Shown one piece after another: positions 1-64,000 of a stretch of 64,000 nucleotides of DNA (position 1 is the stretch's first letter; every line of letters begins with the position of its first letter). The notes beneath the pieces were generated by a model. It was not told the DNA's origin and did not search any database. It worked only from the letters and a program-made list of their open reading frames with translations. The translations under genes and the position numbers were made by a program. The DNA comes from Hyphomonadaceae bacterium. Its GTDB lineage: Bacteria; Pseudomonadota; Alphaproteobacteria; Caulobacterales; Hyphomonadaceae. Location of the stretch: the NCBI GenBank assembly GCA_022844345.1, contig JALHLU010000016.1, positions 1 to 64,000 of the forward strand, written 5' to 3'.

Positions 1-58
1 CATCCACCTGCCGGAGCTTGGCGACGATCTCCTCCGGCTTGTGCCTCTTCCTTGGCAT
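1..58 (-). CDS. IS3-family transposase OrfA, N-terminal fragment (cut by window edge)
   Basis: The 19 visible codons read MPRKRHKPEEIVAKLRQVD, the characteristic opening of IS3-family (IS407/IS2-like group) OrfA proteins, which begin a helix-turn-helix DNA-binding domain. OrfA binds the element ends and is normally joined to the OrfB DDE catalytic domain by a programmed frameshift. The ATG is at 58-56. Only the first helix is visible; the helix-turn-helix and everything after it are beyond the edge. Recognition comes from this short, strongly conserved motif. Confidence 0.7.
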   Translation of the reverse strand, partial: MPRKRHKPEEIVAKLRQVD

Positions 59-105
59 TTCAGTCCTCCGTCCTGCAATTAGCTACATCAGGGCGGACCA
101 CTTCA
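1..105 (-). mobile_element. End of an IS3-family insertion sequence, running off the left edge
   Basis: On the minus strand the window edge holds the start of an IS3-type orfA. Its upstream end is position 105, where the minus strand reads TGAAGTGGTCCGCCC, a TG-starting terminus of the kind seen at IS3-family ends. The remainder of the element, including orfB and the other terminus, lies outside the window, so its boundaries and target duplication cannot be checked. Positions 91-105 are taken as the terminal inverted repeat by inference. Confidence 0.6.
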
Positions 106-837
106 ATGGGGGTGGATCACCGCCACCTGGTCATCCACCGCATCCGCGAAGGCGAGTTCCAACTCGCTGGAACGGAGGCGTGGACCCTCCCGGCAACGTC
201 GAGCATGGTCGCCCACGATGTCTTCCACCACGCGCCCGATGACACGGGATCGTTCTCTGACGAACCCGTTTCTTTCGGCATCCAAGCCTGGATGGGCCAC
301 CGCGTCGACGACTTGCGTTTCGGCATCGATCACACCGAGCTGTGCGCGGTGCTCACCATGGGTGCGGAGGCGGGGTCGCCTGTGGGCGTGGAGGGGCTCC
401 CCCCGGCACACCCCACGGTCGATTTGCGATTCATGAAACGGTTCTTGCGGATCGCCCGCGAGGCCTACGTGGAAGCGTCCTTCGATGAGGCCTTGGCGCA
501 CATCGACGATGCCACGATGGGCAACCTCTGCGACCGCCCTCACCTTCGCCGCTGCGCGGCCTGGATGAGCTGGGGCATGCGCCAGGCCCAGGAGCGATTC
601 CCGGACCCGCAGTGCACGCTGATCCTGTTCCATCAGTTCACGCGCGCGGTGCGGCATTGGGACCACCTCCCCGATGCGCCGAACGAGGCGACCTTCCTCC
701 TGGACGAGCGACGCTCGTTGCTGTGGAGCCCCGATCCGTGGATGGCGCAGCTGATGCTGCACGAGCACGAACCATTGGGATCAGCGGCCTTGTCCGCGAG
801 ATCCAAGAAGCACCCGGCTTTGGCCATGGGCCTTTGA
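106..837 (+). CDS. Hypothetical protein, possibly 5'-truncated by the adjacent IS
   Basis: 243-codon reading frame of unknown family, rich in His and Trp, without signal peptide or membrane segment. The frame is open back to position 52, but the inferred IS terminus ends at 105, so the ATG at 106 (MGVDHRHLVIHRIREGEF) is the first start outside the element. There is no convincing Shine-Dalgarno in front of it, which fits either a native start destroyed by the insertion or expression from the IS end. It converges with the HD-domain gene at 883-1419. I judge it real from its smooth amino-acid composition; a 222-codon ORF opposite it looks like a shadow. Confidence 0.55.
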   Translation: MGVDHRHLVIHRIREGEFQLAGTEAWTLPATSSMVAHDVFHHAPDDTGSFSDEPVSFGIQAWMGHRVDDLRFGIDHTELCAVLTMGAEAGSPVGVEGLPPAHPTVDLRFMKRFLRIAREAYVEASFDEALAHIDDATMGNLCDRPHLRRCAAWMSWGMRQAQERFPDPQCTLILFHQFTRAVRHWDHLPDAPNEATFLLDERRSLLWSPDPWMAQLMLHEHEPLGSAALSARSKKHPALAMGL

Positions 838-882
838 GGCCCACCACCCCATCACCCGGCTGCCCCGACAGCAAATCCCGCG

Positions 883-1419
883 TTAGGCTGCGGCGGGTTC
901 AGCGGCGCCGGCCGACAGTCGCTTCGCGCACTCCACCTCGATGTCCGCCACGATGCGCTTCTGGGTCTTGGTCAGCTTGCGCCCCTTCTTCAGCCTGGCC
1001 ATGAGTTCGACGGTGTCGGTGACCATCTTCTTGCTCGGGTGGTCCATGACGTTGTGCAGCCGGTCCACGAGCTTGCACACCAGGCCCCAGCTCGAGATGC
1101 CCAGCACCTTCTTCGTCTGGTAATCCAGCTTGCCCATCAGCGCGATCTGCTTCGGGTCGTTCGTGAGCTCGCTCACGAGGGATGCCACCAGCGGACCGAA
1201 CTTCCTGGCCAGTTGGAGGAACGTGACGGACGTGTCTTCCAGCACGTCATGCAGGATCATGGCGACGATCAGGTCTTCGAGGTTCTTCGACGCCTTGTAC
1301 CGAACCAGCAGGTAGCTCACCGCGATCGGGTGGGTGACGTAGGGCAACCCGGTGCCCTTCCTGGTCTGGCCCTTGTGGTGCTTGGCGGCGAATCGCATCG
1401 CCTCGTAGATTTTCATCAT
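883..1419 (-). CDS. HD-domain (p)ppGpp hydrolase-like protein (SpoT/MESH1-type)
   Basis: 178-residue protein matching the stand-alone hydrolase domain of RelA/SpoT-type enzymes. Visible motifs in order are HHKGQTRKGTGLPYVTHP near residues 13-30, the metal-binding ILHDVLEDT, and KLVDRLHNV. Family members remove the 3'-pyrophosphate of (p)ppGpp in the cytosol. No synthetase, TGS or ACT domain is present, so it resembles a small alarmone hydrolase. I chose the tandem ATG at 1419; upstream codons to 1476 read as non-protein-like sequence. The C-terminus is Lys/Arg rich, then ends in an Ala/Pro tail. Substrate is inferred from the family and was not tested. Confidence 0.8.
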   Translation of the reverse strand: MMKIYEAMRFAAKHHKGQTRKGTGLPYVTHPIAVSYLLVRYKASKNLEDLIVAMILHDVLEDTSVTFLQLARKFGPLVASLVSELTNDPKQIALMGKLDYQTKKVLGISSWGLVCKLVDRLHNVMDHPSKKMVTDTVELMARLKKGRKLTKTQKRIVADIEVECAKRLSAGAAEPAAA

Positions 1420-1645
1420 TCCGCTCGACCCCCATGAGGACCGCGATGGACGGCCCGATGAAATGACCCATGGCACCCCATCTTGGGTGGGTGCTTTCCG
1501 TGCTTCGAGTATATTAGAAACAACCGACGATCATGCATTGAATGCAAAGATCACACCCCAAAATCGACAGCATCGGCCACCAAAAGGCTGAAAAGCAACA
1601 AGTCTCTTCCATCGACGGACATGGTCATCGATCAGGAAAACCACC

Positions 1646-1711
1646 ATGAACACCACCATCAACGCACGCCCCCTGACCTGCTCCGGGATTTTCGGGCCAA
1701 CTCAAGCTTGA
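1646..1711 (+). pseudogene. 21-codon ORF stub ending exactly at a repeat
   Basis: After CAGGAAAACCACC, a plausible purine-rich leader, an ATG opens a 21-codon frame (MNTTINARPLTCSGIFGPTQA) that stops at the first bases of the dispersed type-A repeat. It looks like the 5' end of a gene cut off where island sequence begins. It could equally be a chance ORF or a leader peptide. The surrounding 1480-1700 stretch is visibly more AT-rich than the island that follows. Confidence 0.25.
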
Positions 1712-1841
1712 ATGACGACCGGCAATTTAGGGCCCCCGTGCCGCCGAATTCAGAATATGACGATCCGGCAGAGCCCATACATTCCTGCCAGTCGTCCGCC
1801 GCTAGCGCAGGCGGCAGGACCTCGCCGAGAATCGGTCATTC
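1711..1841 (+). repeat. Dispersed island repeat, type A copy 1
   Basis: Starts with GAATGACGACCGGCAATTTA then GGGCCCCCGTGCCGCC, followed by AGAATATGACGATCCGGC, then a CTCGCC box and a GGTCATTC end. The same ordered blocks occur in at least five other gaps of the island (3618, 12391, 13779, 14925, 21768). The gap 1420-1995 otherwise shows only the stub ORF at 1646 and no supported gene. Confidence 0.75.
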
Positions 1842-1995
1842 AGCTGGAGCTTGGGTCGCGGAGCTGCGGCCCAAGTCGATCAGATCCTTGGTCCGCATTG
1901 CCAGTGGCTCGTCACGAAGGTCTCCCCCACGGCCGCCTTTCCTTCTCTCTCCCGATAAGTAGTCTCTTGCCTGGAACGATGTGGGGCCAACGCCA

Positions 1996-3612
1996 ATGTA
2001 CAAAATCGCGCTTACGGAGTCGTACTTCCCCGCACAGGGCGGGACCGATCCCGCGCCGGTCACTATCGGCGAGATGCTGCGCGCCTCCGTCGCCCGCGCG
2101 CCGGACCAGCCTGCCCTGAAGGAGCTCGGCTATGACGGCGCCATCGGCCGCATCTGGACCTACGCTCAGCTCCTTGCCGATGTCGAACGCCTCGCCCGCG
2201 CCCTCGCCGCACGCCATGCCGAAGGCGCGCGTGTTGCCGTCTATGCGAATAACCTTCCCGAATGGGTGCTGCTGGAGCTCGCCTGCGGCCTCGCCGGCGT
2301 CACGCTGGTCACGGTCAATCCCGCCTACCAGAAGCGCGAGCTGAAATACGTCCTCGAACAGTCGCGCTCGGAGGCGATCTATTACGTCGCCGATTTCCGC
2401 GGCAATCCGATGCAGGCCATCGCCGACGCCGTTTGCGACGAGATCCCCGCCATCCGCCACCGCATCCTGCTCACCGATCACGCAGCTCTCTATGCCGGCG
2501 CCGAGAATGGCAGCCTGCGTTCACCAAAGCCGCGTGATCCGGTGCAGATCCAGTACACCTCCGGCACCACCGGCTTCCCGAAAGGCGCGCTGCTCCACCA
2601 CAACGGCCTCGTCCGCAACGGCATCGACACGATGACACGCGCCGGCCTCAACCCCGGCGATTCCTTCGTCCACCACATGCCGCTGTTCCACACCACGGGC
2701 TGCGCAGTGCTGGTGCTCGGCGGCCTTGCGACGGGCGCGACCATGCTGCTCGCCCCGATGTTCGATCCTGCTATGGTCATCCGCGTGATCGCGCGCGAGC
2801 GCACCCGCTTCATCCTCGGCGTGCCCACCATGATCGTCGCGCTGATCGAGGCGGTGGAAAAATCCGGCGCCGATGTCTCCTCTGTCCGCCGCATCATGTC
2901 GGGCGGATCGATGGTGCCGCCCGAGCTGTGCCGGAAAGCCCGCGCCGTCTTCGGCGCCCCAATCCAGATCGTCTACGGCCAGACCGAAACCTCCCCCGTC
3001 CTCACCCAGACCTGGTACGAGGACTCGGAAGAAGATTTGACCCAGACCATCGGCCAGCCTTCCGCCCATACTGAACTCTCGATCCGCAATCCCACCACCA
3101 ACGCCGTGGTCCCGATCGGCGAACAGGGCGAGATTTGCGCGCGCGCCTATTCGGTCATGCTCGGCTACAACGACAATCCCGAAGCCACTGCGAAAACCAT
3201 CGACGCCGAAGGCTGGCTCCACACCGGCGACCTCGGCCGCATGGATGCGCGCGGCTATCTCAAGATCACCGGCCGCGTGAAGGAGATGATCATCCGCGGC
3301 GGCGAGAACTTGTTCCCCGCCGAGATCGAGAACGCCCTGCTCGAACACCCTGCCATCGCCGAGATCGCCGTCGTCGGCGTGCCCGATGAAAAGTGGGGCG
3401 AGCAGGTCGCCTGCTTCATGCGCTGCGGCGGCGAGAAAAAACCCACGCCTGCCGAACTCAAGGCCTTCATCCGCGAACGCCTCGCCCCGCAGAAGACGCC
3501 CGCCTACTGGGTCTGGGTCGACGCCTGGCCCCTCACCGGCTCCGGCAAGATCCAGAAGTTTAAGCTCGCCGAGGGATTTGCTACCGGCCAATACACTCCG
3601 ATGACGGCGTAG
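1996..3612 (+). CDS. Acyl-CoA synthetase (AMP-forming)
   Basis: 538-residue ANL-superfamily adenylate-forming enzyme that activates a carboxylic acid with ATP and CoA. Motifs in order: the P-loop-like YTSGTTGFPKGA (A3), the YGQTETSP segment (A5), GWLHTGDLGRMDARGYL (A7) and GRVKEMIIRGGENLFP (A8), and the C-terminal catalytic lysine in TGSGKIQKF (A10). Length is typical of medium/long-chain fatty acyl-CoA ligases. A GTG at 1981 is also in frame, but ATG 1996 (MYKIALTESYFPAQ) gives the usual family N-terminus. It stands alone between repeat copies; substrate chain length cannot be read from sequence. Confidence 0.88.
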   Translation: MYKIALTESYFPAQGGTDPAPVTIGEMLRASVARAPDQPALKELGYDGAIGRIWTYAQLLADVERLARALAARHAEGARVAVYANNLPEWVLLELACGLAGVTLVTVNPAYQKRELKYVLEQSRSEAIYYVADFRGNPMQAIADAVCDEIPAIRHRILLTDHAALYAGAENGSLRSPKPRDPVQIQYTSGTTGFPKGALLHHNGLVRNGIDTMTRAGLNPGDSFVHHMPLFHTTGCAVLVLGGLATGATMLLAPMFDPAMVIRVIARERTRFILGVPTMIVALIEAVEKSGADVSSVRRIMSGGSMVPPELCRKARAVFGAPIQIVYGQTETSPVLTQTWYEDSEEDLTQTIGQPSAHTELSIRNPTTNAVVPIGEQGEICARAYSVMLGYNDNPEATAKTIDAEGWLHTGDLGRMDARGYLKITGRVKEMIIRGGENLFPAEIENALLEHPAIAEIAVVGVPDEKWGEQVACFMRCGGEKKPTPAELKAFIRERLAPQKTPAYWVWVDAWPLTGSGKIQKFKLAEGFATGQYTPMTA

Positions 3613-3617
3613 TGCGT

Positions 3618-3725
3618 AAAGGGCCGCTGCAAAGGGGAATGTGGCGGTTCGGCAGAGTCGATCCATATCTGCCAGTCAGAGATGGAGCTGCGTTGCGGCG
3701 GGAGATCGCCCAAAGAGCGTCATTC
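3618..3725 (+). repeat. Dispersed island repeat, type A copy 2
   Basis: Diverged copy: GGGCCGCTG start, GAATGTGGCGGTTCGGCAG, GTCGATCCATATCTGCCAGT, then GCTGCGTTGCGGCGGGAG with ATCGCCCAA and GTCATTCGTAA. It runs straight into the promoter/leader of the first TIR-TPR gene, a junction also seen at 18290 and 21900. Confidence 0.7.
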
Positions 3726-3751
3726 GTAATCTTCGGAAATTCGAGGCAAGA

Positions 3752-3779
3752 TTCGACCTTCCCGGGCCGGTCATGTAAC
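3752..3779 (+). promoter_or_regulatory. Putative promoter of the TIR-TPR gene at 3808
   Basis: TTCGAC (3752-3757), a 16-base spacer and TGTAAC (3774-3779). The same hexamers at identical spacing stand before three paralogues (16402, 18311, 21922), each about 28 bases from the GTG start. The conservation could also simply reflect recent duplication of the leader. Confidence 0.4.
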
Positions 3780-3807
3780 CCTGCAGCCCATACCAGCGGG
3801 GTTGGGC

Positions 3808-5481
3808 GTGCCGGACATTTTTCTCTCCTACAATCGCGAGGATCAGGGGCGGGCGAAGATGTTCGCCGAGGCGTTCGAGGCGCAGGGCTTCCAAGTCTGG
3901 TGGGATGTCGGCCTCAAGGCCGGAGAAGCCTACGACCAGGTGACGGAGAAGGCCCTGCGCGAGGCCAAGGCTGTCGTTGTGCTGTGGTCGAAGAAGTCGG
4001 TTGAGTCTCGCTGGGTACGCGCCGAGGCGACGCTGGCGGATCGCAACAGGACCCTCGTGCCCTGCATGATCGAGCCTTGCGAACGCCCGATCATGTTCGA
4101 GCTGACGCAGACGGCGGATCTCACGCACTGGCAGGGAGATGCAGGCGACCGGGTGTGGCTGGCGTTCCTGGGCGACGTGAAGCGCTTCGTGGCAAAGGAT
4201 ACGGCCCCGGTAGTTGAGGCCCCTGCCACCCCGCACGCGGCCCCGTCGGTTCAGGAAACGTTGAAGCCCGGTCAAAGCGGCTCGGCGCCTTCGCTGGCGG
4301 TGCTGCCGTTCACCAATCGCTCCGGCTTGCCTGCGGACGATGTGTTCGCAGAAGGCATGGTCGAGGATGTGATCTGGGCGCTGTCACAAGGCGTCAACGT
4401 CCGCGTGCTGGGCTCGGCCGCAACCGCCAATCTCAGCCGGGCTGCGATGGCTGACCTGGCGGCCCTCGGTCGCCAACTTGGCGTGCGCTATCTGCTTGAG
4501 GGAAACGTGCGGCGCGTTGGCGCCAATTTGCGGGTCGTCACGCAGTTGCTTGAGGCGGCGACAGGAGAAATCGTCTGGACTGCGAAACTCGACAGGCCGC
4601 TGGCTGAGTTGGCCGAGTTGCAGGAAGACCTCGTCTCGGAAATCGCGGGCAGCCTTGATGCACAGGTCTATAGTTTGGAGTTGGCGCGCGTGCTGAAGAA
4701 GCCTAGCGACCTGACAGCCTGGGAAGCCGCGACCCGTTCGTTAGGCGCGTACAGCAAGTATGATCTCGCTGACAGGGACCGCGCCATCGATGAAGCCCGA
4801 CGCGCCGTTGCTATCGCACCGGACTATGCACCCGGACAGGCCATGCTCGCCGACGCACTCGCCAATGCCTATATCTCGGGAAGCCCGGATGATCCCACCG
4901 AGGTTAAGCGCATTCGCGCTATCGCGGCCCATGCCCTTGCGCTGGCGCCAAACGACGCTTGGGTGCTCAGTTTTGTTGGACATGCGCTTTGCTTCATCGG
5001 CTTTCCTGAGGAAGGCTTGCGCCATACCGAGCGCGCCGTGCGCAAGGCGCCGGGCAGCGGCCAGTTGCAGTACCAGCATGGCACCGTGCTCTGCTTTCTC
5101 AACCGGATGGAGGAGGCTCTCTCGCACCTCAACACCGGTGAGCGCTTGATGGCGGGTTCACACCTGATGTGGGCGGTGAAAGTGTTTCAATCGATGGCGC
5201 TAGCTGAGCTGGGGCGTTGGGCGGAGGCGGAAGCCGCCATCGATGAAGGCATCAGCCTTATTCCGACATGGGGCTGGTTTCATGACTTCAAGGCGCGGTG
5301 TTGCTTGGCGCTTGGGCGACCGACGGAAGGACGCAAGCATATCCAGACGGCGCGCCAGGTCGGTTTTGACGAGGTGATGTCGGAGCGGTGGTTGCGCCGA
5401 ATGAGCGCGTACAGCCCGATGCTCGAAGCCCACCTCGCCGCCGTCCGCTCCCTCTATGCCGAAACCGAGCCTGGCGCGTGA
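3808..5481 (+). CDS. TIR / TolB-N-like / TPR protein, paralogue A
   Basis: 557-residue cytosolic protein. Residues 1-125 form a TIR_2-type domain (PDIFLSYNRED opening, WWDVGL, VVVLWSKKSVESRWVRAEA); E73 in RWVRAE is at the position of the catalytic glutamate of NAD-cleaving TIR domains. After a Pro/Ala linker (130-160), residues 161-285 match the TolB N-terminal/FlgO-like domain often found in class III cyclase-associated proteins (PSLAVLPFTNRS, GVRYLLEGNVRRVG). Residues from about 305 are degenerate TPRs. No cyclase domain is present. A TTG lies two codons upstream, but GTG 3808 is the start shared by the paralogues. NADase or scaffold role is inference. Confidence 0.85.
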   Translation: MPDIFLSYNREDQGRAKMFAEAFEAQGFQVWWDVGLKAGEAYDQVTEKALREAKAVVVLWSKKSVESRWVRAEATLADRNRTLVPCMIEPCERPIMFELTQTADLTHWQGDAGDRVWLAFLGDVKRFVAKDTAPVVEAPATPHAAPSVQETLKPGQSGSAPSLAVLPFTNRSGLPADDVFAEGMVEDVIWALSQGVNVRVLGSAATANLSRAAMADLAALGRQLGVRYLLEGNVRRVGANLRVVTQLLEAATGEIVWTAKLDRPLAELAELQEDLVSEIAGSLDAQVYSLELARVLKKPSDLTAWEAATRSLGAYSKYDLADRDRAIDEARRAVAIAPDYAPGQAMLADALANAYISGSPDDPTEVKRIRAIAAHALALAPNDAWVLSFVGHALCFIGFPEEGLRHTERAVRKAPGSGQLQYQHGTVLCFLNRMEEALSHLNTGERLMAGSHLMWAVKVFQSMALAELGRWAEAEAAIDEGISLIPTWGWFHDFKARCCLALGRPTEGRKHIQTARQVGFDEVMSERWLRRMSAYSPMLEAHLAAVRSLYAETEPGA

Positions 5482-5521
5482 GGACTGCGGTATCGGTCGG
5501 GCGGACCGAGCGACTGGATAG

Positions 5522-5636
5522 GGGCCCCGACTTCACGCCCTTCCGGCATTGTTACCAGTGGCAGCCGCACTCGTAAGTTGCTGGTCGCTCCCGCCCTGCT
5601 GATCAGGCGCGACATCGCCCAAGAACGGACACTCGG
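5522..5636 (+). repeat. Dispersed island repeat, type B copy 1
   Basis: GGGGCCCCGACTTCACGCCC, TTCCGGCATTGTTACCAGTG, then CCCGCCCTGCTGATCAGGC and ACATCGCCCAAGAACGG. The type B blocks recur at 10211 and 18171. It shares the GGGCCCC start and CGCCCAA end with type A but has a different middle. Confidence 0.75.
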
Positions 5637-5670
5637 GGAGTTGCGCCCGCCCTAAAAAGCCGATAGCGCC

Positions 5671-8406
5671 CTACCTCGTGGTCGCCCAAATCTTTGCGCA
5701 CGGATGCGGCGCATTGCGATCGAGAATAGGGAAGCGCGCGTAATCCGCTTCGGTCAGCTGCGTCACGCCGATCCTCTCCAACATGTCGCAGGCCTCGATG
5801 ACCTGCTCGCTCGCCGGTGCAAATAAAACCCTTGGGACCGCCCACAGTTGCGCGGCGCCGTCGCTACCGTCACTCAGGAAACGCCCGCCGTCGGGAAGGA
5901 AGACCGCAGCCGATCCCGTCTGTTCAAAAGTCGCGAGCGGCCTCTCCTCTCCGATCCGCCACAGCTTCATCCCGCCATCCACCACGGTCAGAAACAGATC
6001 CCCGCGGGAATTGAAGACGACGAACGGAATACCGCGCGAATCTGCCGGGAAGACCGCGAGCGGTTTATCGCTCACGATGCTCCACAACTTTACTCTGCTC
6101 TCCAACGATCCCGTAAGGAAACGCTGGCCGTCGGGATGGAAGGCGACAGACCGAACCTCGCGGATCGCACCATCGGTTTGCGCATCGAACGACGCGAGCG
6201 GCTCGGCCTCACCAATTCGCCACAGTTTCGCAGTGCCCTCACCGCCTCCGGTAATGAAGAGCTCGCCACCTGGCTGCCAGGACAGGGAAAGGATCTCAGC
6301 TTCGTGCGCCTTCAGGCTAGACAGCGGAGTCTGCTCGCCGATCCGCCACAGATTCACAACTCCATCCTCGTCACCGGCAAGAAACCGCTCTCCGTCCGCA
6401 TGAAAAGCCACCGCGTTCACGTAGAAATTGCCTTGCTGGAAAATCTGCGAAGGCTTGTCGGTCCCCAGCCGCCACAGGGTGGCAGCTTGGAATGAGCCGG
6501 CGACGAACTCCTCTCCATTGGGACTAAAGGCAAGAGAGGTGGGCCGTCCTGGATAGGTTTCCAGCGGCGCCTCTTCCCCGACTCTCCATAGCTTCATCGT
6601 TTCGTCCGACGAACCGGTCAGGAACCTCTCCCCGTCACGGTTTACGGCGATTGCCGTGACATCTTCCACATGTCCTGTGAAAGTCGCCGACGGTTTATCC
6701 CCGGCAATCCGCCATGCCTTCGTTCCGTCGCGACCGCCCGTGAAAAAAAGTTCGCCGTCAGGATGCAGAGAGACGGCGAAAACCTCGCCTTCGTGTCCAG
6801 CAAATGTGTTCAGCAGTTTTCGGTCGCTAAGCCGCCACAACATCGCGGCACCGTTCTCCGACGCGGTGAGAAGCCGCTCGCCGTCAGGGTGAAACGCAAC
6901 ATCGACAGCGCCTGCGTGCCCCGCGAATGTCGCTAGAGACTGCTCTGTCCCGATACGCCACAACGTCGCTGTTCCGTCCGCTGCCCCGGTAATAAACTGC
7001 TCGCCGTCGCGATGCAGGGCGATAGAATGCACAGGGCCGTGAGACGCATCGAAGCTCGCCAGCGGCGCCTCCTCGCCAATCCGCCAAAGCTTTGCCGAAC
7101 CGTCGTTTGACGCCGTCAGGAACCGCTCGCCGTCGGGATGGAAGACGATCGCGTAGGGAACGGAAGTGTGTCCCGCGAATGTCGCCAAGGGGAAATCACT
7201 CCCCAGCCGCCACAGCAATACATCCCCTTCGGCAAGGCCGGTCAGAAAACGCTCGCCGTCAGGATGAAACGCGGCGGAATAGGCAGCCGCCAGCGTCGGC
7301 ATCGCCACTGGCTGTTCCTCGCCGATCCGCCATAGCTTCGGCTTTCGATCCTCTGAAAGAGTCAGAAAGCGCTCCCCATCCGGATGCAAGGTGACGGAAA
7401 AGATGTTGCCTTCATGTCCCTCGAACGTCGCCAAGGCAGCCTGCTCGCCGAGTCGCCAAAGCTTCACTGATCCGTCGCCCGACCCCGTCAAAAAGCGCTG
7501 GCCGTCGGGAAGCAGAGCAATGGACGAGACATAACCTTCGTGTCCATGAAACGTCCCGCCCAGCCGGTTGTGCGTGAGCCCCCGCGCCAGAGCGTTACGC
7601 GCAGCATCAAAACCCGATGGTCTCATCAATGCTTCGACCCACCCGGCTTTCGCCGCCGGATCGCCATAGAGCGCCACAAGCATCGCCTTAGCGTAATCGC
7701 CTTCATCGAACAGAGTATTTGCCTCGCGCGCGAACAGTCGCGAAGTCCGCTCGCTCGCATCGACATAGTTGCTTGCGGCGAACCAGCCGCCGGTCAGCGC
7801 CGCCGCGACCAGCACCAAGCCCGATGCGAACAGCGCCTGCGCCCGTCGTAGCTCCGCACGGCGTCGCCGCACTTCCCGCTGGCGCAGGTCGTCGTAGCCA
7901 ACATCGAGCATCCCCGCGATCAGCCGGAGCGCGGCGTCCTCGCGCCCGAACTTGCGTACGTCCACTGCTAGCGGTTCGGCCGGACCGCCGGTCGCAGTCA
8001 CCTTCAGCCCCGGAGGAAAGCATTCGGTCGCGTTGCCTTGTACATCTGGTGCCCCATGCGGTGTGCCGTCGACGATCAGCGCGAACACCCGATGCTCGCG
8101 GCCGAGGCGCTTGAACGCCTCGATCTCCTGGTTCACCCATTTGGATTTCGCCGAGCGCGGAGAACACACTACGATCAGAGCGTCGCTCGCCTTTAGCGCC
8201 GCCTCGATCTTCGGCCCCAGCTCGTGCGCCGCGCCGAGTTCCTCCTCGTCGCGGAACATCCTGCCAAGCCGCCTGAGGTTCTGGGCCCCCACCAGCCGCT
8301 TCGGCACCCGATATCGCTCAAGAGCGCGATGCAGCCACACGCCCCACTCATGGTCCGCGTGGGCATACGAAATGAACGCCCGATAGGTGAAACTGAACTC
8401 GGCCAT
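5671..8406 (-). CDS. TIR domain / membrane segment / 14-repeat WD40 protein
   Basis: 911 residues. The N-terminal TIR domain (about 8-110) opens with FRAFISYAHADHE after the first residues and carries the glutamate of KWVNQE at E94. An Arg-rich stretch (about 178-189) precedes one hydrophobic segment (191-213, ALFASGLVLVAAALTGGW), suggesting an inner-membrane anchor with TIR in the cytosol. From about residue 285 I count 14 WD40 repeats, each with a PDGERFLT-type turn and an LWR ending, enough for two seven-bladed propellers. Convergent with paralogue A; the gap holds repeat B1. The exterior propellers could sense a ligand, but this is inference. Confidence 0.85.
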   Translation of the reverse strand: MAEFSFTYRAFISYAHADHEWGVWLHRALERYRVPKRLVGAQNLRRLGRMFRDEEELGAAHELGPKIEAALKASDALIVVCSPRSAKSKWVNQEIEAFKRLGREHRVFALIVDGTPHGAPDVQGNATECFPPGLKVTATGGPAEPLAVDVRKFGREDAALRLIAGMLDVGYDDLRQREVRRRRAELRRAQALFASGLVLVAAALTGGWFAASNYVDASERTSRLFAREANTLFDEGDYAKAMLVALYGDPAAKAGWVEALMRPSGFDAARNALARGLTHNRLGGTFHGHEGYVSSIALLPDGQRFLTGSGDGSVKLWRLGEQAALATFEGHEGNIFSVTLHPDGERFLTLSEDRKPKLWRIGEEQPVAMPTLAAAYSAAFHPDGERFLTGLAEGDVLLWRLGSDFPLATFAGHTSVPYAIVFHPDGERFLTASNDGSAKLWRIGEEAPLASFDASHGPVHSIALHRDGEQFITGAADGTATLWRIGTEQSLATFAGHAGAVDVAFHPDGERLLTASENGAAMLWRLSDRKLLNTFAGHEGEVFAVSLHPDGELFFTGGRDGTKAWRIAGDKPSATFTGHVEDVTAIAVNRDGERFLTGSSDETMKLWRVGEEAPLETYPGRPTSLAFSPNGEEFVAGSFQAATLWRLGTDKPSQIFQQGNFYVNAVAFHADGERFLAGDEDGVVNLWRIGEQTPLSSLKAHEAEILSLSWQPGGELFITGGGEGTAKLWRIGEAEPLASFDAQTDGAIREVRSVAFHPDGQRFLTGSLESRVKLWSIVSDKPLAVFPADSRGIPFVVFNSRGDLFLTVVDGGMKLWRIGEERPLATFEQTGSAAVFLPDGGRFLSDGSDGAAQLWAVPRVLFAPASEQVIEACDMLERIGVTQLTEADYARFPILDRNAPHPCAKIWATTR

Positions 8407-8507
8407 GTCCGTCCCCGGCGGTCCACACTGGCACGAAGTGGCCCTAATTTTCTAGACTGGCCGACAGAGCTGCGGGATTCGGCGCCAATGGCGGGAATGG
8501 CGGGAAT

Positions 8508-8590
8508 GGGCCCCGGTCCTGCCCGAGCTGCACAAGATTACCAACGGCAAGGTCGCTCCAAAGCCGTCACTGAACGCCAATAGTGCAATG
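8508..8590 (+). repeat. Partial dispersed repeat related to copy A3
   Basis: Has the GGGCCCC start (ATGGGCCCCGGTCCTGCC) and an AAAGCCGTCACTGAACGCCA tail followed by ATAGTGCAAT. The tail matches 12508-12538 almost base for base. The middle is not recognisable. The gap 8407-8599 shows nothing else. Confidence 0.5.
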
Positions 8591-8599
8591 CCAACGATT

Positions 8600-9991
8600 T
8601 CACTGTGAGAGGAGCACTTTAAGCTTTGCCATGGCAGGTTCGATATTACGGCTGTAACGATCCAGTTCCGCCAATTCCGCAGTATCCGTCGGGCGCAGGT
8701 TCGCCATTCTCGGCGCCACCGAGTCCAGCCGCGACGAAGCCATGAAGGCCACGATGTCTTCAATGGCGCCCCACCGCAGGCGACAGGGGAGTTCTTCCGC
8801 CATCATATGAAGCCAACCAACCGGATCGCTCGGCATTGGCACGGGCACGCAGATCGCATTTTTTTCCGCATCGTCTGTGCGGGTGGCTTCGACATGGGCA
8901 ATGAGGGCTGCGCTGAAAACCGGCTGGCACAGGCGCAGGTTTTGGAGGCAAATCTGATTTCCGGCAAACACCGGGCGGGCCGCCGCACCCACGATGGCGG
9001 AAGCGCTGCAATCGATGTGAACCGTATCGCAGTCCGTTGGAATAGCCCCCTTTTCGAGCACGATCTGGTGCGCTTCGATCGCGACGACGCGACCAAGCCG
9101 GACAATGTTGCGGATGCTTCGCAACACCGCGAGTTCGCCTTCGGTGACCGTGGCGCAGTGATGCATCGTCGGCTTGATGGTGGGATCTAGCCGCAGAACA
9201 GCGCCGCGTGCTTCAAGTCGATCAAATACGTCGTCGATGGATGATGCCTGCTCGATGCACTCAACCTCATCAGCGATGAAGCGCGCCACATCGATAAGAC
9301 GATCCTGGCCGGCCTGGAAATTCGCCCGGTTGAACATCCAAGAGTCGCGCGGCACGATCCAAGTGATTGTGTCCGGCGAAGCGCCATTGGCGAGCAGCCA
9401 TAGGCATGCATCCATTCCGGTTTTCCCTGCGCCGATAATCACAATGCGGTGGCCTGCCCTGGCCAGCTTCGGCAGATCATTTATGGGCGCACAGATCATG
9501 CCAGGCGCAACGTTATAAGTGGGCGTCCGTGTCGCGGGAATGGATGGACTATGGATGGTGGCATCGACGATCTTGCCAGCCTTGACGGGCCGCGCCGCGC
9601 CGCTGACGAGCGAGACGACTTCACCGGTCGGTCGATACTCGCTCATCGGGACGAACTGAACCCGGCCCGTCGGCAGCATCTGCTGCTGCATAACCGTTTC
9701 AAAATAGCTGACGACCTCAGCGCCAGAAGCGAGTTCGTCGAGCCCCGCATTGAATCCAAAACTGTCTTTGTGCCCCGAGCCTAACGGGCGCGAGTTCACC
9801 CCGTAATTGGCAGAAGGCTGGTGCAGGCGCACAAAGGGATAGACGTCATTCCAATGGCCGCCTACGCGGTGGCGCCGGTCGACGAGGGCGATGGTCGCGT
9901 CAGTCTCGTTTAGAAGCTGGTCGGCGAAGGCCAATCCCGCAGCTCCGGCGCCCACGACCAGATAGTCAGCTTCGATTGGCTCAAGTCTCAT
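8600..9991 (-). CDS. FAD/NAD(P)-binding flavoprotein (monooxygenase-like)
   Basis: 463 residues. The N-terminus is a classical dinucleotide-binding fold, ADYLVVGAGAAGLAFADQLL with the GxGxxG glycines near residues 13-18, and a second Rossmann motif RIVIIGAGKTGMDACLWLL follows mid-protein. This double arrangement is typical of flavin-containing monooxygenase and pyridine-nucleotide oxidoreductase relatives. GHWNDVYPFVRLHQPS follows the first motif, as in flavoprotein hydroxylases. The FMO fingerprint FxGxxxHxxx(Y/F) is not obvious, so substrate and even oxygenase activity are uncertain. It lies 193 bases upstream of the TIR-WD40 gene on the same strand, so co-transcription is possible but the repeat separates them. 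No signal peptide. Confidence 0.75.
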   Translation of the reverse strand: MRLEPIEADYLVVGAGAAGLAFADQLLNETDATIALVDRRHRVGGHWNDVYPFVRLHQPSANYGVNSRPLGSGHKDSFGFNAGLDELASGAEVVSYFETVMQQQMLPTGRVQFVPMSEYRPTGEVVSLVSGAARPVKAGKIVDATIHSPSIPATRTPTYNVAPGMICAPINDLPKLARAGHRIVIIGAGKTGMDACLWLLANGASPDTITWIVPRDSWMFNRANFQAGQDRLIDVARFIADEVECIEQASSIDDVFDRLEARGAVLRLDPTIKPTMHHCATVTEGELAVLRSIRNIVRLGRVVAIEAHQIVLEKGAIPTDCDTVHIDCSASAIVGAAARPVFAGNQICLQNLRLCQPVFSAALIAHVEATRTDDAEKNAICVPVPMPSDPVGWLHMMAEELPCRLRWGAIEDIVAFMASSRLDSVAPRMANLRPTDTAELAELDRYSRNIEPAMAKLKVLLSQ

Positions 9992-10210
9992 CGCTCATCC
10001 CCCAGCATTTTCTTATCTCAGCTATGCATAGGCGGTTGAACACCACAACACGTCTTCAAGGTGATGACGTCAGACAGCGAAAAGCCAGGGCATGATTCTG
10101 GCAAAGCTTCGCCAGCCTAGCGGCCGCCCATCACAAGAGTTCCGCCTAAAGCCGGTTGGAGGATTTCGGCGATGAATTGCCTTATCGGCGACCCCGGCCT
10201 CTGGTTGCTC

Positions 10211-10320
10211 TGGGCCCAACTTCACGCCCTTCCGATGATGTTGCGACTGGCAGGGTCGCCCGGGAATTGCCGGTGGCGTCTGCCCTGCTGATCAGGCGGG
10301 ACCTCGCCCAAAACGCGACA
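10211..10320 (+). repeat. Dispersed island repeat, type B copy 2
   Basis: TGGGCCCAACTTCACGCCCT, TCCGATGATGTTGCGACTGG, GGGAATTGCCGGTGGCGTCT, GCCCTGCTGATCAGGCGGG and ACCTCGCCCAAAACGCGACA. Its closest relative is copy B3 at 18171. It fills the leader of the next TIR gene; elsewhere in the gap 9992-10395 I see nothing recognisable. Confidence 0.75.
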
Positions 10321-10395
10321 TTTGCTTCGGCAAGTCCTATCACGCCACCGCCACTCCCCATAAACTGCAACTTTGGCGCGCTATGGGGACCAGCA

Positions 10396-12354
10396 ATGGC
10401 GGACGTTTTCCTGAGTTACAAACGCGAGGAGCGTGTCCAGGTTGAGCGGCTTGCCAATGCGTTGCGAGGTCTTGGGCTCACCGTGTGGTTCGATGCGAGC
10501 CTCGCTGCCGGAGATGCTTTCTCCGACGAAATTGATCGCGAGGTTCGCAGTGCGCGGGTGGTGGTCGCTTGCTGGTCGCCGCTGGCCGCGGCGTCGCAAT
10601 GGGTAAAGGCCGAGGCTCTAATTGGCTTCAGCAAGCAAAACCTTATCTCAGCCTATGTCGTCGGTCCGGATGACTTCGAACCGCCTGTTCCGTTCAGCAG
10701 TCTGCACATGGAGGACATGCGCGCGTGGGCGCTACGGCCAAGTGCGCGCGATCCGGCCTGGCTCTCCGTTTTGCGCGGGGTAGGCAGCCTTGTGGATCGC
10801 ACTGACATTGCCGATTGGGGCGCGCTCGGACCTGATGCAAGCGCATCTCAAATCGAGGCGTGGCTAGCGGCGCATGCTGCGACAAGCCCCCTCGTGATCG
10901 ATGCCGAAAGCTTTCTGCAGCAGCGCGAAGCTGCGAGCCGTGAACGCGCCGCCGCCGAAATCGCTGCGCGTGAACGCATCGAGCGCATGCGCTTGGAAAA
11001 GGCCGCCGCCGAACAGGCAGTGCGCGATGAACAGAATCGTGACCATGCAGAAAGGCGCATTCGCGAGGCAGAGCAGCGCGCGGCAACCGCAAAGAGAACC
11101 GCCTCACGGACGCGCCGCGTACTCGTCGTCGGCGGCGGAATAGCATTAGTCGGCGGCGGAGCATGGGCGGGCTTACTTTCCGAGCAGCCCTTCCTGCGCA
11201 ACACTTTTCCCACCGCGGATCTGGCGTCCGCCGCAACGTTTCGCTTGCGGCCAAGGTTGCGTTTGAAGTGCAACGCGACGGTCACCCATCTCGCGTTCAG
11301 CCCGGATGGGGCGCGTCTCATCACGCAATTCGTGCCTTATGATTCTAGTCCACAGCAGAACCCTCAGCTGTGGGATACCGCATCCGGTCGCCTGATCGCG
11401 ACGCTCAGTGGCACGCGGCCCATTTTCAATGCTGACGGAACACGCCTGGTTACGACAGATGCAGACTTGAGACTGTGGGATGGCGTCAGCGGCAGTCAAA
11501 TTGCCGAGCTGCCAGCCCGCGCCTACCACGCCGACGCTATATTTAGTCCAGATGGCAAACGCGTCGTGATCAGCGCCTCCGCGACGCGCGAAGCGACAGT
11601 GTGGGACGCAGCTTCAGGACAGGAAATTGCCACCCTGGACGGCGGGCACGACATTCAGGGCATGGAATTCGGGATCAACGCCGTCGCGTTCAGCCCCGAC
11701 AGCTCGCACTTGGCCACAGCCGGCGGGGCGCTAAGCGTTTGGAACACACGGTCCTGGGCTAAACTCAGTACTCCGGCACGCGGGCAGTACAGCTATAGGA
11801 GTGTCGAGTTCAGCCCCGATGGAAGGCGAATAGTCACTTCGTCATCGGACACTCAGACTTGGGACATCGCAGGCGGTGCCGTCATTCCGGCGAGGTCCCG
11901 CAACGGTTTCTCAGAAAGCGCGGCCTTCAGCCCGGACGGCGCCCGCATCGTCATGCTCATCGGTTCCGACATCGAGGTTTGGGACGCGGGTCTAGAGCAG
12001 AACATCGCCAAGATTACAAATATCGGCGCCGACCAGGTGGCTTTCAGCCCAGATGGAAATCTCATCATCGCGCGCCTGTACCGGTATAAGTTGTTTGACC
12101 AGCGCACGGGCAAAATGTTCGGCCCGCGAAGCGACCTGAGGGGCGCGCCGTCATTCAGCCCAGACGGCGCACAGGTGATTTTCGCTACTCCTGGGAGTAG
12201 CACCGCGCAGCTCTGGAGCACGGCGTCCGGCCACGAGCTTGCGGTCCTTCGTGGGCACGGCACCTACGTATCCAGCGCCGCTTTCAGCCCGGACGGCAAA
12301 AGCATCGTGACAGGAGCTGCCGATGGGGCGGCGCTCATTTGGGATATCGAGTAA
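10396..12354 (+). CDS. TIR / coiled coil / membrane segment / WD40 protein
   Basis: 652 residues. TIR domain at 1-125 (MADVFLSYKREE, VWFDASL, VVVACWSPLAAASQWVKAE) with the putative catalytic E73, matching the numbering of the TIR-TPR paralogues although the sequence is much diverged. Residues about 172-240 form a highly charged Ala/Glu/Arg coiled coil, followed by a Gly-rich hydrophobic segment (VLVVGGGIALVGGGAWAGLL) and then WD40-type blades with repeated FSPDG turns to the C-terminus. The frame is open back to 10156 but that part overlaps repeat B2, so ATG 10396 is chosen. Likely a membrane-tethered TIR with a sensor propeller; this is inference. Confidence 0.85.
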   Translation: MADVFLSYKREERVQVERLANALRGLGLTVWFDASLAAGDAFSDEIDREVRSARVVVACWSPLAAASQWVKAEALIGFSKQNLISAYVVGPDDFEPPVPFSSLHMEDMRAWALRPSARDPAWLSVLRGVGSLVDRTDIADWGALGPDASASQIEAWLAAHAATSPLVIDAESFLQQREAASRERAAAEIAARERIERMRLEKAAAEQAVRDEQNRDHAERRIREAEQRAATAKRTASRTRRVLVVGGGIALVGGGAWAGLLSEQPFLRNTFPTADLASAATFRLRPRLRLKCNATVTHLAFSPDGARLITQFVPYDSSPQQNPQLWDTASGRLIATLSGTRPIFNADGTRLVTTDADLRLWDGVSGSQIAELPARAYHADAIFSPDGKRVVISASATREATVWDAASGQEIATLDGGHDIQGMEFGINAVAFSPDSSHLATAGGALSVWNTRSWAKLSTPARGQYSYRSVEFSPDGRRIVTSSSDTQTWDIAGGAVIPARSRNGFSESAAFSPDGARIVMLIGSDIEVWDAGLEQNIAKITNIGADQVAFSPDGNLIIARLYRYKLFDQRTGKMFGPRSDLRGAPSFSPDGAQVIFATPGSSTAQLWSTASGHELAVLRGHGTYVSSAAFSPDGKSIVTGAADGAALIWDIE

Positions 12355-12390
12355 TCTCACTCTGGGAAGTGCGCCAACCATAATCAACCC

Positions 12391-12540
12391 AGAATGACCG
12401 TCAGCTTAGGGCCCCCGTGCCGCCGGAAAACAGAATGTGGCGATCCGACTTGGTCGATCCATAGCAGTCAGTCAGAGACGGTGCTGCGTTGCGGCCGGAG
12501 TTCGCCCAAAAGCCGTCACTGAGCGCCAGTGGTGCAATAC
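12391..12540 (+). repeat. Dispersed island repeat, type A copy 3
   Basis: AGAATGACCGTCAGCTTA then GGGCCCCCGTGCCGCCGG, AGAATGTGGCGATCCGAC, GTCGATCCATAGCAGTCAGT, GCTGCGTTGCGGCCGGAG, TTCGCCCAAAAGCCGTCACT. Best-preserved copy together with A5. It occupies most of the gap 12355-12677, where no gene is seen. Confidence 0.8.
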
Positions 12541-12677
12541 GAACGGACCTCGGCTCAAAAGCGTCATTCGAGACGGGTCTCGGCTGCACCGAGTGACCTG
12601 CTACGCGATCGGTCGTTGACCAGCTGCCGCGGCACAGTTCAGTGTCGGTGCGTCCTGCGCTGCGGAGCCGGTCGACG

Positions 12678-13706
12678 ATGCTGGTGCCCTCGATACTGTT
12701 AGCGATTTATCTGGCAGTTTCGGCAACGGACTCTGTCCAGTCATCAGCTGGACCAGATTTACCTCCCGCGCTGGAGGCAATCTGCGGTGACACGTCTGCC
12801 ATCTATCACAGCGCCGCACGTATCTCCGCTTGCACTGGGCTGATCCGAGGACAAGTTGGCACGCCTCACCAACGTGCTGAGGTCTACAGGACCCGGGGAA
12901 TCGCTCTTAAGATTTTGGGGCACAACACAGATGCGCTGAGAGACTTTGATCAGGCCCTTAGCCTCGACCCTGACTTCACGGATGTGCTTCTTCGACGAGC
13001 TAGTCGGCTCTCCGAGCTCGGTGATAAAGTTGGGGCGCTTGCGGATTTCGACCGGGCCGTCCGCTCAAGGCAACACGACCCGGCTATCCTCGAGACCCGC
13101 GCCTACTTCTACCATGCGACTGGCGACGCCGAGCGCGCGGCGGCCGACTTCGACGCTGCGCTCCGGCTTCGCGGTCCCAATGATCCTGACCTGTATGGTG
13201 TCTACCACAACCGCGGTCTCTTTGAATTTGAAAGCGGCGACTACACCTCCGCGATCGATCACCTGAGTCTTGCGATTGCATCCCGCGCTGCCGATCCGCT
13301 CGACCTGTCCTTTGAGTACAGAGGTCAGGCCTACCTCGCAGTTGGAGATCCAGAGCGTGCTCTAGCTGACTTCACAATGCTCGCAGAAGCCCCACCATAC
13401 GTGTCGTACGCGCAAGTGCTGCGCGCCCGCGCGCTTGATGCTCTGGGTCGCCATGGTGAAGCGCGCTTGGCTGAACTGTGGGCATGGACGTGGGATACCG
13501 CCGGTAAGAGGCTGTACCCGCCGCTGGACCCACGGGAAGGATTAGCGATGGAGGCTACGGCCGTCTTGAACGCTCACGTGCCAATGCTGACCCCGTATAG
13601 GCGTGAACTTATTCTGCGCTGCCAGATTGTGTACTGGGCGATCGCGCAGCGAGAGCCCCCGCGGTGGGCTTGCCCGGACAAACTGCCCGTCCCGCGACCC
13701 TTGTAA
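12678..13706 (+). CDS. Secreted TPR-repeat protein
   Basis: 342 residues. The N-terminus MLVPSILLAIYLAVSATDSV is a signal peptide or signal anchor, so the protein probably acts in the periplasm. Cysteines in LEAICGD and ISACTGLI could form a disulphide. Residues about 70-240 contain at least four TPRs with the usual W-less pattern (RGIALKILGHNTDALRDFDQ, LSLDPDFTDVLLRRASRLSE). In-frame GTGs lie upstream at 12642, but ATG 12678 has GGAG ten bases ahead and starts the hydrophobic segment cleanly. No enzymatic domain is visible. It lies between two TIR-linked blocks, so it could be a partner, but nothing in it says so. Confidence 0.75.
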   Translation: MLVPSILLAIYLAVSATDSVQSSAGPDLPPALEAICGDTSAIYHSAARISACTGLIRGQVGTPHQRAEVYRTRGIALKILGHNTDALRDFDQALSLDPDFTDVLLRRASRLSELGDKVGALADFDRAVRSRQHDPAILETRAYFYHATGDAERAAADFDAALRLRGPNDPDLYGVYHNRGLFEFESGDYTSAIDHLSLAIASRAADPLDLSFEYRGQAYLAVGDPERALADFTMLAEAPPYVSYAQVLRARALDALGRHGEARLAELWAWTWDTAGKRLYPPLDPREGLAMEATAVLNAHVPMLTPYRRELILRCQIVYWAIAQREPPRWACPDKLPVPRPL

Positions 13707-13778
13707 GATGTTTCCATGTAAGCGCCCTCTTAGGCACCCAACCCGCTAGCCTATATCGCCGTGGCAGAAGTCGCTCGT

Positions 13779-13915
13779 GATGGCTGCATTGGGGGCCCGT
13801 GATGCCGGAAAGCAGAATGTGGCAATCCGGCTGAGTCGCTCCAGTTAGGCCATTCACCGATGACGCTGCGTTGCGGCGGGAGCTCGCCCAAGACTGGACA
13901 TTCGAGGTCAGCGAG
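13779..13915 (+). repeat. Dispersed island repeat, type A copy 4
   Basis: GGGGGCCCGTGATGCCGG, AGCAGAATGTGGCAATCCGG, GACGCTGCGTTGCGGCGGGA, GCTCGCCCAAGACTGG and ACATTCGAGG. It fills the gap 13707-13990 between converging genes. Confidence 0.78.
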
Positions 13916-13990
13916 TCATTGGGGACCGTCCGCCCAATTGTCCACGCTGGCGACCATCTCGAACCGTTCGGTCCATCATGCGACAGAGTA

Positions 13991-14758
13991 TCAAGGCTGG
14001 TCATCCACACGGTCGATTAGAGACCGAGCGCGGCGTAGGTCAAAGCCTGCAAGCTCTACAGCCATCCGCTGCGTATCGGCCCAGTAACGCAGCGCCTCCA
14101 TGATGTCCTGATCCGCCGCGAGCTGACGGATGATTTCGACAATACCAGTGACGCCTTCGGGGGGCGGGCAGTCGATGAAAGTGTTTACGCCAACCGACTG
14201 TTGATAGCATGCTTGCCAGTAATAGCGCATTATGTCCGAGCGCATGCGGCCTCGCACCATCTCGCGATACTCAGGCAACAATTGGTAAGGGCCTAGACCG
14301 CCCCGGCGCCCCGCGACAAGGACATAATAGTCTGTCAGCGCGCTTCGGAGGTCGGCATCGGGAATAAGTCTAAGCTCGCCGGAGCTGCGCAGTTCGGAAT
14401 ACGTTGTGTCAGCGAAGGCGAGCTGGTGAGACTGGCTGGCATGAAGGAAGGACCGCAGGATTTCCCAGTCAGTTGCGCTACCGCGCGCGCCCGTCTCGGC
14501 ATAGCTGACGGCCGCGTACCCCTCGTTCACACCCGCCTGCCATAGGCCCCTGTGCCGTTCCAGCTCGGCAATGTCCGCGACCAACTCGGCGCGTATGCGT
14601 GACAGGTATTCCCGCGACCGTTCTCCTTCGATGCGGGCCTCATTCCAGTTGTTCACCTGTAGACCCAGAAAAACCCCGAGCACCACCATCAGCGTTTCGA
14701 CGGTGACGGTGAACCAGTCCTGCCTGCGGAAGGCGTCGGCGATGCGGCGGAGGATCAT
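13991..14758 (-). CDS. DUF6090-like single-pass membrane protein
   Basis: 255 residues. After a short cytosolic N-terminus (MILRRIADAFRRQDWF) comes one membrane segment, VTVETLMVVLGVFLGLQVNN, ending in the hallmark NNWNEARIEGER of DUF6090-type proteins, then a helical soluble domain. Function of the family is unknown to me. ATG 14758 is chosen because the 80 upstream codons read as low-complexity frame noise that overlaps other sequence. It sits 14 bases after the stop of a possible gene remnant on the same strand, suggesting an ancestral two-gene unit. Confidence 0.7.
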   Translation of the reverse strand: MILRRIADAFRRQDWFTVTVETLMVVLGVFLGLQVNNWNEARIEGERSREYLSRIRAELVADIAELERHRGLWQAGVNEGYAAVSYAETGARGSATDWEILRSFLHASQSHQLAFADTTYSELRSSGELRLIPDADLRSALTDYYVLVAGRRGGLGPYQLLPEYREMVRGRMRSDIMRYYWQACYQQSVGVNTFIDCPPPEGVTGIVEIIRQLAADQDIMEALRYWADTQRMAVELAGFDLRRARSLIDRVDDQP

Positions 14759-14772
14759 CGGCGTTGCTCTGC

Positions 14773-14940
14773 TTAAGTCGCGGCCATCAGGACATCGATT
14801 GCAATGGCCGTCCATTCCTGATTGCGCGGGTGCGCATCGACACAGTGCGCGAGCATCTGGATTCCCCCAATTCGCGGTGAGCCGAGCACAAAAAAGACTT
14901 CGCGGCGATATGCCAAACCGGGCGAGTGTCGGAACGGCAG
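14773..14940 (-). pseudogene. Possible C-terminal gene remnant truncated by repeat A5
   Basis: The minus-strand frame ending at 14773 reads like genuine protein for about 50 codons (for example SPGLAYRREVFFVLGSPRIG and HCVDAHPRNQEWTAIAIDVL), then upstream passes into repeat A5 and loses that character. No family is recognised. It may be the remaining 3' end of a gene once preceding the DUF6090-like gene. It could be a chance ORF. Confidence 0.3.
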
Positions 14941-15065
14941 CTTCGGGGCCCCCGTGCCGCCGAATACAGAATATGGCAATCCGGCTGAGACAATCCAAAT
15001 GCGTCGTTCAGGGGTCATGCAGCGCTTCGGCGGGTCATCGCCCAATTCCGGCCGGTCGTGCCCTT
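14925..15065 (+). repeat. Dispersed island repeat, type A copy 5
   Basis: GGGGCCCCCGTGCCGCCG, AATACAGAATATGGCAATCC, GGCTGAGACAATCCAAATGC, CAGCGCTTCGGCGGGTCATC and GCCCAATTCCGGCCGGTC. The front half is nearly identical to copy A1. The other parts of the gap 14759-15153 hold only the remnant at 14773. Confidence 0.8.
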
Positions 15066-15153
15066 GGGTTTCAACCGTCATTGGCGGTGGAAAAACTCCT
15101 CTGTTGTGACGTCTGAGGGGCTGTGGTCTGTTCCGTTCCAGGGAGCGCGGACA

Positions 15154-16272
15154 ATGGACAGACGCCAAGTTCTTGTCGCCGGTTGCGGCGCAGTTTTGGC
15201 CGCTGCTTGTGAAACCCAGCCCCATCAGGTTGCGACGCCAGCCGGGGCGCTGCGGCCCATGTCAGACCACGAGATTTTCCAAGCTGGCGATATCACGCTG
15301 CAATCCGGCGTGGTGCTGCCCGCGACGCGGGTCGCCTATCGCACCCATGGCCGACTCAATGAAGCTCGCAATAATGCCATCGTCTATCCAACGCACTATT
15401 TAGGTACGCACGAAGACAATGCTTGGGCGATAGGGCCGGGTATGGCGCTGGACCCCGAAAAGTACTTCATCATCATCCCCAACATGCTCGGGAATGGTCT
15501 CTCGTCATCGCCCAGCAACACGCCGGCACCGTTTGACGGCCCGCGTTTTCCGCTGGTTACCGTGCGTGACAATGTTTTGCTGCAGCATCGGCTGGTGACG
15601 GAATTATTTGGCATCACCACGCTTGCGCTGGTCACAGGCCATTCGATGGGCGCGCTGCAAAGCTTTCAGTGGGGTGCGCTTTTTCCCGACATGGTGCAGC
15701 GCATCGCACCTTTTTGTGGTTCGGCGCGGACGTCGCGGCACAATTGGCTGTTCCTTGAAGGCTGCAAGTCAGCGCTGGTTGCCGATGCCGCCTTTGCGCG
15801 TGGCGATTATGCGGCTCCGCCCGTCACTGGCATCCGCGCCTTCGCGCGTGTCTACGCGGGATGGGCGTGGTCACAGACCTTCTTTCGGCAGAAACTGGAT
15901 CGCGAGCGGCTCGGCATGCCATCCATGGAAGACTTTCTCACTTTGGTCTGGGAACCCGCCTTTCAGGCGCATGATGCGAATAACCTGCTTGCGATGCTGG
16001 CCACATGGCAGGCCGCCTACATCAGCGCCGACCCACGCTTTGACGGTGACTTCGAAAAAGCGCTGGCGGCCATCACCGCCAAGGCGACCGTCATGCCGTG
16101 CCGCACCGATCTGTATTTCCCGCCCGAAGACAGCGAGATCGAAGTCAGCCACATGCCACACGCGGAATTGCGCGTCATCCCGTCGGTCTGGGGCCATATG
16201 GCCGGCAGCGGTATGAATCCCGAAGATGCGATGTTCATCAACGCAGCGCTAACCGAACTTTTGGCGAAGTAG
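15154..16272 (+). CDS. MetX-like alpha/beta-hydrolase, exported
   Basis: 372 residues. The N-terminus MDRRQVLVAGCGAVLAAAC combines a twin-Arg start with a lipoprotein-like cysteine, so export (possibly Tat, possibly lipid-anchored) is likely. The remainder resembles homoserine O-acetyltransferase/MetX hydrolases: VAYRTHGRLNEARNNAIVYP, nucleophile serine in VTGHSMGALQSF, acid in CRTDLYFPPED and histidine in WGHMAGSG. Cytosolic MetX enzymes lack such leaders, so this exported form is probably an esterase or acyltransferase with another substrate. ATG 15154 follows GGGAG at good spacing; upstream frame to 15058 lies in the repeat. Confidence 0.82.
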   Translation: MDRRQVLVAGCGAVLAAACETQPHQVATPAGALRPMSDHEIFQAGDITLQSGVVLPATRVAYRTHGRLNEARNNAIVYPTHYLGTHEDNAWAIGPGMALDPEKYFIIIPNMLGNGLSSSPSNTPAPFDGPRFPLVTVRDNVLLQHRLVTELFGITTLALVTGHSMGALQSFQWGALFPDMVQRIAPFCGSARTSRHNWLFLEGCKSALVADAAFARGDYAAPPVTGIRAFARVYAGWAWSQTFFRQKLDRERLGMPSMEDFLTLVWEPAFQAHDANNLLAMLATWQAAYISADPRFDGDFEKALAAITAKATVMPCRTDLYFPPEDSEIEVSHMPHAELRVIPSVWGHMAGSGMNPEDAMFINAALTELLAK

Positions 16273-16401
16273 GCGGCATTGAGAAGGATTGAACTGAGAC
16301 TCGTTCCGACACGACGCGTCCCCTCGACGATACGCTAGCCTCTCGATGGCGTGTACCGCCCATAAGACGCCGTTCGTAATCTTCCGGTATCGACGACGAG
16401 A

Positions 16402-16429
16402 TTCGACCTTTCCCGATAGCTCCTGTAGT
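16402..16429 (+). promoter_or_regulatory. Putative promoter of the TIR-TPR gene at 16458
   Basis: TTCGAC (16402-16407), 16 bases, TGTAGT (16424-16429), at the same distance from GTG as in the paralogues. The preceding gap 16273-16380 has only a GTTCGTAATCTTC trace of the repeat's end, without the body. Confidence 0.4.
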
Positions 16430-16457
16430 CCTGCTGTCCATACCAGCGGGGTCGGGC

Positions 16458-18128
16458 GTGCCGGACATCTTCCTCTCCTACAATCGCGAGGACCAGGCGC
16501 GGGCGAAGCTCTTCGCCGAAGCGTTCCAAGCCCATGGCCTAGACGTCTGGTGGGATACCGCGCTGACGCCGGGTGAAGCCTACGACCAGGTCACGGAGAA
16601 GGCGCTGAAGACGGCGAAGGCCGTGGTGGTACTGTGGTCGTCACGCTCGGTGGAGAGCCGCTGGGTGCGTGCCGAGGCGACGCTGGCGGATCGCAACAAG
16701 ACGCTCGTGCCCTGCATGATCGAACCGTGTGAACGGCCCATCATGTTCGAGCTGACGCAGACGGCGGAGCTGAGCCACTGGCAGGGCGATGCGATGGACA
16801 AGGCGTGGCTCGCCTTCCTCGCAGGTGTCAGGCGCTTCGTGGCGAAGGAGGCAGCGCCGGCGGTTGCGGCCCCGGCTGCTCCAATTGCAGCGCCGACCGT
16901 CCAGGAAACGCTGAAGCCTGGCCAGAGCGGGTCTGCGCCGTCGCTGGCTGTGCTGCCCTTCACGAACCGCTCCAGCCTGCCCGAGGACGAGGTGTTCGCC
17001 GAGGGCATGGTAGAGGACGTGACGTCCGCGCTCTCGCAGGGCGTCAATGTCCGTGTGCTGGGCGCGACCGCCACTGCGAACCTGAGCCGCGCGGCGATCA
17101 CCGATCTGGCGGCATTGGGACGCCAGCTTGGCGTGCGCTACCTGCTTGAAGGCAATGTGCGCCGCGTGGGCGCCAACCTGCGTGTCGCCACACAGCTGCT
17201 GGAGGCGGCGACCGGCGAAATTGTCTGGACCGCGAAGTTCGACCGCCCCCTGACCGAACTTGCCGAGCTTCAGGAAGAGCTGGTCACGGAGATCGCCGCC
17301 AGTCTCGATACTCAGGTCTACAGCCTTGAGATGGAACGGGCGCTGAGGAAGCCCGGCGACATCACCGCCTGGGAGGCGGTGGCGCGAGCCATGTCCGCCT
17401 ATCGCAAGTGGGACGCCGCCGCGCTGGTAGAGGGCGTCGAGGAAGCTCGGCGGGCTGTCGCCATCGCGCCTGACTATGCGCCGGGACACGCTATGCTCGC
17501 CTACGCTCTTTCCCACGCTTATCTTGGCAGTCCAGACGATCCGGCAGAGGTCCAGCGCATCCGCGCTATCGCGGAACGCGCTCTTACCCTGGCGCCAGAC
17601 GACGCCTCGGTCCTCTGCTACGTTGGGGGTGCGCTCTGCAATATCGGATATCCGGATGATGGCGTGCGCTACACCGGGCGCGCCGTGCGCAAGGCGCCCG
17701 GTAGCGGCTTGATGCACTACTGCCATGGTGTCGCATGCTATATTGTCAACCGACCGGAAGAGGCCCTTTCGCACCTCAAGGCGGCCGAGCGTCTCTGGCC
17801 CGGCTCGCACATGATGTGGTTGTTGATAACGTGGCAGTCGGCCGCCCATCGCGACCTAGGGCGTCTGGCGGAGGCGGAAGCTGCTCGCGATCGCAGCATT
17901 GGCCTTAATCCAAACCATGGCTTCGATCTCGCCTACAAGGCGGTTTTGTCTGTGCTCCTTGGACGGGAAGACGAAGGACGCAGTCTCATCCAGACGACTA
18001 GCCGACTGGGCTGGGACATGGCGCAGGTGGAGCGCATATGGCGCCGCGTCCACCCAAAAAGTCCGACGCTCGAAGCCGACATCGCCATCGTTCACGCGCT
18101 CTACGCGGCGACGGAGGCGCGCGCGTGA
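16458..18128 (+). CDS. TIR / TolB-N-like / TPR protein, paralogue B
   Basis: 556 residues, same order as paralogue A: TIR (1-125, E73 in RWVRAE, with WSSRSVES replacing WSKKSVES), Pro/Ala linker, TolB-N-like domain (PSLAVLPFTNRSSLPEDEVF; GVRYLLEGNVRRVG) and TPRs from about 305. The TPR part closely matches paralogues D and E (AWEAVARAMSAYRKWDAAAL, RRAVAIAPDYAPGHAMLAYA). GTG start with AGCGGGG ahead. The C-terminal LEADIAIVHALYAATEARA block is shared by four paralogues. Enzymatic output, if any, must come from TIR; the TPRs probably bind a partner protein, which is inference. Confidence 0.85.
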   Translation: MPDIFLSYNREDQARAKLFAEAFQAHGLDVWWDTALTPGEAYDQVTEKALKTAKAVVVLWSSRSVESRWVRAEATLADRNKTLVPCMIEPCERPIMFELTQTAELSHWQGDAMDKAWLAFLAGVRRFVAKEAAPAVAAPAAPIAAPTVQETLKPGQSGSAPSLAVLPFTNRSSLPEDEVFAEGMVEDVTSALSQGVNVRVLGATATANLSRAAITDLAALGRQLGVRYLLEGNVRRVGANLRVATQLLEAATGEIVWTAKFDRPLTELAELQEELVTEIAASLDTQVYSLEMERALRKPGDITAWEAVARAMSAYRKWDAAALVEGVEEARRAVAIAPDYAPGHAMLAYALSHAYLGSPDDPAEVQRIRAIAERALTLAPDDASVLCYVGGALCNIGYPDDGVRYTGRAVRKAPGSGLMHYCHGVACYIVNRPEEALSHLKAAERLWPGSHMMWLLITWQSAAHRDLGRLAEAEAARDRSIGLNPNHGFDLAYKAVLSVLLGREDEGRSLIQTTSRLGWDMAQVERIWRRVHPKSPTLEADIAIVHALYAATEARA

Positions 18129-18170
18129 GCAGCTAACGATAGATAGTACACGCGGACGGACTGACCGGAT

Positions 18171-18290
18171 TGGGCCCCGACTTCACGCCCTTCCGATGAT
18201 GTTACCAATGGCGGCGGCGCTCGGAAATTGCCGGTCGCTTCTGCCCTGCTAATCAGGCTGGAGCTCGCCCAATAAGCGCCATTCGTAATG
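18171..18290 (+). repeat. Dispersed island repeat, type B copy 3
   Basis: TGGGCCCCGACTTCACGCCC, TTCCGATGATGTTACCAATG, CGGAAATTGCCGGTCGCTTC, TGCCCTGCTAATCAGGCTGG, AGCTCGCCCAATAAGCGCCA, TTCGTAA. It runs directly into the leader of paralogue C. Confidence 0.8.
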
Positions 18291-18310
18291 TTCGCAAACC
18301 CGAGGCAAGA

Positions 18311-18338
18311 TTCGACCTTTCCGGACCGGTCATGTAAC
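18311..18338 (+). promoter_or_regulatory. Putative promoter of the TIR-TPR pair at 18367-21743
   Basis: TTCGAC (18311-18316), 16 bases, TGTAAC (18333-18338). It would drive both paralogue C and the overlapping paralogue D. Confidence 0.4.
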
Positions 18339-18366
18339 CCTGCCAACCATACCAGCGGGGTCGGGC

Positions 18367-20061
18367 GTGCCGGACATTTTTCTCTCCTACAATCGCGAGG
18401 ATCAGGCCCGGGCGAAGCTGTTCGCGGAGGCGTTCGAGCGTCAAGGCTTCAAGGTCTGGTGGGATGTGGGCCTGCGCACCGGCGAGGCCTATGATCAGGT
18501 GACCGAGAAGGCTTTGCGCGAGGCCAAAGCGGTTGTGGTGTTGTGGTCGAAACGTTCGGTCGAGAGCCGCTGGGTCCGCGCAGAGGCGACGCTGGCGGAT
18601 CGCAACAAGACGCTGGTCCCCTGCATGATCGAGCCATGCGAGCGACCCATCATGTTCGAGCTGACCCAGACGGCGGAGCTCTCGCACTGGCAGGGCGATG
18701 CTAGCGACAAGGCGTGGACGGCATTTCTCAGCGACGTGAAGCGCTTCGTGGCGAAGGAAGAAGCGCCAGCGGCTGCGGCTCCGGCCACTCCGCTTGCAGC
18801 GCCGACCGCGCCGAACATCGAGGCTGCCGCCCCGCCGGCACGCATGGGCGAGCGCGGTGAGCGGCCGTCCCTCGCCATCATGCCGTTCGCTAACCGCTCT
18901 GGTCTGAGCGAGGACGATGTGCTGGCCTACGGCATGGTCGAGGACATTGTCTCGGCGATCTCGCTGAGCCCAGACATCCGCGTGCTCGCGTCCAGCTCGA
19001 CCCTGGCCTGGGCAGGAAAGGCGACAGACCTGCGTGTCGTTGGCCGCGATCTCGGCGTCCGCTACTTGCTGGAAGGCAATGTGCGACGGGTCGGGCCAAA
19101 CCTTCGTGTCACCGTCCAGCTGGTCGAGGCCGAGACGGGCGCGATCCTGTGGACGCAGAAGTTCGACCGTCCGTTGTCCGAGCTGTCCGCGCTGCAGAAA
19201 GAGCTGGTCACCGAGGTCGCCGCCCATCTCGGTGTGCAGGTGCAAAACATCGAGATGGAACGTGCGCTGAAGAAGCCGGGCGACATCACCGCATATGAGG
19301 CCATGCAGCGGGTCAACTCGATCTACGCCCAGCTGAGCACGGATCGGCTGCCGATTGCTGTGGCCGAGGCGCGGCGCGCGGTGGCGATTGCACCGGACTA
19401 TGGTGCGGCGCATGCCACCCTAGCCATCACCCTCTCGACGCTAAACTTCTGGACCAGTGACGATGATGCACGGAAGCTGGAAGCCCGGCATCACCTCGAT
19501 CGAGCTCTGGCTCTCGATCCCAAGGATATGCAGGTGCTCTGGCGCTGCGCAGCGTCGCTCACTTATCTCGGGCACCCGGAAGAGGCGCTGCTTCACGCGG
19601 AGCGCGCGGTAGACCTCTATCCCAATGCGCACCTGGGTTGGCGCGCGCTAGGGGCGGCGCTACTTGGCCTGGCGCGGGCCGATGAGGCGCTCGCCTGTTT
19701 CGACACAGAAGAAAAGCAATCACCGCGCAATTTCGTGCTCTATGCCACGCTGGGGCGTCGGGCCATGGCGCACTTCCATGCGGGTCGATCGGAACAAGCG
19801 ATCGAGGCGATCGACCGGGCCTTCCGGCTGAATTCCGACTATCCGATAAATCTCGTCGTCCGCGCCGCGCTTTGCAGCATCGCCGGGCGGTCCGATGACG
19901 CCCGCGACTGTATTCGTCGTCTGCGCAAGCTTGAGCCCGACACCTCGATCGACTTCCATGCGGGCAGATGCGCGATCCTGATGCCCCCAGGGTCCAGCGC
20001 TGTCCTTATTGGCGCTTTTCGAAGGTCGTGGAGCGAGACGCCGACGGAGCGGATCACATGA
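18367..20061 (+). CDS. TIR / TolB-N-like / TPR protein, paralogue C (diverged C-terminal part)
   Basis: 564 residues. The TIR domain (1-125, E73) is nearly the same as in A, B, D and E, but the rest differs: the linker reads APNIEAAAPPARMGERGERP, the TolB-N-like domain begins SLAIMPFANRSGLSEDDVLA, and the TPR tail is unrelated at the end (DTSIDFHAGRCAILMPPGSS onwards) instead of the shared LEADIA..ALYAATE ending. Such mosaic conservation fits gene conversion or recombination limited to the TIR end. Its stop overlaps the ATG of paralogue D by four bases (ATGA at 20058), so the two are translationally coupled and may act as a complex. Confidence 0.85.
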   Translation: MPDIFLSYNREDQARAKLFAEAFERQGFKVWWDVGLRTGEAYDQVTEKALREAKAVVVLWSKRSVESRWVRAEATLADRNKTLVPCMIEPCERPIMFELTQTAELSHWQGDASDKAWTAFLSDVKRFVAKEEAPAAAAPATPLAAPTAPNIEAAAPPARMGERGERPSLAIMPFANRSGLSEDDVLAYGMVEDIVSAISLSPDIRVLASSSTLAWAGKATDLRVVGRDLGVRYLLEGNVRRVGPNLRVTVQLVEAETGAILWTQKFDRPLSELSALQKELVTEVAAHLGVQVQNIEMERALKKPGDITAYEAMQRVNSIYAQLSTDRLPIAVAEARRAVAIAPDYGAAHATLAITLSTLNFWTSDDDARKLEARHHLDRALALDPKDMQVLWRCAASLTYLGHPEEALLHAERAVDLYPNAHLGWRALGAALLGLARADEALACFDTEEKQSPRNFVLYATLGRRAMAHFHAGRSEQAIEAIDRAFRLNSDYPINLVVRAALCSIAGRSDDARDCIRRLRKLEPDTSIDFHAGRCAILMPPGSSAVLIGAFRRSWSETPTERIT

Positions 20062-21743
20062 CCGCCGCGCCCGACATCTTCCTCTCCTACAACCGAGAAG
20101 ACCAGGCGCGGGCGAAGGAGTTCGCCGAGGCGTTTGAGCGCCAAGGCCTCAAGGTCTGGTGGGATATGGGTCTGCGCGCTGGCGAGGCTTATGACGAGGT
20201 GACGGAGACGGCGTTGCGGACGGCGAAGGCCGTCGTCGTGCTCTGGTCGAAGAAATCCGTTGCGTCCCGCTGGGTGCGCGCCGAAGCCACGCTCGCGGAT
20301 CGCAACAAGACGTTAGTGCCGTGCATGATTGAGCCTTGCGAGCGCCCGATCATGTTCGAACTGACCCAGACGGCAGAGCTGAGCCACTGGCAGGGTGATG
20401 CGGGCGACAAGGCGTGGACAGCGTTCCTTTCCGATGTGAAGCGCTTCGTGGCGAAGGAAGCCGCACGAGCGGTTGCGGCTCCGACCATTCCGCTCGCCGC
20501 GCCGACCGTTGAGGAAACCCTCAAGCCTGGCCAGAGCGGGTCCGCGCCGTCGCTGGCGGTGTTGCCGTTCACCAACCGCTCCAGCCTGCCCGAGGACGAG
20601 GTGTTCGCCGAAGGCATGGTGGAGGATGTGACGTCCGCTCTTTCACAAGGCGTCAACGTCCGCGTGCTCGGGTCAATGGCTACTGCGAATTTGAGCAGGA
20701 CGGCGATTACAGACCCCGCCGCCCTGGGGCGCCAACTGGGCGTGCGCTATCTGCTGGAGGGCAGTGTCCGCCGTGTCGGAGCAAACCTGCGGGTCGCTAC
20801 GCAGCTACTGGAAGCGGCGACAGGCGAAATCGTCTGGACCGGGAAGTTTGACCGTCCGTTGGTGGAGCTAGCTGAGCTTCAGGAGGAGTTGGTCACCGAC
20901 ATCGCCGCCAGTCTCGATACGCAGGTCTACACCCTTGAGATGGAGCGGGCGCTGAAGAAGCCCGGCGACATCACTGCCTGGGAGGCGGTGGCGCGAGCCG
21001 TGTCCGCCTATCGCAAGTGGGACGCTGCCGCGCTAGCGGAGGGCATCGCGGAAGCCCGGCGGGCCGTCGCCATCGCGCCGGACTACGCGCCGGGGCACGG
21101 CATGCTGGCCCTCGCTCTCGCCGCCGCTTACTTTGTCAGTCCATACGATGACAATCCGGCAGAGGTTCAACGCATTCGCGCCATCGCGGGACGCGCTCTT
21201 ACGCTGGCGCCGGACGACGCCTCGATTCTCGGCCACGTCGGCAATGCTCTCTGCTTTGTCGGCCATCCGGAGGAAGGCGAGCGCCACACCGGGCGCGCTG
21301 TGCGCAAGGCGCCGGGCAGTGGGTTGGCGCAAGTACAACATGGCTTGGCATGCGTGATGCTCAACCGTCCTGAGGAGGGGCTGTCGCACCTCAAACTGGC
21401 AGAGCGCCTGAGCCCCGGCTGGCACCTGATGTGGACGGCGAAGAGTTGGCAGTCCGCTGCGCACCGTGCGATGGGGCGCTGGGCGGAGGCGGACGCAGCC
21501 ATCGATGAGAGCATTCGCCTCAATCCGACAAACGTGGGCGGTCAACTCGACAAAGCGCTTCTTCGTGCGCGCCTTGGACACCACGCCGAAGCCCACAGAC
21601 ATATCGAGACAGCGCGGCGGCAGGGAATGGACCTGGCGCAGGCGGAGCGCATATGGCGCCTCGTCTGGGCAAACGATCCGACGCTTGAAGCTGACATTGC
21701 CATCGTTCGTGCGCTCTACGCCGCGACGGAGGCGGGAGCGTGA
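20058..21743 (+). CDS. TIR / TolB-N-like / TPR protein, paralogue D
   Basis: 561 residues. It starts at ATG 20058 (MTAAPDIFLSYNRED) inside the stop region of paralogue C; the frame is open upstream to 19968 but that part lies in paralogue C. TIR at 4-129 with the catalytic-position glutamate in RWVRAE (E76, shifted by the three extra residues), SVASRWV replacing SVESRWV. TolB-N-like domain and TPRs closely follow B and E. Only paralogue without the TTCGAC/TGTAAC leader, consistent with expression from the paralogue C promoter. Confidence 0.85.
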   Translation: MTAAPDIFLSYNREDQARAKEFAEAFERQGLKVWWDMGLRAGEAYDEVTETALRTAKAVVVLWSKKSVASRWVRAEATLADRNKTLVPCMIEPCERPIMFELTQTAELSHWQGDAGDKAWTAFLSDVKRFVAKEAARAVAAPTIPLAAPTVEETLKPGQSGSAPSLAVLPFTNRSSLPEDEVFAEGMVEDVTSALSQGVNVRVLGSMATANLSRTAITDPAALGRQLGVRYLLEGSVRRVGANLRVATQLLEAATGEIVWTGKFDRPLVELAELQEELVTDIAASLDTQVYTLEMERALKKPGDITAWEAVARAVSAYRKWDAAALAEGIAEARRAVAIAPDYAPGHGMLALALAAAYFVSPYDDNPAEVQRIRAIAGRALTLAPDDASILGHVGNALCFVGHPEEGERHTGRAVRKAPGSGLAQVQHGLACVMLNRPEEGLSHLKLAERLSPGWHLMWTAKSWQSAAHRAMGRWAEADAAIDESIRLNPTNVGGQLDKALLRARLGHHAEAHRHIETARRQGMDLAQAERIWRLVWANDPTLEADIAIVRALYAATEAGA

Positions 21744-21767
21744 ACGGAGCGCGATAGTCCGTGCTGG

Positions 21768-21900
21768 CTGAATGGCCGTTGTGGGCCCCGTGTCTGCCCT
21801 AACCCAGAATGTGGCGATCCGGCAGGGTCGATCCACTTCGGTCATCCGATGATGACGCAGCGTTGTGACGGGTCATCGCCCAAGAACCGTCATTCGTAAC
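21768..21900 (+). repeat. Dispersed island repeat, type A copy 6
   Basis: TGGCTGAATGGCCGTTGTGG, GGCCCCGTGTCTGCCC, CCAGAATGTGGCGATCCGGC, GGGTCGATCCACTTCGGTCA, GACGCAGCGTTGTGACGGGT, CATCGCCCAAGAACCGTCAT, TCGTAAC. It runs into the leader of paralogue E. Confidence 0.78.
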
Positions 21901-21921
21901 TTTGAGTCCTCCAGAGCCGGA

Positions 21922-21949
21922 ATCGACGTTTCCCCGAGGCTCCTGTAGT
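21922..21949 (+). promoter_or_regulatory. Putative promoter of the TIR-TPR gene at 21979
   Basis: ATCGAC (21922-21927, one base off the others), 16 bases, TGTAGT (21944-21949). Confidence 0.35.
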
Positions 21950-21978
21950 CCTTCGACCTATTGCCAGCGGGGTTGGGC

Positions 21979-23649
21979 GTGCCGGACATTTTCCTTTCCT
22001 ACAATCGCGAGGACCAAGACCGGGCGAAGGTCTTCGCCGAGGCGCTGATCGCGCAGCGTTTCGACGTTTGGTGGGATGTCGGCCTGCGGACAGGGGAGGC
22101 CTATGACCAGGTGACCGAAAAGGCCCTGAAGACCGCGAAAGCCGTTATCGTGCTGTGGTCGAAGAAGTCGGTCGAGTCCCGCTGGGTGCGCGCCGAGGCG
22201 ACGCTGGCCGACCGTAACAAGACGCTCGTGCCCTGCATGATCGAGGCGTGCGAGCGGCCCATCATGTTCGAGCTGACTCAGACGGCGGAGCTCACCCACT
22301 GGCAGGGCGCGCCGGATGATCGGGCCTGGTTGGCCTTCCTTTCCGACGTGAAGCGCTTTGTTGCGAAGGAAGCAGCGCCCATCGTGGCGGCCCCGACTGC
22401 CCCACTCGCCGCCCCGACCGTTGAGGAAACACTGAAGCCCGGACAGAGCGGGTCTGCGCCATCGCTGGCGGTGCTGCCGTTCACCAACCGCTCCCATCTG
22501 CCCGAGGACGAGGTGTTCGCCGAAGGCATGGTGGAGGATGTGATTTCCGCCCTCACCCAGGGCGTCAATGTCCGCGTGCTGGGATCGACGACGACGGCCA
22601 ACCTGAGCCGTGCAGCGATTATGGATCTCCCAGCGCTCGGACGCCAGCTGGGCGTGCGCTATCTGCTGGAGGGCAATGTCCGCCGTGTCGGCGCGAACCT
22701 GCGAGTCACCACCCAGCTGCTGGAAGCGGAGACCGGCGCATCGATTTGGACAGCGAAATTCGACCGTCCTCTGAGCGAGCTGGCCGAGCTTCAGGAGGAG
22801 CTGGTCACGGACATCGCCGGCGCCCTCGAAACTCGGGTCTACAGCCAGGAAATCGAGCGCGCGCTGAAGAAGCCCGGCGACATCACCGCCTGGGAGGCGG
22901 TGGCGCGAAGCCTTTCCGCCTATCGCAAGTTGGACGCCGCCGCGCGGGCTAACGGCATTGAGGAAGCCCGGCGCGCTGTCGCCATCGCGCCGGACTACGC
23001 GCCGGGGCACGCCATGCTCGCCTACGCTCTTTCCCACGCTTATCTTAGCAGTCCAGACGATCCGGCAGAGGTCCAGCGCATCCGCGCTATCGCGGAGCAT
23101 GCGCTGACCTTGGCGCCGGATGACGCCTCTGTTCTCTGCTTCGTTGGGCGTGCGCTCAGCGTTGTCGGCTATCCAGAGGAAGGCGTGCGCTATACCGGGC
23201 GCGCTGTGCGCAAGGTGCCAGGCAGCGGCCTGTTGCAGCTTTACCATGGCGTCTCTTGCGTGATGCTCAACCGGCCCGAGGAGGCGCTGTCGCACCTCAA
23301 GACGGCGGAGCGCCTGATGCCCGGCTCGCACCTGATGTGGATGGTGAAGGGGTGGCGGGCCCCGGCGGATCGGGAGATGGGCCGATGGGCGGAAGCGGAC
23401 GCAGCAATCGATGAGTGCATCAGCCTGAATCCGTCGTTAGAATACGGCTACGTCGTCAAAGCTCACACCTCTATGCACCTTGGACGCGACGCCGACGCGC
23501 GCAGGCAGATCGAGACAGCGCTCCGGTTGGGAATGGACCTAACGCAAGCGGAGCGCTTATGGCGTCGCCTCAACCCAAATAGCCCGAGGCTTGAAGCTGA
23601 CATCGCCACCATCCGCGCGCTCTACGCAGCTACGGAGCCTGGAGCGTGA
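21979..23649 (+). CDS. TIR / TolB-N-like / TPR protein, paralogue E
   Basis: 556 residues, same architecture; TIR 1-125 with E73 in RWVRAE, and IEACERPIMFELTQTAELTH where the others have IEPCERP. TolB-N-like domain (SLAVLPFTNRSHLPEDEVF) and TPR block as in B and D; a stretch around 22984-23090 is almost base-identical to paralogue B, showing recent duplication or conversion. A TTG at 21961 is in frame, but GTG 21979 is the start position shared by the family. Last TIR gene of the array. Confidence 0.85.
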   Translation: MPDIFLSYNREDQDRAKVFAEALIAQRFDVWWDVGLRTGEAYDQVTEKALKTAKAVIVLWSKKSVESRWVRAEATLADRNKTLVPCMIEACERPIMFELTQTAELTHWQGAPDDRAWLAFLSDVKRFVAKEAAPIVAAPTAPLAAPTVEETLKPGQSGSAPSLAVLPFTNRSHLPEDEVFAEGMVEDVISALTQGVNVRVLGSTTTANLSRAAIMDLPALGRQLGVRYLLEGNVRRVGANLRVTTQLLEAETGASIWTAKFDRPLSELAELQEELVTDIAGALETRVYSQEIERALKKPGDITAWEAVARSLSAYRKLDAAARANGIEEARRAVAIAPDYAPGHAMLAYALSHAYLSSPDDPAEVQRIRAIAEHALTLAPDDASVLCFVGRALSVVGYPEEGVRYTGRAVRKVPGSGLLQLYHGVSCVMLNRPEEALSHLKTAERLMPGSHLMWMVKGWRAPADREMGRWAEADAAIDECISLNPSLEYGYVVKAHTSMHLGRDADARRQIETALRLGMDLTQAERLWRRLNPNSPRLEADIATIRALYAATEPGA

Positions 23650-23669
23650 ACAGGGCGCGATGGATCAAA

Positions 23670-23765
23670 CTAGCTGAATGACCGAACAGGGCCCCAGTGC
23701 AGCCGTAGGTAATGTGAGACCTGACTGTCGGGAGTCCGGAGCCATTCGAGCCGTTCGTAACCTTG
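23670..23765 (+). repeat. Degenerate dispersed repeat (type A copy 7)
   Basis: GCTGAATGACCGAACA, GGGCCCCAGTGCAGCCG, then degraded sequence ending GAGCCGTTCGTAACC. Last trace of the family in the window. Confidence 0.45.
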
Positions 23766-24202
23766 TGGCGATACGGCGAACTCTGTCTGGGTTTCCACGA
23801 CGCCCGCCCTGCGACCCGACTTTTTGGGATGCCGTCGGCCTGCGGCCCGTTGCGTAGCAACATCGCGGATGTCGCGCCGCGAAATCTACTCCCCGCCCGT
23901 CCACCTACCCCGATGTTGTCTCGTGTGGTGTCGATCCGCGTCGATTTCGAGAGTCAGAACCGCATCCAACAGGCGGCCTGACGCCAGCGACCACCATGCG
24001 AAGGTCGTCTCTCGCATGTCGGCGCTGACCGCTACTTTCCAATTCTTGCGAGACTTCGGAGACTCGCCTGCGCAAACGGGCTGAAGTCGCGCCCGAAGCG
24101 AACGGCAACCGAGTCTCTCGGAGGAATCTCTGTCGCTAATTCCCGGACTGTTGGGCTCAATTCCGAGCCTCAACGACCAAAGGGCCGGAGACTATTTCTC
24201 CC
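23766..24202. other. Gap without recognisable gene
   Basis: Between the last repeat and tRNA-Gln. Short ORFs occur on both strands (for example minus strand 23886-24173) but none resembles a family I know or has a convincing ribosome site. It may contain decayed island sequence. Confidence 0.4.
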
Positions 24203-24277
<75 letters not shown>

Positions 24278-24446
24278 GTGCAGGGAGAGGCGGAGAGTTA
24301 TGCAATTCGCGCGACGAAAGCAACTGGCGCAAAAGGGCTGTTTTGCCGCAAATTCGCAGGCGGCCATTGTGGAGGAACACCTGCGAACGCGCCTGAAAAC
24401 ATGGCGTTGCGCCCCAAAAGGAAAGCCGCTATAGGCCCCGCTCCGT

Positions 24447-24523
24447 CGGAGTATAGCTCAGCCTGGTAGAGCGCTTGCTTCGGGAGCAAGAGGTCGTTGG
24501 TTCGAATCCAGCTACTCCGACCA
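24447..24523 (+). tRNA. tRNA-Pro (anticodon CGG)
   Basis: 77 bases with encoded CCA. Acceptor CGGAGTA pairs with TACTCCG, D arm GCTCAGCCTGGTAGAGC, anticodon stem CTTGC/GCAAG around TTCGGGA, T arm GGTTCGAATCC. It is 169 bases from tRNA-Gln and on the opposite strand. Confidence 0.95.
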
Positions 24524-24652
24524 GGAGCGCTCCCCTCCCCCTGAAGACACGATGCCCCCGGGCGTGGCCCAGTGGTTTCGCCTAGCCTGTTTTGCCGCTA
24601 CAGCACGCTTATTGCTGGCCGGGGCCCTGTCCCCGTTGGCCCGGAGACCCGG

Positions 24653-26416
24653 ATGCGGACCTTCCTTCTGACCTTTCTCGGCGGCCTGGCCGCTCTGGTG
24701 GTCTTCTTCGTTTTCCTGCCGCTAGTGCTGATCATGTCGTTCGTCCCATCGGGCGAACCGGCCCGGCCTCGCGAGGCAGTGCTTGAGCTTGATCTTCGGC
24801 AGGCCTGGAATGACCAGCCGGCCGCGGACCCGCTGAGCGCCGCCTTTGGCAACGAATCCTTTGTGGAAATCCTCCTGCGGCTGGATGCAGCAGTGGACGA
24901 TCCGGGCGTGAAGGGCGTTTTCGTGCGCGCGGCCGAGATGAACATCGGGTCCTCCCGGGCGGAAGAGTTGCGCGCCGCCTTCCTGCGCATTCGCGAGGCG
25001 GGCAAGTTCGTGGTCGCACATAGCCAGGGCTTCCTTGCCTCAGGGCCGTCGGCCTATCGCGCCATTTCCGCAGCCGACGAGATATGGCTCCAGCCGGGAT
25101 CGTCCTTCGAGGCGCCCGGGATCACCTTCGAGACGCTGTTCCTGGGCGGGCTGATGGACAGCCTCAAGGTCACACCGGAAATCGAGCAGTTCTACGAGTT
25201 CAAGAGCGCCCCTGAGACCTACAAGGACGAAGCCTATTCGCCCGCAGCCGAGACGGCGATGGGCGAGCTGGCGTCCAGCGTCTGGGGCCATTCGGTTGCG
25301 GACATCGCAGCCGACAGGAAGATGGCGCCCGATGCAATGCGCACGCTGCTCGAGGCGAGCCCCTATGGGGCGGCCCGGGCCGTAGAGCTCAAGCTGGCCG
25401 ACCGGCTGGGCTATCCCGAGGAGGCGGCCGAGGCCGCCACCAAGCGCGCTGGCGAAGGCAAGCTGCTCGCGATATCCGACTACCGCCCGGCCTCGCGCAA
25501 CGGCAAGGCCGTCGTCGCAATCATCGGCGGCGAAGGCGACATCGTGACAGGCGGCGGCGGCCCCGCCGACTTCCTTTCAATCGGCGTTCCCATGTTCGCA
25601 TCCGACAGGGTTGCAGCGGACATTCTCGCCGTTGCGCAGGACGAAAGGATACACGCCATCGTCTTCCGGGTTGATTCCGGCGGCGGGTCGGCGATTGCGT
25701 CCGACCAGATCTGGAACGCCGTGAAGAAGGCGCGGGAGGCCGGCAAAAAGGTTGTCGTCTCCATGGGCGGCGCGGCGGCGTCAGGCGGGTATTACGTGGC
25801 CGCTGGGGCCGACATGATCGTGTCGACGCGCTCCACCGTGACAGGATCGATCGGAGTTTTTGGCGGCAAGTTCGCGATCGCGGATGCGCTCGGCGAGTTC
25901 GGCATCAATCCGGACATCGTCAGCGTGGGAGGCGAATTCGCCTCGGCCTATTCGACCGAGAAGCTGACGCCCGTGCAGCGCGAGAAACTAACCGCATCGC
26001 TGAAGAGCACCTATGATCGCTTCACCGGCCTCGTCGCCGAAGGGCGCGGCATGCCGCTGGCCGAAGTGGAGAAGATCGCGCGCGGCCGCGTCTGGTCGGG
26101 CGAGGATGCACTTGGCAACGGACTGGTCGACAAGACGGGGGGCCTGATGGTTGCCATTGAGGAAGCCGTGCGCCTTGCCGGGTTCAAGCCCGACGATGGC
26201 TACCAGCTACGGCTCAACCTGCAGGAGACGACTCCCTTCGATCTGCTGATGGGCACGATGGCGCAATCCACGGGACCGGTGTCGCAGCAGCAGCTGATGC
26301 AGGGGCTCGCTGGCGTGGTTGGCAAGGATCGCGCAGCGGCGCTGCTGCGTCAGTTTTTGCAGGCGGGCCAGCCCCCATCGGCGCAGGTGTGGATGGCGCC
26401 GGTCTCTGAGCGATAG
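24653..26416 (+). CDS. sppA: Signal peptide peptidase SppA, long (67K) type
   Basis: 587 residues. An N-terminal membrane anchor (about 5-32, LTFLGGLAALVVFFVFLPLV) is followed by two S49 repeats. The N-terminal repeat carries the general-base lysine in EFKSAPETYK; the C-terminal repeat carries the nucleophile serine in SMGGAAASGGYYVA. Long SppA proteins degrade cleaved signal peptides in the inner membrane as tetramers. Length fits the E. coli-type protein. ATG 24653 lies ten bases from GGAG and begins the anchor; the open frame back to 24572 adds non-conserved residues. Confidence 0.92.
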   Translation: MRTFLLTFLGGLAALVVFFVFLPLVLIMSFVPSGEPARPREAVLELDLRQAWNDQPAADPLSAAFGNESFVEILLRLDAAVDDPGVKGVFVRAAEMNIGSSRAEELRAAFLRIREAGKFVVAHSQGFLASGPSAYRAISAADEIWLQPGSSFEAPGITFETLFLGGLMDSLKVTPEIEQFYEFKSAPETYKDEAYSPAAETAMGELASSVWGHSVADIAADRKMAPDAMRTLLEASPYGAARAVELKLADRLGYPEEAAEAATKRAGEGKLLAISDYRPASRNGKAVVAIIGGEGDIVTGGGGPADFLSIGVPMFASDRVAADILAVAQDERIHAIVFRVDSGGGSAIASDQIWNAVKKAREAGKKVVVSMGGAAASGGYYVAAGADMIVSTRSTVTGSIGVFGGKFAIADALGEFGINPDIVSVGGEFASAYSTEKLTPVQREKLTASLKSTYDRFTGLVAEGRGMPLAEVEKIARGRVWSGEDALGNGLVDKTGGLMVAIEEAVRLAGFKPDDGYQLRLNLQETTPFDLLMGTMAQSTGPVSQQQLMQGLAGVVGKDRAAALLRQFLQAGQPPSAQVWMAPVSER

Positions 26417-26418
26417 GG

Positions 26419-27000
26419 TCAGGGCGCTTCGATGCGCTCGATCCGGCCCGCGTAAAGCCGGAAGGCTGCATCCTGCGGGATGTCGAGCATCAGCGCTTCA
26501 TGCCGGGGCAGATCGAGGAACAGGCCGCGCAGGATCCGCCCCGCAACACCGTGCGAGACGGCGATCGTCGTGCCCGGCAGGAAACGCGCCTCTTCCAGCC
26601 ATTCGCCCAGCCTTGCCGCCAGCGCTTCATAACTGTCGCCGCCCGGTGCGGTGAAGAACCAGTCCCAGCGCCGCTCGCCGGCATCATAATCCGGCGTCAG
26701 CGCGCGGATGTCGTCCTTCAGCATGCCATCCCACTCGCCGAGGCTGATTTCGGCGAGCCGCGCGTCAGATGCGATCTCGCTCGTCATTCCGGCCTCTTCG
26801 CGGATCAGGCTTGCGGTGTGCTGCGTGCGCCCAAGCGGCGAGGCGATGATGCGCGCATCCGGAGACGCCAGTGCGCCCAGCAGGCGGCCCAGCCTGCGGC
26901 CCTGCTGGACGCCGAGCTGCGTGAGCGCGGAATCTCTCGCACCCTGAATCCGGCCCGAGGCGTTGAACTCGGTCTGCCCATGCCGGACCAGATAGATCAT
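26419..27000 (-). CDS. Histidine phosphatase superfamily protein (phosphoglycerate mutase-like)
   Basis: 193 residues. MIYLVRHGQTEFNASGRIQG gives the RHG motif with the phospho-accepting His at residue 7; the second histidine is in TIAVSHGVAGR and an E of ISLGEWDG is in the expected middle position. Such enzymes dephosphorylate small metabolites or sugars; the substrate is not evident. ATG 27000 overlaps the stop of the MBL-fold gene by four bases (ATGA), so it is translationally coupled to it. Converges with sppA, two bases apart. Confidence 0.88.
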   Translation of the reverse strand: MIYLVRHGQTEFNASGRIQGARDSALTQLGVQQGRRLGRLLGALASPDARIIASPLGRTQHTASLIREEAGMTSEIASDARLAEISLGEWDGMLKDDIRALTPDYDAGERRWDWFFTAPGGDSYEALAARLGEWLEEARFLPGTTIAVSHGVAGRILRGLFLDLPRHEALMLDIPQDAAFRLYAGRIERIEAP

Positions 27001-27890
27001 GCGGGGTGGAATTCCGAAGCCAGCTCCAGCGGCCCATCCGCCACGGCGCGTCCTGCTTCGACAAGATGGATCAGGTGGGCCAGAACGGATCGCGCCGCCG
27101 CCGGGTGAAGTCGCGAATCCACATCCTTGTAGATCACTTTCACCATGTCGAAGATCTTCGTGTCGCCGGCCTTCAGGCGCGCGACGATCGCTTCCTCGCG
27201 CGCGCGCCGGTGGGCCGCATAGGCGTCGATGAATGCGGTGACGTCCTTCACCGGCGGGCCATGGGTAGGCCACAAGGTATCGAACCCGCGCGCCCTTATC
27301 TTCTCGAGGCTGGCGAAGTAATCGCCCATATGCCCGTCCGGCGGCGAGATCACCGTGGTGGACCAGCCCATGATGTGATCGCCGGAGAACAGCGCATTCT
27401 CTTCTCTCAGCGCGTAGCAGACATGGTTTGACATGTGGCCTGGCGTGGTGATGGCCTCAAGCGTCCAGCCTGGTCCGATGAAGACGTCGCCATCAGCCAC
27501 GAGGATGTCGGGCACGAAGCCTTCCTCCCCATCCTCCTCCAGTGAAACCTGTTCAAGTGAACCTGAAGGGTCGGGCGTTCCATACACCTTGCACCCTGCC
27601 CATTGCGCCAGCGGATGCGCCAGCGGCGAATGATCCATATGGGTGTGGGTGGTGAAAACGTGGGTCACGCGCTCGCCGGCCAGCGCCTTCTTCAGAGCTT
27701 CGAGATGGGCATCGATCGGCGGGCCGGGGTCGATCACCGCCACCTCTCCGCGACCGACAATGTAGACACCCGTGCCCAGAAAGGTGAACGGCCCCGGATT
27801 CTCCGCGATCACGCGCCGGATCAGCGGGCTCACCTGATCGACCTCGCCATAGGCGAACTTCAGGTCGCGGACGAAGGGGATGCCCGCCAC
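26997..27890 (-). CDS. MBL-fold metallo-hydrolase
   Basis: 297 residues. The metal-binding motif THTHMDHSP (HxHxDH) is at about residues 81-89, with further ligands in TTPGHMSNHV, SGDHIMGW and TLWPTHGPP, the usual order for glyoxalase II/RNase-Z-like LACTB2 relatives. The C-terminal helical region (HRRAREEAIVARLKAGDTKI, with LHPAAARSVLAHLIHLVEAG) resembles the LACTB2-type extension. Likely cytosolic; a two-zinc hydrolase of unknown substrate. Three bases separate it from the upstream sulfurtransferase-like gene and it overlaps the downstream phosphatase. Confidence 0.88.
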   Translation of the reverse strand: MAGIPFVRDLKFAYGEVDQVSPLIRRVIAENPGPFTFLGTGVYIVGRGEVAVIDPGPPIDAHLEALKKALAGERVTHVFTTHTHMDHSPLAHPLAQWAGCKVYGTPDPSGSLEQVSLEEDGEEGFVPDILVADGDVFIGPGWTLEAITTPGHMSNHVCYALREENALFSGDHIMGWSTTVISPPDGHMGDYFASLEKIRARGFDTLWPTHGPPVKDVTAFIDAYAAHRRAREEAIVARLKAGDTKIFDMVKVIYKDVDSRLHPAAARSVLAHLIHLVEAGRAVADGPLELASEFHPA

Positions 27891-27893
27891 GGC

Positions 27894-28310
27894 CTACCTC
27901 GCCCCAAGCTGCTTCAGAAGACCCTTCATGGATGCGAGATTGTAGCCCGCATCCGCCGCCGCCTCGACAATGGATTGCGCCTCCTCGCCCTCGGTCGCCT
28001 GCGCCATCGCCCAGGCTGTTACCGAGCGCGTGCCGGAGCGGCAGTAGGCCAGGGTCTTGCCGCTGGCCGCCAGCGCCGTCTTCACGGCCGTCGACGTCGG
28101 CTGGCCGACAAAAGGCGCATGGGCATAGGTCATGCCCGCAGCCTTTGCCGCGGCTTCCGCCTGCGCCGAGGTGATCTGGTCCGCCACCTCTCCATCCGGG
28201 CGATTATTGATGATGTGCTGGAACCCTGAGGAGGCGAGCTGGGGAAAATCCTGCAGCTGGATCTGGGGCGCGACCCAGAATCGATCCGAAACCTGCCGAA
28301 TGTCCGCCAT
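27894..28310 (-). CDS. TIGR01244-type phosphatase/sulfurtransferase-like protein (BLH N-domain family)
   Basis: 138 residues, the full length for this family. It opens MADIRQVSDRFWVAPQIQLQ and carries the CX5R active-site loop in LAYCRSGTRS, with Cys as nucleophile and Arg for phosphate or persulfide binding. In other bacteria the domain is fused or adjacent to an MBL-fold persulfide dioxygenase/beta-lactamase-like hydrolase, which matches the MBL gene directly downstream and supports an operon of three genes. Whether it moves sulfur or hydrolyses phosphate is not settled by sequence. Confidence 0.85.
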   Translation of the reverse strand: MADIRQVSDRFWVAPQIQLQDFPQLASSGFQHIINNRPDGEVADQITSAQAEAAAKAAGMTYAHAPFVGQPTSTAVKTALAASGKTLAYCRSGTRSVTAWAMAQATEGEEAQSIVEAAADAGYNLASMKGLLKQLGAR

Positions 28311-28410
28311 GCTGATGCCCCTCTCGCCGCTGCCCGCGACAAATTTGCCCGCTTGCGCCCCGTCGCGCTATGCGCCTCATATAAGCGCGCCGATGCGGAG
28401 GACGTAAGCC

Positions 28411-29409
28411 CTGACGACCGACCAGACCAGTGTTTCGCCGCGCGCGTCGTCGGGCCTTGCGCGGCTCGCCAGGCGCATTCCGTGGGCCTATGCCGGCCGG
28501 CGCATCCTCGCGGCCATCCCCACAATGTTGGCGATCATCACGGTCGTTTTCTTCATGATGCGGGCAGCGCCGGGGAATCCCTATTCCGCCGAGCGAATGC
28601 TGACCCCGGCTGTCGAAGCCAACATCAAGGCCAGCCTCGGCCTCGACAAGCCGCTGCACGAGCAATATTTCGAATATCTGGGCAATGTGGTGCAGGGCGA
28701 TCTTGGCCCCTCCATGGTCTATCACGACAAGGATGTCAGCGAGCTGCTGGGCGAAGGCCTGCCCTACTCGCTGGCCATCGGCGGTCTAGCCATCACGATC
28801 GCGATGTTCCTGGGCACGCTGCTCGGCATCATGGCCGCCGTGCGCCAGAATACGTTTGCCGACTATTCCGTGATGAGCATCGCCATGGTCGGCATCTCTA
28901 TACCGACATTCGTGACCGGGCCGCTGCTTTCCCTTGTGTTCGGGGTCTACCTGAACTGGTTTGCGGCAGGCGGGCTGGATCTTGGCAGGATGACCTTCGA
29001 CAACATGTTCCTGCCGGTCGTGACGCTGGCCCTGCCACAGGTCGCCATCATCTCGCGCCTGATGCGCGCTTCGATGATCGAGGTGATGCGCTCGAACTAC
29101 ATACGCACCGCGCGGGCCAAGGGGCTCAGCGAAACGCGTATCCTGCTGCGCCACGCCACGCCCGCCGCCATCCTACCGGTCATCAGCTATCTTGGTCCCG
29201 CCATTGTCGGCGTTATCACGGGGTCAGTCGTGATCGAGACGGTGTTCTCCCTGCCCGGCGTCGGCGCATCCTTCATCGAGGGCGCCACAACGCGCGACTA
29301 TACCCGCGTCATGGGCGCGGTGATCCTCTATGGCGGCTTGATCATCCTCCTGAACCTGATCGCCGACATCCTCTACGCCATTCTGGATCCGAGGGTCAGA
29401 TACACATGA
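28411..29409 (+). CDS. Peptide ABC transporter permease, DppB/OppB family (CTG start)
   Basis: 332 residues from CTG 28411. Membrane segments of the DppB/OppB type: AGRRILAAIPTMLAIITVVF, FFMMRAAPGNPYS, a periplasmic loop, then four more segments around the EAA loop RASMIEVMRSNYIRTARAKG that docks with the ATPases. An ATG at 28525 would drop the conserved N-terminal RRILAAIPT segment. Upstream of it, in frame with no ATG/GTG/TTG, only CTG 28411 follows a strong GGAGGA eight bases before it. The next gene overlaps by ATGA. Confidence 0.85.
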   Translation: MTTDQTSVSPRASSGLARLARRIPWAYAGRRILAAIPTMLAIITVVFFMMRAAPGNPYSAERMLTPAVEANIKASLGLDKPLHEQYFEYLGNVVQGDLGPSMVYHDKDVSELLGEGLPYSLAIGGLAITIAMFLGTLLGIMAAVRQNTFADYSVMSIAMVGISIPTFVTGPLLSLVFGVYLNWFAAGGLDLGRMTFDNMFLPVVTLALPQVAIISRLMRASMIEVMRSNYIRTARAKGLSETRILLRHATPAAILPVISYLGPAIVGVITGSVVIETVFSLPGVGASFIEGATTRDYTRVMGAVILYGGLIILLNLIADILYAILDPRVRYT

Positions 29410-30308
29410 TGATGATCGCCGCTCCCGGCCAGAACGCCGAAACACTGCAGCGCGCCGCCATCAAGGGCCGCTCGCTGTGGGACGACACACGCCGCCGCCT
29501 GCTTGCCAACAAGGCGGCCGTCGCGGGCGCCGTCGTGCTGACGCTCTTTGTTCTGATCGCCGTTATCGGCCCGTTCCTCTGGCCGCACAACTATTCGCAC
29601 CAGTACACTGACCGCTTGGCCCTTTCGCCGACGCTTGAGAACATGCACTGGCTGGGCACAGACATCGTCGGCCGCGACCTGGTCGCCCGGCTCCTCGTGG
29701 GGCTGCAGATATCACTGGCTGTCGGCGCGATCGCAACGTTCGTGTCACTGGTCATCGGCGTCGCCTGGGGCGCCATCGCCGGCTTTGCTGGCGGGCGCGT
29801 CGACCAGATCATGATGCGCTTTGTTGATGTGCTTTACGCCGTCCCGTTCATCTTCTTCGTCATTCTGGTCACTGTCGTCTTCGGGCGTTCGATCTTCCTG
29901 ATCTTCCTCGCCATCGGCGCGGTCGAGTGGATGACGATGGCCCGCATCGTGCGGGGACAGACGCTGGCGCTGAAACAGAAGGAATTCGTCGAGGCCGCGC
30001 GCGCCTCGGGCGTGAAGCCGTTTGGCATCATCCTGCGCCACATCCTGCCCAACCTGCTGGGCCCGGTGGCGGTCTATGTCACGCTGACCCTGCCGGTGGT
30101 GATCCTTCAGGAAAGCTTCCTCTCCTTCATCGGCCTTGGGGTGAACGAGCCGCTGACCTCGCTGGGCCAGCTTATCTCCGACGGCCAGAAGGAACCAAGC
30201 GCACCCTGGCTGCTGATCGCGCCCGCGATCGTCATGGTGGTCACGCTGTTCTCGTTGAACTTCATCGGAGACGGCCTGCGCGACGCTTTCGATCCGAAGG
30301 ATCGCTAG
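29406..30308 (+). CDS. Peptide ABC transporter permease, DppC/OppC family
   Basis: 300 residues. Starts MMMIAAPGQNAETLQRAA with the typical DppC N-terminal RRRLLANKAAVAGAVVL segment, then a LGTDIVGRDLVARLLVG signature and the EAA-loop equivalent ALKQKEFVEAARASGVKPFG. Five to six membrane segments. It pairs with the upstream permease to form the inner-membrane channel; no ATP-binding genes occur nearby. Its TAG stop overlaps the opposing gene's TAG in the palindrome CTAG (30305-30308). Confidence 0.92.
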   Translation: MMMIAAPGQNAETLQRAAIKGRSLWDDTRRRLLANKAAVAGAVVLTLFVLIAVIGPFLWPHNYSHQYTDRLALSPTLENMHWLGTDIVGRDLVARLLVGLQISLAVGAIATFVSLVIGVAWGAIAGFAGGRVDQIMMRFVDVLYAVPFIFFVILVTVVFGRSIFLIFLAIGAVEWMTMARIVRGQTLALKQKEFVEAARASGVKPFGIILRHILPNLLGPVAVYVTLTLPVVILQESFLSFIGLGVNEPLTSLGQLISDGQKEPSAPWLLIAPAIVMVVTLFSLNFIGDGLRDAFDPKDR

Positions 30309-30865
30309 CCAGGGCATACGCGCGAGGCCAGCGCCTCGCCCGCCAGCCTTTCGGCAACCGTGCGCGCCGTCAGGTCGAAGGCGGCCTCGGCCAGCTTGTC
30401 CCCGGCGCCAGCTTTCTTAAGCGTGATCGTCAGCATCTTAGGCCATTGCTGGCGCAGGGCCTGGGCCAGCAGGCTGTCGCCTTTGCCCGCTTCCGATCCG
30501 CGCCAAGTGATCACGCGACCATCAAGACGCGCTTCCACGCTGACTTCCGACAGGTCTGGCGCGCGGCCAACGTCCGGATCCGAGAAGCGTGTGATCGAGA
30601 CGATGGCGGCTTCAGGCCCGGCTAGCGCGCCGCGCGCAAAAGGGAAATCCAGCATCAGGGATGGGCGGGCGAAATGATCGGTCTCAAGGCCTTCGCCTTC
30701 AACGCGCTCGACAATCCAGGTCGCCGTGTCGCCGGCTGGATTGGTCGCAACGAACACTTCGCCAACATTGCCCTTCGCGCTGCCCTCGCAGGCCTGCGCC
30801 AGCGCGGGCGCGGCAAACCAGGCCAAAGCCGCCAACCAGATCGCGAAGAAAACCGCGGAGCGCAT
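30305..30865 (-). CDS. Hypothetical secreted protein
   Basis: 186 residues with a clear Sec signal (FFAIWLAALAWFAAPALAQA; cleavage after ALA near residue 23). No family recognised. The mature part is acidic with two cysteines, one near the mature N-terminus and one three residues from the end. It is transcribed toward dppC and shares its stop quadruplet, so it is a separate unit. Confidence 0.7.
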   Translation of the reverse strand: MRSAVFFAIWLAALAWFAAPALAQACEGSAKGNVGEVFVATNPAGDTATWIVERVEGEGLETDHFARPSLMLDFPFARGALAGPEAAIVSITRFSDPDVGRAPDLSEVSVEARLDGRVITWRGSEAGKGDSLLAQALRQQWPKMLTITLKKAGAGDKLAEAAFDLTARTVAERLAGEALASRVCPG

Positions 30866-30935
30866 AAGCGGAGGATACGGCCGGCTCAGGCCCCGCGTCC
30901 ACGATCAGATGCAGTACCGCTCCCGCCCAGCCGAT

Positions 30936-31478
30936 CTACTTGACGCGCTTCACGCGCACGGCGGTCTTGTCCGCCGGCTTCAGGAAAAAGCTTCCCATCG
31001 CGGCCCGGCGAATCTCTCCGTCGAACGGTGCTGAGGGAAGCAAGCGCAGCGCCACCGAGTCGGTCTGGTCCCAGATCTGCCCGTCACCAAGGGTGAAGCG
31101 GAACTTGCCGTTCTGACGCTTCTCCGCAGCGACGATGGTCACGGCAACCCGATCAAGTTCCGGCGCCGGCTCTGCCGGCGCGGCAGCGCCTGTCACCGCG
31201 CTGGTGACAGCGCTCGCCTGCGCCGCCGGACTGAGGCCGAAGGCATCCTTCTCGGCCTGCTGGATCTGCGCCCGGCTAACCACGGCGACATCGCCGGAAG
31301 CCTGCGCCTGCTTCATCGTCGCGACGGCAGCATCGAAACAGGCGAGCCGCGCGCCCGATTCCGCAATGCTGGAGCAGGCATACACCTTGTCGATCTCGCT
31401 CTCCTGAGCCTGGCTGGCTCCGGATAAAAGCAATGACGCGCCCAGCGCGCCTACGGCCAACAATAACGCTACCCGCAT
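30936..31478 (-). CDS. Secreted hypothetical with an RLACFD motif
   Basis: 180 residues. Signal peptide MRVALLLAVGALGASLLLSG followed by ASQAQ. The segment VYACSSIAESGARLACFDAAV matches the short CxxI...RLACfD pattern seen at the start of several uncharacterised exported proteins and type VI-associated lipoproteins; an Ala-rich linker and a C-terminal beta-rich domain (GKFRFTLGDGQIWDQTDSVA) follow. The start at ATG 31478 begins the signal; upstream codons to 31523 are not needed. It is divergent to the peptide-binding protein gene. Confidence 0.65.
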   Translation of the reverse strand: MRVALLLAVGALGASLLLSGASQAQESEIDKVYACSSIAESGARLACFDAAVATMKQAQASGDVAVVSRAQIQQAEKDAFGLSPAAQASAVTSAVTGAAAPAEPAPELDRVAVTIVAAEKRQNGKFRFTLGDGQIWDQTDSVALRLLPSAPFDGEIRRAAMGSFFLKPADKTAVRVKRVK

Positions 31479-31637
31479 CCGGTTTTCTGCCCTGTTTGTT
31501 CCGTCGATGGAAATGTCTTCCAATCAACGCCAGTCTGACGCTAGTTTCCGTTCCGGAAAAGCCTGCGATTGGCAAGGCCCTGCATTCCCCTGCAGAAACA
31601 GGGAACCGGGCCAGTATCGTGGCACAGGAGGACATAG

Positions 31638-33242
31638 ATGCGTTCGAGACCCCGGATTCTGGCCGGAGCCATTGCGGCGGCATTGCTGCTTGCGGGTTGC
31701 GGCGGCGGCAGCACAAGCGAGGGCGGTGAGCGATTCACCCGCGGCATCGGCGCAGACCCCAAGTCGATCGACCCGCACCGGGTGGAGGGAACCTGGGCCA
31801 ACGACGTGATCGGGGACATGTTCATCGGCCTGTTCACCGAGGACGCGAAAGCCCTGCCCGTACCCGGCGTCGCGGAGAGCTGGGTCATTTCCGATGACCA
31901 GAAAACCTGGACGTTCAAGCTCAAGCAGACCAAGTGGTCCGATGGCGCGCCGCTTACGGCGCATGACTTCGTCTTCGGCTTCCGCCGCCTTTTCGATCCT
32001 GCAGCGAAAGTTGCAGGGGCGGCCTATGACTCGGTCCAGTATGGCATTCTGAACGGCAAGGCGGTCGCCGAGGGAACGATGCCGGTTGACCAGGTCGGCG
32101 TGACGGCGATCGACGACTACACGCTGGAAATGAAACTCGAATACCCGATGCCCTACCTGCCGGGTCTGCTGAAGCATTACACGTCCTTCCCGATCCCGAA
32201 GCACGCCGTCGAGAAATTTGGCGCCGACTGGACCAAGCCGGAGAACCTCGTCGTCAACGGCCCCTACAAGCTTGCTGAATGGCGCACAGGCGACTTCCTC
32301 CGCTCGGTGAAGAACCCGGAGTTCGACGGGGTCGAGGACATCTGCTTCAGCGAAGTCGTCTACCTGCCGGAAGCAGACCATTCCGCCATGGTTCGCCGGG
32401 CCCGGGCCGGCGAGATCGACATGAACAATTCCTTCCCGTCGGGCCAACTGGAGAAGACCAACCAGGACCTGCCGGGCTGGCCGCGCATCGCGCCGATGAT
32501 GGCCACGACCTTCATCATCGCCGACATGAAGAAGGCGCCATTCGGTGACGCCCGCGTTCGCAAGGCCCTCGCCCTTGCAGTTGATCGCGAGCACATCACC
32601 AACAATATCCTGAAGTCGGGCCAGCTGCCCGCCTACTCTTTCGTGCCGCCATCGATCGCGAACTACACGCCGGCGGAATTCGAATGGAAGAACATGCCGC
32701 GCAACGAGCGCCTTGCGCTTGCAAGATCGCTCCTCGAACAGGCGGGGTTCGGACCATCGAAACCCTTGGCGTTCGAGTACATCTACAGGTCCACGGGCGA
32801 CAATCCGCGGATCGCCACGGTCGTTCAGGAAAATTTCAGCTCGATCGCAGAGTGGGTGAAGCCGGAAATCCGGATCGTAGATACTGCGGCGCTCTACGAC
32901 CAACTCAAAGCCAAGAACTTCACGATCAGCGACGCCGGCTGGTCAGCAGACTACAACGACGCCAACAACTTCCTCTACCTGTTCGACTCGCGCACTGGCG
33001 CCATGAACTATGGCCAGTATGAGAACCCTGCCTTCGACGCATTGCTCGACCAGGCGAATGTGGAGCTCGATACCGCGCGGCGCGCCGACCTCATGCGCCA
33101 GGCGGAAGCAATCCTGCTCGCTGATGCGGCAGTGATCCCCGTGCTGATCCGCGTCACGCAGGACATCGTCTCGCCGAACATCACCGGCTATGAGGACAAC
33201 CCGGAAGACATCCATCGCACCCGCTACATGTGCCGGAAGTAA
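31638..33242 (+). CDS. Peptide ABC transporter substrate-binding lipoprotein (OppA/DppA family)
   Basis: 534 residues. Signal and lipobox MRSRPRILAGAIAAALLLAG then C21, so it is lipid-anchored. The family signature lies around IGADPKSIDPHRVEGTWAND and a LTAHDFVFGFRRLFDP block; C-terminal half has the conserved VRKALALAVDREHI and NDANNFLYLFDSRTGAMNYG. It delivers peptides to permeases such as those at 28411-30308, though two opposite-strand genes separate them. AGGAGG stands seven bases before ATG. Confidence 0.92.
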   Translation: MRSRPRILAGAIAAALLLAGCGGGSTSEGGERFTRGIGADPKSIDPHRVEGTWANDVIGDMFIGLFTEDAKALPVPGVAESWVISDDQKTWTFKLKQTKWSDGAPLTAHDFVFGFRRLFDPAAKVAGAAYDSVQYGILNGKAVAEGTMPVDQVGVTAIDDYTLEMKLEYPMPYLPGLLKHYTSFPIPKHAVEKFGADWTKPENLVVNGPYKLAEWRTGDFLRSVKNPEFDGVEDICFSEVVYLPEADHSAMVRRARAGEIDMNNSFPSGQLEKTNQDLPGWPRIAPMMATTFIIADMKKAPFGDARVRKALALAVDREHITNNILKSGQLPAYSFVPPSIANYTPAEFEWKNMPRNERLALARSLLEQAGFGPSKPLAFEYIYRSTGDNPRIATVVQENFSSIAEWVKPEIRIVDTAALYDQLKAKNFTISDAGWSADYNDANNFLYLFDSRTGAMNYGQYENPAFDALLDQANVELDTARRADLMRQAEAILLADAAVIPVLIRVTQDIVSPNITGYEDNPEDIHRTRYMCRK

Positions 33243-33266
33243 CCGGCCGATATACCGAAAAGCGAA

Positions 33267-33296
33267 AGGCCCGGGTTCATGCCCGGGCCTTTTCAT
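33267..33296 (+). terminator. Rho-independent terminator after the OppA-like gene
   Basis: AAGGCCCGGG, loop TTCATG, CCCGGGCCTT and TTTC. A ten-base-pair GC stem 24 bases after the stop. The reverse strand also has a T-rich run after the stem, so it may serve the converging DUF1499 gene. Confidence 0.85.
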
Positions 33297-33309
33297 TTGT
33301 CCGGACAGA

Positions 33310-34121
33310 TCACCGGAGCTGAAGCGCCATTTCGTCGATGATCTGCTTCACCTGGGCTGCGTTCTCGCCCATGTCGTGGCCGGCGAGGCGGCTGGTGGAG
33401 CGTACGTCAATGCGCGTGGCGTCGCCCTCGCGGACAAGACGGATCGCCACGTCGTAGGCGAGATCATACCAGGGCGAGTGGTAGACAGCCTCCATCACGC
33501 CGCCGCGCGGATTGTTGACGGTCACCTGCCAGCCAAGCCGCTGCGCCGATTTCACCGCCTGCGCTGCTGCCTCCGCCACGGACTGTTTCACGATGAGCGG
33601 TTTGAGATGTCCGTAGACCGCAGCCTGAGCTTCGGCATAGCGGAGGCCGCTCCACTCTCTCTGGCCCTCAGGGATGAGCGCGTCGTCACGAACGCGGATC
33701 GCGTTCAGCTTCGCGCGCTCGCGCAGCGTGGCCTCGGTGAAGGCGACAGGGCGTGTCCAGTCCGTCTGCACGTCGTTGATGGGCGGCAGCGCCGCGATCA
33801 GGACGGTGCGATTGTAGAGACTGCCCGCAGCCATGCCGGCCGGGATCATGATCGCCAGCGCCACAATGCCGGCGCGATGCTTCCGCCCGATCAGAGACAG
33901 CAGCAGGCCGATGGCGCCCGCAACAACCGCTCCAAGCATCACCCACATCGCACCGTGCTGGACGCCGTTGCGCGCTCCATCAAGGTCGACGACGCCCACG
34001 CGGAATAGCGTCGGCCCCGCAACCAGCAGCACGCCGCCGATCGCCAGCAGCACCAACCCAAGCACAAGAACGGCGACCCGCGGGCCGCCGCTCCAGTTCT
34101 TCCTTGCGGCGCTGCCGTCGC

Positions 34122-34125
<4 letters not shown>
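33310..34125 (-). CDS. DUF1499 membrane protein
   Basis: 271 residues. Three hydrophobic segments in the first half ([52 protein letters not shown]), then a soluble DUF1499 domain from about 115 ([30 protein letters not shown]-like helix, [18 protein letters not shown]). No activity is known for the domain. The start overlaps the acyl-CoA ligase stop (ATGA at 34125-34122), suggesting coupled translation. Confidence 0.82.
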
Positions 34126-35879
<1,754 letters not shown>

Positions 35880-35975
35880 GTGACCGCCTCCCGTGCGTGT
35901 GCGCTTCACTTGCGCTATCGTGGCCTTTCTTAGACGGCGTCAGGTGACGCTGCAATTCTCGGGAAGCGCTGAACC

Positions 35976-36875
35976 ATGCGATCCGGCTGGAAAACGACAG
36001 TTTTCACCGTATTGTTTGCCGCATGTGCGGGCGCGATAGTTGTTGCGTCCGCCCCGGCCGCCCGCGGGCAGCCCACGCCTGACGCGCGCCTTAGCTGCGA
36101 AAATGCCGGCCCGACGCCAGCAACCCTGCCCGGCGCGCAGACATTCGTTTACGCTACGACGCCTGCGCGCGACCTTCGTCTGCATGTCTTCAGCCCGGCA
36201 AATGCCGCGACCGCGCATCCGGCGATCATGTTCTTCTTTGGCGGCGGATGGCGCACGGGCTCCCCGGTTGTTTTCGCTGACCGCGCACGAAAACTGGCAG
36301 CTGAGGGCTATGTCGCCATCGTTCCCGACTATCGCGTTTCCTGCCGCGACCAGACGACCGCAATCGATTCCGCTGCAGACGCGACCTCCGTACACCAGTG
36401 GCTGCTCGCCAATGCCGCCAGCCTCAGGGTCGATACGACGCGAATTGTCCTGTCCGGCGGGTCTGCAGGCGCCCATATCGGCCTCACCGCCGCGCTGAAG
36501 GCGGCGCCCGACCAGCGGCCTGCCGCTCTTGTCCTCTTCAACCCGGCGGTCGACCTCGTCTCCATTGCCGGTCGAATCAATCTGACCGCTGAAACCGCCG
36601 CGCCGGTCTCGCCCAGCGTCCTGCCGCTCGATGGGGCTCCGCCCACCTTTATCGTCCACGGCGATGCCGATGACACAGTCCCGATCCAGACCGTCCGCGA
36701 TTTCTGTGCGCGCATGTCGGCCGCCGGCCGCCACTGCGAACTGAAGGAATATGCGGGCAAGCCCCACGGCTTCTTCCAGAGCCGCGCGGCGGACCCCGCG
36801 CTCGGCGGCGCTTCGCCCTACGATGAGACGCTTTCCCAAGCCATCGCATTCCTGAAGGCTGTGGGGATTCATTGA
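35976..36875 (+). CDS. Exported alpha/beta-hydrolase (esterase/lipase, BD-FAE-like)
   Basis: 299 residues. Signal peptide about 1-31 (TTVFTVLFAACAGAIVVAS). The oxyanion motif is FGGGW at about 88-92 rather than HGGG; nucleophile Ser in LSGGSAGAHIG, acid in VHGDADDTVP and His in GKPHGFF. Together these fit the hormone-sensitive lipase-like or BD-FAE family of secreted esterases. Transcribed alone; upstream 96-base gap serves two divergent genes. Confidence 0.85.
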   Translation: MRSGWKTTVFTVLFAACAGAIVVASAPAARGQPTPDARLSCENAGPTPATLPGAQTFVYATTPARDLRLHVFSPANAATAHPAIMFFFGGGWRTGSPVVFADRARKLAAEGYVAIVPDYRVSCRDQTTAIDSAADATSVHQWLLANAASLRVDTTRIVLSGGSAGAHIGLTAALKAAPDQRPAALVLFNPAVDLVSIAGRINLTAETAAPVSPSVLPLDGAPPTFIVHGDADDTVPIQTVRDFCARMSAAGRHCELKEYAGKPHGFFQSRAADPALGGASPYDETLSQAIAFLKAVGIH

Positions 36876-37006
36876 TTGCCAATCCCGCCCGAGCCCAAAG
36901 GGCGAGGCGCCGGAGCCGAAGTGGTTGAAGTCTGAGTACGCAGCCCCCCGGGTTTCCCCATTCGCTGTCTCGCGCTATCGAAGACGCTCAGATTGCGGAA
37001 GCCGCC

Positions 37007-37966
37007 ATGCGCCTCGCCTGCCTCCTTGCCGCGTCCGTCCTCGCGCTTGCCGCTTGCGGCGGAGAGACCGACCCAACCGCGACAGCTTCCACCGAGGCGA
37101 TCGAACCGGCCGGCGCGAACCCGGACGAGATGGTTGTGAAGATGATGCTGCCCGACAGGCTGGATTGCCTGCGGGAATCCGGCGGCGTGCTGGTGGTCGG
37201 CCATCGCGGCGGACCAACGCGGGATTATCCCGAGAACGCCATCGAGACCTTCCAACGCACCTTTGACGCGGGCACGCGCGCGATGGAGATTGACGTCCGC
37301 GTGACGAAGGACGGCCACCTTGTCCTGATGCACGACGAGGACCTGGACCGCACGACCACGGGAACGGGCCTGGTCGCCGATCACACACTTGCCGATATCC
37401 AGAAGCTGTTCCTCGAAACCTACAGCAGGACCACCGAATTCCACCCGCCAACGCTGGGTGACGCTCTGGAATGGGCCGTGAAGACGGGCGCGATCGTGAA
37501 GATCGACAAGAAACGCGAGACGCCCTACGCGCCAATCATCGCCGCCATTCGCGATGCGAAGGCGGAGAACAACGCCATCGTGATCACCTATACCGACGAT
37601 CAGGCTGTCGAGGTTCACACCATGGCGTCCGAGCTCGTTATCTCCGCCACCATCCGCAATTCCGGCCAGCTGGACGAGCTGATCGAGCGCGGCGTCTATG
37701 CCGACCGCCTCGTGGCGTGGACCGAGACAGACACGCCAAAGCCCGAGCTCTGGAAGGCGCTGGCGGCCAGGGGCCTCGAGGCGGATTTCGGCACGCTGGG
37801 CCCGCGCGCGTCCTCGCTGGATACCCGGTATTGGGAGGACGATGACGGGTCTGAGTACACCGAACTCGTCGCCGGCGGCCTCACCATGGTGAGCACCGAC
37901 ATCACAGATAAGGTCGCGCGCCAGCTCGCACCGTTGCGGGCCAAGGCAGCCGAATGCGGGCTGTAG
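37007..37966 (+). CDS. Glycerophosphodiester phosphodiesterase family lipoprotein
   Basis: 319 residues. Lipobox ALAACG with C18, so lipid-anchored. Catalytic GDPD residues are seen in order: H66 in VVGHRGGP, E80 in PENAIE, E94/D96 in MEIDVRV and H109 in LMHDEDLDR, the Mg-dependent active site that cleaves glycerophosphodiesters into glycerol-3-phosphate and alcohol. C-terminal half less conserved (AIVKIDKKRETPYAP instead of the usual E/D of the fold), which may change metal binding. Monocistronic. Confidence 0.85.
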   Translation: MRLACLLAASVLALAACGGETDPTATASTEAIEPAGANPDEMVVKMMLPDRLDCLRESGGVLVVGHRGGPTRDYPENAIETFQRTFDAGTRAMEIDVRVTKDGHLVLMHDEDLDRTTTGTGLVADHTLADIQKLFLETYSRTTEFHPPTLGDALEWAVKTGAIVKIDKKRETPYAPIIAAIRDAKAENNAIVITYTDDQAVEVHTMASELVISATIRNSGQLDELIERGVYADRLVAWTETDTPKPELWKALAARGLEADFGTLGPRASSLDTRYWEDDDGSEYTELVAGGLTMVSTDITDKVARQLAPLRAKAAECGL

Positions 37967-38598
37967 GCCGGGCTTGCTGAGACCTGGCGTCTGCCCGTTC
38001 GCACGCCACTGCCAAGTCGTGACCCGCGACTCGCATTTCATCGCGGCACATAGGTAACCGGTGTCAGGAATTGTAGGGACAACAGAGATGCGGAAAGTGT
38101 CCCTAACGGTCCAACTGGTATCGAGCGCTACTGTTGCGTCGCAACAGCGCAAGACTCTTTCGGCAATGAGCGCATGGATGAAGGATTGCTTGCGAAAGCT
38201 GTCCTGCCGCGCACGCGCACATCTTCGTTAAGCGCCTGCGTTTGCTGCGGCGCGGCGACGCACGGCGCCAAGATTTCACTCGACCACGGCCCCCCCGGCT
38301 GGGTAATTGAGCACGCCGCGAACGGTTAGCGGCTGCGTACGCCGACGGGCGGCGCTGTGAGCAGACTCGTTGTTAACTCGGGCTGGCTGGCGAAATCCCT
38401 TCAGGATGGCGCAGCTGTCTGAATTCGGCGGAGGCGGGAGTGATACTCGCGCCGCCGGGATCGAAAGGGCCGCGGTGGCACAAGTCCTGCTTTTTGGTTG
38501 AGGTTTAGCTGGGCGGCGTATTGCGTCGCTCGTTCGGCATTCGCGAAGCCAGAGTCTCTTCCGGGTGCGGTTGGCTGGGTTGTAGTGGGAACTATTAA
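37967..38598. other. 632-base gap upstream of pckG, with an inverted repeat
   Basis: No credible gene on either strand. Contains the inverted repeat TAGGGACA (38074-38081) and TGTCCCTA (38098-38105) separated by 16 bases, perhaps an operator or a hairpin. The 200 bases before the pckG ATG hold no clear promoter motif that I can defend. Confidence 0.4.
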
Positions 38599-40455
38599 AT
38601 GAAGACGAGCGAAGCCCTGGTGAAGTCCAAGGAATCCTCTGGACACGCCGGGTCGATCCCCGGCCTCGATTCCGCCCCGACGCGCCACGCGAAGCTGATC
38701 GCCTGGGTTCGCGAGATCGCCGCCCTGACCAAGCCTGACCGCGTTCACTGGTGCGACGGCTCGGACGCGGAGTTCGACGCCATCACCGCCGAGCTGATCG
38801 CGCTGGGCACGCTGAAGCGCCTCAACCCCGCCAAGCGCCCGAACTCGTACTACGCCGTTTCCGATCCGCGCGATGTCGCCCGGGTCGAAAGCCGCACCTT
38901 CATTTGCTCGAAGAAGCAGGAAGACGCTGGCCCGCTGAACAACTGGGCCGAGCCTTCCGAGATGCGCGCCAAGCTGGATGCGCTGTTCGACGGCTGCATG
39001 CGTGGCCGCACGATGTATGTCGTGCCGTTCTGCATGGGCCCGCTGGGCTCGAAGATTTCGGCGCTGGGCGTCGAGATCACGGACTCGGGTTACGTCGCCA
39101 TCTCGATGCGCGTGATGACCCGGATGGGCCGCGCGGCGCTGGAAGAAATGGGCGATGATGGCTTTTTCGTTCCCGCCGTTCACACGCTGGGCGCGCCGCT
39201 GGCGCCGGGACAGAAAGATGTTCCGTGGCCCTGCAATGACGACAAGTACATCGTCCACTATCCCGAGACCCGCGAGATCTGGTCTTACGGTTCGGGCTAT
39301 GGCGGCAACGCTCTCCTTGGCAAGAAATGCTATGCATTGCGCATCGCATCCGTGATGGCGCGCGATGAGGGTTGGCTGGCCGAGCACATGCTCATCCTCA
39401 AGCTGACTTCGCCTGAAGGCGTCGTGAAATTCGTCGCGGCGGCATTCCCGTCGGCCTGCGGCAAGACCAACCTTGCGATGCTCGAGCCGACGCTCGCGGG
39501 CTGGAAGGCCGAGACGATCGGCGATGACATCGCCTGGATGCGCTTTGGCGATGATGGCCAGCTCTATGCGATCAACCCGGAAGCCGGCTTCTTCGGCGTC
39601 GCGCCGGGAACGTCTGCGGAGACCAACAAGAACGCGCTCGAAAGCTGCGCCAAGAATACTGTCTTCACCAACGTTGCGCTGACCGCTGATGGCGACGTGT
39701 GGTGGGAAGGCATGACCAAGACGCCGCCGGAAGGTCTGACCGACTGGCGCGGCCGCGCGTGGAGCCCGGCGATGGGCGAGCCTGCGGCTCACCCGAACGC
39801 CCGCTTCGCCTGCCCGGCTGGGCAGTGCCCGGTGATCGCGCCGGAGTGGGAGAACCCCGCTGGCGTTCCGATCTCCGCGATCCTGTTCGGCGGCCGCCGC
39901 GCTTCGGCTGTTCCGCTAGTGACGGAAGCCTATGACTGGGAGCATGGGGTTTTCATGGGCTCGACCGTCGCCTCGGAAGGCACGGCGGCCGCTGAAAACA
40001 AGGTGGGCGAACTGCGTCGTGATCCGTTCGCGATGCTTCCTTTCTGCGGTTACAACATGGCCGACTATTTCGGTCACTGGCTGCGCATGGGCCAGAAGGC
40101 CGGCGCGAAACTTCCGCGCATCTATTTCGTCAACTGGTTCCGCAAGGACCGGAACGGCAAGTTCATCTGGCCGGGCTTTGGCGAGAACAGCCGCGTGCTG
40201 AAGTGGATCGTTGATCGCCTGGAAGGCAAGGCCGCCGCCAACGACACGGCCATCGGCCGCGTGCCCGCGAAATCCTCGCTCGACGTTTCGGGCCTCTCGC
40301 TCACCGACGAACAGCTCGACGAGCTGCTTGGCGTGAACCACGAGATCTGGCGCGATGAAGCTTCCAAGATTCCGGAGTTCTTCGAGAAGTTCGGCGACCG
40401 CCTGCCGCAGGCGCTGTGGGACCAGCACAAGGGCCTCACGCAACGGCTGGGCTGA
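38599..40455 (+). CDS. pckG: Phosphoenolpyruvate carboxykinase (GTP)
   Basis: 618 residues, typical of the GTP enzyme (EC 4.1.1.32). It converts oxaloacetate + GTP to PEP + CO2, the entry to gluconeogenesis. Visible: substrate site [15 protein letters not shown], the P-loop with the essential cysteine FPSACGKTN (C287), and the guanine/metal region [21 protein letters not shown]-terminal ends [13 protein letters not shown] 38599 has only a weak leader (GGAACTATTAA), but the N-terminus aligns with the family's length. A terminator follows. Confidence 0.97.
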
Positions 40456-40478
40456 TCGCTCTCAGTTTCTCGATCCTG

Positions 40479-40507
40479 AAGGCCCGCTCGCAAGAGCGGG
40501 CCTTTTG
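40479..40507 (+). terminator. Rho-independent terminator after pckG
   Basis: AAGGCCCGCTC, loop GCAA, GAGCGGGCCTT, TTTG. An 11-bp stem, 24 bases past the stop. The converging HAD gene ends just beyond it. Confidence 0.9.
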
Positions 40508-40509
40508 AT

Positions 40510-41226
40510 TCACGCCCCCATCGCGTCCGCCAGCTCGGTGAAGCTGTGGACGATCACGTCGTACGTGCCGGCCGCGGGCAGCGGGCGTTCAGTGCCTTCG
40601 CCCCATTCGAGGGGGCGGTGGACGTAGGCGGTACGCAGGCCGCGCGATTTCGCGGCGTCGAGGTCGCCCAGGTGGCAGGCGACCATCATGATCTGTTGCG
40701 GCGCGATATCGAGAAAGCGCGCGGCGCTGTCGTAGATCGCAGCGTCCGGCTTGTAGGTGTTCACCAGGTCGGCGCCCAGGATCGTGTCCCACGGAATGCC
40801 GGCGCGCTTGGCCATCGAGAGGACCAGCGCGATGTTGCCGTTCGACAGCGCCACGACGGCGTGCCGGGCCTTCAGCTGGTTCATACCCTCAATCGAATCC
40901 GGCCACGGATCGAGCCGGCGCCAGCCCATGGCGAGGCGGTGCTTCTCCGTCTCGTCGAGACCAGTGACGCCAAACTCGGCAAGGGCTAGATCCAGCGTCT
41001 CGCGATGCAGGGCGTCCATCACCACATAGGTGCGGGCGCCGGTTCGCACCGGCGCCATGGCGGCGAGGATCGGCTTGCGCCACACATTGGCGAAGCCCCC
41101 CCAGTCGAGCGTGACACCCTTTGGGGCCAGCATGTTTTCCGCCTCGCGCGCGATGCCGCCGCGCCAGTCGACGACGGTGCCGAAGACATCGAAGGTGAGC
41201 GCGCGAACTTCCGGGAAGTCAGTCAT
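40510..41226 (-). CDS. HAD-superfamily haloacid dehalogenase type II
   Basis: 238 residues. Nucleophile motif I is LTFDVFGTVVDWRGG, where Asp attacks the halogen-bearing carbon; then VALSNGNIALVLSMAK (motif II), NTYKPDAAIYDSAARFL with the motif III lysine, and MVACHLGDLDAAKSRGLRTA. This matches L-2-haloacid dehalogenases, which invert and hydrolyse 2-haloacids, though many have other substrates. No leader peptide. It is followed 30 bases further by an MmcQ/YjbR gene on the same strand. Confidence 0.88.
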   Translation of the reverse strand: MTDFPEVRALTFDVFGTVVDWRGGIAREAENMLAPKGVTLDWGGFANVWRKPILAAMAPVRTGARTYVVMDALHRETLDLALAEFGVTGLDETEKHRLAMGWRRLDPWPDSIEGMNQLKARHAVVALSNGNIALVLSMAKRAGIPWDTILGADLVNTYKPDAAIYDSAARFLDIAPQQIMMVACHLGDLDAAKSRGLRTAYVHRPLEWGEGTERPLPAAGTYDVIVHSFTELADAMGA

Positions 41227-41256
41227 GCCTGCGGCTCCTGCCTTGTCTGTGGCGCC

Positions 41257-41613
41257 TCAAAGGAGGCCTAGTTCCTTACGCTTCTTTTGCGACAATCCCG
41301 CAGCAACCAGCGCGTGCGACGCTTCGAGATAGCTGCGCAGGTCCACCGGAGCGAGTCCGCGCGACAGGTCGGCCTGGATCCACTTCATGCCGCGCGAGGC
41401 GAGATAGGGCGCGGGCCGGCATCCCTTCGCCTCGCGCAGGACTTCCCAGCCGATGTCGGACACCTTGAAGCTGGCAGCCTCGCCATTGCTGATGACGAAG
41501 ACCTTGCCGCCATCCCATGGGCCGACCTTCCACACGTCGGCGCCGCCCCACTGCACCCCATGCGAGGTGGCGGGGAGTTTGCGGCAGAAGGCATTGAGCT
41601 GGCGCGGTGTCAT
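41257..41613 (-). CDS. MmcQ/YjbR family protein
   Basis: 118 residues. Opens MTPRQLNAFCRKLPATSHGV, then a compact fold with GGADVWKVG, KVFVISNG and a DLRSYLEASHALVAAGL helix; this is the CyaY-like MmcQ/YjbR fold proposed to bind DNA. ATG 41613 is the family start; codons to 41670 are upstream noise. One of two such genes here (also 59021). Confidence 0.85.
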   Translation of the reverse strand: MTPRQLNAFCRKLPATSHGVQWGGADVWKVGPWDGGKVFVISNGEAASFKVSDIGWEVLREAKGCRPAPYLASRGMKWIQADLSRGLAPVDLRSYLEASHALVAAGLSQKKRKELGLL

Positions 41614-41829
41614 GGTGTGGACGATAGCGCAGCTGGCGTGGGCGGATAGGGCGAACAGAGAGGCCCCCACGCATGTCGCGCGTATCGCGCATTGCGCGTG
41701 GCGTGCGCGTGACGTGCGTGGGGCGCGCAGCGGGCACGGCTGCGCCGGCGGGGCGCTTGGCGAGCGTTTGGGCGCGGGGCCGCGTTCTCGCAGGGGGCTG
41801 CGAGGCGGGTGGCTTGCGCTGAGGCTGGG

Positions 41830-42786
41830 TCATGTCGTGTCGGGCTCCGTCCAGCTGAGGGCGAAATAGCACAGCGCCTGGGAGGAGCCTGCGTGGAAGG
41901 GGATCAGCGTGCCGAGCACGTTGGCTGACATGGCGAGGTGTCCGCGCGCCTTGGGCGCCGGGACAAGCGAGAGGCGATACGCGATCTCGCGGCGGCGGTT
42001 CATGGCGCGGGCGGCGCGCTGGATCAGCGCTTCGGGATTGGCCGACAGCTGTTCGAGCAGGGAGAGGCGCGCCTGCAGCTCTGTCGCGTCGAGGAGTTGG
42101 GGGACGGTTTTCTTTTCGAGCCTGGGCTGCGCGGCCTGTTTGGGAGCGCGCTGCGGCCGGGGCTGATCCTCCAGCTCAAGCTCCGCCATCGCGGCGCGGT
42201 ATTCGGCCTCGGCTTCGGCCCTGGCGGCGGCGAGATCGAGCGTGGCGCCCCAGCGGTCGAACTGTTCGGGCGTCAGCTCGATCGGTTTCTTCGCGATGTG
42301 CGTGTGGGGAGAGTCGCCGCTTTTGGGCGGCGCTGCCGGGCGGGCGCCCGGCGGTCCGGAGGTCAGCGTGTCGGAGTGGGCGTGGGTGCGCGGAGCGGCG
42401 TGCGCTGTGGACCTGTCGATGAGGACGGCGGTGGTGGCGAGCTTGGCGCCGGTTTTCGACCAGACGATCCTGAAGAGGCGGAAGCCGGCAGCGTTGCGGA
42501 CGATGGGCTTGGGCGTGTGGCGGGCGCGGGTTGTCGCGTCGGTCTTGGGCGCAGGGGACCAGCGCGCGGCGGTGTCGAGCGTGATGGCGGTGGCGGCGAC
42601 GAGGACGAGGCGGCGCAGCAGGGCTTCGACCTCGAAGATCGCGGTGCGGATCGGCGCGAGTTCGTCGCGGGTGAGCAGGTTGCGGGAGTGCTGATGGTTG
42701 TGCAGGGCCGCACTCAGCCAGTCGCGCAGGAGCTGCCAGTAGGGCGCGAGGGCGGTGTTGAGGATGGCGGCGTTGGCCGGTGTCAT
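41830..42786 (-). CDS. Hypothetical protein
   Basis: 318 residues. Begins MTPANAAILNTALAPYWQLL, with a helical N-terminal domain to about 80, a long Pro/Ala/Arg/Thr-rich middle that looks disordered, a Glu/Ala/Arg coiled-coil-like stretch near 200-250, and a C-terminus ending FALSWTEPDTT. Unknown family. The ORF is open upstream to 43026 in sequence with no protein character, so ATG 42786 is used. Its composition is unlike its neighbours. No membrane segment. Confidence 0.5.
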   Translation of the reverse strand: MTPANAAILNTALAPYWQLLRDWLSAALHNHQHSRNLLTRDELAPIRTAIFEVEALLRRLVLVAATAITLDTAARWSPAPKTDATTRARHTPKPIVRNAAGFRLFRIVWSKTGAKLATTAVLIDRSTAHAAPRTHAHSDTLTSGPPGARPAAPPKSGDSPHTHIAKKPIELTPEQFDRWGATLDLAAARAEAEAEYRAAMAELELEDQPRPQRAPKQAAQPRLEKKTVPQLLDATELQARLSLLEQLSANPEALIQRAARAMNRRREIAYRLSLVPAPKARGHLAMSANVLGTLIPFHAGSSQALCYFALSWTEPDTT

Positions 42787-42974
42787 GCGCAGCAATGTAT
42801 GCGCAGCGCGGGCCCGGCTGATTCTGCGCCGCGCTATCCCACGAGTTCTGACTGTGGCGCGTTGAAAATGCGCGGGACGTTTTTTCTGTTTCCTACAGCT
42901 GTGCGAAGGCGGTTTCCCACAATCGCGCCCCACGCGGGACCCCCACCGTCTCGCGACGAAGACGCCGCGATCCA

Positions 42975-43005
42975 CCTCCCCCACTTGCGTTGCAAGTGAG
43001 GGAGG
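42975..43005. repeat. Intergenic hairpin repeat (CCTCCC...GGGAGG type)
   Basis: CCTCCCCCACTTGC, loop GTT, GCAAGTGAGGGAGG: one mismatch in 14 pairs. A shorter relative lies at 56010-56034. It could be a terminator-like or repetitive palindromic element. Confidence 0.6.
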
Positions 43006-43079
43006 CAAGAGGCGCGGCGTGAGCAAGAGGCGGCTTGCTGACTGGCGGGGCGGGTATATCTTCTGTGGCGCGATCAGGG

Positions 43080-43364
43080 ATGGAAGACATGAGCGATGCT
43101 GTCGGCCCCGGCGATCTGGTGCTGTGCGTGAACGCGGCGCCGAACCATGTGACGGGAGAGCCGGTGCCGCTGGTTGCGGGTGAGGCTTATCGCGTCCTGA
43201 TGGTGATGGAGTTCGCCTGCCCCTGCGGGCGATCCGATGCGTTGCTGGATGTGGGCGTCGGGTGGGCGTGGTGCCAGAGCCGGTTCAGGCTGATGCCCAA
43301 GCCGAGGTTCGAGGCGAAGACGCGGGCCGTGTCGAAGCCGAAGGAGAAGGTGCGGACGCGGTGA
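43080..43364 (+). CDS. Small hypothetical protein, possible zinc/SH3-like fold
   Basis: 94 residues from ATG 43080 (MEDMSDAVGPGDLVLCVN); ATG 43089 is an alternative. Has a conserved-looking CPCGRSD motif with two cysteines, a VLMVMEFACP segment, and Trp/Arg-rich ending. Reads like a small KOW/SH3-type fold domain, but no family is recognised. Downstream the next gene is 139 bases away. Confidence 0.5.
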   Translation: MEDMSDAVGPGDLVLCVNAAPNHVTGEPVPLVAGEAYRVLMVMEFACPCGRSDALLDVGVGWAWCQSRFRLMPKPRFEAKTRAVSKPKEKVRTR

Positions 43365-43503
43365 GGGTGTCTGGGGTTGGGCCGTGTGGCTGTGATTTGG
43401 CCCGAAGCGGACATTCACCAGACAATCTCGCCGTCGATTTCTAGTGAGCTTCGCGTTATGACCGACGTGCGGGACGTAAGCGCGTCAAGGTTGGGCAATA
43501 GCC

Positions 43504-43905
43504 ATGAATCGCAGCTGGGTTGGACTCCTTACGCTACCCCTGGTCCTAGCTGCGTGTGCCGGGGTAAAACCCACCAGCATTTCACTTGCGCCGGGCCTTA
43601 CCCTGGACCTGGCCGCGAGCGATAAGATCGACAGATCGTGTGACCTCGCAAACCTTTGGCCCGGACAGATATCTCTCGCGTGTATTTCTAGTGCTTCTGA
43701 CCAACTGGTTGTAGTTGATTTCTATGCGAGCCAACTGAGAGCCGTCGGCTGGGTTGAGACTGCCGGACAGGGAATAGTAGTGCTGCGTCCCCCTGCAATT
43801 CGAACCGGCGTAGGCTGCGTGGGCATCATCTGGGGGGCGATGCCAACGCCCGGCATTTCAATCTCAGCGAATGAACACCCTGACGCCTGCGGAGGGATAC
43901 CTTAG
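43504..43905 (+). CDS. Hypothetical lipoprotein
   Basis: 133 residues. MNRSWVGLLTLPLVLAACAG ends in a good lipobox (LAAC, C18). The mature part is small with five cysteines and resembles no family I know. It is preceded by AATAGCC rather than a strong Shine-Dalgarno. More AT-rich than its neighbours, perhaps acquired. Confidence 0.55.
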   Translation: MNRSWVGLLTLPLVLAACAGVKPTSISLAPGLTLDLAASDKIDRSCDLANLWPGQISLACISSASDQLVVVDFYASQLRAVGWVETAGQGIVVLRPPAIRTGVGCVGIIWGAMPTPGISISANEHPDACGGIP

Positions 43906-44068
43906 GTGACCGGGTTTGGGCGATTTCCCGCCGATCACCGGACGACGTGAATTGCCACGAGGGCTGTCGGGGCGAGGCGCACGCCATCAAAGCTTCACCT
44001 AGCGGCAGGTTGCATTCGTGCGCAGGCGGCTGTGAACTGCCTGAAAGACAAAATCAGGGAGTGGACAC

Positions 44069-45499
44069 GTGAGCATCAGCGAGAGCAAGCGGACGGGATG
44101 GTCGCGGCGCGGGTTGTTGCGGGGTGGAGCCGCGGTGGCGGCGCTGGCGGCGATGCCGGGCTGTGCTTACGCGCAGGGGCGCACGATCAGGCCGGGCGCG
44201 CGGATCAATGTGGCGGCGATCGGCGCGGGCGGCATGGGCGCGAGCAACATGACTGCGCTGACGGGCGAGAATATCGTCGCCTATGCCGATCCGGATCTTG
44301 GGCGGGTGGATCGTTCGCTGCGCGATGGCGATGGCGTGTTGCGGCCCGAGCGTGTTGGGCTGAAGGCGGCTTACGACGCGGCCCAGCACTTTACCGACTA
44401 TCGCAAGATGCTGGACGAGCGGAAGGATCTCGACGCGGTCGTGATCGCAACGCCGGATCATCATCACGCGCTGGCGGCGAAGATGGCGATGGAGCGCGGG
44501 CTGCATGTCTATGTGCAGAAGCCCCTCACCTACTCCGTGCAGGAGAGCCGGATGCTGCTGGAGCTGTCGCGGAAGAATCCAGGGCTGATGACGCAGATGG
44601 GCAACCAGGGCCATTCGAGCGACGACGGGCGGCGCGTGGTTGAACTCATTCGCGGCGGGGCTATCGGCAAGGTGAGCGAGGTTCACATCTGGACCAACCG
44701 GCCAGTATGGCCGCAGGGCGTGAAGAAGCCGGACGCGGTGGCGCCGCCGGCGACGCTCGACTGGGAGCTGTGGCTGGGCGGGGCGGATGTCGACTGGGGC
44801 TATCACCGCGATTACGCGCACTTCAACTGGCGCGGCTGGGTGCCGTTCGGCACGGGCGCGCTGGGCGACATGGGCGCGCACCTGATGGACTTCCCCGTGT
44901 GGGCGCTGGAGCTTGGGCTGCCGACGCGGGTGGAGACGAAGCATACGCTGTGGGGCGGGGATGATGACCCGTGGGACTACAAGCGGCCGGAGACACTGAC
45001 CAGCTATCCGTTGAGCGCGATCACCTACTATGAGTTCGGCAAGGCCAAGGGCGGGCCGGTGAACCTGACCTGGCATGATGGCGGGCTGGCGCCGCCGACC
45101 ATTCGCGGGCTGCCGGTGGATCGCATCATGGAGGAAGAAGGCGGCGTGGTATTCATCGGCGACAAGGGGATGCTGCTGCATGACACCTATGGCGCAAAGC
45201 CCACGCTGATTGGCGAAGAGGCTGTGGCGCGGGGCGCGAAGATTCCGCAATCGCTGCCGCGTATCCGCGATGGCATCAAGGGCCATGAACAGAACTGGGC
45301 GCGGGCCATTCGCGGCGAGGAGGCGATCTCCAATCCGTTCGCGGTGGCGTGCGATCTCAACGAGGCGATGCTGCTGGGGATTGTGGCTATGCGGGCGGGC
45401 GGGCCGATCGAGTATGATGGCGTCGCGGGCCGGGTGACGAACCTGCCGGAGGCGAATGCGTTGCTGGCGCGGACGTATCGGAGCGGGTGGGCGATTTAG
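44069..45499 (+). CDS. Gfo/Idh/MocA family oxidoreductase (Tat-exported)
   Basis: 476 residues. Twin-Arg leader (TGWSRRGLLRGGAAVAAL) with a following hydrophobic run, so Tat export is likely. Rossmann motif VAAIGAGGMGASN, then the catalytic-lysine motif YVQKPLTYS (EKP becomes QKP, as in the subfamily of sugar-modifying secreted members), and the DWELWLGG block of the C-terminal domain. Such enzymes oxidise or epimerise sugars or inositols with a tightly held nicotinamide cofactor. The GTG 44069 start has AGGGAG nine bases before. Confidence 0.87.
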   Translation: MSISESKRTGWSRRGLLRGGAAVAALAAMPGCAYAQGRTIRPGARINVAAIGAGGMGASNMTALTGENIVAYADPDLGRVDRSLRDGDGVLRPERVGLKAAYDAAQHFTDYRKMLDERKDLDAVVIATPDHHHALAAKMAMERGLHVYVQKPLTYSVQESRMLLELSRKNPGLMTQMGNQGHSSDDGRRVVELIRGGAIGKVSEVHIWTNRPVWPQGVKKPDAVAPPATLDWELWLGGADVDWGYHRDYAHFNWRGWVPFGTGALGDMGAHLMDFPVWALELGLPTRVETKHTLWGGDDDPWDYKRPETLTSYPLSAITYYEFGKAKGGPVNLTWHDGGLAPPTIRGLPVDRIMEEEGGVVFIGDKGMLLHDTYGAKPTLIGEEAVARGAKIPQSLPRIRDGIKGHEQNWARAIRGEEAISNPFAVACDLNEAMLLGIVAMRAGGPIEYDGVAGRVTNLPEANALLARTYRSGWAI

Positions 45500-45539
45500 G
45501 GGGGCGGTGCTGGGGGGCGGGTTGGGCGAAGCGCCTGCC

Positions 45540-47068
<1,529 letters not shown>

Positions 47069-48298
47069 ATGCGGTTTTTGAAGCTTGGCGCTGCAGCCAT
47101 GGCGAGCGCTTTTCTCGCGACGGGCGTGATGGCGCCAGCAGCGCTGGCGCAACAGCCGGTCGCAGTGGTTTCCAAGGCGATGGGGCCGCCGGTGAACGAG
47201 GCCCAGGCCGCCATCGCGGCCAAGGACTGGGCGACCGCCGCAGCCAAGCTCAATGCGGCCTACGCCCTTGCCAAGACGCCCAACGAGAAGCTGGCTGTCG
47301 AGCAGCTGCGCGTATCGGTGGCGGCGAACGCCAACGACTGGGCCCTGCTCATCAAGGCGGTAGGCGCGATCGAAACGCTGAACCTGCTGCCGGCGGCGGA
47401 CATGAAGGCGTACCGCGGCGTGATGCCCGAAGCGTACAAGAAGCTGAACGACACGCCGAATGCGCTGAAGGCGCAGAAGGCCTATTTCGAACAGTATGGC
47501 GGCACGAACCAGGAAATGGCGGTGTTCGCGCAGGATTCGGTGAATGCGGGCGACCACGCAACCGCGATCACCTACATCGACAAGGCCATCGCAGGCATGA
47601 AGAGCAGCGGCGCCAAGGCGCCGGAGAGCTTTTTCCGCGTGAAGGTGCGCGCAGTTCAGGGAACCGGCAATCCAGCGGCGGTCTATGACGCGCTCGGCGA
47701 ACTGGTGGTCGAATATCCGAAGGACGAATACTGGGCGCAGCTGGTCGCACGCACGCAGGACGAACCGAACTTCGGCGCGTCGATGCGGCTCGACATGTAC
47801 CGCGCACTGCTGGGCGCAGGCGTGAAGCTGACGGCGCAGCAGAAGAGCTCTGCAGGAAACGAGGCGATCGAGCGCGGTCTGCCGAACGAGGCGCTGCTGA
47901 TGCTTGAGGCCGCGGTCACATCCGGAGAGCTGACCAGCGAGTTCGACACGAAGAACCTCGCCAACGCCAAGACGCAGGCGCCGAAGGACAAGGCGGGACT
48001 TGCCGCCGAGACTGCGGATGCGCTGGCCAAGGGCGACGGCGCCACCATCGCGCGGATCGGCGAGGCGCAGCTCAGCTATGGCGACAACGCCAAGGCGGCC
48101 GAAGTCCTTCAGGCGGCGCTCGCCAAGGGCATTGCGGATGCGGGCAAGGCCGACATCGCGCGCTTGCACCTGGGAATCGCGCAGCTGCGCTCGGGCGACA
48201 AGGACGCAGCCCGCGCCACCTGGGCGACCGTGAAGGCCGACAATGGCGCAGGCGTTCTGGCGCAGAACTGGATCCTGATCTCCAAAGCGGTTCCGTAG
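47069..48298 (+). CDS. Periplasmic helical repeat (TPR-like) protein
   Basis: 409 residues. Signal peptide MRFLKLGAAAMASAFLATGV...AALA; cleavage near residue 28. The mature protein is almost entirely Ala/Lys/Glu helices with TPR-like periodicity (AIAAKDWATAAAKLNAAYAL, DHATAITYIDKAIAG). Likely a periplasmic scaffold; no enzyme motif. GGGAG is eight bases before ATG 47069; the open frame begins at 47054 but that lies outside the leader. A terminator follows. Confidence 0.7.
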   Translation: MRFLKLGAAAMASAFLATGVMAPAALAQQPVAVVSKAMGPPVNEAQAAIAAKDWATAAAKLNAAYALAKTPNEKLAVEQLRVSVAANANDWALLIKAVGAIETLNLLPAADMKAYRGVMPEAYKKLNDTPNALKAQKAYFEQYGGTNQEMAVFAQDSVNAGDHATAITYIDKAIAGMKSSGAKAPESFFRVKVRAVQGTGNPAAVYDALGELVVEYPKDEYWAQLVARTQDEPNFGASMRLDMYRALLGAGVKLTAQQKSSAGNEAIERGLPNEALLMLEAAVTSGELTSEFDTKNLANAKTQAPKDKAGLAAETADALAKGDGATIARIGEAQLSYGDNAKAAEVLQAALAKGIADAGKADIARLHLGIAQLRSGDKDAARATWATVKADNGAGVLAQNWILISKAVP

Positions 48299-48323
48299 GC
48301 TCACGCACCTTACACATCGACAG

Positions 48324-48356
48324 ACGCCGCCCGGCTTGCCGCCCGGCGGCGTTTTT
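48324..48356 (+). terminator. Rho-independent terminator after the TPR-like gene
   Basis: ACGCCGCC then GGCGGCGT with a short GC-rich loop (13 bases) that has an inner complementary stretch, followed by TTTTT. Confidence 0.8.
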
Positions 48357-48428
48357 CGTTTCGGCGACTGGTTTGAGCCGGAATAACCCCACAATAGACA
48401 AGACTGCCCGACATTTTGGAAAGGTCGC

Positions 48429-48456
48429 TTGACATTGATCGGCGGCTCTGTAAACG
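48429..48456 (+). promoter_or_regulatory. Putative promoter of the membrane protein/XRE operon
   Basis: TTGACA (48429-48434), 16 bases, then TAAACG (48451-48456) with TG at 48449-48450 in an extended -10 position. The -10 lies inside the palindrome at 48448-48467. Confidence 0.5.
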
Positions 48457-48467
48457 TACCTTTACAG
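48448..48467. promoter_or_regulatory. Perfect palindrome, likely operator
   Basis: CTGTAAA, CGTACC, TTTACAG: seven perfect pairs with a six-base spacer, covering the putative -10 of the operon at 48518. Small XRE regulators commonly bind such sites; the XRE protein at 49426 is the natural candidate for autoregulation. A 15-base direct repeat, GGAARGGTCGCTTGWCA, flanks it at 48418 and 48471. Confidence 0.55.
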
Positions 48468-48517
48468 ATTGGAAGGGTCGCTTGTCAGACCCGTGCGATC
48501 AGATCACAGAGGACGCC

Positions 48518-49429
48518 ATGACCGCCGCCATCCAGAAACCTGCAGAGAAACCTGCCCGGCCGCTCGGAATTCTCGTGCTTGGCCTCGCCATTGCCGCCTT
48601 ATCCGCGACCGGGCGGCCCGAGCCGGAGTCGGTGGCGATGCTGACCGGTGTTGGCCTGCCCGACTGGGCGGCGAGCCTCGCTATCCACGCCCTGCCGCCC
48701 CTTCTGGCGGTAGCGGCGCTGCTGATCGGGCGCGCCGTGGTGCGGAAGATGTCGAGCACGGTGAAGTGGATCGTCTATGCCCTGCTGGGCATGGTGGTGG
48801 GCATGGTGACGGCCTGGCACATGGAGCTGTTCGCGGGCGCGCCCGGCCTGATCGAGGCAGCCAACGGTCCGCTGGCCGAAGCGGAGACCATCGAGATCCT
48901 GCTGTGGGGCCTTGGCGCGATCTACGTGATGCTGGCGATCATGATCGGCCTTGTCGCCCTGTTCGGATCAACCGCGGTGAGCGCGATGCAGGTGGAGGAC
49001 ATCGATCCCGAAATGCTGGAAGTGCGGCGGGCGGAGCGGAAGCTTTATGGACTGAGCGCGATCGGCATGGTGACGCCCGGCATTGCGTGCATGGCGCTGG
49101 CCGTGGCGCGGCAGTCGCTGCCCGAGATGCGGATGGGACCGCTTGTAGTCGCCGGCGGGTTCGCCATCGCCGGCATGATCGCCAACTGGCTGGTGTGGCG
49201 CGGTTGTGACGAGCTGCAACGGCGCACGGTGATCAATGGCTTTGCCGTCTCGGCCATCGCGGCGACCGTGGGCGCCTTCATCTGGGCGATGGCGTCGGCG
49301 GCCGGCTATGTCGGCGAGGTCGATGCGGCGGCGGCGTTCGTGGCGCTGACCATCATCCAGACCGTGATGACCATGATTGCGACCTCAACCATGATGGGCA
49401 AGTCGTTCAGCACAGCGCGGCCAGCATGA
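48518..49429 (+). CDS. Multi-pass membrane protein (DUF2178-like context)
   Basis: 303 residues with about six to eight hydrophobic segments (for example LGILVLGLAIAALSATG, WIVYALLGMVVGMVTAWHM, AIYVMLAIMIGLVALFGS, VVAGGFAIAGMIANWLVW). The central loop (EDIDPEMLEVRRAERKLYG) is polar and cytosolic. Unknown function. The frame continues upstream to 48416 through the operator, so ATG 48518 (MTAAIQKPAEKPARPLG) is used. The stop overlaps the XRE start by ATGA, so it is coupled to a regulator, an arrangement seen for several small HTH/membrane pairs. Confidence 0.75.
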   Translation: MTAAIQKPAEKPARPLGILVLGLAIAALSATGRPEPESVAMLTGVGLPDWAASLAIHALPPLLAVAALLIGRAVVRKMSSTVKWIVYALLGMVVGMVTAWHMELFAGAPGLIEAANGPLAEAETIEILLWGLGAIYVMLAIMIGLVALFGSTAVSAMQVEDIDPEMLEVRRAERKLYGLSAIGMVTPGIACMALAVARQSLPEMRMGPLVVAGGFAIAGMIANWLVWRGCDELQRRTVINGFAVSAIAATVGAFIWAMASAAGYVGEVDAAAAFVALTIIQTVMTMIATSTMMGKSFSTARPA

Positions 49430-49635
49430 AGAACAGACTCAAGGTGCTGCGCGCCGAGCGCGGCTGGAACCAGAGCGATCTTGCGGAGAAGCTGTCCGTG
49501 TCACGCCAGACCATCAACGCCATCGAGACGGAGCGATATGATCCCTCCCTGCCCCTGGCCTTCGCGATCTCGCATCTGTTCGGACTGCCGATCGAGCAGA
49601 TCTTCCTGAGCGAGACCGGCCAGCCACCCGCCTAG
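49426..49635 (+). CDS. XRE-family transcriptional regulator (YgzD-like)
   Basis: 69 residues, a single helix-turn-helix: MKNRLKVLRAERGWNQSDLA, then EKLSVSRQTINAIETERYDP. The SRQTINAIE recognition helix is the HTH_3 signature. Size and C-terminal FGLPIEQIFLSE match the short YgzD-type repressors. Coupled to the membrane gene through ATGA; likely represses the operon at the 48448 palindrome, by inference. Confidence 0.9.
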   Translation: MKNRLKVLRAERGWNQSDLAEKLSVSRQTINAIETERYDPSLPLAFAISHLFGLPIEQIFLSETGQPPA

Positions 49636-49693
49636 ACGACCGGACCACCTCACCCACCGACTGCCAACCCTCAACACTTCACAGGAGTGAATG

Positions 49694-50080
49694 ATGAAAC
49701 GCGCCCATATGTTGCCGCTGCTTGCCCTTGCCGTACCGTTCCTGGGGCTTGCCGCCGCCGGCCCTGCGAACGCCCAGACACCGCCCGCCGAAACGCGGCA
49801 GGCGATCGTGGACTTTGCCGATCTCGATCTGTCGCGCGATGGCGACGTGGCGGCGCTGTACCAGCGCATTGACCGCGCTGCACTCCGCATCTGCCGCTCG
49901 CTGAACGCAGGCAAGACGATCGCCCACCGCCGCGCGGTCGATGCGTGCTGGGCGGAGGCGATGACGCGCGCAGCCGCCGATACCGGCAATGCGCAGGTGA
50001 CGGCGCTGGTGAATGAGATTGTGGATCCCGCTGGCCGTGGCGGGAGGGAGCGTCAGTTCGCGGACCGCGGCGCGAACTGA
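49694..50080 (+). CDS. UrcA family protein
   Basis: 128 residues. Signal peptide (LPLLALAVPFLGLAAAG, cleavage after ANA), then the UrcA core VDFADLDLSRDGDVAALYQR with ALRICRSL as the conserved cysteine segment and DACWAEA as its partner. A small exported alphaproteobacterial family of unknown function. ATG 49694 is six bases from AGGAG; ATG 49691 is only three. Confidence 0.85.
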   Translation: MKRAHMLPLLALAVPFLGLAAAGPANAQTPPAETRQAIVDFADLDLSRDGDVAALYQRIDRAALRICRSLNAGKTIAHRRAVDACWAEAMTRAAADTGNAQVTALVNEIVDPAGRGGRERQFADRGAN

Positions 50081-50129
50081 TGCGGGAAGCGGCGGCGAAA
50101 ACCTGACCCCAGCCGCCGCTTCCTGTTCC

Positions 50130-52325
50130 CTACTTCTTCAATCCCAGCTGCTGGGCGAGGTACACATAGTGCCGCGCCCAGCGTTCGGCGTTCAGCAGCG
50201 GGTCGCTGTCGTTCGAGTGGCCGCCGTCGGTGTTTTCGAAATAGAGGGCTTGATAACCGAGCGACTGCATTCGCGCGGCGAATTTGCGGGCGTGGCCGGG
50301 GTGGACGCGATCGTCGCGCGTGTTGGTGGTGATGTAGGGGACGGGATAGTCTCTGCCCGGCTGGAGATTCTGGTAGCCGGAATAGGCGGCGATCCAGGCG
50401 GCCTGTTCGGGAATGCGCGGGTCGCCGTATTCGCCCATCCATGACGCGCCCGGCGGCAGCTCGTGATAGCGCAGCATGTCGGTGAGCGGGCTTTCGATGA
50501 CGACGGCGCCGAGGAGTTCGGGACGCTGGGTGAGCGAGACGGTCGTCAGCACGCCGCCATTGGAGCGGCCGTAGATGCCGAGATGTTCGGCCGAGGTGAT
50601 CTTGCGCGCGGCAAGGTCTGCGGCGACGGCGGCGAAATCGTCGAAGGCGCGCTGGCGGTTGTCCTTGAGGGCTGCCTGGTGCCAGGCGGGGCCGAACTCG
50701 CCGCCGCCGCGAATGTTGGCGATGACGTAAGCGCCGCCGCGCTCGAGCCAGAGCTTGCCGAGCTCGGGCTTGTAGACGGGCGGGAAGGAAACCTGGAAGC
50801 CGCCATAGCCGAACATCATGGTGGGCGTCGCCGGGTTGGGCGCGCCTTTGGGGCGGACGACGAAGTACGGAATTTTCGTGCCGTCTTTTGATGTGGCCTC
50901 GTGCTGTTCGACGATGTGTGTGGACGCATCGAACCGCGCGGGCGCGGCGCGGATCACGTCTGCTTTTGCAGCGGCGACATCGGCGAGCGCGAGTGTGGAG
51001 GGCGTGAGAAAGCCTTCGTAGGTGAAGAAGAGCTGCTGTTTCGAGCGCGAGGACGAGCCGAGGTGGACGGCGGCGTTTTCGGGGACGGGGAGTTCGGTGG
51101 GCGTCCAGCCGCCGAAGTCGGTATTGTCATTGTAGACGACGGCGCGGCCGCGGACGTTGTCGTAGACTTCGGCAACGATGAGCCTGTCGAACACGCTGAC
51201 CGAGTCGATGGATTTGCGGTCGGCCGGCTCGAACACGGCGATACTGCCCTTGGGCAGGGCAAGATCGTCGCTGAGGCGCAGCGTGTCGCGCGGGATAGCG
51301 AGGAGAGATCCAGCCGCATGATCTTTGCCGTGCAGTTTCCACGGTTCCTCGATCGTGAGCACGACGCGGACATCGCCGAGGACGTTGGCCTTGAGCGCGC
51401 CGCGCACGGAGACGCGTTCCGGCAGGAAGAGCTTCGATGCCTTGCCGTCAACAAGCTCCCACGTTTCGGAGCGGAATGTATCGAGCGGGCGCGTGATGAT
51501 GACCGCGAGCACTTCGCCGGCGCCGTCGCGATAGACGGTGGGGCTGACGCCGTAGCCGCCGTCGCTGGCTGAGCCGCGATAGACTTCGGTGGCTTGCGCC
51601 ATGGTCTGGCCGCGCTTCAGAGTTTTCACGATGAAGGGGTAGCCGCTTTCGGTGAGCGTGCCGGGGCCGAAGTCGGTGGCGACAAGAAGCGTGTCGGGGT
51701 CGAGCCAGTCGATGCGGTGTTTGCCTTCGGGGATGTTGAAGCCGCCGGGGACGAAGGATTTTGTCACCGTGTCGAACTCGCGGACGACGACGGCATCCTT
51801 GCCTCCGTCGGACAGGCTGACGAGGCAGCGGGTTTCGGCGGGGCCGACGCAATCGGAGCCCTTGAAGATCCAGTTGGCGTTTTCGGCTTTGGACAGCGCG
51901 TCGATGTCGAGCACGGTCTGCCACGCGGGCGCGCCGGAGCGGTAGCTTTCGAGCGTGGTGTGGCGCCAGACGCCGCGGACGTTGGCAGCGTCCTGCCAGA
52001 AATTGTCGATGCCTTCGGCGCGGAAGCTTGGCGCGGGCGTGCGGTCCTGCGCGGTGAGGATGGCGAGGGCATCGAGGCGGAAGGGTTCGTAGCGCGGATC
52101 GGCCTTGAAGGCGGCTTCCGTCTTTTCGTTCTGCTGTTTCACCCAGGCGATGGCGCGCTCGCCCCAGACATCTTCGAGCCAGAGGAATTCATCGGCGGCG
52201 TTGACGCCTTCGGGCGTCAGCGAGGCGGGCATGAAGGGTTTGGCGGTGGTGGTTGCCGGAGCGTCGGGGGCGCTGGTGCAGGCGGCGAGGAGGATGGCGG
52301 CGGCGGCGTAACCGAGCTTACGCAT
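50130..52325 (-). CDS. Prolyl oligopeptidase family serine peptidase (S9A), lipoprotein
   Basis: 731 residues. Lipobox LLAAC (C16) implies outer-membrane or periplasmic anchoring. N-terminal beta-propeller region, then the catalytic domain: nucleophile in YGRSNGGVLT, acid in NTRDDRVHPGHA, histidine in GGHSND. Prolyl oligopeptidases cut short proline-containing peptides. The GGFQVSFPPVYKPELGKLW region and NIRGGGEFGPAWHQ are family hallmarks. Divergent from the sortase target, with MITE-like repeat 1 in the shared leader. Confidence 0.92.
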   Translation of the reverse strand: MRKLGYAAAAILLAACTSAPDAPATTTAKPFMPASLTPEGVNAADEFLWLEDVWGERAIAWVKQQNEKTEAAFKADPRYEPFRLDALAILTAQDRTPAPSFRAEGIDNFWQDAANVRGVWRHTTLESYRSGAPAWQTVLDIDALSKAENANWIFKGSDCVGPAETRCLVSLSDGGKDAVVVREFDTVTKSFVPGGFNIPEGKHRIDWLDPDTLLVATDFGPGTLTESGYPFIVKTLKRGQTMAQATEVYRGSASDGGYGVSPTVYRDGAGEVLAVIITRPLDTFRSETWELVDGKASKLFLPERVSVRGALKANVLGDVRVVLTIEEPWKLHGKDHAAGSLLAIPRDTLRLSDDLALPKGSIAVFEPADRKSIDSVSVFDRLIVAEVYDNVRGRAVVYNDNTDFGGWTPTELPVPENAAVHLGSSSRSKQQLFFTYEGFLTPSTLALADVAAAKADVIRAAPARFDASTHIVEQHEATSKDGTKIPYFVVRPKGAPNPATPTMMFGYGGFQVSFPPVYKPELGKLWLERGGAYVIANIRGGGEFGPAWHQAALKDNRQRAFDDFAAVAADLAARKITSAEHLGIYGRSNGGVLTTVSLTQRPELLGAVVIESPLTDMLRYHELPPGASWMGEYGDPRIPEQAAWIAAYSGYQNLQPGRDYPVPYITTNTRDDRVHPGHARKFAARMQSLGYQALYFENTDGGHSNDSDPLLNAERWARHYVYLAQQLGLKK

Positions 52326-52423
52326 GGTGGCTCCCGGGGTGGAATTTGTTGCTGGTGGGATTGCTATGCCGAGATCGCGGCTGGGGGAAGCGGGACGTCA
52401 GAAGCGGCAGCGCACGCCGATAC

Positions 52424-52549
52424 AGACCCCCACCTGTCCGCCCCCTAAGAACGGGGCGGGACCCTGAAGCGATCACCACTCTTCAAAGTGAGGTAAGTTC
52501 TCTCAACATGGTTCCGCCCCGTTCTTAGGGGGCGGACAGGTGGGGGTCT
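52424..52549. repeat. MITE-like palindromic element, copy 1
   Basis: A 126-base element with perfect 36-base inverted ends (AGACCCCCACCTGTCCGCCC then CCCTAAGAACGGGGCGG; the arms are 52424-52459 and 52514-52549). The inner part contains CTTCAAAGTGAGGTAAGTT and TCTCAACATGGTT. The same ends or inner parts occur at 55808 and 59482. Confidence 0.85.
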
Positions 52550-52722
52550 TTCGCGACGCGCTCGAATGTTGGCGGTAAGCACTGCCCTTAACCCCTCGCC
52601 ACAATTCCAACGCGACGCGCCGCTGCTCCGCCGTAGTCGCCGCTGTGATGTCATCGCTCAAGCAAACAGCGGACGCGCTCACATTGTGGTGTGGACTCCA
52701 GAAGGGGCTGGGACACCCCCTG

Positions 52723-54990
52723 ATGGAACAGATGAGCACCCTGACAATGACTGCCTCGCGCGCGCGCCCTGCTCTTGCAGGCGCGTTGATGGCCGCAACG
52801 TGTCTTGTACCTGCCGCCTATGCGCAGGACGGAACGGTCTCCAAGAATGACGTTAGCGGAGGATCGCTGCTGCTGCAGTCGGCGACGCCGGGCCGCTATG
52901 TCGAGGCGCCGCTGGTGGCGGCCGACGTGAAGATGGAGATTGCGGGGCCGGTCATTCGAACGACGCTGACCCAGCGCTTCACCAACCCGACCGACAAGTG
53001 GGTTGAGGGCGTCTATGCGTTTCCGCTGCCTGAGGACGCGGCGGTGGACACGCTGCGCATCGTGATCGGGGATCGCTTCATCGAGGGCGACATCAAGGAG
53101 CGGCAGGAAGCGCGCATCATCTATGAGGAGGCGGCGGCCAACGGGCAGCGCGCGGGCCTTGTGGAAGAAGAGCGGCCGAACCTGTTCACGACGTCGCTGG
53201 CCAATATCGGGCCGGGCGAGACGGTGGCGATACAGATCGAGTACCAGGACAAGGCGCGGCTGGACAATGGCGTGTGGTCGACGCGGTTTCCGCTGGTGAT
53301 TGCGCCGCGTTACAGCCCCAAGCCGGAATATGGCCTGGTGGCGAGCCGCGATGGCCCGATGGTGTCGGTGACCGACCCCGTGCCGGATCGCGCGCGGATC
53401 ACGCCGCCCGTTCTGCATCCGGCGCATGAGCCGAAAGGCGTTGAAGGCCTGCGCCTGCCGGTGAATTTCAATATCTCGCTGGAGGCCGGCGTGCCGCTGG
53501 CCGACATTTCCTCTCAGAGCCACGCCCTTGTCGTGACGCGGGTGGATGGAGATACGGCGCATATCTCGCTGAAGGATGGCGAGGTTCCGGCGGATCGGGA
53601 TTTTGTGCTGAGCTGGAAGCCGGAGGCGACTGCTGCGCCGACGGCCGGGCTGTTTCGCGAGACGCGGAATGGCGAGGACCATCTTCTCGCCGTGGTGAAC
53701 CCGCCGGCGATGAAGGTGGAGGGACAGCGGCGCGATCGCGAGACGATCTTCGTTATCGACAATTCGGGCTCGATGTCGGGCGAGAGCATGGACCAGGCGA
53801 AGGCCGGGCTGTTGCTGGCGCTTGATCGGCTTGCGCCGTCGGATGAGTTCAACATCATCCGGTTCGACGACACGATGGACATGCTGTTCACCTCCGCTGT
53901 TGCGGCGAGCGAGCAGAACATCGCGCGGGCGAAGCGCTTTGTCTCGAGCCTTGAGGCCAATGGCGGGACGGAGATGTTGCCGGCGCTGAAGGCGGCGCTG
54001 GTGGATGGCGACAAGACCAACACCGGTGAGGTGCGGCAGGTTGTGTTCATCACCGATGGCGCGATCGGGAATGAGGACGAACTGTTCAGCGCCATTCATG
54101 ATGGGCTGGGAAGGTCTCGCCTGTTCACGGTGGGCATCGGATCTGCGCCCAACGCCTACTTCATGACGCGCGCGGCACGGCAGGGGCGCGGCACGTTCAC
54201 ATATATGGACGATGTCTCGCAGGTGACCGCGCAGTCGGCCAAGCTGTTTGCGGCGCTGGAAAATCCGGTGATGACGGACCTTGTGGCGGTGTTGCCGGCA
54301 GGAGCGAGCGAAGTGTTTCCTTCGCCCCTGCCCGATCTCTATTCGGGCGAGCCAGTGTTGTTGGTGCTGAAGGCGAGCGCGCTTTCGGGCGACCTTGTTC
54401 TGTCGGGCATGCTGAACGGGCAGAAATGGACGTCGACGCTGTCGCTGGCGCAGGCGGGGAAATCGACCGGCATTGCCCAGTTGTGGGCGCGGGCGAAGAT
54501 TGCTGGGATCGAGGAGACGCGGTTTGCGGGCGCCTCGCCCGAGCAGGTTGATGCGGGCGTGCTGAAGACGGCGCTCGATTTCCATCTTGTCTCGCGGCTG
54601 ACCAGCCTGGTGGCGATCGACAAGACGCCAGCGCGGCCGGTGGGCGAGCGTCTGACGACGCGCGAGATCGCGAGCATGCTGCCGAAGGGATGGGATTTCG
54701 GCGCGGTGTTCGGGCCGGAGGCGGAGGCGCGCGCGCTGAAGCTCGACCGGCTGCCGGAGGCGGTGATGCAACACATCAACGGGCGCGCCGCGCAGGCGAA
54801 GCCCGCGACGGACGAGACGCTGCGCCTGCCGCAGGGCTCGACCGGATGGGAGCTGATGCTCGCCTTCGGACTGACAGTGATGCTTTTCGGCGCCGCTCTC
54901 CTGCGGCGTGGACGCTCGGCCATCGGACTGCGGGGACAGGCTTTGACAGCCAGTGTCGGTCCGATGGGCTCAACGTCTGCGCGGGAATAG
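52723..54990 (+). CDS. Sortase target: VIT/VWA domain protein (marine proteobacterial sortase target family)
   Basis: 755 residues. Signal peptide (PALAGALMAATCLVPAAYAQ) followed by a VIT domain (about 45-170; TLTQRFTNPTDKWVEGVYAF, PNLFTTSLANIGPGETVAI) and a von Willebrand A domain with MIDAS FVIDNSGSMSGESM and a DGAIGNEDELF motif. The C-terminus has LRLPQGSTG, a hydrophobic stretch (WELMLAFGLTVMLFGAALL) and an Arg-rich tail, the layout of a sorting signal. Usual family motif is LPxTA; here it is LPQGST. The sortase gene follows 73 bases later. ATG 52723 is chosen over 52732 and 52645 on signal-peptide placement; the Shine-Dalgarno is weak. Confidence 0.9.
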   Translation: MEQMSTLTMTASRARPALAGALMAATCLVPAAYAQDGTVSKNDVSGGSLLLQSATPGRYVEAPLVAADVKMEIAGPVIRTTLTQRFTNPTDKWVEGVYAFPLPEDAAVDTLRIVIGDRFIEGDIKERQEARIIYEEAAANGQRAGLVEEERPNLFTTSLANIGPGETVAIQIEYQDKARLDNGVWSTRFPLVIAPRYSPKPEYGLVASRDGPMVSVTDPVPDRARITPPVLHPAHEPKGVEGLRLPVNFNISLEAGVPLADISSQSHALVVTRVDGDTAHISLKDGEVPADRDFVLSWKPEATAAPTAGLFRETRNGEDHLLAVVNPPAMKVEGQRRDRETIFVIDNSGSMSGESMDQAKAGLLLALDRLAPSDEFNIIRFDDTMDMLFTSAVAASEQNIARAKRFVSSLEANGGTEMLPALKAALVDGDKTNTGEVRQVVFITDGAIGNEDELFSAIHDGLGRSRLFTVGIGSAPNAYFMTRAARQGRGTFTYMDDVSQVTAQSAKLFAALENPVMTDLVAVLPAGASEVFPSPLPDLYSGEPVLLVLKASALSGDLVLSGMLNGQKWTSTLSLAQAGKSTGIAQLWARAKIAGIEETRFAGASPEQVDAGVLKTALDFHLVSRLTSLVAIDKTPARPVGERLTTREIASMLPKGWDFGAVFGPEAEARALKLDRLPEAVMQHINGRAAQAKPATDETLRLPQGSTGWELMLAFGLTVMLFGAALLRRGRSAIGLRGQALTASVGPMGSTSARE

Positions 54991-55063
54991 GCGCGGCCGG
55001 CCGCCCGCCCCTTCAGTTGCAACAGCAGCGGAGGGGCGGGTTGGCGGGATGTGGAGGTGAGAT

Positions 55064-55795
55064 ATGAGCAGTCAGTTCGCCACCAACGCCGCTCGTCCTG
55101 ACGAAAGTCAGGACCCGGGAACGGTTGCGCCACTGGAACAGGCTTGGAGCGGCAAGACAGAACAAGCCTCGCCGTCAGCCCTGGATCCTGACTTTCGTCA
55201 GGATGAGCGGGGCAAGGGTGGCGCTTCTACGCGCAAGTTCGCTGCGTTGGCTCTGCTTGTTGGCGGCGGCCTGATCGCCATTCAGGCGGCGTGGATTCCG
55301 GCCAAGGCGCAGGTGGCGCAGGTCCTGATGGAAGGCGCGTGGGAGACGCAAGTTGCCACGGGGAAGGCTACGCGGCCGTGGCCGTGGGCGGACTTCACGC
55401 CGGCGGCGCGACTGTCGTTTCCTTCGCTTGGCCGCGATGTGCTGGCGGTGAGCGATGCGGGCGGGGAAGGCATGGCGTTTGGACCGATCCAGATGGCGGC
55501 GGCCGTGACGCCGGGGACGCGCGGCGTTGCGGTGTTTGCAGCGCATCGCGACACGCACTTTGCGTTTCTGGGCGAGCTTGAAGCGGGGGATGAAGTGGTG
55601 GTGGAGACGCCCGAGGGCGCGCGTGCGTTTCGGGTGACAGGGTCCGAGGTGGTGAACTGGGATCGCTCGGGCATTGTTGCGCATGATGGCGGGAAGCCGC
55701 GCATTGCGCTGGCGACGTGCTGGCCGCTGGATGCGAAGACGCCGGGGCCGATGCGGTTTGTGGTTTGGGGGGAGCTTTCCAACGCGCGTTTGTGA
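55064..55795 (+). CDS. Class GN sortase
   Basis: 243 residues. Catalytic triad candidates H161 (AAHRDTHF), C219 (LATCWPLD) and R231 (GPMRFVVW) in the order of sortases; the TCWP form is typical of marine proteobacterial class GN enzymes, which cleave the target's sorting motif and attach it to the envelope. A membrane segment, ALALLVGGGLIAIQAAW (61-77), anchors the protein. Residues about 10-49 are encoded by an inserted 120-base palindrome (55090-55209). GGAGGTGA stands five bases before ATG 55064. Pairs with the gene at 52723. Confidence 0.92.
   Translation: MSSQFATNAARPDESQDPGTVAPLEQAWSGKTEQASPSALDPDFRQDERGKGGASTRKFAALALLVGGGLIAIQAAWIPAKAQVAQVLMEGAWETQVATGKATRPWPWADFTPAARLSFPSLGRDVLAVSDAGGEGMAFGPIQMAAAVTPGTRGVAVFAAHRDTHFAFLGELEAGDEVVVETPEGARAFRVTGSEVVNWDRSGIVAHDGGKPRIALATCWPLDAKTPGPMRFVVWGELSNARL
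55090..55209. repeat. 120-base palindromic element inside the sortase gene
   Basis: Left arm CGCTCGTCCTGACGAAAGTC and right arm GACTTTCGTCAGGATGAGCG form 30-base inverted ends with three mismatches. Total length 120 bases keeps the reading frame. The TCCTGACTTTCGTCAGGA core is a palindrome of a kind seen between genes in alphaproteobacteria. It translates as RPDESQDPG...LDPDFRQDERG in the sortase. Confidence 0.8.
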
Positions 55796-55807
55796 GCGTG
55801 GAGAGAG

Positions 55808-55930
55808 GACCCCCACCTGTCCGCCCCCTAAGAACGGGGCGGGACCATGTTTCGCCAACTTACCCAACATCCAAGGCCGGTGGTGCAGCGGGGTTCCGCC
55901 CCGTTCTTAGGGGGCGGACAGGTGGGGGTC
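55808..55930. repeat. MITE-like palindromic element, copy 2
   Basis: Perfect 35-base inverted ends (GACCCCCACCTGTCCGCCCC then CTAAGAACGGGGCGG; 55808-55842 and 55896-55930), same ends as copy 1. The 53-base centre, read on the minus strand, contains GGGTAAGTT and AACATGGT as in copy 1, so this copy is inverted. Confidence 0.85.
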
Positions 55931-56009
55931 TGGTTTGATGGGCGAGTTGGTGGCGACCGAGAGACCGCCCGCTTCGCGGGCAGCCCCCTCCGTCGCGCTG
56001 CGCGCGCCA

Positions 56010-56034
56010 CCTCCCCCGCCTTTGGCGAGGGAGG
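56010..56034. repeat. Short intergenic hairpin (CCTCCC...GGGAGG type)
   Basis: CCTCCCCCGCC, loop TTT, GGCGAGGGAGG: ten of eleven pairs. Downstream end of the M16 gene; may act as a transcript end. Confidence 0.6.
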
Positions 56035-56043
56035 ACAAGCGCC

Positions 56044-58944
56044 CTACTCCTTCAGCGTCACCCTCAGCCGCCAGGCCGTTTCCGGCTTGAGCCATTTCGC
56101 GGCCATGGCCTGGACGTCCGCCGGCGTTATGCTGCGGTAGTGTTCGGCTTCGGTGCGGATGTAGTCGAGGCCGCTGGGATCGTCGTGGGCGTTGGCGAGG
56201 AGCTCGGTCCAGTAACCGATGTTGGCGGACTGGTTGCGCTTCGACTGCTCGATCTTCGGCTGCACGACGCGGGCGATCTCGCTCGGGTCCTGCGGCGTGG
56301 TGGCGAGCGTGGTGGCGATGCGCTGGATCTCGTCCTGCACATCGTCGATCAGTTCGGGCGGCGCTTCCACGGCGACGGCGATGTAGCCGTAGTTCGGCAG
56401 GAAAGTAGGGAAGTCCACGATCTCCATCGGAGAGTATGTGGCGCCGCCTTCGGAGCGGAACTTGCGCGTGGCGTTGTCGCGCAGCATCTGGCCAAGGACG
56501 TAGCCGATGCGTTCCTCGCGGATAGACTTGAAGGCGCCCTGGTAGGTGGGCCAGCCGATCAGCGCATAGCCCTGGTCGGCGCGGCCCTCGTGCGGGAGCG
56601 TCGTCGTTCCCGGCTTGGGGAAGTTCACGTCGCGCCAGTTGGCCGGCTCCTTGAATGCGGGGCGCGGCGGCAGGGCGCCGATGGTGCGCGCAACCTCTGT
56701 GATGACGGCGTCGGGGCGGATGTCGCCGACGACGATGACCTCGATGGGGGAGTTGTCGACGATCGGCTTGATGTATTTCACCGAGTCCTCGGGCTTCCAC
56801 GTATCGCGCATGGACTTGTTGTTGATGGTCCAGCGCAGGTCGTTGTCATGCACGAGGCGATCAAGCTCGCGGTCGAGGACGCCGGAGGGCGTCATCAGCA
56901 TCGAGGCGTCGGCGGCGTCCGCCTGGGCCATCCAGTTAGCCCAATCATCGGCGCGATAGGCCGGATCGCTGAGCATTGCGGCCATCAACTCCATCTGGAG
57001 GCCGAAGTCCTCGCGGGGCGTGATGTTGAAGTTGTCGAGCGAATAGGCGTCGTCGAGCGTGCGGGCGGCGACGCCCACGCGCTTGCCCGCCAGCGTGCGC
57101 GCCTGTTCGGTGACGGTGAGCTTGCCGAGGCCGCCGGAGGACCAGAGAGAGAGGCCCATGTCGGACGCGTCGATGACGTGCAGCGGCATCTGCAGGCGGC
57201 CGCGGCCGATGCGGACGCGGATGTTGATCAGGTCCTTGTTGGTGGGCATCGGCTTGATGGTGAGCTTCACGCCGTTCTCGAACTCGACCAGCGTGACGTT
57301 GAGATCGGCGAGATAGTCGCGCGACTTCACAACGCCTGCGGCGCCGAAGCTGGCGTAGGGCCAGGGCTTCACGGCGTCGGGCACGTAGGCGGCGACCGGG
57401 GCGGCCATCGCACTCCTGAATGCGGCGCGCAGGGCGGCTTCCCCGCCGGGCGGCGGCGCGCTGCCGCGATAGAGCAGATCGGGGGTCTGGCTGAAGCGGG
57501 CTTTGAGGGAGGCGTTCACTTCGGCGAGCGTGATGGTGGGGGCCTGTTCGAGCAGGAGCGCGTAGGCTTGCTGAAGCGAGACGAAGGGCACATCCGACGC
57601 GACCATGTCGGCGGCGATTTCGACCTGGGCGACCGACGTGCCGGTGCGGCCGCGTTCGGCCTCGCGGCGCGTTGCGTCGATGACCAGGGAGCGCTGGGTG
57701 TCGAGCTCTTCCTGCGAGATGCCGAACTCGACGGCCTGGCGGTGGGCTTTCACCATGACGTCGAGCGCCTTGAAGGTGTCGGTGACGCCAACCGTGGTGG
57801 CGATCTGACCCTTCCAGACTTCCGGGATGGCGGCGGCGGAGGCGTTGCCGATGCGGGCAGCGGGCTTGCCGGCGGCTTCGTTGAGGCCTTGCATGCGGCG
57901 CGAGATGGCGCCCGTGGCGAGCTGGTCGACCAGCATGCGGCGGCGATCGGCTTTGGTGTGCGGGCGTTCGGCGTAAGGCTCGAACCAGCGCAGCATCAGG
58001 TTGGTGTCGGGCGCGCCGGCCGTGATGATCATCGAGACATCGGGCGATGGCGGCTTTACCGTGATCGGCTTGGGGTCCTTGCCCGGCGCGCCACGGCCGC
58101 GCCAATCGTGGAAGGAGGCGGTAATTGCGGCGGTGAGCGTGTCGACGCCAACATCTCCGACCACGATGAGCGTGGCGCGTTCGGGCCGATAGAAGGCGTC
58201 ATAGAAGCCGCGGATGGTTTCGGGCGTCACCGTCTCGATCACATTGCGCAGGCCGATGGGCGAGCGGCCATAGGGATGGTTGCCAAGCTGGAGCTGGAGG
58301 AAGGCCTTGCTGGCTTCGAGCGCAGGGCCGGCGCGCGAACGTTCCTCGGCGAGCACAACGCCGCGTTCGGCGTCGACCTTGTCGGGCTCGATCAGCATGG
58401 CGGTGACCAGCTCACGCATTACGCTGAGGCCTGTGTCGATGGAGGCCTGGTCGTTGCGCGGCAGGTCGATGATGAAGGTGGTGGTGTCGGGGCCGGTGGA
58501 GGCGTTGACGTCTGCCGCCATCTGCAGGCCGATACCTTCGAGGGCGCGCTGGACTTCTCCATCGGGGTATTTCGTCGTGCCACGGAAGGCGAGGTGTTCG
58601 AGGAAGTGGGCGACGCCCTCCTCGCCCGGGCGTTCCTGCATCGAGCCGGCGTCAATCAGCAGGCGCATGGCGACCTGGCCGGGCGGCGTCTGGTTCGGGA
58701 GAATGAGGTAGCGCATGCCGTTGGGCAGCTGGCCAAGGCGGTAGTCCTGGTCGTGCGGGAGGTCTCCCCGGTCGCGCGCCCAGCCGCGATGATCGACCGA
58801 CGGCTGTGTCACACGGATTGTCTGGCTCTGGGTGGGGTTCTGGGCGGCTGCGACCAGGGTCGCGGCGCCAAGGCCCAGCGCGACCGCAAAGCCGCCCAGC
58901 GCCAAGCCAAGTCTCTGGGTGAGTTTCTTCAGCAGTCTCATCAT
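56044..58944 (-). CDS. M16 family zinc metallopeptidase (full-length, two-domain)
   Basis: 966 residues. An N-terminal hydrophobic segment (about 12-34) serves as signal or anchor. The inverted zinc motif HFLEH is at 113-117 in EEGVAHFLEHLAFRGTTKYP, with the second acidic ligand about 80 residues later in VVLAEERSRAGP; the C-terminal domain (about 490 on) is the non-catalytic half, as in pitrilysin/PqqL-like enzymes. Degrades peptides in the periplasm. GGGAGG lies just before; ATG 58941 has better spacing than 58944. Confidence 0.92.
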   Translation of the reverse strand: MMRLLKKLTQRLGLALGGFAVALGLGAATLVAAAQNPTQSQTIRVTQPSVDHRGWARDRGDLPHDQDYRLGQLPNGMRYLILPNQTPPGQVAMRLLIDAGSMQERPGEEGVAHFLEHLAFRGTTKYPDGEVQRALEGIGLQMAADVNASTGPDTTTFIIDLPRNDQASIDTGLSVMRELVTAMLIEPDKVDAERGVVLAEERSRAGPALEASKAFLQLQLGNHPYGRSPIGLRNVIETVTPETIRGFYDAFYRPERATLIVVGDVGVDTLTAAITASFHDWRGRGAPGKDPKPITVKPPSPDVSMIITAGAPDTNLMLRWFEPYAERPHTKADRRRMLVDQLATGAISRRMQGLNEAAGKPAARIGNASAAAIPEVWKGQIATTVGVTDTFKALDVMVKAHRQAVEFGISQEELDTQRSLVIDATRREAERGRTGTSVAQVEIAADMVASDVPFVSLQQAYALLLEQAPTITLAEVNASLKARFSQTPDLLYRGSAPPPGGEAALRAAFRSAMAAPVAAYVPDAVKPWPYASFGAAGVVKSRDYLADLNVTLVEFENGVKLTIKPMPTNKDLINIRVRIGRGRLQMPLHVIDASDMGLSLWSSGGLGKLTVTEQARTLAGKRVGVAARTLDDAYSLDNFNITPREDFGLQMELMAAMLSDPAYRADDWANWMAQADAADASMLMTPSGVLDRELDRLVHDNDLRWTINNKSMRDTWKPEDSVKYIKPIVDNSPIEVIVVGDIRPDAVITEVARTIGALPPRPAFKEPANWRDVNFPKPGTTTLPHEGRADQGYALIGWPTYQGAFKSIREERIGYVLGQMLRDNATRKFRSEGGATYSPMEIVDFPTFLPNYGYIAVAVEAPPELIDDVQDEIQRIATTLATTPQDPSEIARVVQPKIEQSKRNQSANIGYWTELLANAHDDPSGLDYIRTEAEHYRSITPADVQAMAAKWLKPETAWRLRVTLKE

Positions 58945-59020
58945 TCCTCCCGGAACTTTCCGGTTATTGGACCCAGACCTTCAGGGTTTGGGGCGCGAGC
59001 GCAAGGGCGTTCGGCTGTGG

Positions 59021-59425
59021 TCAGGCGCCACGGAAGCGGGCTTCGACTTCGCGGGCGATCTTCTTCGGGGTGATGGCGCAGAAGCTCTGGACCATCCATC
59101 CCTTGAGGGCCTCCATTTCAGGCTGGATGGGGCGGTCCGGGCCGAAGCGCATGGTCACCCAGTCGTGTTGCAGGAACCATCCCTTGCTCTCCAGAACGAA
59201 GGGCAAGTCGCGGATCATCTCGGCCGATATGGGCAGTTTCATGATCATGGTGAGGTGGCCCGGAAGTTCTTTCCGGTCACCGAAGATGAAGAATGTCTTG
59301 GTGCGGAAATTGAGCGCGCGCGTGGGGACCCAGCCGGGGGCGAGGTGGGTTTCAGGCAGGGTCAGGCCGAAGGCTGTGAGTTCGGCTTCGGCGCGTTCGA
59401 GAGGGGACTGTTTTTTCCTCGTCAT
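59021..59425 (-). CDS. MmcQ/YjbR family protein
   Basis: 134 residues. N-terminal SPLERAEAELTAFGLTLPET, then TKTFFIFGDRKELPGHL and WVTMRFGPDRPIQPEMEALK, and a C-terminal SFCAITPKKIAREVEARF helix: the compact MmcQ/YjbR fold. Second paralogue besides 41257, with low similarity. Possible DNA binding is from family literature only. Divergent from the P460-like lipoprotein with MITE-like copy 3 in between. Confidence 0.82.
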   Translation of the reverse strand: MTRKKQSPLERAEAELTAFGLTLPETHLAPGWVPTRALNFRTKTFFIFGDRKELPGHLTMIMKLPISAEMIRDLPFVLESKGWFLQHDWVTMRFGPDRPIQPEMEALKGWMVQSFCAITPKKIAREVEARFRGA

Positions 59426-59481
59426 GGAGCGACCTTAGTGTGCGTGTGGAGATTTGGGGATAGGTAGGTGCGAGTCGAGAG

Positions 59482-59602
59482 AGACCCCGCCTGTCCTCCC
59501 CCTTTCAGGGGGAGGAACCCTGCAGCGCCAGCGCGCTTCAACGTGAGGCACGCTCTCTCAACAAGGCCGCTCCCCCTGAAAGGGGGAGGACAGGTGGGGT
59601 CT
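59482..59602. repeat. MITE-like palindromic element, copy 3
   Basis: Inverted ends about 30 bases (AGACCCCGCCTGTCCTCCCC at 59482; the right arm ends at 59602) with a diverged inner stem CCCCCTTTCAGGGGG. The centre (ACCCTGCAGCG, CTTCAACGTGAGGC, CTCTCTCAACAAGG) aligns with copy 1, so the element is older or from a related subfamily. Confidence 0.8.
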
Positions 59603-59720
59603 CGCGCGGCGCCTACCGATGTGCCATTGGCGATCAAATCTCTCGCCTTGCCCCACGTCACCGTTTGACTGTGGCGCGCGATCAGCCTTACCCCTGCAGC
59701 ATTCGGGAGAGGGACTCATC

Positions 59721-60365
59721 ATGCGCATCGCATTCGCCATTTCAGCCATCGCCGCCCTTGCCGCCTGTGCGGTGGCGCCGACCGAGCCGGTCGCCAGCAT
59801 GGCTGCTCCGGCAGCGCCTGCTGCTGCGGCGGCGCCCAAGACGCTGGAGATCACCGAGGCGAGCTTCGGCTGCATTCGCGACATGACTGCGGTGCGTGGC
59901 TTCTATGTCAGCAACCTGCTCGGCAATATCGACGCGACGGTCGCGGCGGCGAATGCCGGCGAAGGGGCGAAGTATCCGGTGGGTTCGGTTGTGCAGCTGG
60001 TGCCTGGCGAGGCGATGGTGAAGCATCCGGCAGGATACGACGCGGCGACCAACGACTGGGAGTTCTTCGAGCTGGACGTGAAGCCGGGCCAGCCGGCCAA
60101 GATCCGCGTGCGGGGCACGACTGAAGTGGTGAACCAGTTCGGCGGCAACTGCCTGTCCTGTCATGCACCGGCTGCGCAGAAGTGGGACATGATCTGCGAG
60201 CAGACGCATGGCTGCCTGCCGATCCCGATCACGCCGGTGATGTCGCGCGCGATCCAGAAGACCGATCCGCGCTGCGCGCCGACGGCGTTGGCCGACGACG
60301 AGAAGGCAGCGCTTGCGCAGTTGGCGGCGTTCCTCGGTGCGGCGCGGCCGGCGGCGGGGCAGTAA
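59721..60365 (+). CDS. Lipoprotein with c-type heme motif, cytochrome P460-like
   Basis: 214 residues. Lipobox LAAC (C15 or thereabouts), then an Ala/Pro linker. From about 50: ASFGCIRDMTAVRGFYVSN, KYPVGSVVQLVPGEAMVKHP and NDWEFFELDV, patterned like cytochrome P460/c'-beta folds, with the heme attachment CLSCH in NQFGGNCLSCH. Two extra Cys in ICEQTHGC. Could be an electron carrier or NO/hydroxylamine-handling protein; function unproven. ATG 59721; frame from 59619 runs through the repeat flank. Followed by the 5'-nucleotidase. Confidence 0.65.
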   Translation: MRIAFAISAIAALAACAVAPTEPVASMAAPAAPAAAAAPKTLEITEASFGCIRDMTAVRGFYVSNLLGNIDATVAAANAGEGAKYPVGSVVQLVPGEAMVKHPAGYDAATNDWEFFELDVKPGQPAKIRVRGTTEVVNQFGGNCLSCHAPAAQKWDMICEQTHGCLPIPITPVMSRAIQKTDPRCAPTALADDEKAALAQLAAFLGAARPAAGQ

Positions 60366-60449
60366 CCGGGGAGACCCTGCGCCCACCTGACCGCTTGCCA
60401 GACGTGCCCGGATCGCGCCTAAAGGCGGCGGTGCAGCAAGGGGTCTGGC

Positions 60450-62108
60450 ATGCGTAACGGGTTTGTGTCGGCTGGTTTGCTGATCGCGCTGGCGGGCTGT
60501 GTGGCGGCGCCTTCGCCTGTCGCCGTGAGCGCTTCGCCGGTGCGGATCAACCTGCTGGCCATCAACGATTTTCACGGCAATCTCGATCCGCCCTCGGGCG
60601 GGGCGCGGATGTTCAATCCGGCCAATCCGGGCAAGTGGGACACTACCCCCGCGGGCGGTGCGCCGCGCCTTGCCACGGCAGTGAAACAGCTGAGCGAGCG
60701 GCCCAACACGATCATGGTGGCGGCAGGCGACCTGATCGGCGCTTCGCCCCTGTTGTCGAGCCTGTTCCATGACGAGCCGACGATCGAGGCGCTGTCGAAG
60801 ATGGGCCTCGCCATAACGTCGGTGGGCAACCACGAATTTGACGAGGGCTGGCAGGAGCTGCGGCGGATGCAGGAGGGCGGCTGCCATCCGGTGGACGGCT
60901 GCAAGGGGCCGCGGCCATTCGCGGGCGCAGACTTCGACTATCTCGCGGCGTCGACCTATCTCGACAGCGGCGAGACGCTGTTCCCGGCCTATGCCGTGCG
61001 CGCGTTCGATGGCGTGAAGGTGGCCTTCATCGGGCTCACGCTGGAGGGCACGCCGGAGATCATCACGCCGGCGGCGCGTGTGGGGCTATCGTTCAAGGAC
61101 GAGGCCGAGACGGTAAATGCGCTGGTGCCGAAAATCCAGGCGGAAGGGATCGAGGCGATCGTCGTGCTGATCCATGAGGGCGGCAGGGAGGGCGCGGGCC
61201 TGGACGATTGCCACGGCCTGTCGGGCGCCATCGCGGAGATCGTGCCGAAGTTCGACGATGCGGTGGACGTTGTGGTGACGGGCCACACCAATGGCATCTA
61301 TATCTGCACGGTTGACGGCAAGCTGGTGACCAGCGCCGGCGCGTATGGCACGCGCCTCACCGACATTTCGATACTGATCGATCCAGTGACCCGCGACGTT
61401 ATCGGCAAGAGCGCGCGCGACGTCGTGATCACGCTTGATGGCTATGCGGAAGACGCCGAGCAGGTGGCGCTGATCAGCGAATACCGCAGCCAGGCCGAGC
61501 CGCTGATGAACCGCGCCGTGGGCACGATCACCGAAACGATCACGCGATCCGGCGGGGGCGCGGGCGAGAGCGCGCTGGGCGGCGTCATCGCGGACGCCAT
61601 GCTGGAAGCGGCGCGCATGCAGGAGCCCGGCGTGCAGATCGCCTTCATGAACCCGGGCGGCGTGCGCGCGGACCTGCCCTTCAAGGACGGCGGCAAGGTG
61701 ACATATGCCGACATCTTTGCGGTGCAGCCCTTCGGCAACGACATTGTCGCGATGACGCTGACGGGGGCGGAGATCGAGCGCGTGCTGCGCGAGCAATACC
61801 AAGTGAACGGCAACAAAATCCTGCAGGTGTCGCAGGGCTTCACCTTCACCTGGCGCCAGGCGCCGGGCCAGCCGATCGAGATCGTGGCGGGATCAGTGAA
61901 GCTGAATGGCGAGGCGCTGGTTGCGGGGCAGACCTATCGCATCGCGACCAACAACTTCCTCGCGGGCGGCGGCGATGGGTTCGCCACCTTCACTGCGGGG
62001 GCAAACCGCGCCGTACTGGGCAGCGATATCGAGGCGCTCGAGGATTACATGGCAGCGCACTCGCCCGTCGCGCCGGGCGCGCGGGACCGGGTGATGCGGG
62101 TGGACTAA
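60450..62108 (+). CDS. Bifunctional metallophosphatase/5'-nucleotidase (UshA-like), lipoprotein
   Basis: 552 residues. Lipobox ALAGC (C17). The N-terminal metallophosphatase domain has AINDFHGNLDPP, VAAGDLIGASP, VGNHEFDEGW and GHTNGIYI metal ligands; the C-terminal domain carries GESALGGVIADAM and NPGGVRADLPF for nucleotide binding. Hydrolyses extracellular nucleotides to nucleosides. Its TAA overlaps the opposing DJ-1 gene's TAG in CTAA (62105-62108). Confidence 0.93.
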   Translation: MRNGFVSAGLLIALAGCVAAPSPVAVSASPVRINLLAINDFHGNLDPPSGGARMFNPANPGKWDTTPAGGAPRLATAVKQLSERPNTIMVAAGDLIGASPLLSSLFHDEPTIEALSKMGLAITSVGNHEFDEGWQELRRMQEGGCHPVDGCKGPRPFAGADFDYLAASTYLDSGETLFPAYAVRAFDGVKVAFIGLTLEGTPEIITPAARVGLSFKDEAETVNALVPKIQAEGIEAIVVLIHEGGREGAGLDDCHGLSGAIAEIVPKFDDAVDVVVTGHTNGIYICTVDGKLVTSAGAYGTRLTDISILIDPVTRDVIGKSARDVVITLDGYAEDAEQVALISEYRSQAEPLMNRAVGTITETITRSGGGAGESALGGVIADAMLEAARMQEPGVQIAFMNPGGVRADLPFKDGGKVTYADIFAVQPFGNDIVAMTLTGAEIERVLREQYQVNGNKILQVSQGFTFTWRQAPGQPIEIVAGSVKLNGEALVAGQTYRIATNNFLAGGGDGFATFTAGANRAVLGSDIEALEDYMAAHSPVAPGARDRVMRVD

Positions 62109-62800
62109 CCCAACATCATCGCCGACGCCTTGCGGGCTTCTTCGGTGCGCTGTTCCATCATCTTTGCGCGGACTGTGTCGAAGCGCGCGCGGATGTCGGC
62201 CGAGGCGGTTGAGGGGTGGCCGCTGTCGAACGGGGGCGCAGGTGCGTATTCGAGGCCGAGCTGGACTGTTCTTGCGAAATCGTCACCGGCGACCTCGGCC
62301 AGCACGGTGAAGGCGAAGTCGATGCCGGCGGTGACGCCGCCGCCGGTGATGATGTTGCCGTCACGCGCGACGCGGGCGGGATCATGCGTGGCGCCGAAGA
62401 GTTCCAGCAGGTGGGCCCACGCCCAGTGGCAGGCCGCGCGCCTGCCCTTCAGCAAACCCGCCGCGCCGAGGATGAGCGAGCCTGTGCAGACCGACGTGAT
62501 GTAGCGCGAGCCAAGCGCGAGACGGCGGATGTTGCTGATGAACGCGAGGTCCTGCGCCACTTGCGTTGCGCCGACGCCGCCGGGGACGCAGATGAGGTCG
62601 CATGCGTCGACGTCTGCGATCCTCACTGTGTCGGCGAAGACGAGACCATCGCCGGGGACATTCCCGCCAGCAGGGCTGGCCACGATCGTCTGCGAGTTGG
62701 GCAGGCGGCTGAGCACCTGGTGCGGACCCGTGAAGTCCAGGTGCGTCATGCCCGGCCAGATGGCGAAAACGGTCGTGAAGGATGGCTGTTGTGTCGTCAT
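62105..62800 (-). CDS. DJ-1/PfpI family protein, isonitrile hydratase-like
   Basis: 231 residues. Matches the isonitrile hydratase (InhA) subfamily end to end: FAIWPGMTHLDFTGPHQVLS, CDLICVPGGVGAT, nucleophile cysteine in ITSVCTGSLILGAAGLLKGR, GGGVTAGIDFAFT and QLGLEYAPAPPFDSG. These cytosolic enzymes hydrate isonitriles to N-formamides. Activity is inferred from this close pattern. Divergent from the GlxA-type regulator; the 93-base gap probably holds both promoters. Confidence 0.88.
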   Translation of the reverse strand: MTTQQPSFTTVFAIWPGMTHLDFTGPHQVLSRLPNSQTIVASPAGGNVPGDGLVFADTVRIADVDACDLICVPGGVGATQVAQDLAFISNIRRLALGSRYITSVCTGSLILGAAGLLKGRRAACHWAWAHLLELFGATHDPARVARDGNIITGGGVTAGIDFAFTVLAEVAGDDFARTVQLGLEYAPAPPFDSGHPSTASADIRARFDTVRAKMMEQRTEEARKASAMMLG

Positions 62801-62893
62801 GGGGAAGAACCTCGTCTTGACGGCTGGAGATTGCCCGAACTAGGGTTTGGCGGAAATGACAATGTTCCCGCTTTTTCTGCCAGAAGCCCGGTG

Positions 62894-63856
62894 ATGGCCC
62901 GCCCAGTGAAGCCGCGCCGCGTTGGCGTGCTGATCTTTGAGGATTTCCAGCTGCTGGATGCGGCGGGACCGATATCCGCTTTCGAGATGCCGATGCGGGG
63001 CCTCAGCCCGCCGCCCTATGCCCTGCAGCTGATCGCGCCGGTTGCGGGGCCCGTGCGCTCCTCGTCGGGCGCTGTGCTGCTGGCCGAGGCGATGCCGCGT
63101 CAGCCGGCCTATGACACGCTGATCATCTCGGGCGGCTCGGGCACGCGGGCGGCGATGATGGACCCGAAGGTGCAGGCGTTCGTGCGGGCGGCGGTGAAGT
63201 CGGCGCGGCGGGTGGCGTCTGTGTGCTCGGGCGCGTACGTGCTGGCGCAGGCGGGGGTGCTGGACGGCAAGCGCTGCACGACGCACTGGCGGCGGACGCC
63301 GGATTTTCGGGAGCGTTATCCGGCCGCCCTGCTGGAGCCGGATCGCATCTACACGCGCGACGGGAAGATCTGGACGTCGGCGGGGATCACGGCGGGGATC
63401 GACCTGGCGCTGGCGCTGATCGCGGACGATCTGGGTGAGGACGTGGCCCGCAAGGCGGCGCAGGAGCTGGTGGTCTATCATCGCAGGCCGGGCGGGCAGT
63501 CGCAGTTCTCCGCCCTGCTGGACATCGAGCGGACGGAGGGGCGGTTCACGCAGTTGCTGGGCTGGGCGCGGGAGCGGCTGGGCGATGAGCTGACGGTGGA
63601 GGCGCTGGCGGGGCGCGCCAATATGAGCCCGCGGAACTTTGCCCGCGCCTTCACGGCCGAAACGGGCGTTACGCCGGCCAAGGCGGTGGAGCGGATGCGG
63701 CTGGAGGCGGCGCGGGAACGCGTGGAGCATTCGGCCGAGCCGATCGAGTGCGTGGCGCGGGATGTGGGATTTGGCGATCCGGAGCGGATGCGGCGGGCGT
63801 TCGTGCGCGCGTTCGGACAGCCGCCGCAGGCGTTGCGCCGTCTGGCGCGTGTGTAG
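62894..63856 (+). CDS. GlxA-family transcriptional regulator (DJ-1 domain + AraC HTH)
   Basis: 320 residues. N-terminal DJ-1/PfpI-like domain (VGVLIFEDFQLLDAAGPISA, VASVCSGAYVLAQAGVLDG with the cysteine retained) and a C-terminal AraC helix-turn-helix from about 220 (LTVEALAGRANMSPRNFARA, CVARDVGFGDPERMRRAF). Such regulators sense small molecules through the degenerate DJ-1 domain. Location beside an isonitrile hydratase-like gene suggests it controls it, by inference. ATG 62894; GTG 62891 is adjacent. Confidence 0.93.
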   Translation: MARPVKPRRVGVLIFEDFQLLDAAGPISAFEMPMRGLSPPPYALQLIAPVAGPVRSSSGAVLLAEAMPRQPAYDTLIISGGSGTRAAMMDPKVQAFVRAAVKSARRVASVCSGAYVLAQAGVLDGKRCTTHWRRTPDFRERYPAALLEPDRIYTRDGKIWTSAGITAGIDLALALIADDLGEDVARKAAQELVVYHRRPGGQSQFSALLDIERTEGRFTQLLGWARERLGDELTVEALAGRANMSPRNFARAFTAETGVTPAKAVERMRLEAARERVEHSAEPIECVARDVGFGDPERMRRAFVRAFGQPPQALRRLARV

Positions 63857-63862
63857 ACCTGA

Positions 63863-64000
63863 TCAGCCTGCTTCGCGGTAACGCTGGATACGGGCGTCGA
63901 GTTCGGCGAGGCGGTTGCGCCAGACCACCAGTTCGCGGGCGGAGAGACCGCCCTGTGCTGGTGGGACGGGTTCCAGCGAGGCGAGTTCAGTCGCCAGCCG
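63863..64000 (-). CDS. C-terminal end of a gene running off the right edge
   Basis: Minus strand, 45 codons to TGA, frame open at the edge. The residues (SARELVVWRNRLAELDARIQ) form an amphipathic helix ending RYREAG. Family not recognised from this part. It converges with the GlxA-type gene, six bases apart. Confidence 0.55.
   Translation of the reverse strand, partial: RLATELASLEPVPPAQGGLSARELVVWRNRLAELDARIQRYREAG

What the first reader, a model, noticed from the sequence alone, without database searches (positions are those of the whole stretch)
3752..23649. Array of seven TIR-domain proteins of three architectures in 20 kb
Five TIR/TolB-N-like/TPR paralogues, a TIR/TM/14-blade WD40 protein and a TIR/coiled-coil/TM/WD40 protein occur together. 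All keep a Glu at the position used by NAD-cleaving TIR domains. None of the partners of known TIR defence systems (Thoeris ThsA, SIR2, CBASS or STING-like proteins) is visible in the window. The cluster could be a new multi-input NAD-cleaving signalling or immune system with cytosolic (TPR) and membrane (WD40) sensors, or an expanded regulatory family. The sequence shows the architectures; the function is inference.
Basis: partly seen in the sequence, partly recalled or inferred. Interest (0 to 1): 0.82.

Follow-up and report, generated by a model that had tools for sequence, protein, structure and literature searches.

The report
TIR receptor array with distant effector
A bacterium carries a cluster of seven proteins that join a probable NAD-cutting domain to different sensor domains, and a likely membrane partner for them sits elsewhere in its genome, a layout that resembles families of immune receptors but has not been tested in the laboratory.

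Summary
Seven TIR proteins lie at 3.8-23.6 kb: five TIR/TolB-N/TPR, one TIR/TM/WD40, one TIR/coiled-coil/TM/WD40, all with the catalytic-position Glu. They are not isolated: the genome has 25 TIR_2 matches, and tandem copies recur in 12 of 50 related loci. The TolB-N/TPR half is a CadC-like sensor chassis that elsewhere carries a cyclase or DNA-binding domain.

No partner was found in the window, but the genome has a candidate. A 673-aa protein (SLOG-fold domain plus SLATT-like membrane part) sits on contig C9 between a TIR/TolB-N/TPR gene and a TIR/FGE gene. Homologues lie beside TIR/TolB-N/TPR or TIR/WD40 genes in other genomes, including a Novosphingobium megaplasmid found by searching from the partner.

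Best reading: a Thoeris-like NAD-derived signalling system with many sensors and one membrane effector in trans. NADase activity, messenger, effector action and a phage role are inferred. At least six relatives have the TIR proteins without the partner, and 11 of 17 partner genomes have no TIR next to it. A preprint on bacterial TIR systems could not be read, so novelty is provisional.

The parts
3802..5481 (+). P0001: TIR/TolB-N/TPR (start GTG 3808 or TTG 3802)
   Evidence: Pfam TIR_2 E 8e-22, TPR; A1 alignment
5671..8406 (-). P0002: TIR/TM/WD40
   Evidence: Pfam; TM; 31% identical over 936 columns to the TIR-WD40 protein beside SLOG-SLATT in G091
10396..12354 (+). P0003: TIR/coiled-coil/TM/WD40 (ORF open from 10156; internal ATG 10396; coiled coil judged by eye)
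   Evidence: Pfam, TM 322-340, start
16458..18128 (+). P0004: TIR/TolB-N/TPR
18367..20061 (+). P0005: TIR/TolB-N/TPR with a sensor half of another lineage
20058..21743 (+). P0006: TIR/TolB-N/TPR, ATGA overlap with P0005; AlphaFold2 model pLDDT 90.2
21979..23649 (+). P0007: TIR/TolB-N/TPR
3696..3821 (+). conserved leader of P0001 (about 105 nt noncoding plus start of gene)
   Evidence: A6; R1 107 bits, by construction
16348..16471 (+). conserved leader of P0004
   Evidence: R1 105 bits, by construction
18256..18380 (+). conserved leader of P0005
   Evidence: R1 105 bits, by construction
21867..21992 (+). conserved leader of P0007
   Evidence: R1 94 bits, by construction
24203..24277 (-). tRNA-Gln, conserved right border of a variable region; not part of the system

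Best explanation
The cluster is a bank of receptors that share one type of TIR enzyme and differ in their sensor. A cue binds the TolB-N/TPR half (cytosolic, CadC-like) or the WD40 propeller (membrane-anchored), the TIR domains assemble, and they cut NAD+ to an ADP-ribose-type messenger using the conserved Glu. The messenger binds the SLOG domain of a SLOG-SLATT membrane protein encoded on another contig (C9:220686-222707). That protein permeabilises the inner membrane and stops the cell, most likely as a response to phage. Shown by computation: the domains, the Glu, the recurring tandem copies, a shared TIR with exchanged sensors, and a non-random association of SLOG-SLATT with TIR genes. Inferred: catalysis, the messenger, SLOG binding, membrane action, the cue, and the immune role.
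For: (1) TIR: the modelled TIR part fits SPARTA TIR (Z 16.8, 1.8 A over 125) and SARM1 TIR (Z 15.6, 2.1 A over 120). The TIR profile's best solved relatives are 7uxr, AbTIR, PdTIR, RPV1, RUN1 and SARM1, with the Glu aligned in the five alignments printed. The Glu is invariant in 22 of 22 TIRs of A5 and 51 of 51 of A3. (2) 12 of 50 loci hold two to five adjacent TIR-bearing ORFs of this family; in L044 and L053 the last copy is cut by the contig end and shows TIR only. (3) Neighbour clustering finds one ~670-730 aa family in 13 loci: 12 of the 50 plus own C9. L036, missed by the gene caller, makes 13 of 50. Gaps from the TIR gene are 104, 85, 13 and 175 bp in L087, L029, L040 and L039; in L032, L051, L054, L056, L058, L064 and L072 the two are about 2-4 kb apart. 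(4) Partner fold: YpsA Z 15.1, DprA Z 12.8, TRPM2 SLOG Z 8.3; SLATT_1 over cut-off in 1 of 5 tested; four hydrophobic segments. (5) Of 17 SLOG-SLATT genomes, 6 have a TIR gene directly beside it against 0.15 expected; without the three discovery-set genomes 3 of 14 against 0.08, P 6e-5. (6) Class survey: the 4 of 385 genomes with contiguous full-length TIR/TolB-N/TPR hits among the listed rows all have SLOG-SLATT (11 of 385 overall), P 3.7e-7, or 1.3e-5 without the own genome. (7) Searched from the partner side, plasmids give 3 records: Novosphingobium RL4 (98% covered, 49.5% identical) has a divergent TIR/TolB-N/TPR beside it; Caballeronia SBC2 (34% covered) has a TIR gene and then a gene annotated WD40 whose first 897 aa match nSTAND1; SBC1 was not opened. 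(8) G412 repeats the split layout: three copies on C86, SLOG-SLATT with TIR-WD40 on C71. (9) The TIR of P0005 is sister to the TIR beside SLOG-SLATT (85% identical, support 0.85), while their sensor halves belong to different lineages.
Against: No enzyme test. In the family sample at least 8 of 105 genomes have full-length TIR/TolB-N/TPR; six of them (G104, G062, G093, G024, G019, G023) have no SLOG-SLATT, and the association is not significant (2 of 8 against 5 of 97, P 0.088). 11 of 17 SLOG-SLATT genomes have no TIR beside it, two of them no TIR_2 at all. The TIR in L068 has no TolB-N match and that of L067 is broken. Foldseek alone gave no partner match at E 0.001; Pfam (2 relatives), PADLOC and PDB sequence gave none. 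The highest-Z TIR row is a Hydra Toll-related receptor (Z 17.7). The faster change of the TPR half is not special to the array: TPR/TIR dN ratio 4.4 in single-copy orthologues, 2.3 in the array. The own C9 TIR gene lacks the leader of the window genes. PADLOC matches are to the TIR parts only, apart from a WD40-part match of P0002 to a HEAT/ARM model. A viral-contig relative of the partner has no TIR match within about 6 kb.
Confidence: 0.45

Rival explanations
1. Self-contained TIR NADases: each receptor depletes NAD+ itself when triggered, and SLOG-SLATT is an independent or occasional neighbour.
For: TIR fold close to NAD-depleting SPARTA and SARM1 TIRs; at least six relatives have the receptors and no SLOG-SLATT.
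Against: Repeated close adjacency to SLOG-SLATT in bins titled Alpha- and Gammaproteobacteria, in three non-discovery genomes and on two plasmids.
Confidence: 0.25
2. Expanded one-component signalling family without a defence role: TIR replaces the cyclase or DNA-binding output on a CadC-like sensor and reports physiological cues.
For: 10 of 10 scanned non-TIR homologues carry cyclase (6), Trans_reg_C (3) or BTAD (1) on the same chassis; none of the 13 genes from 1981 to 26416 is a full known defence gene.
Against: Tandem copies, patchy full-length presence, decayed copies, and some neighbours typical of conflict systems: SLATT/DUF4231, nSTAND1, TPR-S, FGE.
Confidence: 0.2
3. Scaffold TIRs: the domains only assemble complexes and the Glu is structural.
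For: TIR fold rows also include MAL and, at the highest Z, a Hydra Toll-related receptor.
Against: Glu and the Trp four residues before it invariant in 51 of 51, in the column of the AbTIR and PdTIR Glu.
Confidence: 0.08

Closest known systems
Thoeris (TIR plus SLOG or Macro effector)
   Same: TIR enzyme with a SLOG-bearing partner. PMC11025887 (passages) states that the ThsA SLOG binds a TIR-made cyclic ADPR. Several TIRs per effector in some Thoeris is recalled, from no call.
   Different: Partner is SLOG-SLATT, not SIR2 or Macro; TIRs carry TolB-N/TPR or WD40; cluster and effector at separate loci; the ThcB4 model matches weakly (29 of 220 bits).
TIR/SLATT and SLOG/SLATT conflict systems
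   Same: SLATT predicted to be an ADPr-derivative-regulated membrane effector, beside TIR genes (PMC9503650, passages).
   Different: The passage describes 2TM SLATT in firmicute phages; here SLOG is fused to it and the TIRs form receptor clusters.
Cyclase- or Trans_reg_C-TolB_N-TPR proteins and CadC
   Same: Same sensor chassis.
   Different: Output is TIR; no TM in the five TPR proteins.
TRPM2 channel
   Same: SLOG domain plus membrane part; PMC11025887 (passages) notes that TRPM SLOG-like domains bind ADPR derivatives.
   Different: Only fold-level likeness of the SLOG domain (Z 8.3, 4.0 A over 174); no likeness of the membrane part is shown.

Membership tests
TIR-domain NADases | TIR domain over the family cut-off | tested here: met
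   7 of 7 over PF13676 cut-off
TIR-domain NADases | Glu at the catalytic position | tested here: met
   7 of 7 by motif
TIR-domain NADases | NAD+ cleavage | not testable with these tools
   needs purified protein
Thoeris | TIR protein matching a ThsB or ThcB model at its cut-off | tested here: inconclusive
   NF058526 at most 29 bits, cut-off 220 (P0001, P0003, P0005); ThsB_TIR PF08937 over cut-off for P0002 (42 bits) and marginally for four TPR proteins in the genome search, below it for the TPR proteins in the protein scan
Thoeris | ThsA-type effector (SIR2, Macro or caspase) beside the TIR gene | tested here: not met
   no such PADLOC match in the 13 called genes 1981-26416; C9 partner is SLOG-SLATT
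Thoeris | SLOG-type signal-binding domain in the partner | tested here: met
   fold only, for the C9 protein
Thoeris | ADPR-type second messenger | not testable with these tools
   needs assay
SLATT membrane effectors | SLATT or DUF4231 model over cut-off | tested here: inconclusive
   1 of 5 relatives over the SLATT_1 cut-off, own copy below; Caballeronia homologue over the DUF4231 cut-off
TolB_N-TPR one-component chassis | TolB-N-like domain followed by TPR | tested here: met
   TPR; CadC-like fold; family profile shared with cyclase and Trans_reg_C proteins; PF04052 itself not matched by the window proteins
CBASS TIR-SAVED and SPARTA | SAVED or APAZ/pAgo part | tested here: not met
   matches to those PADLOC models cover only the TIR part

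The most novel reading that the evidence does not exclude
A bacterial immune repertoire of many TIR receptors with exchangeable sensors (CadC-like TPR, WD40, FGE) that converge, through one NAD-derived messenger, on a single SLOG-gated SLATT membrane effector encoded at another locus, comparable in logic to NLR networks with helper proteins.
Probability: 0.3. Interest if true: 0.85.

Novelty: new variant of a known kind. Interest (0 to 1): 0.6.

Why it matters
If true, one small genome holds a receptor network in which sensors are exchanged around a common enzyme and share a membrane effector in trans. This would give a tractable bacterial model for how immune receptor families expand, and a defined candidate for an ADP-ribose-gated bacterial membrane protein.

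Tried and rejected
Positive diversification of the TPR sensor: first looked supported (dN/dS TIR 0.11, TolB-N 0.16, TPR 0.40); an orthologue control removed it, although the array as a whole is less constrained (TIR 0.116 against 0.026). Orthologue dS for TPR is saturated (3 of 10 pairs usable).

Family-level co-occurrence: my first count of 5 full-length genomes gave P 0.035. On rereading I found three more (G024, G019, G023, the last two as two matches in one frame), and P became 0.088. The list was capped, so 8 is a lower bound.

tRNA-borne island: tRNA-Gln, tRNA-Pro and the start of sppA are kept together in 9 of 9 relatives examined (10 fetched, L146 too short). None of the 15 window genes left of tRNA-Gln is found there, apart from a 31% paralogue of the acyl-CoA ligase. 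Three of the nine have short reach (0.7, 3.5 and 11 kb). No attachment repeat was seen in the window. So: a variable region, not a shown island.

Diversity-generating retroelement by the TIR/FGE genes: no reverse transcriptase recognised by eye among the ORFs to the contig end and no TR/VR-like repeat seen; not exhaustive.

Co-regulation by the shared leader: the model R1 was built from TIR-gene leaders, so those matches are by construction. The further matches are decayed copies with TIR starts and a 5' half beside unrelated genes. Duplication as a unit is enough to explain it.

Other SLATT proteins in G104 and G062: below cut-off, on contigs without TIR_2. Viral contigs: 14 relatives of the partner; one (L192) covers residues 68-631 at 27% identity, 13 match short SLOG stretches; no TIR match near L192. 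Plasmids: 538 records match the chassis, none over 80% of the TIR/TolB-N/TPR protein. That nothing in print was found rests on searches. The preprint 10.64898/2025.12.03.692087, which may describe this type, is not held.
Full report
What is there. The seven ORFs have TIR_2 matches from 3e-13 to 8e-22. Five are TIR/TolB-N/TPR; two are TIR with a membrane segment and WD40 repeats. P0005 and P0006 overlap by ATGA; P0004-P0005 and P0006-P0007 are about 240 and 230 bp apart. Four non-TIR genes lie among them: an FAD/NAD-binding protein (8600-9991), a TPR protein (12642-13706), a protein with a sub-threshold DUF6090 match (13991-14998) and a MetX-like hydrolase (15058-16272).

The genome. The window is C16:1-64000 of a 4.19 Mb assembly with 25 TIR_2 matches, 7 in the window and 18 outside. 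In 19 other genomes searched the same way the count was 0 to 14. The 18 other ORFs include two more close TIR/TolB-N/TPR genes on C12, a divergent one on C9, two TIR/FGE genes on C9 (Pfam) and, judged by eye only, WD40, MinD/ParA-like and MORN types.

The TIR enzyme. In the AlphaFold2 model (pLDDT 90.2, pTM 0.71) the TIR part fits a Hydra Toll-related receptor (Z 17.7), SPARTA TIR (Z 16.8) and SARM1 TIR (Z 15.6); rows within 1 of each other are tied. A TIR profile finds 7uxr, AbTIR, PdTIR, RPV1, RUN1 and SARM1, with the Glu aligned in the five alignments printed. Fold and residue are compatible with NADase activity and do not prove it.

The sensor chassis. The TolB-N/TPR half resembles the CadC periplasmic domain (Foldseek). 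Of ten non-TIR homologues fetched from the class survey nine were scanned, with one from L035: Guanylate_cyc in 6, Trans_reg_C in 3, BTAD in 1, in the TIR's place. The TIR is one output among several on a common sensor. The TIR domains of the eight own TIR/TolB-N/TPR proteins fall in one clade of 13 with relatives (support 0.75; about 77-90% identity in the pairs listed). P0005's sensor half groups with L035 (support 0.97), and the C9 sensor is nearest to L034 (88% in TolB-N). In the L028 array the TIR has dS 0.43 while TPR has 1.83, as if TIRs are homogenised and sensors are not.

Tandem copies elsewhere. 12 of 50 related loci have two to five adjacent ORFs of this family: L027, L028, L029, L034, L038, L039, L040, L041, L042, L044, L048, L053. 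In L044 and L053 the last copy is cut by the contig end and shows TIR only; end copies are cut in L040, L041 and L042 too. Several loci are bins of one project and not independent.

The partner. Neighbour clustering found a family in 13 loci (12 of 50, plus own C9); L051, L054, L056 and L072 share gene order and count once. The own protein is L087:8687-10708, C9:220686-222707. No Pfam match in 2 scanned, no PADLOC match in 5, no PDB sequence match for the own copy. NCBIfam gives SLATT_1 or SLATT_3 at low score, over cut-off in 1 of 5. The model (pLDDT 87.2) has an N-terminal SLOG fold: YpsA Z 15.1, 2.8 A over 161; DprA Z 12.8; TRPM2 SLOG Z 8.3, 4.0 A over 174. Foldseek alone was not significant. 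Four hydrophobic segments follow.

Layout. Own C9: TIR/TolB-N/TPR, SLOG-SLATT, TIR/FGE in one direction, then a second TIR/FGE opposite. G091: TIR/TolB-N/TPR, SLOG-SLATT, TIR/WD40, the last 31% identical to P0002. G101: a broken TIR, SLOG-SLATT, a 1011-aa TIR ORF. G412: three TIR/TolB-N/TPR within 16 kb on C86, and SLOG-SLATT with TIR-WD40 on C71, the same split as here. G323: two on C176, and SLOG-SLATT beside a TIR gene cut by the contig end on C111. Searching from the partner, the plasmid collection gave three records: Novosphingobium sp. RL4 with a divergent TIR/TolB-N/TPR (own profiles, E 3e-25 and 2e-24) directly beside it; Caballeronia sp. SBC2 with a TIR gene and a gene annotated WD40 (nSTAND1 in the part read) downstream, and a TPR-S gene upstream; the third was not opened.

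Statistics and limits. Class sample: among listed rows 4 of 385 genomes have contiguous full-length hits and all four have SLOG-SLATT, which 11 of 385 have; they are its four strongest (P 3.7e-7; 1.3e-5 without the own genome). Family sample: at least 8 of 105 full-length, 7 of 105 SLOG-SLATT, 2 shared, P 0.088. Adjacency: 6 of 17, or 3 of 14 without the discovery-set genomes; the expectation is crude. Genomes are related, so the P values are too small.

Against. Six relatives with the receptors lack the partner. 11 of 17 partner genomes lack an adjacent TIR. The TPR-diversification argument failed its control. The C9 TIR gene lacks the leader that precedes four of the five window TPR genes. 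No other defence gene was found from 1981 to 26416; the rest of the window was not scanned for them.

Literature. All papers were seen as passages only: PMC9503650 (SLATT predicted as an ADPr-derivative-regulated membrane effector; TIR/SLATT in firmicute phages), PMC11025887 (ThsA SLOG binds gcADPR; TRPM SLOG-like domains bind ADPR derivatives), PMC13232231 (RyR-domain phage proteins degrade cADPR signals; a type VI Thoeris exists), PMC7159879, PMC13174449, PMC13142454 (other TIR or TIR-like systems). None of the passages describes TIR/TolB-N/TPR with SLOG-SLATT. The preprint by Yirmiya and others was not held.

Verdict. A real, recurrent receptor cluster of a known enzymatic kind, with an unusual sensor and a probable effector in trans whose link is strong at some loci and absent at others; a new variant, interest 0.6.

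Noticed in passing
23688-24202: About 515 bp of noncoding DNA left of tRNA-Gln is 96% identical in G091, 82% in G103 and about 80% in part in G092, where a part occurs twice; perhaps a dispersed repeat.
   Followed up: partly
L087:11023-12726 and 12817-14358: Two TIR/FGE-sulfatase proteins side by side on own C9, an architecture recalled from diversity-generating retroelement targets; no RT recognised nearby.
   Followed up: partly
L136:5387-7489 and L138:6343-8742: RyR-domain proteins beside, or one gene away from, SLOG-SLATT-like genes in two genomes without TIR_2.
   Followed up: no
L185, L186, L188, L087:6468: Decayed leader and TIR-start relics in G104, G098 and own C9, signs of gene turnover.
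   Followed up: partly
L031:647-2989, L032, L033, L058, L061: A ~735-1020 aa family with NAD-binding/amine-oxidase matches (L031 scanned) recurs near TIR genes in five loci.
   Followed up: no
8600-9991: FAD/NAD(P)-binding protein between the two WD40 TIR genes; no PADLOC match, role unknown.
   Followed up: no
L192:5758-7932: A SLOG-SLATT-like 725-aa ORF on a viral contig, with no TIR match within about 6 kb.
   Followed up: partly
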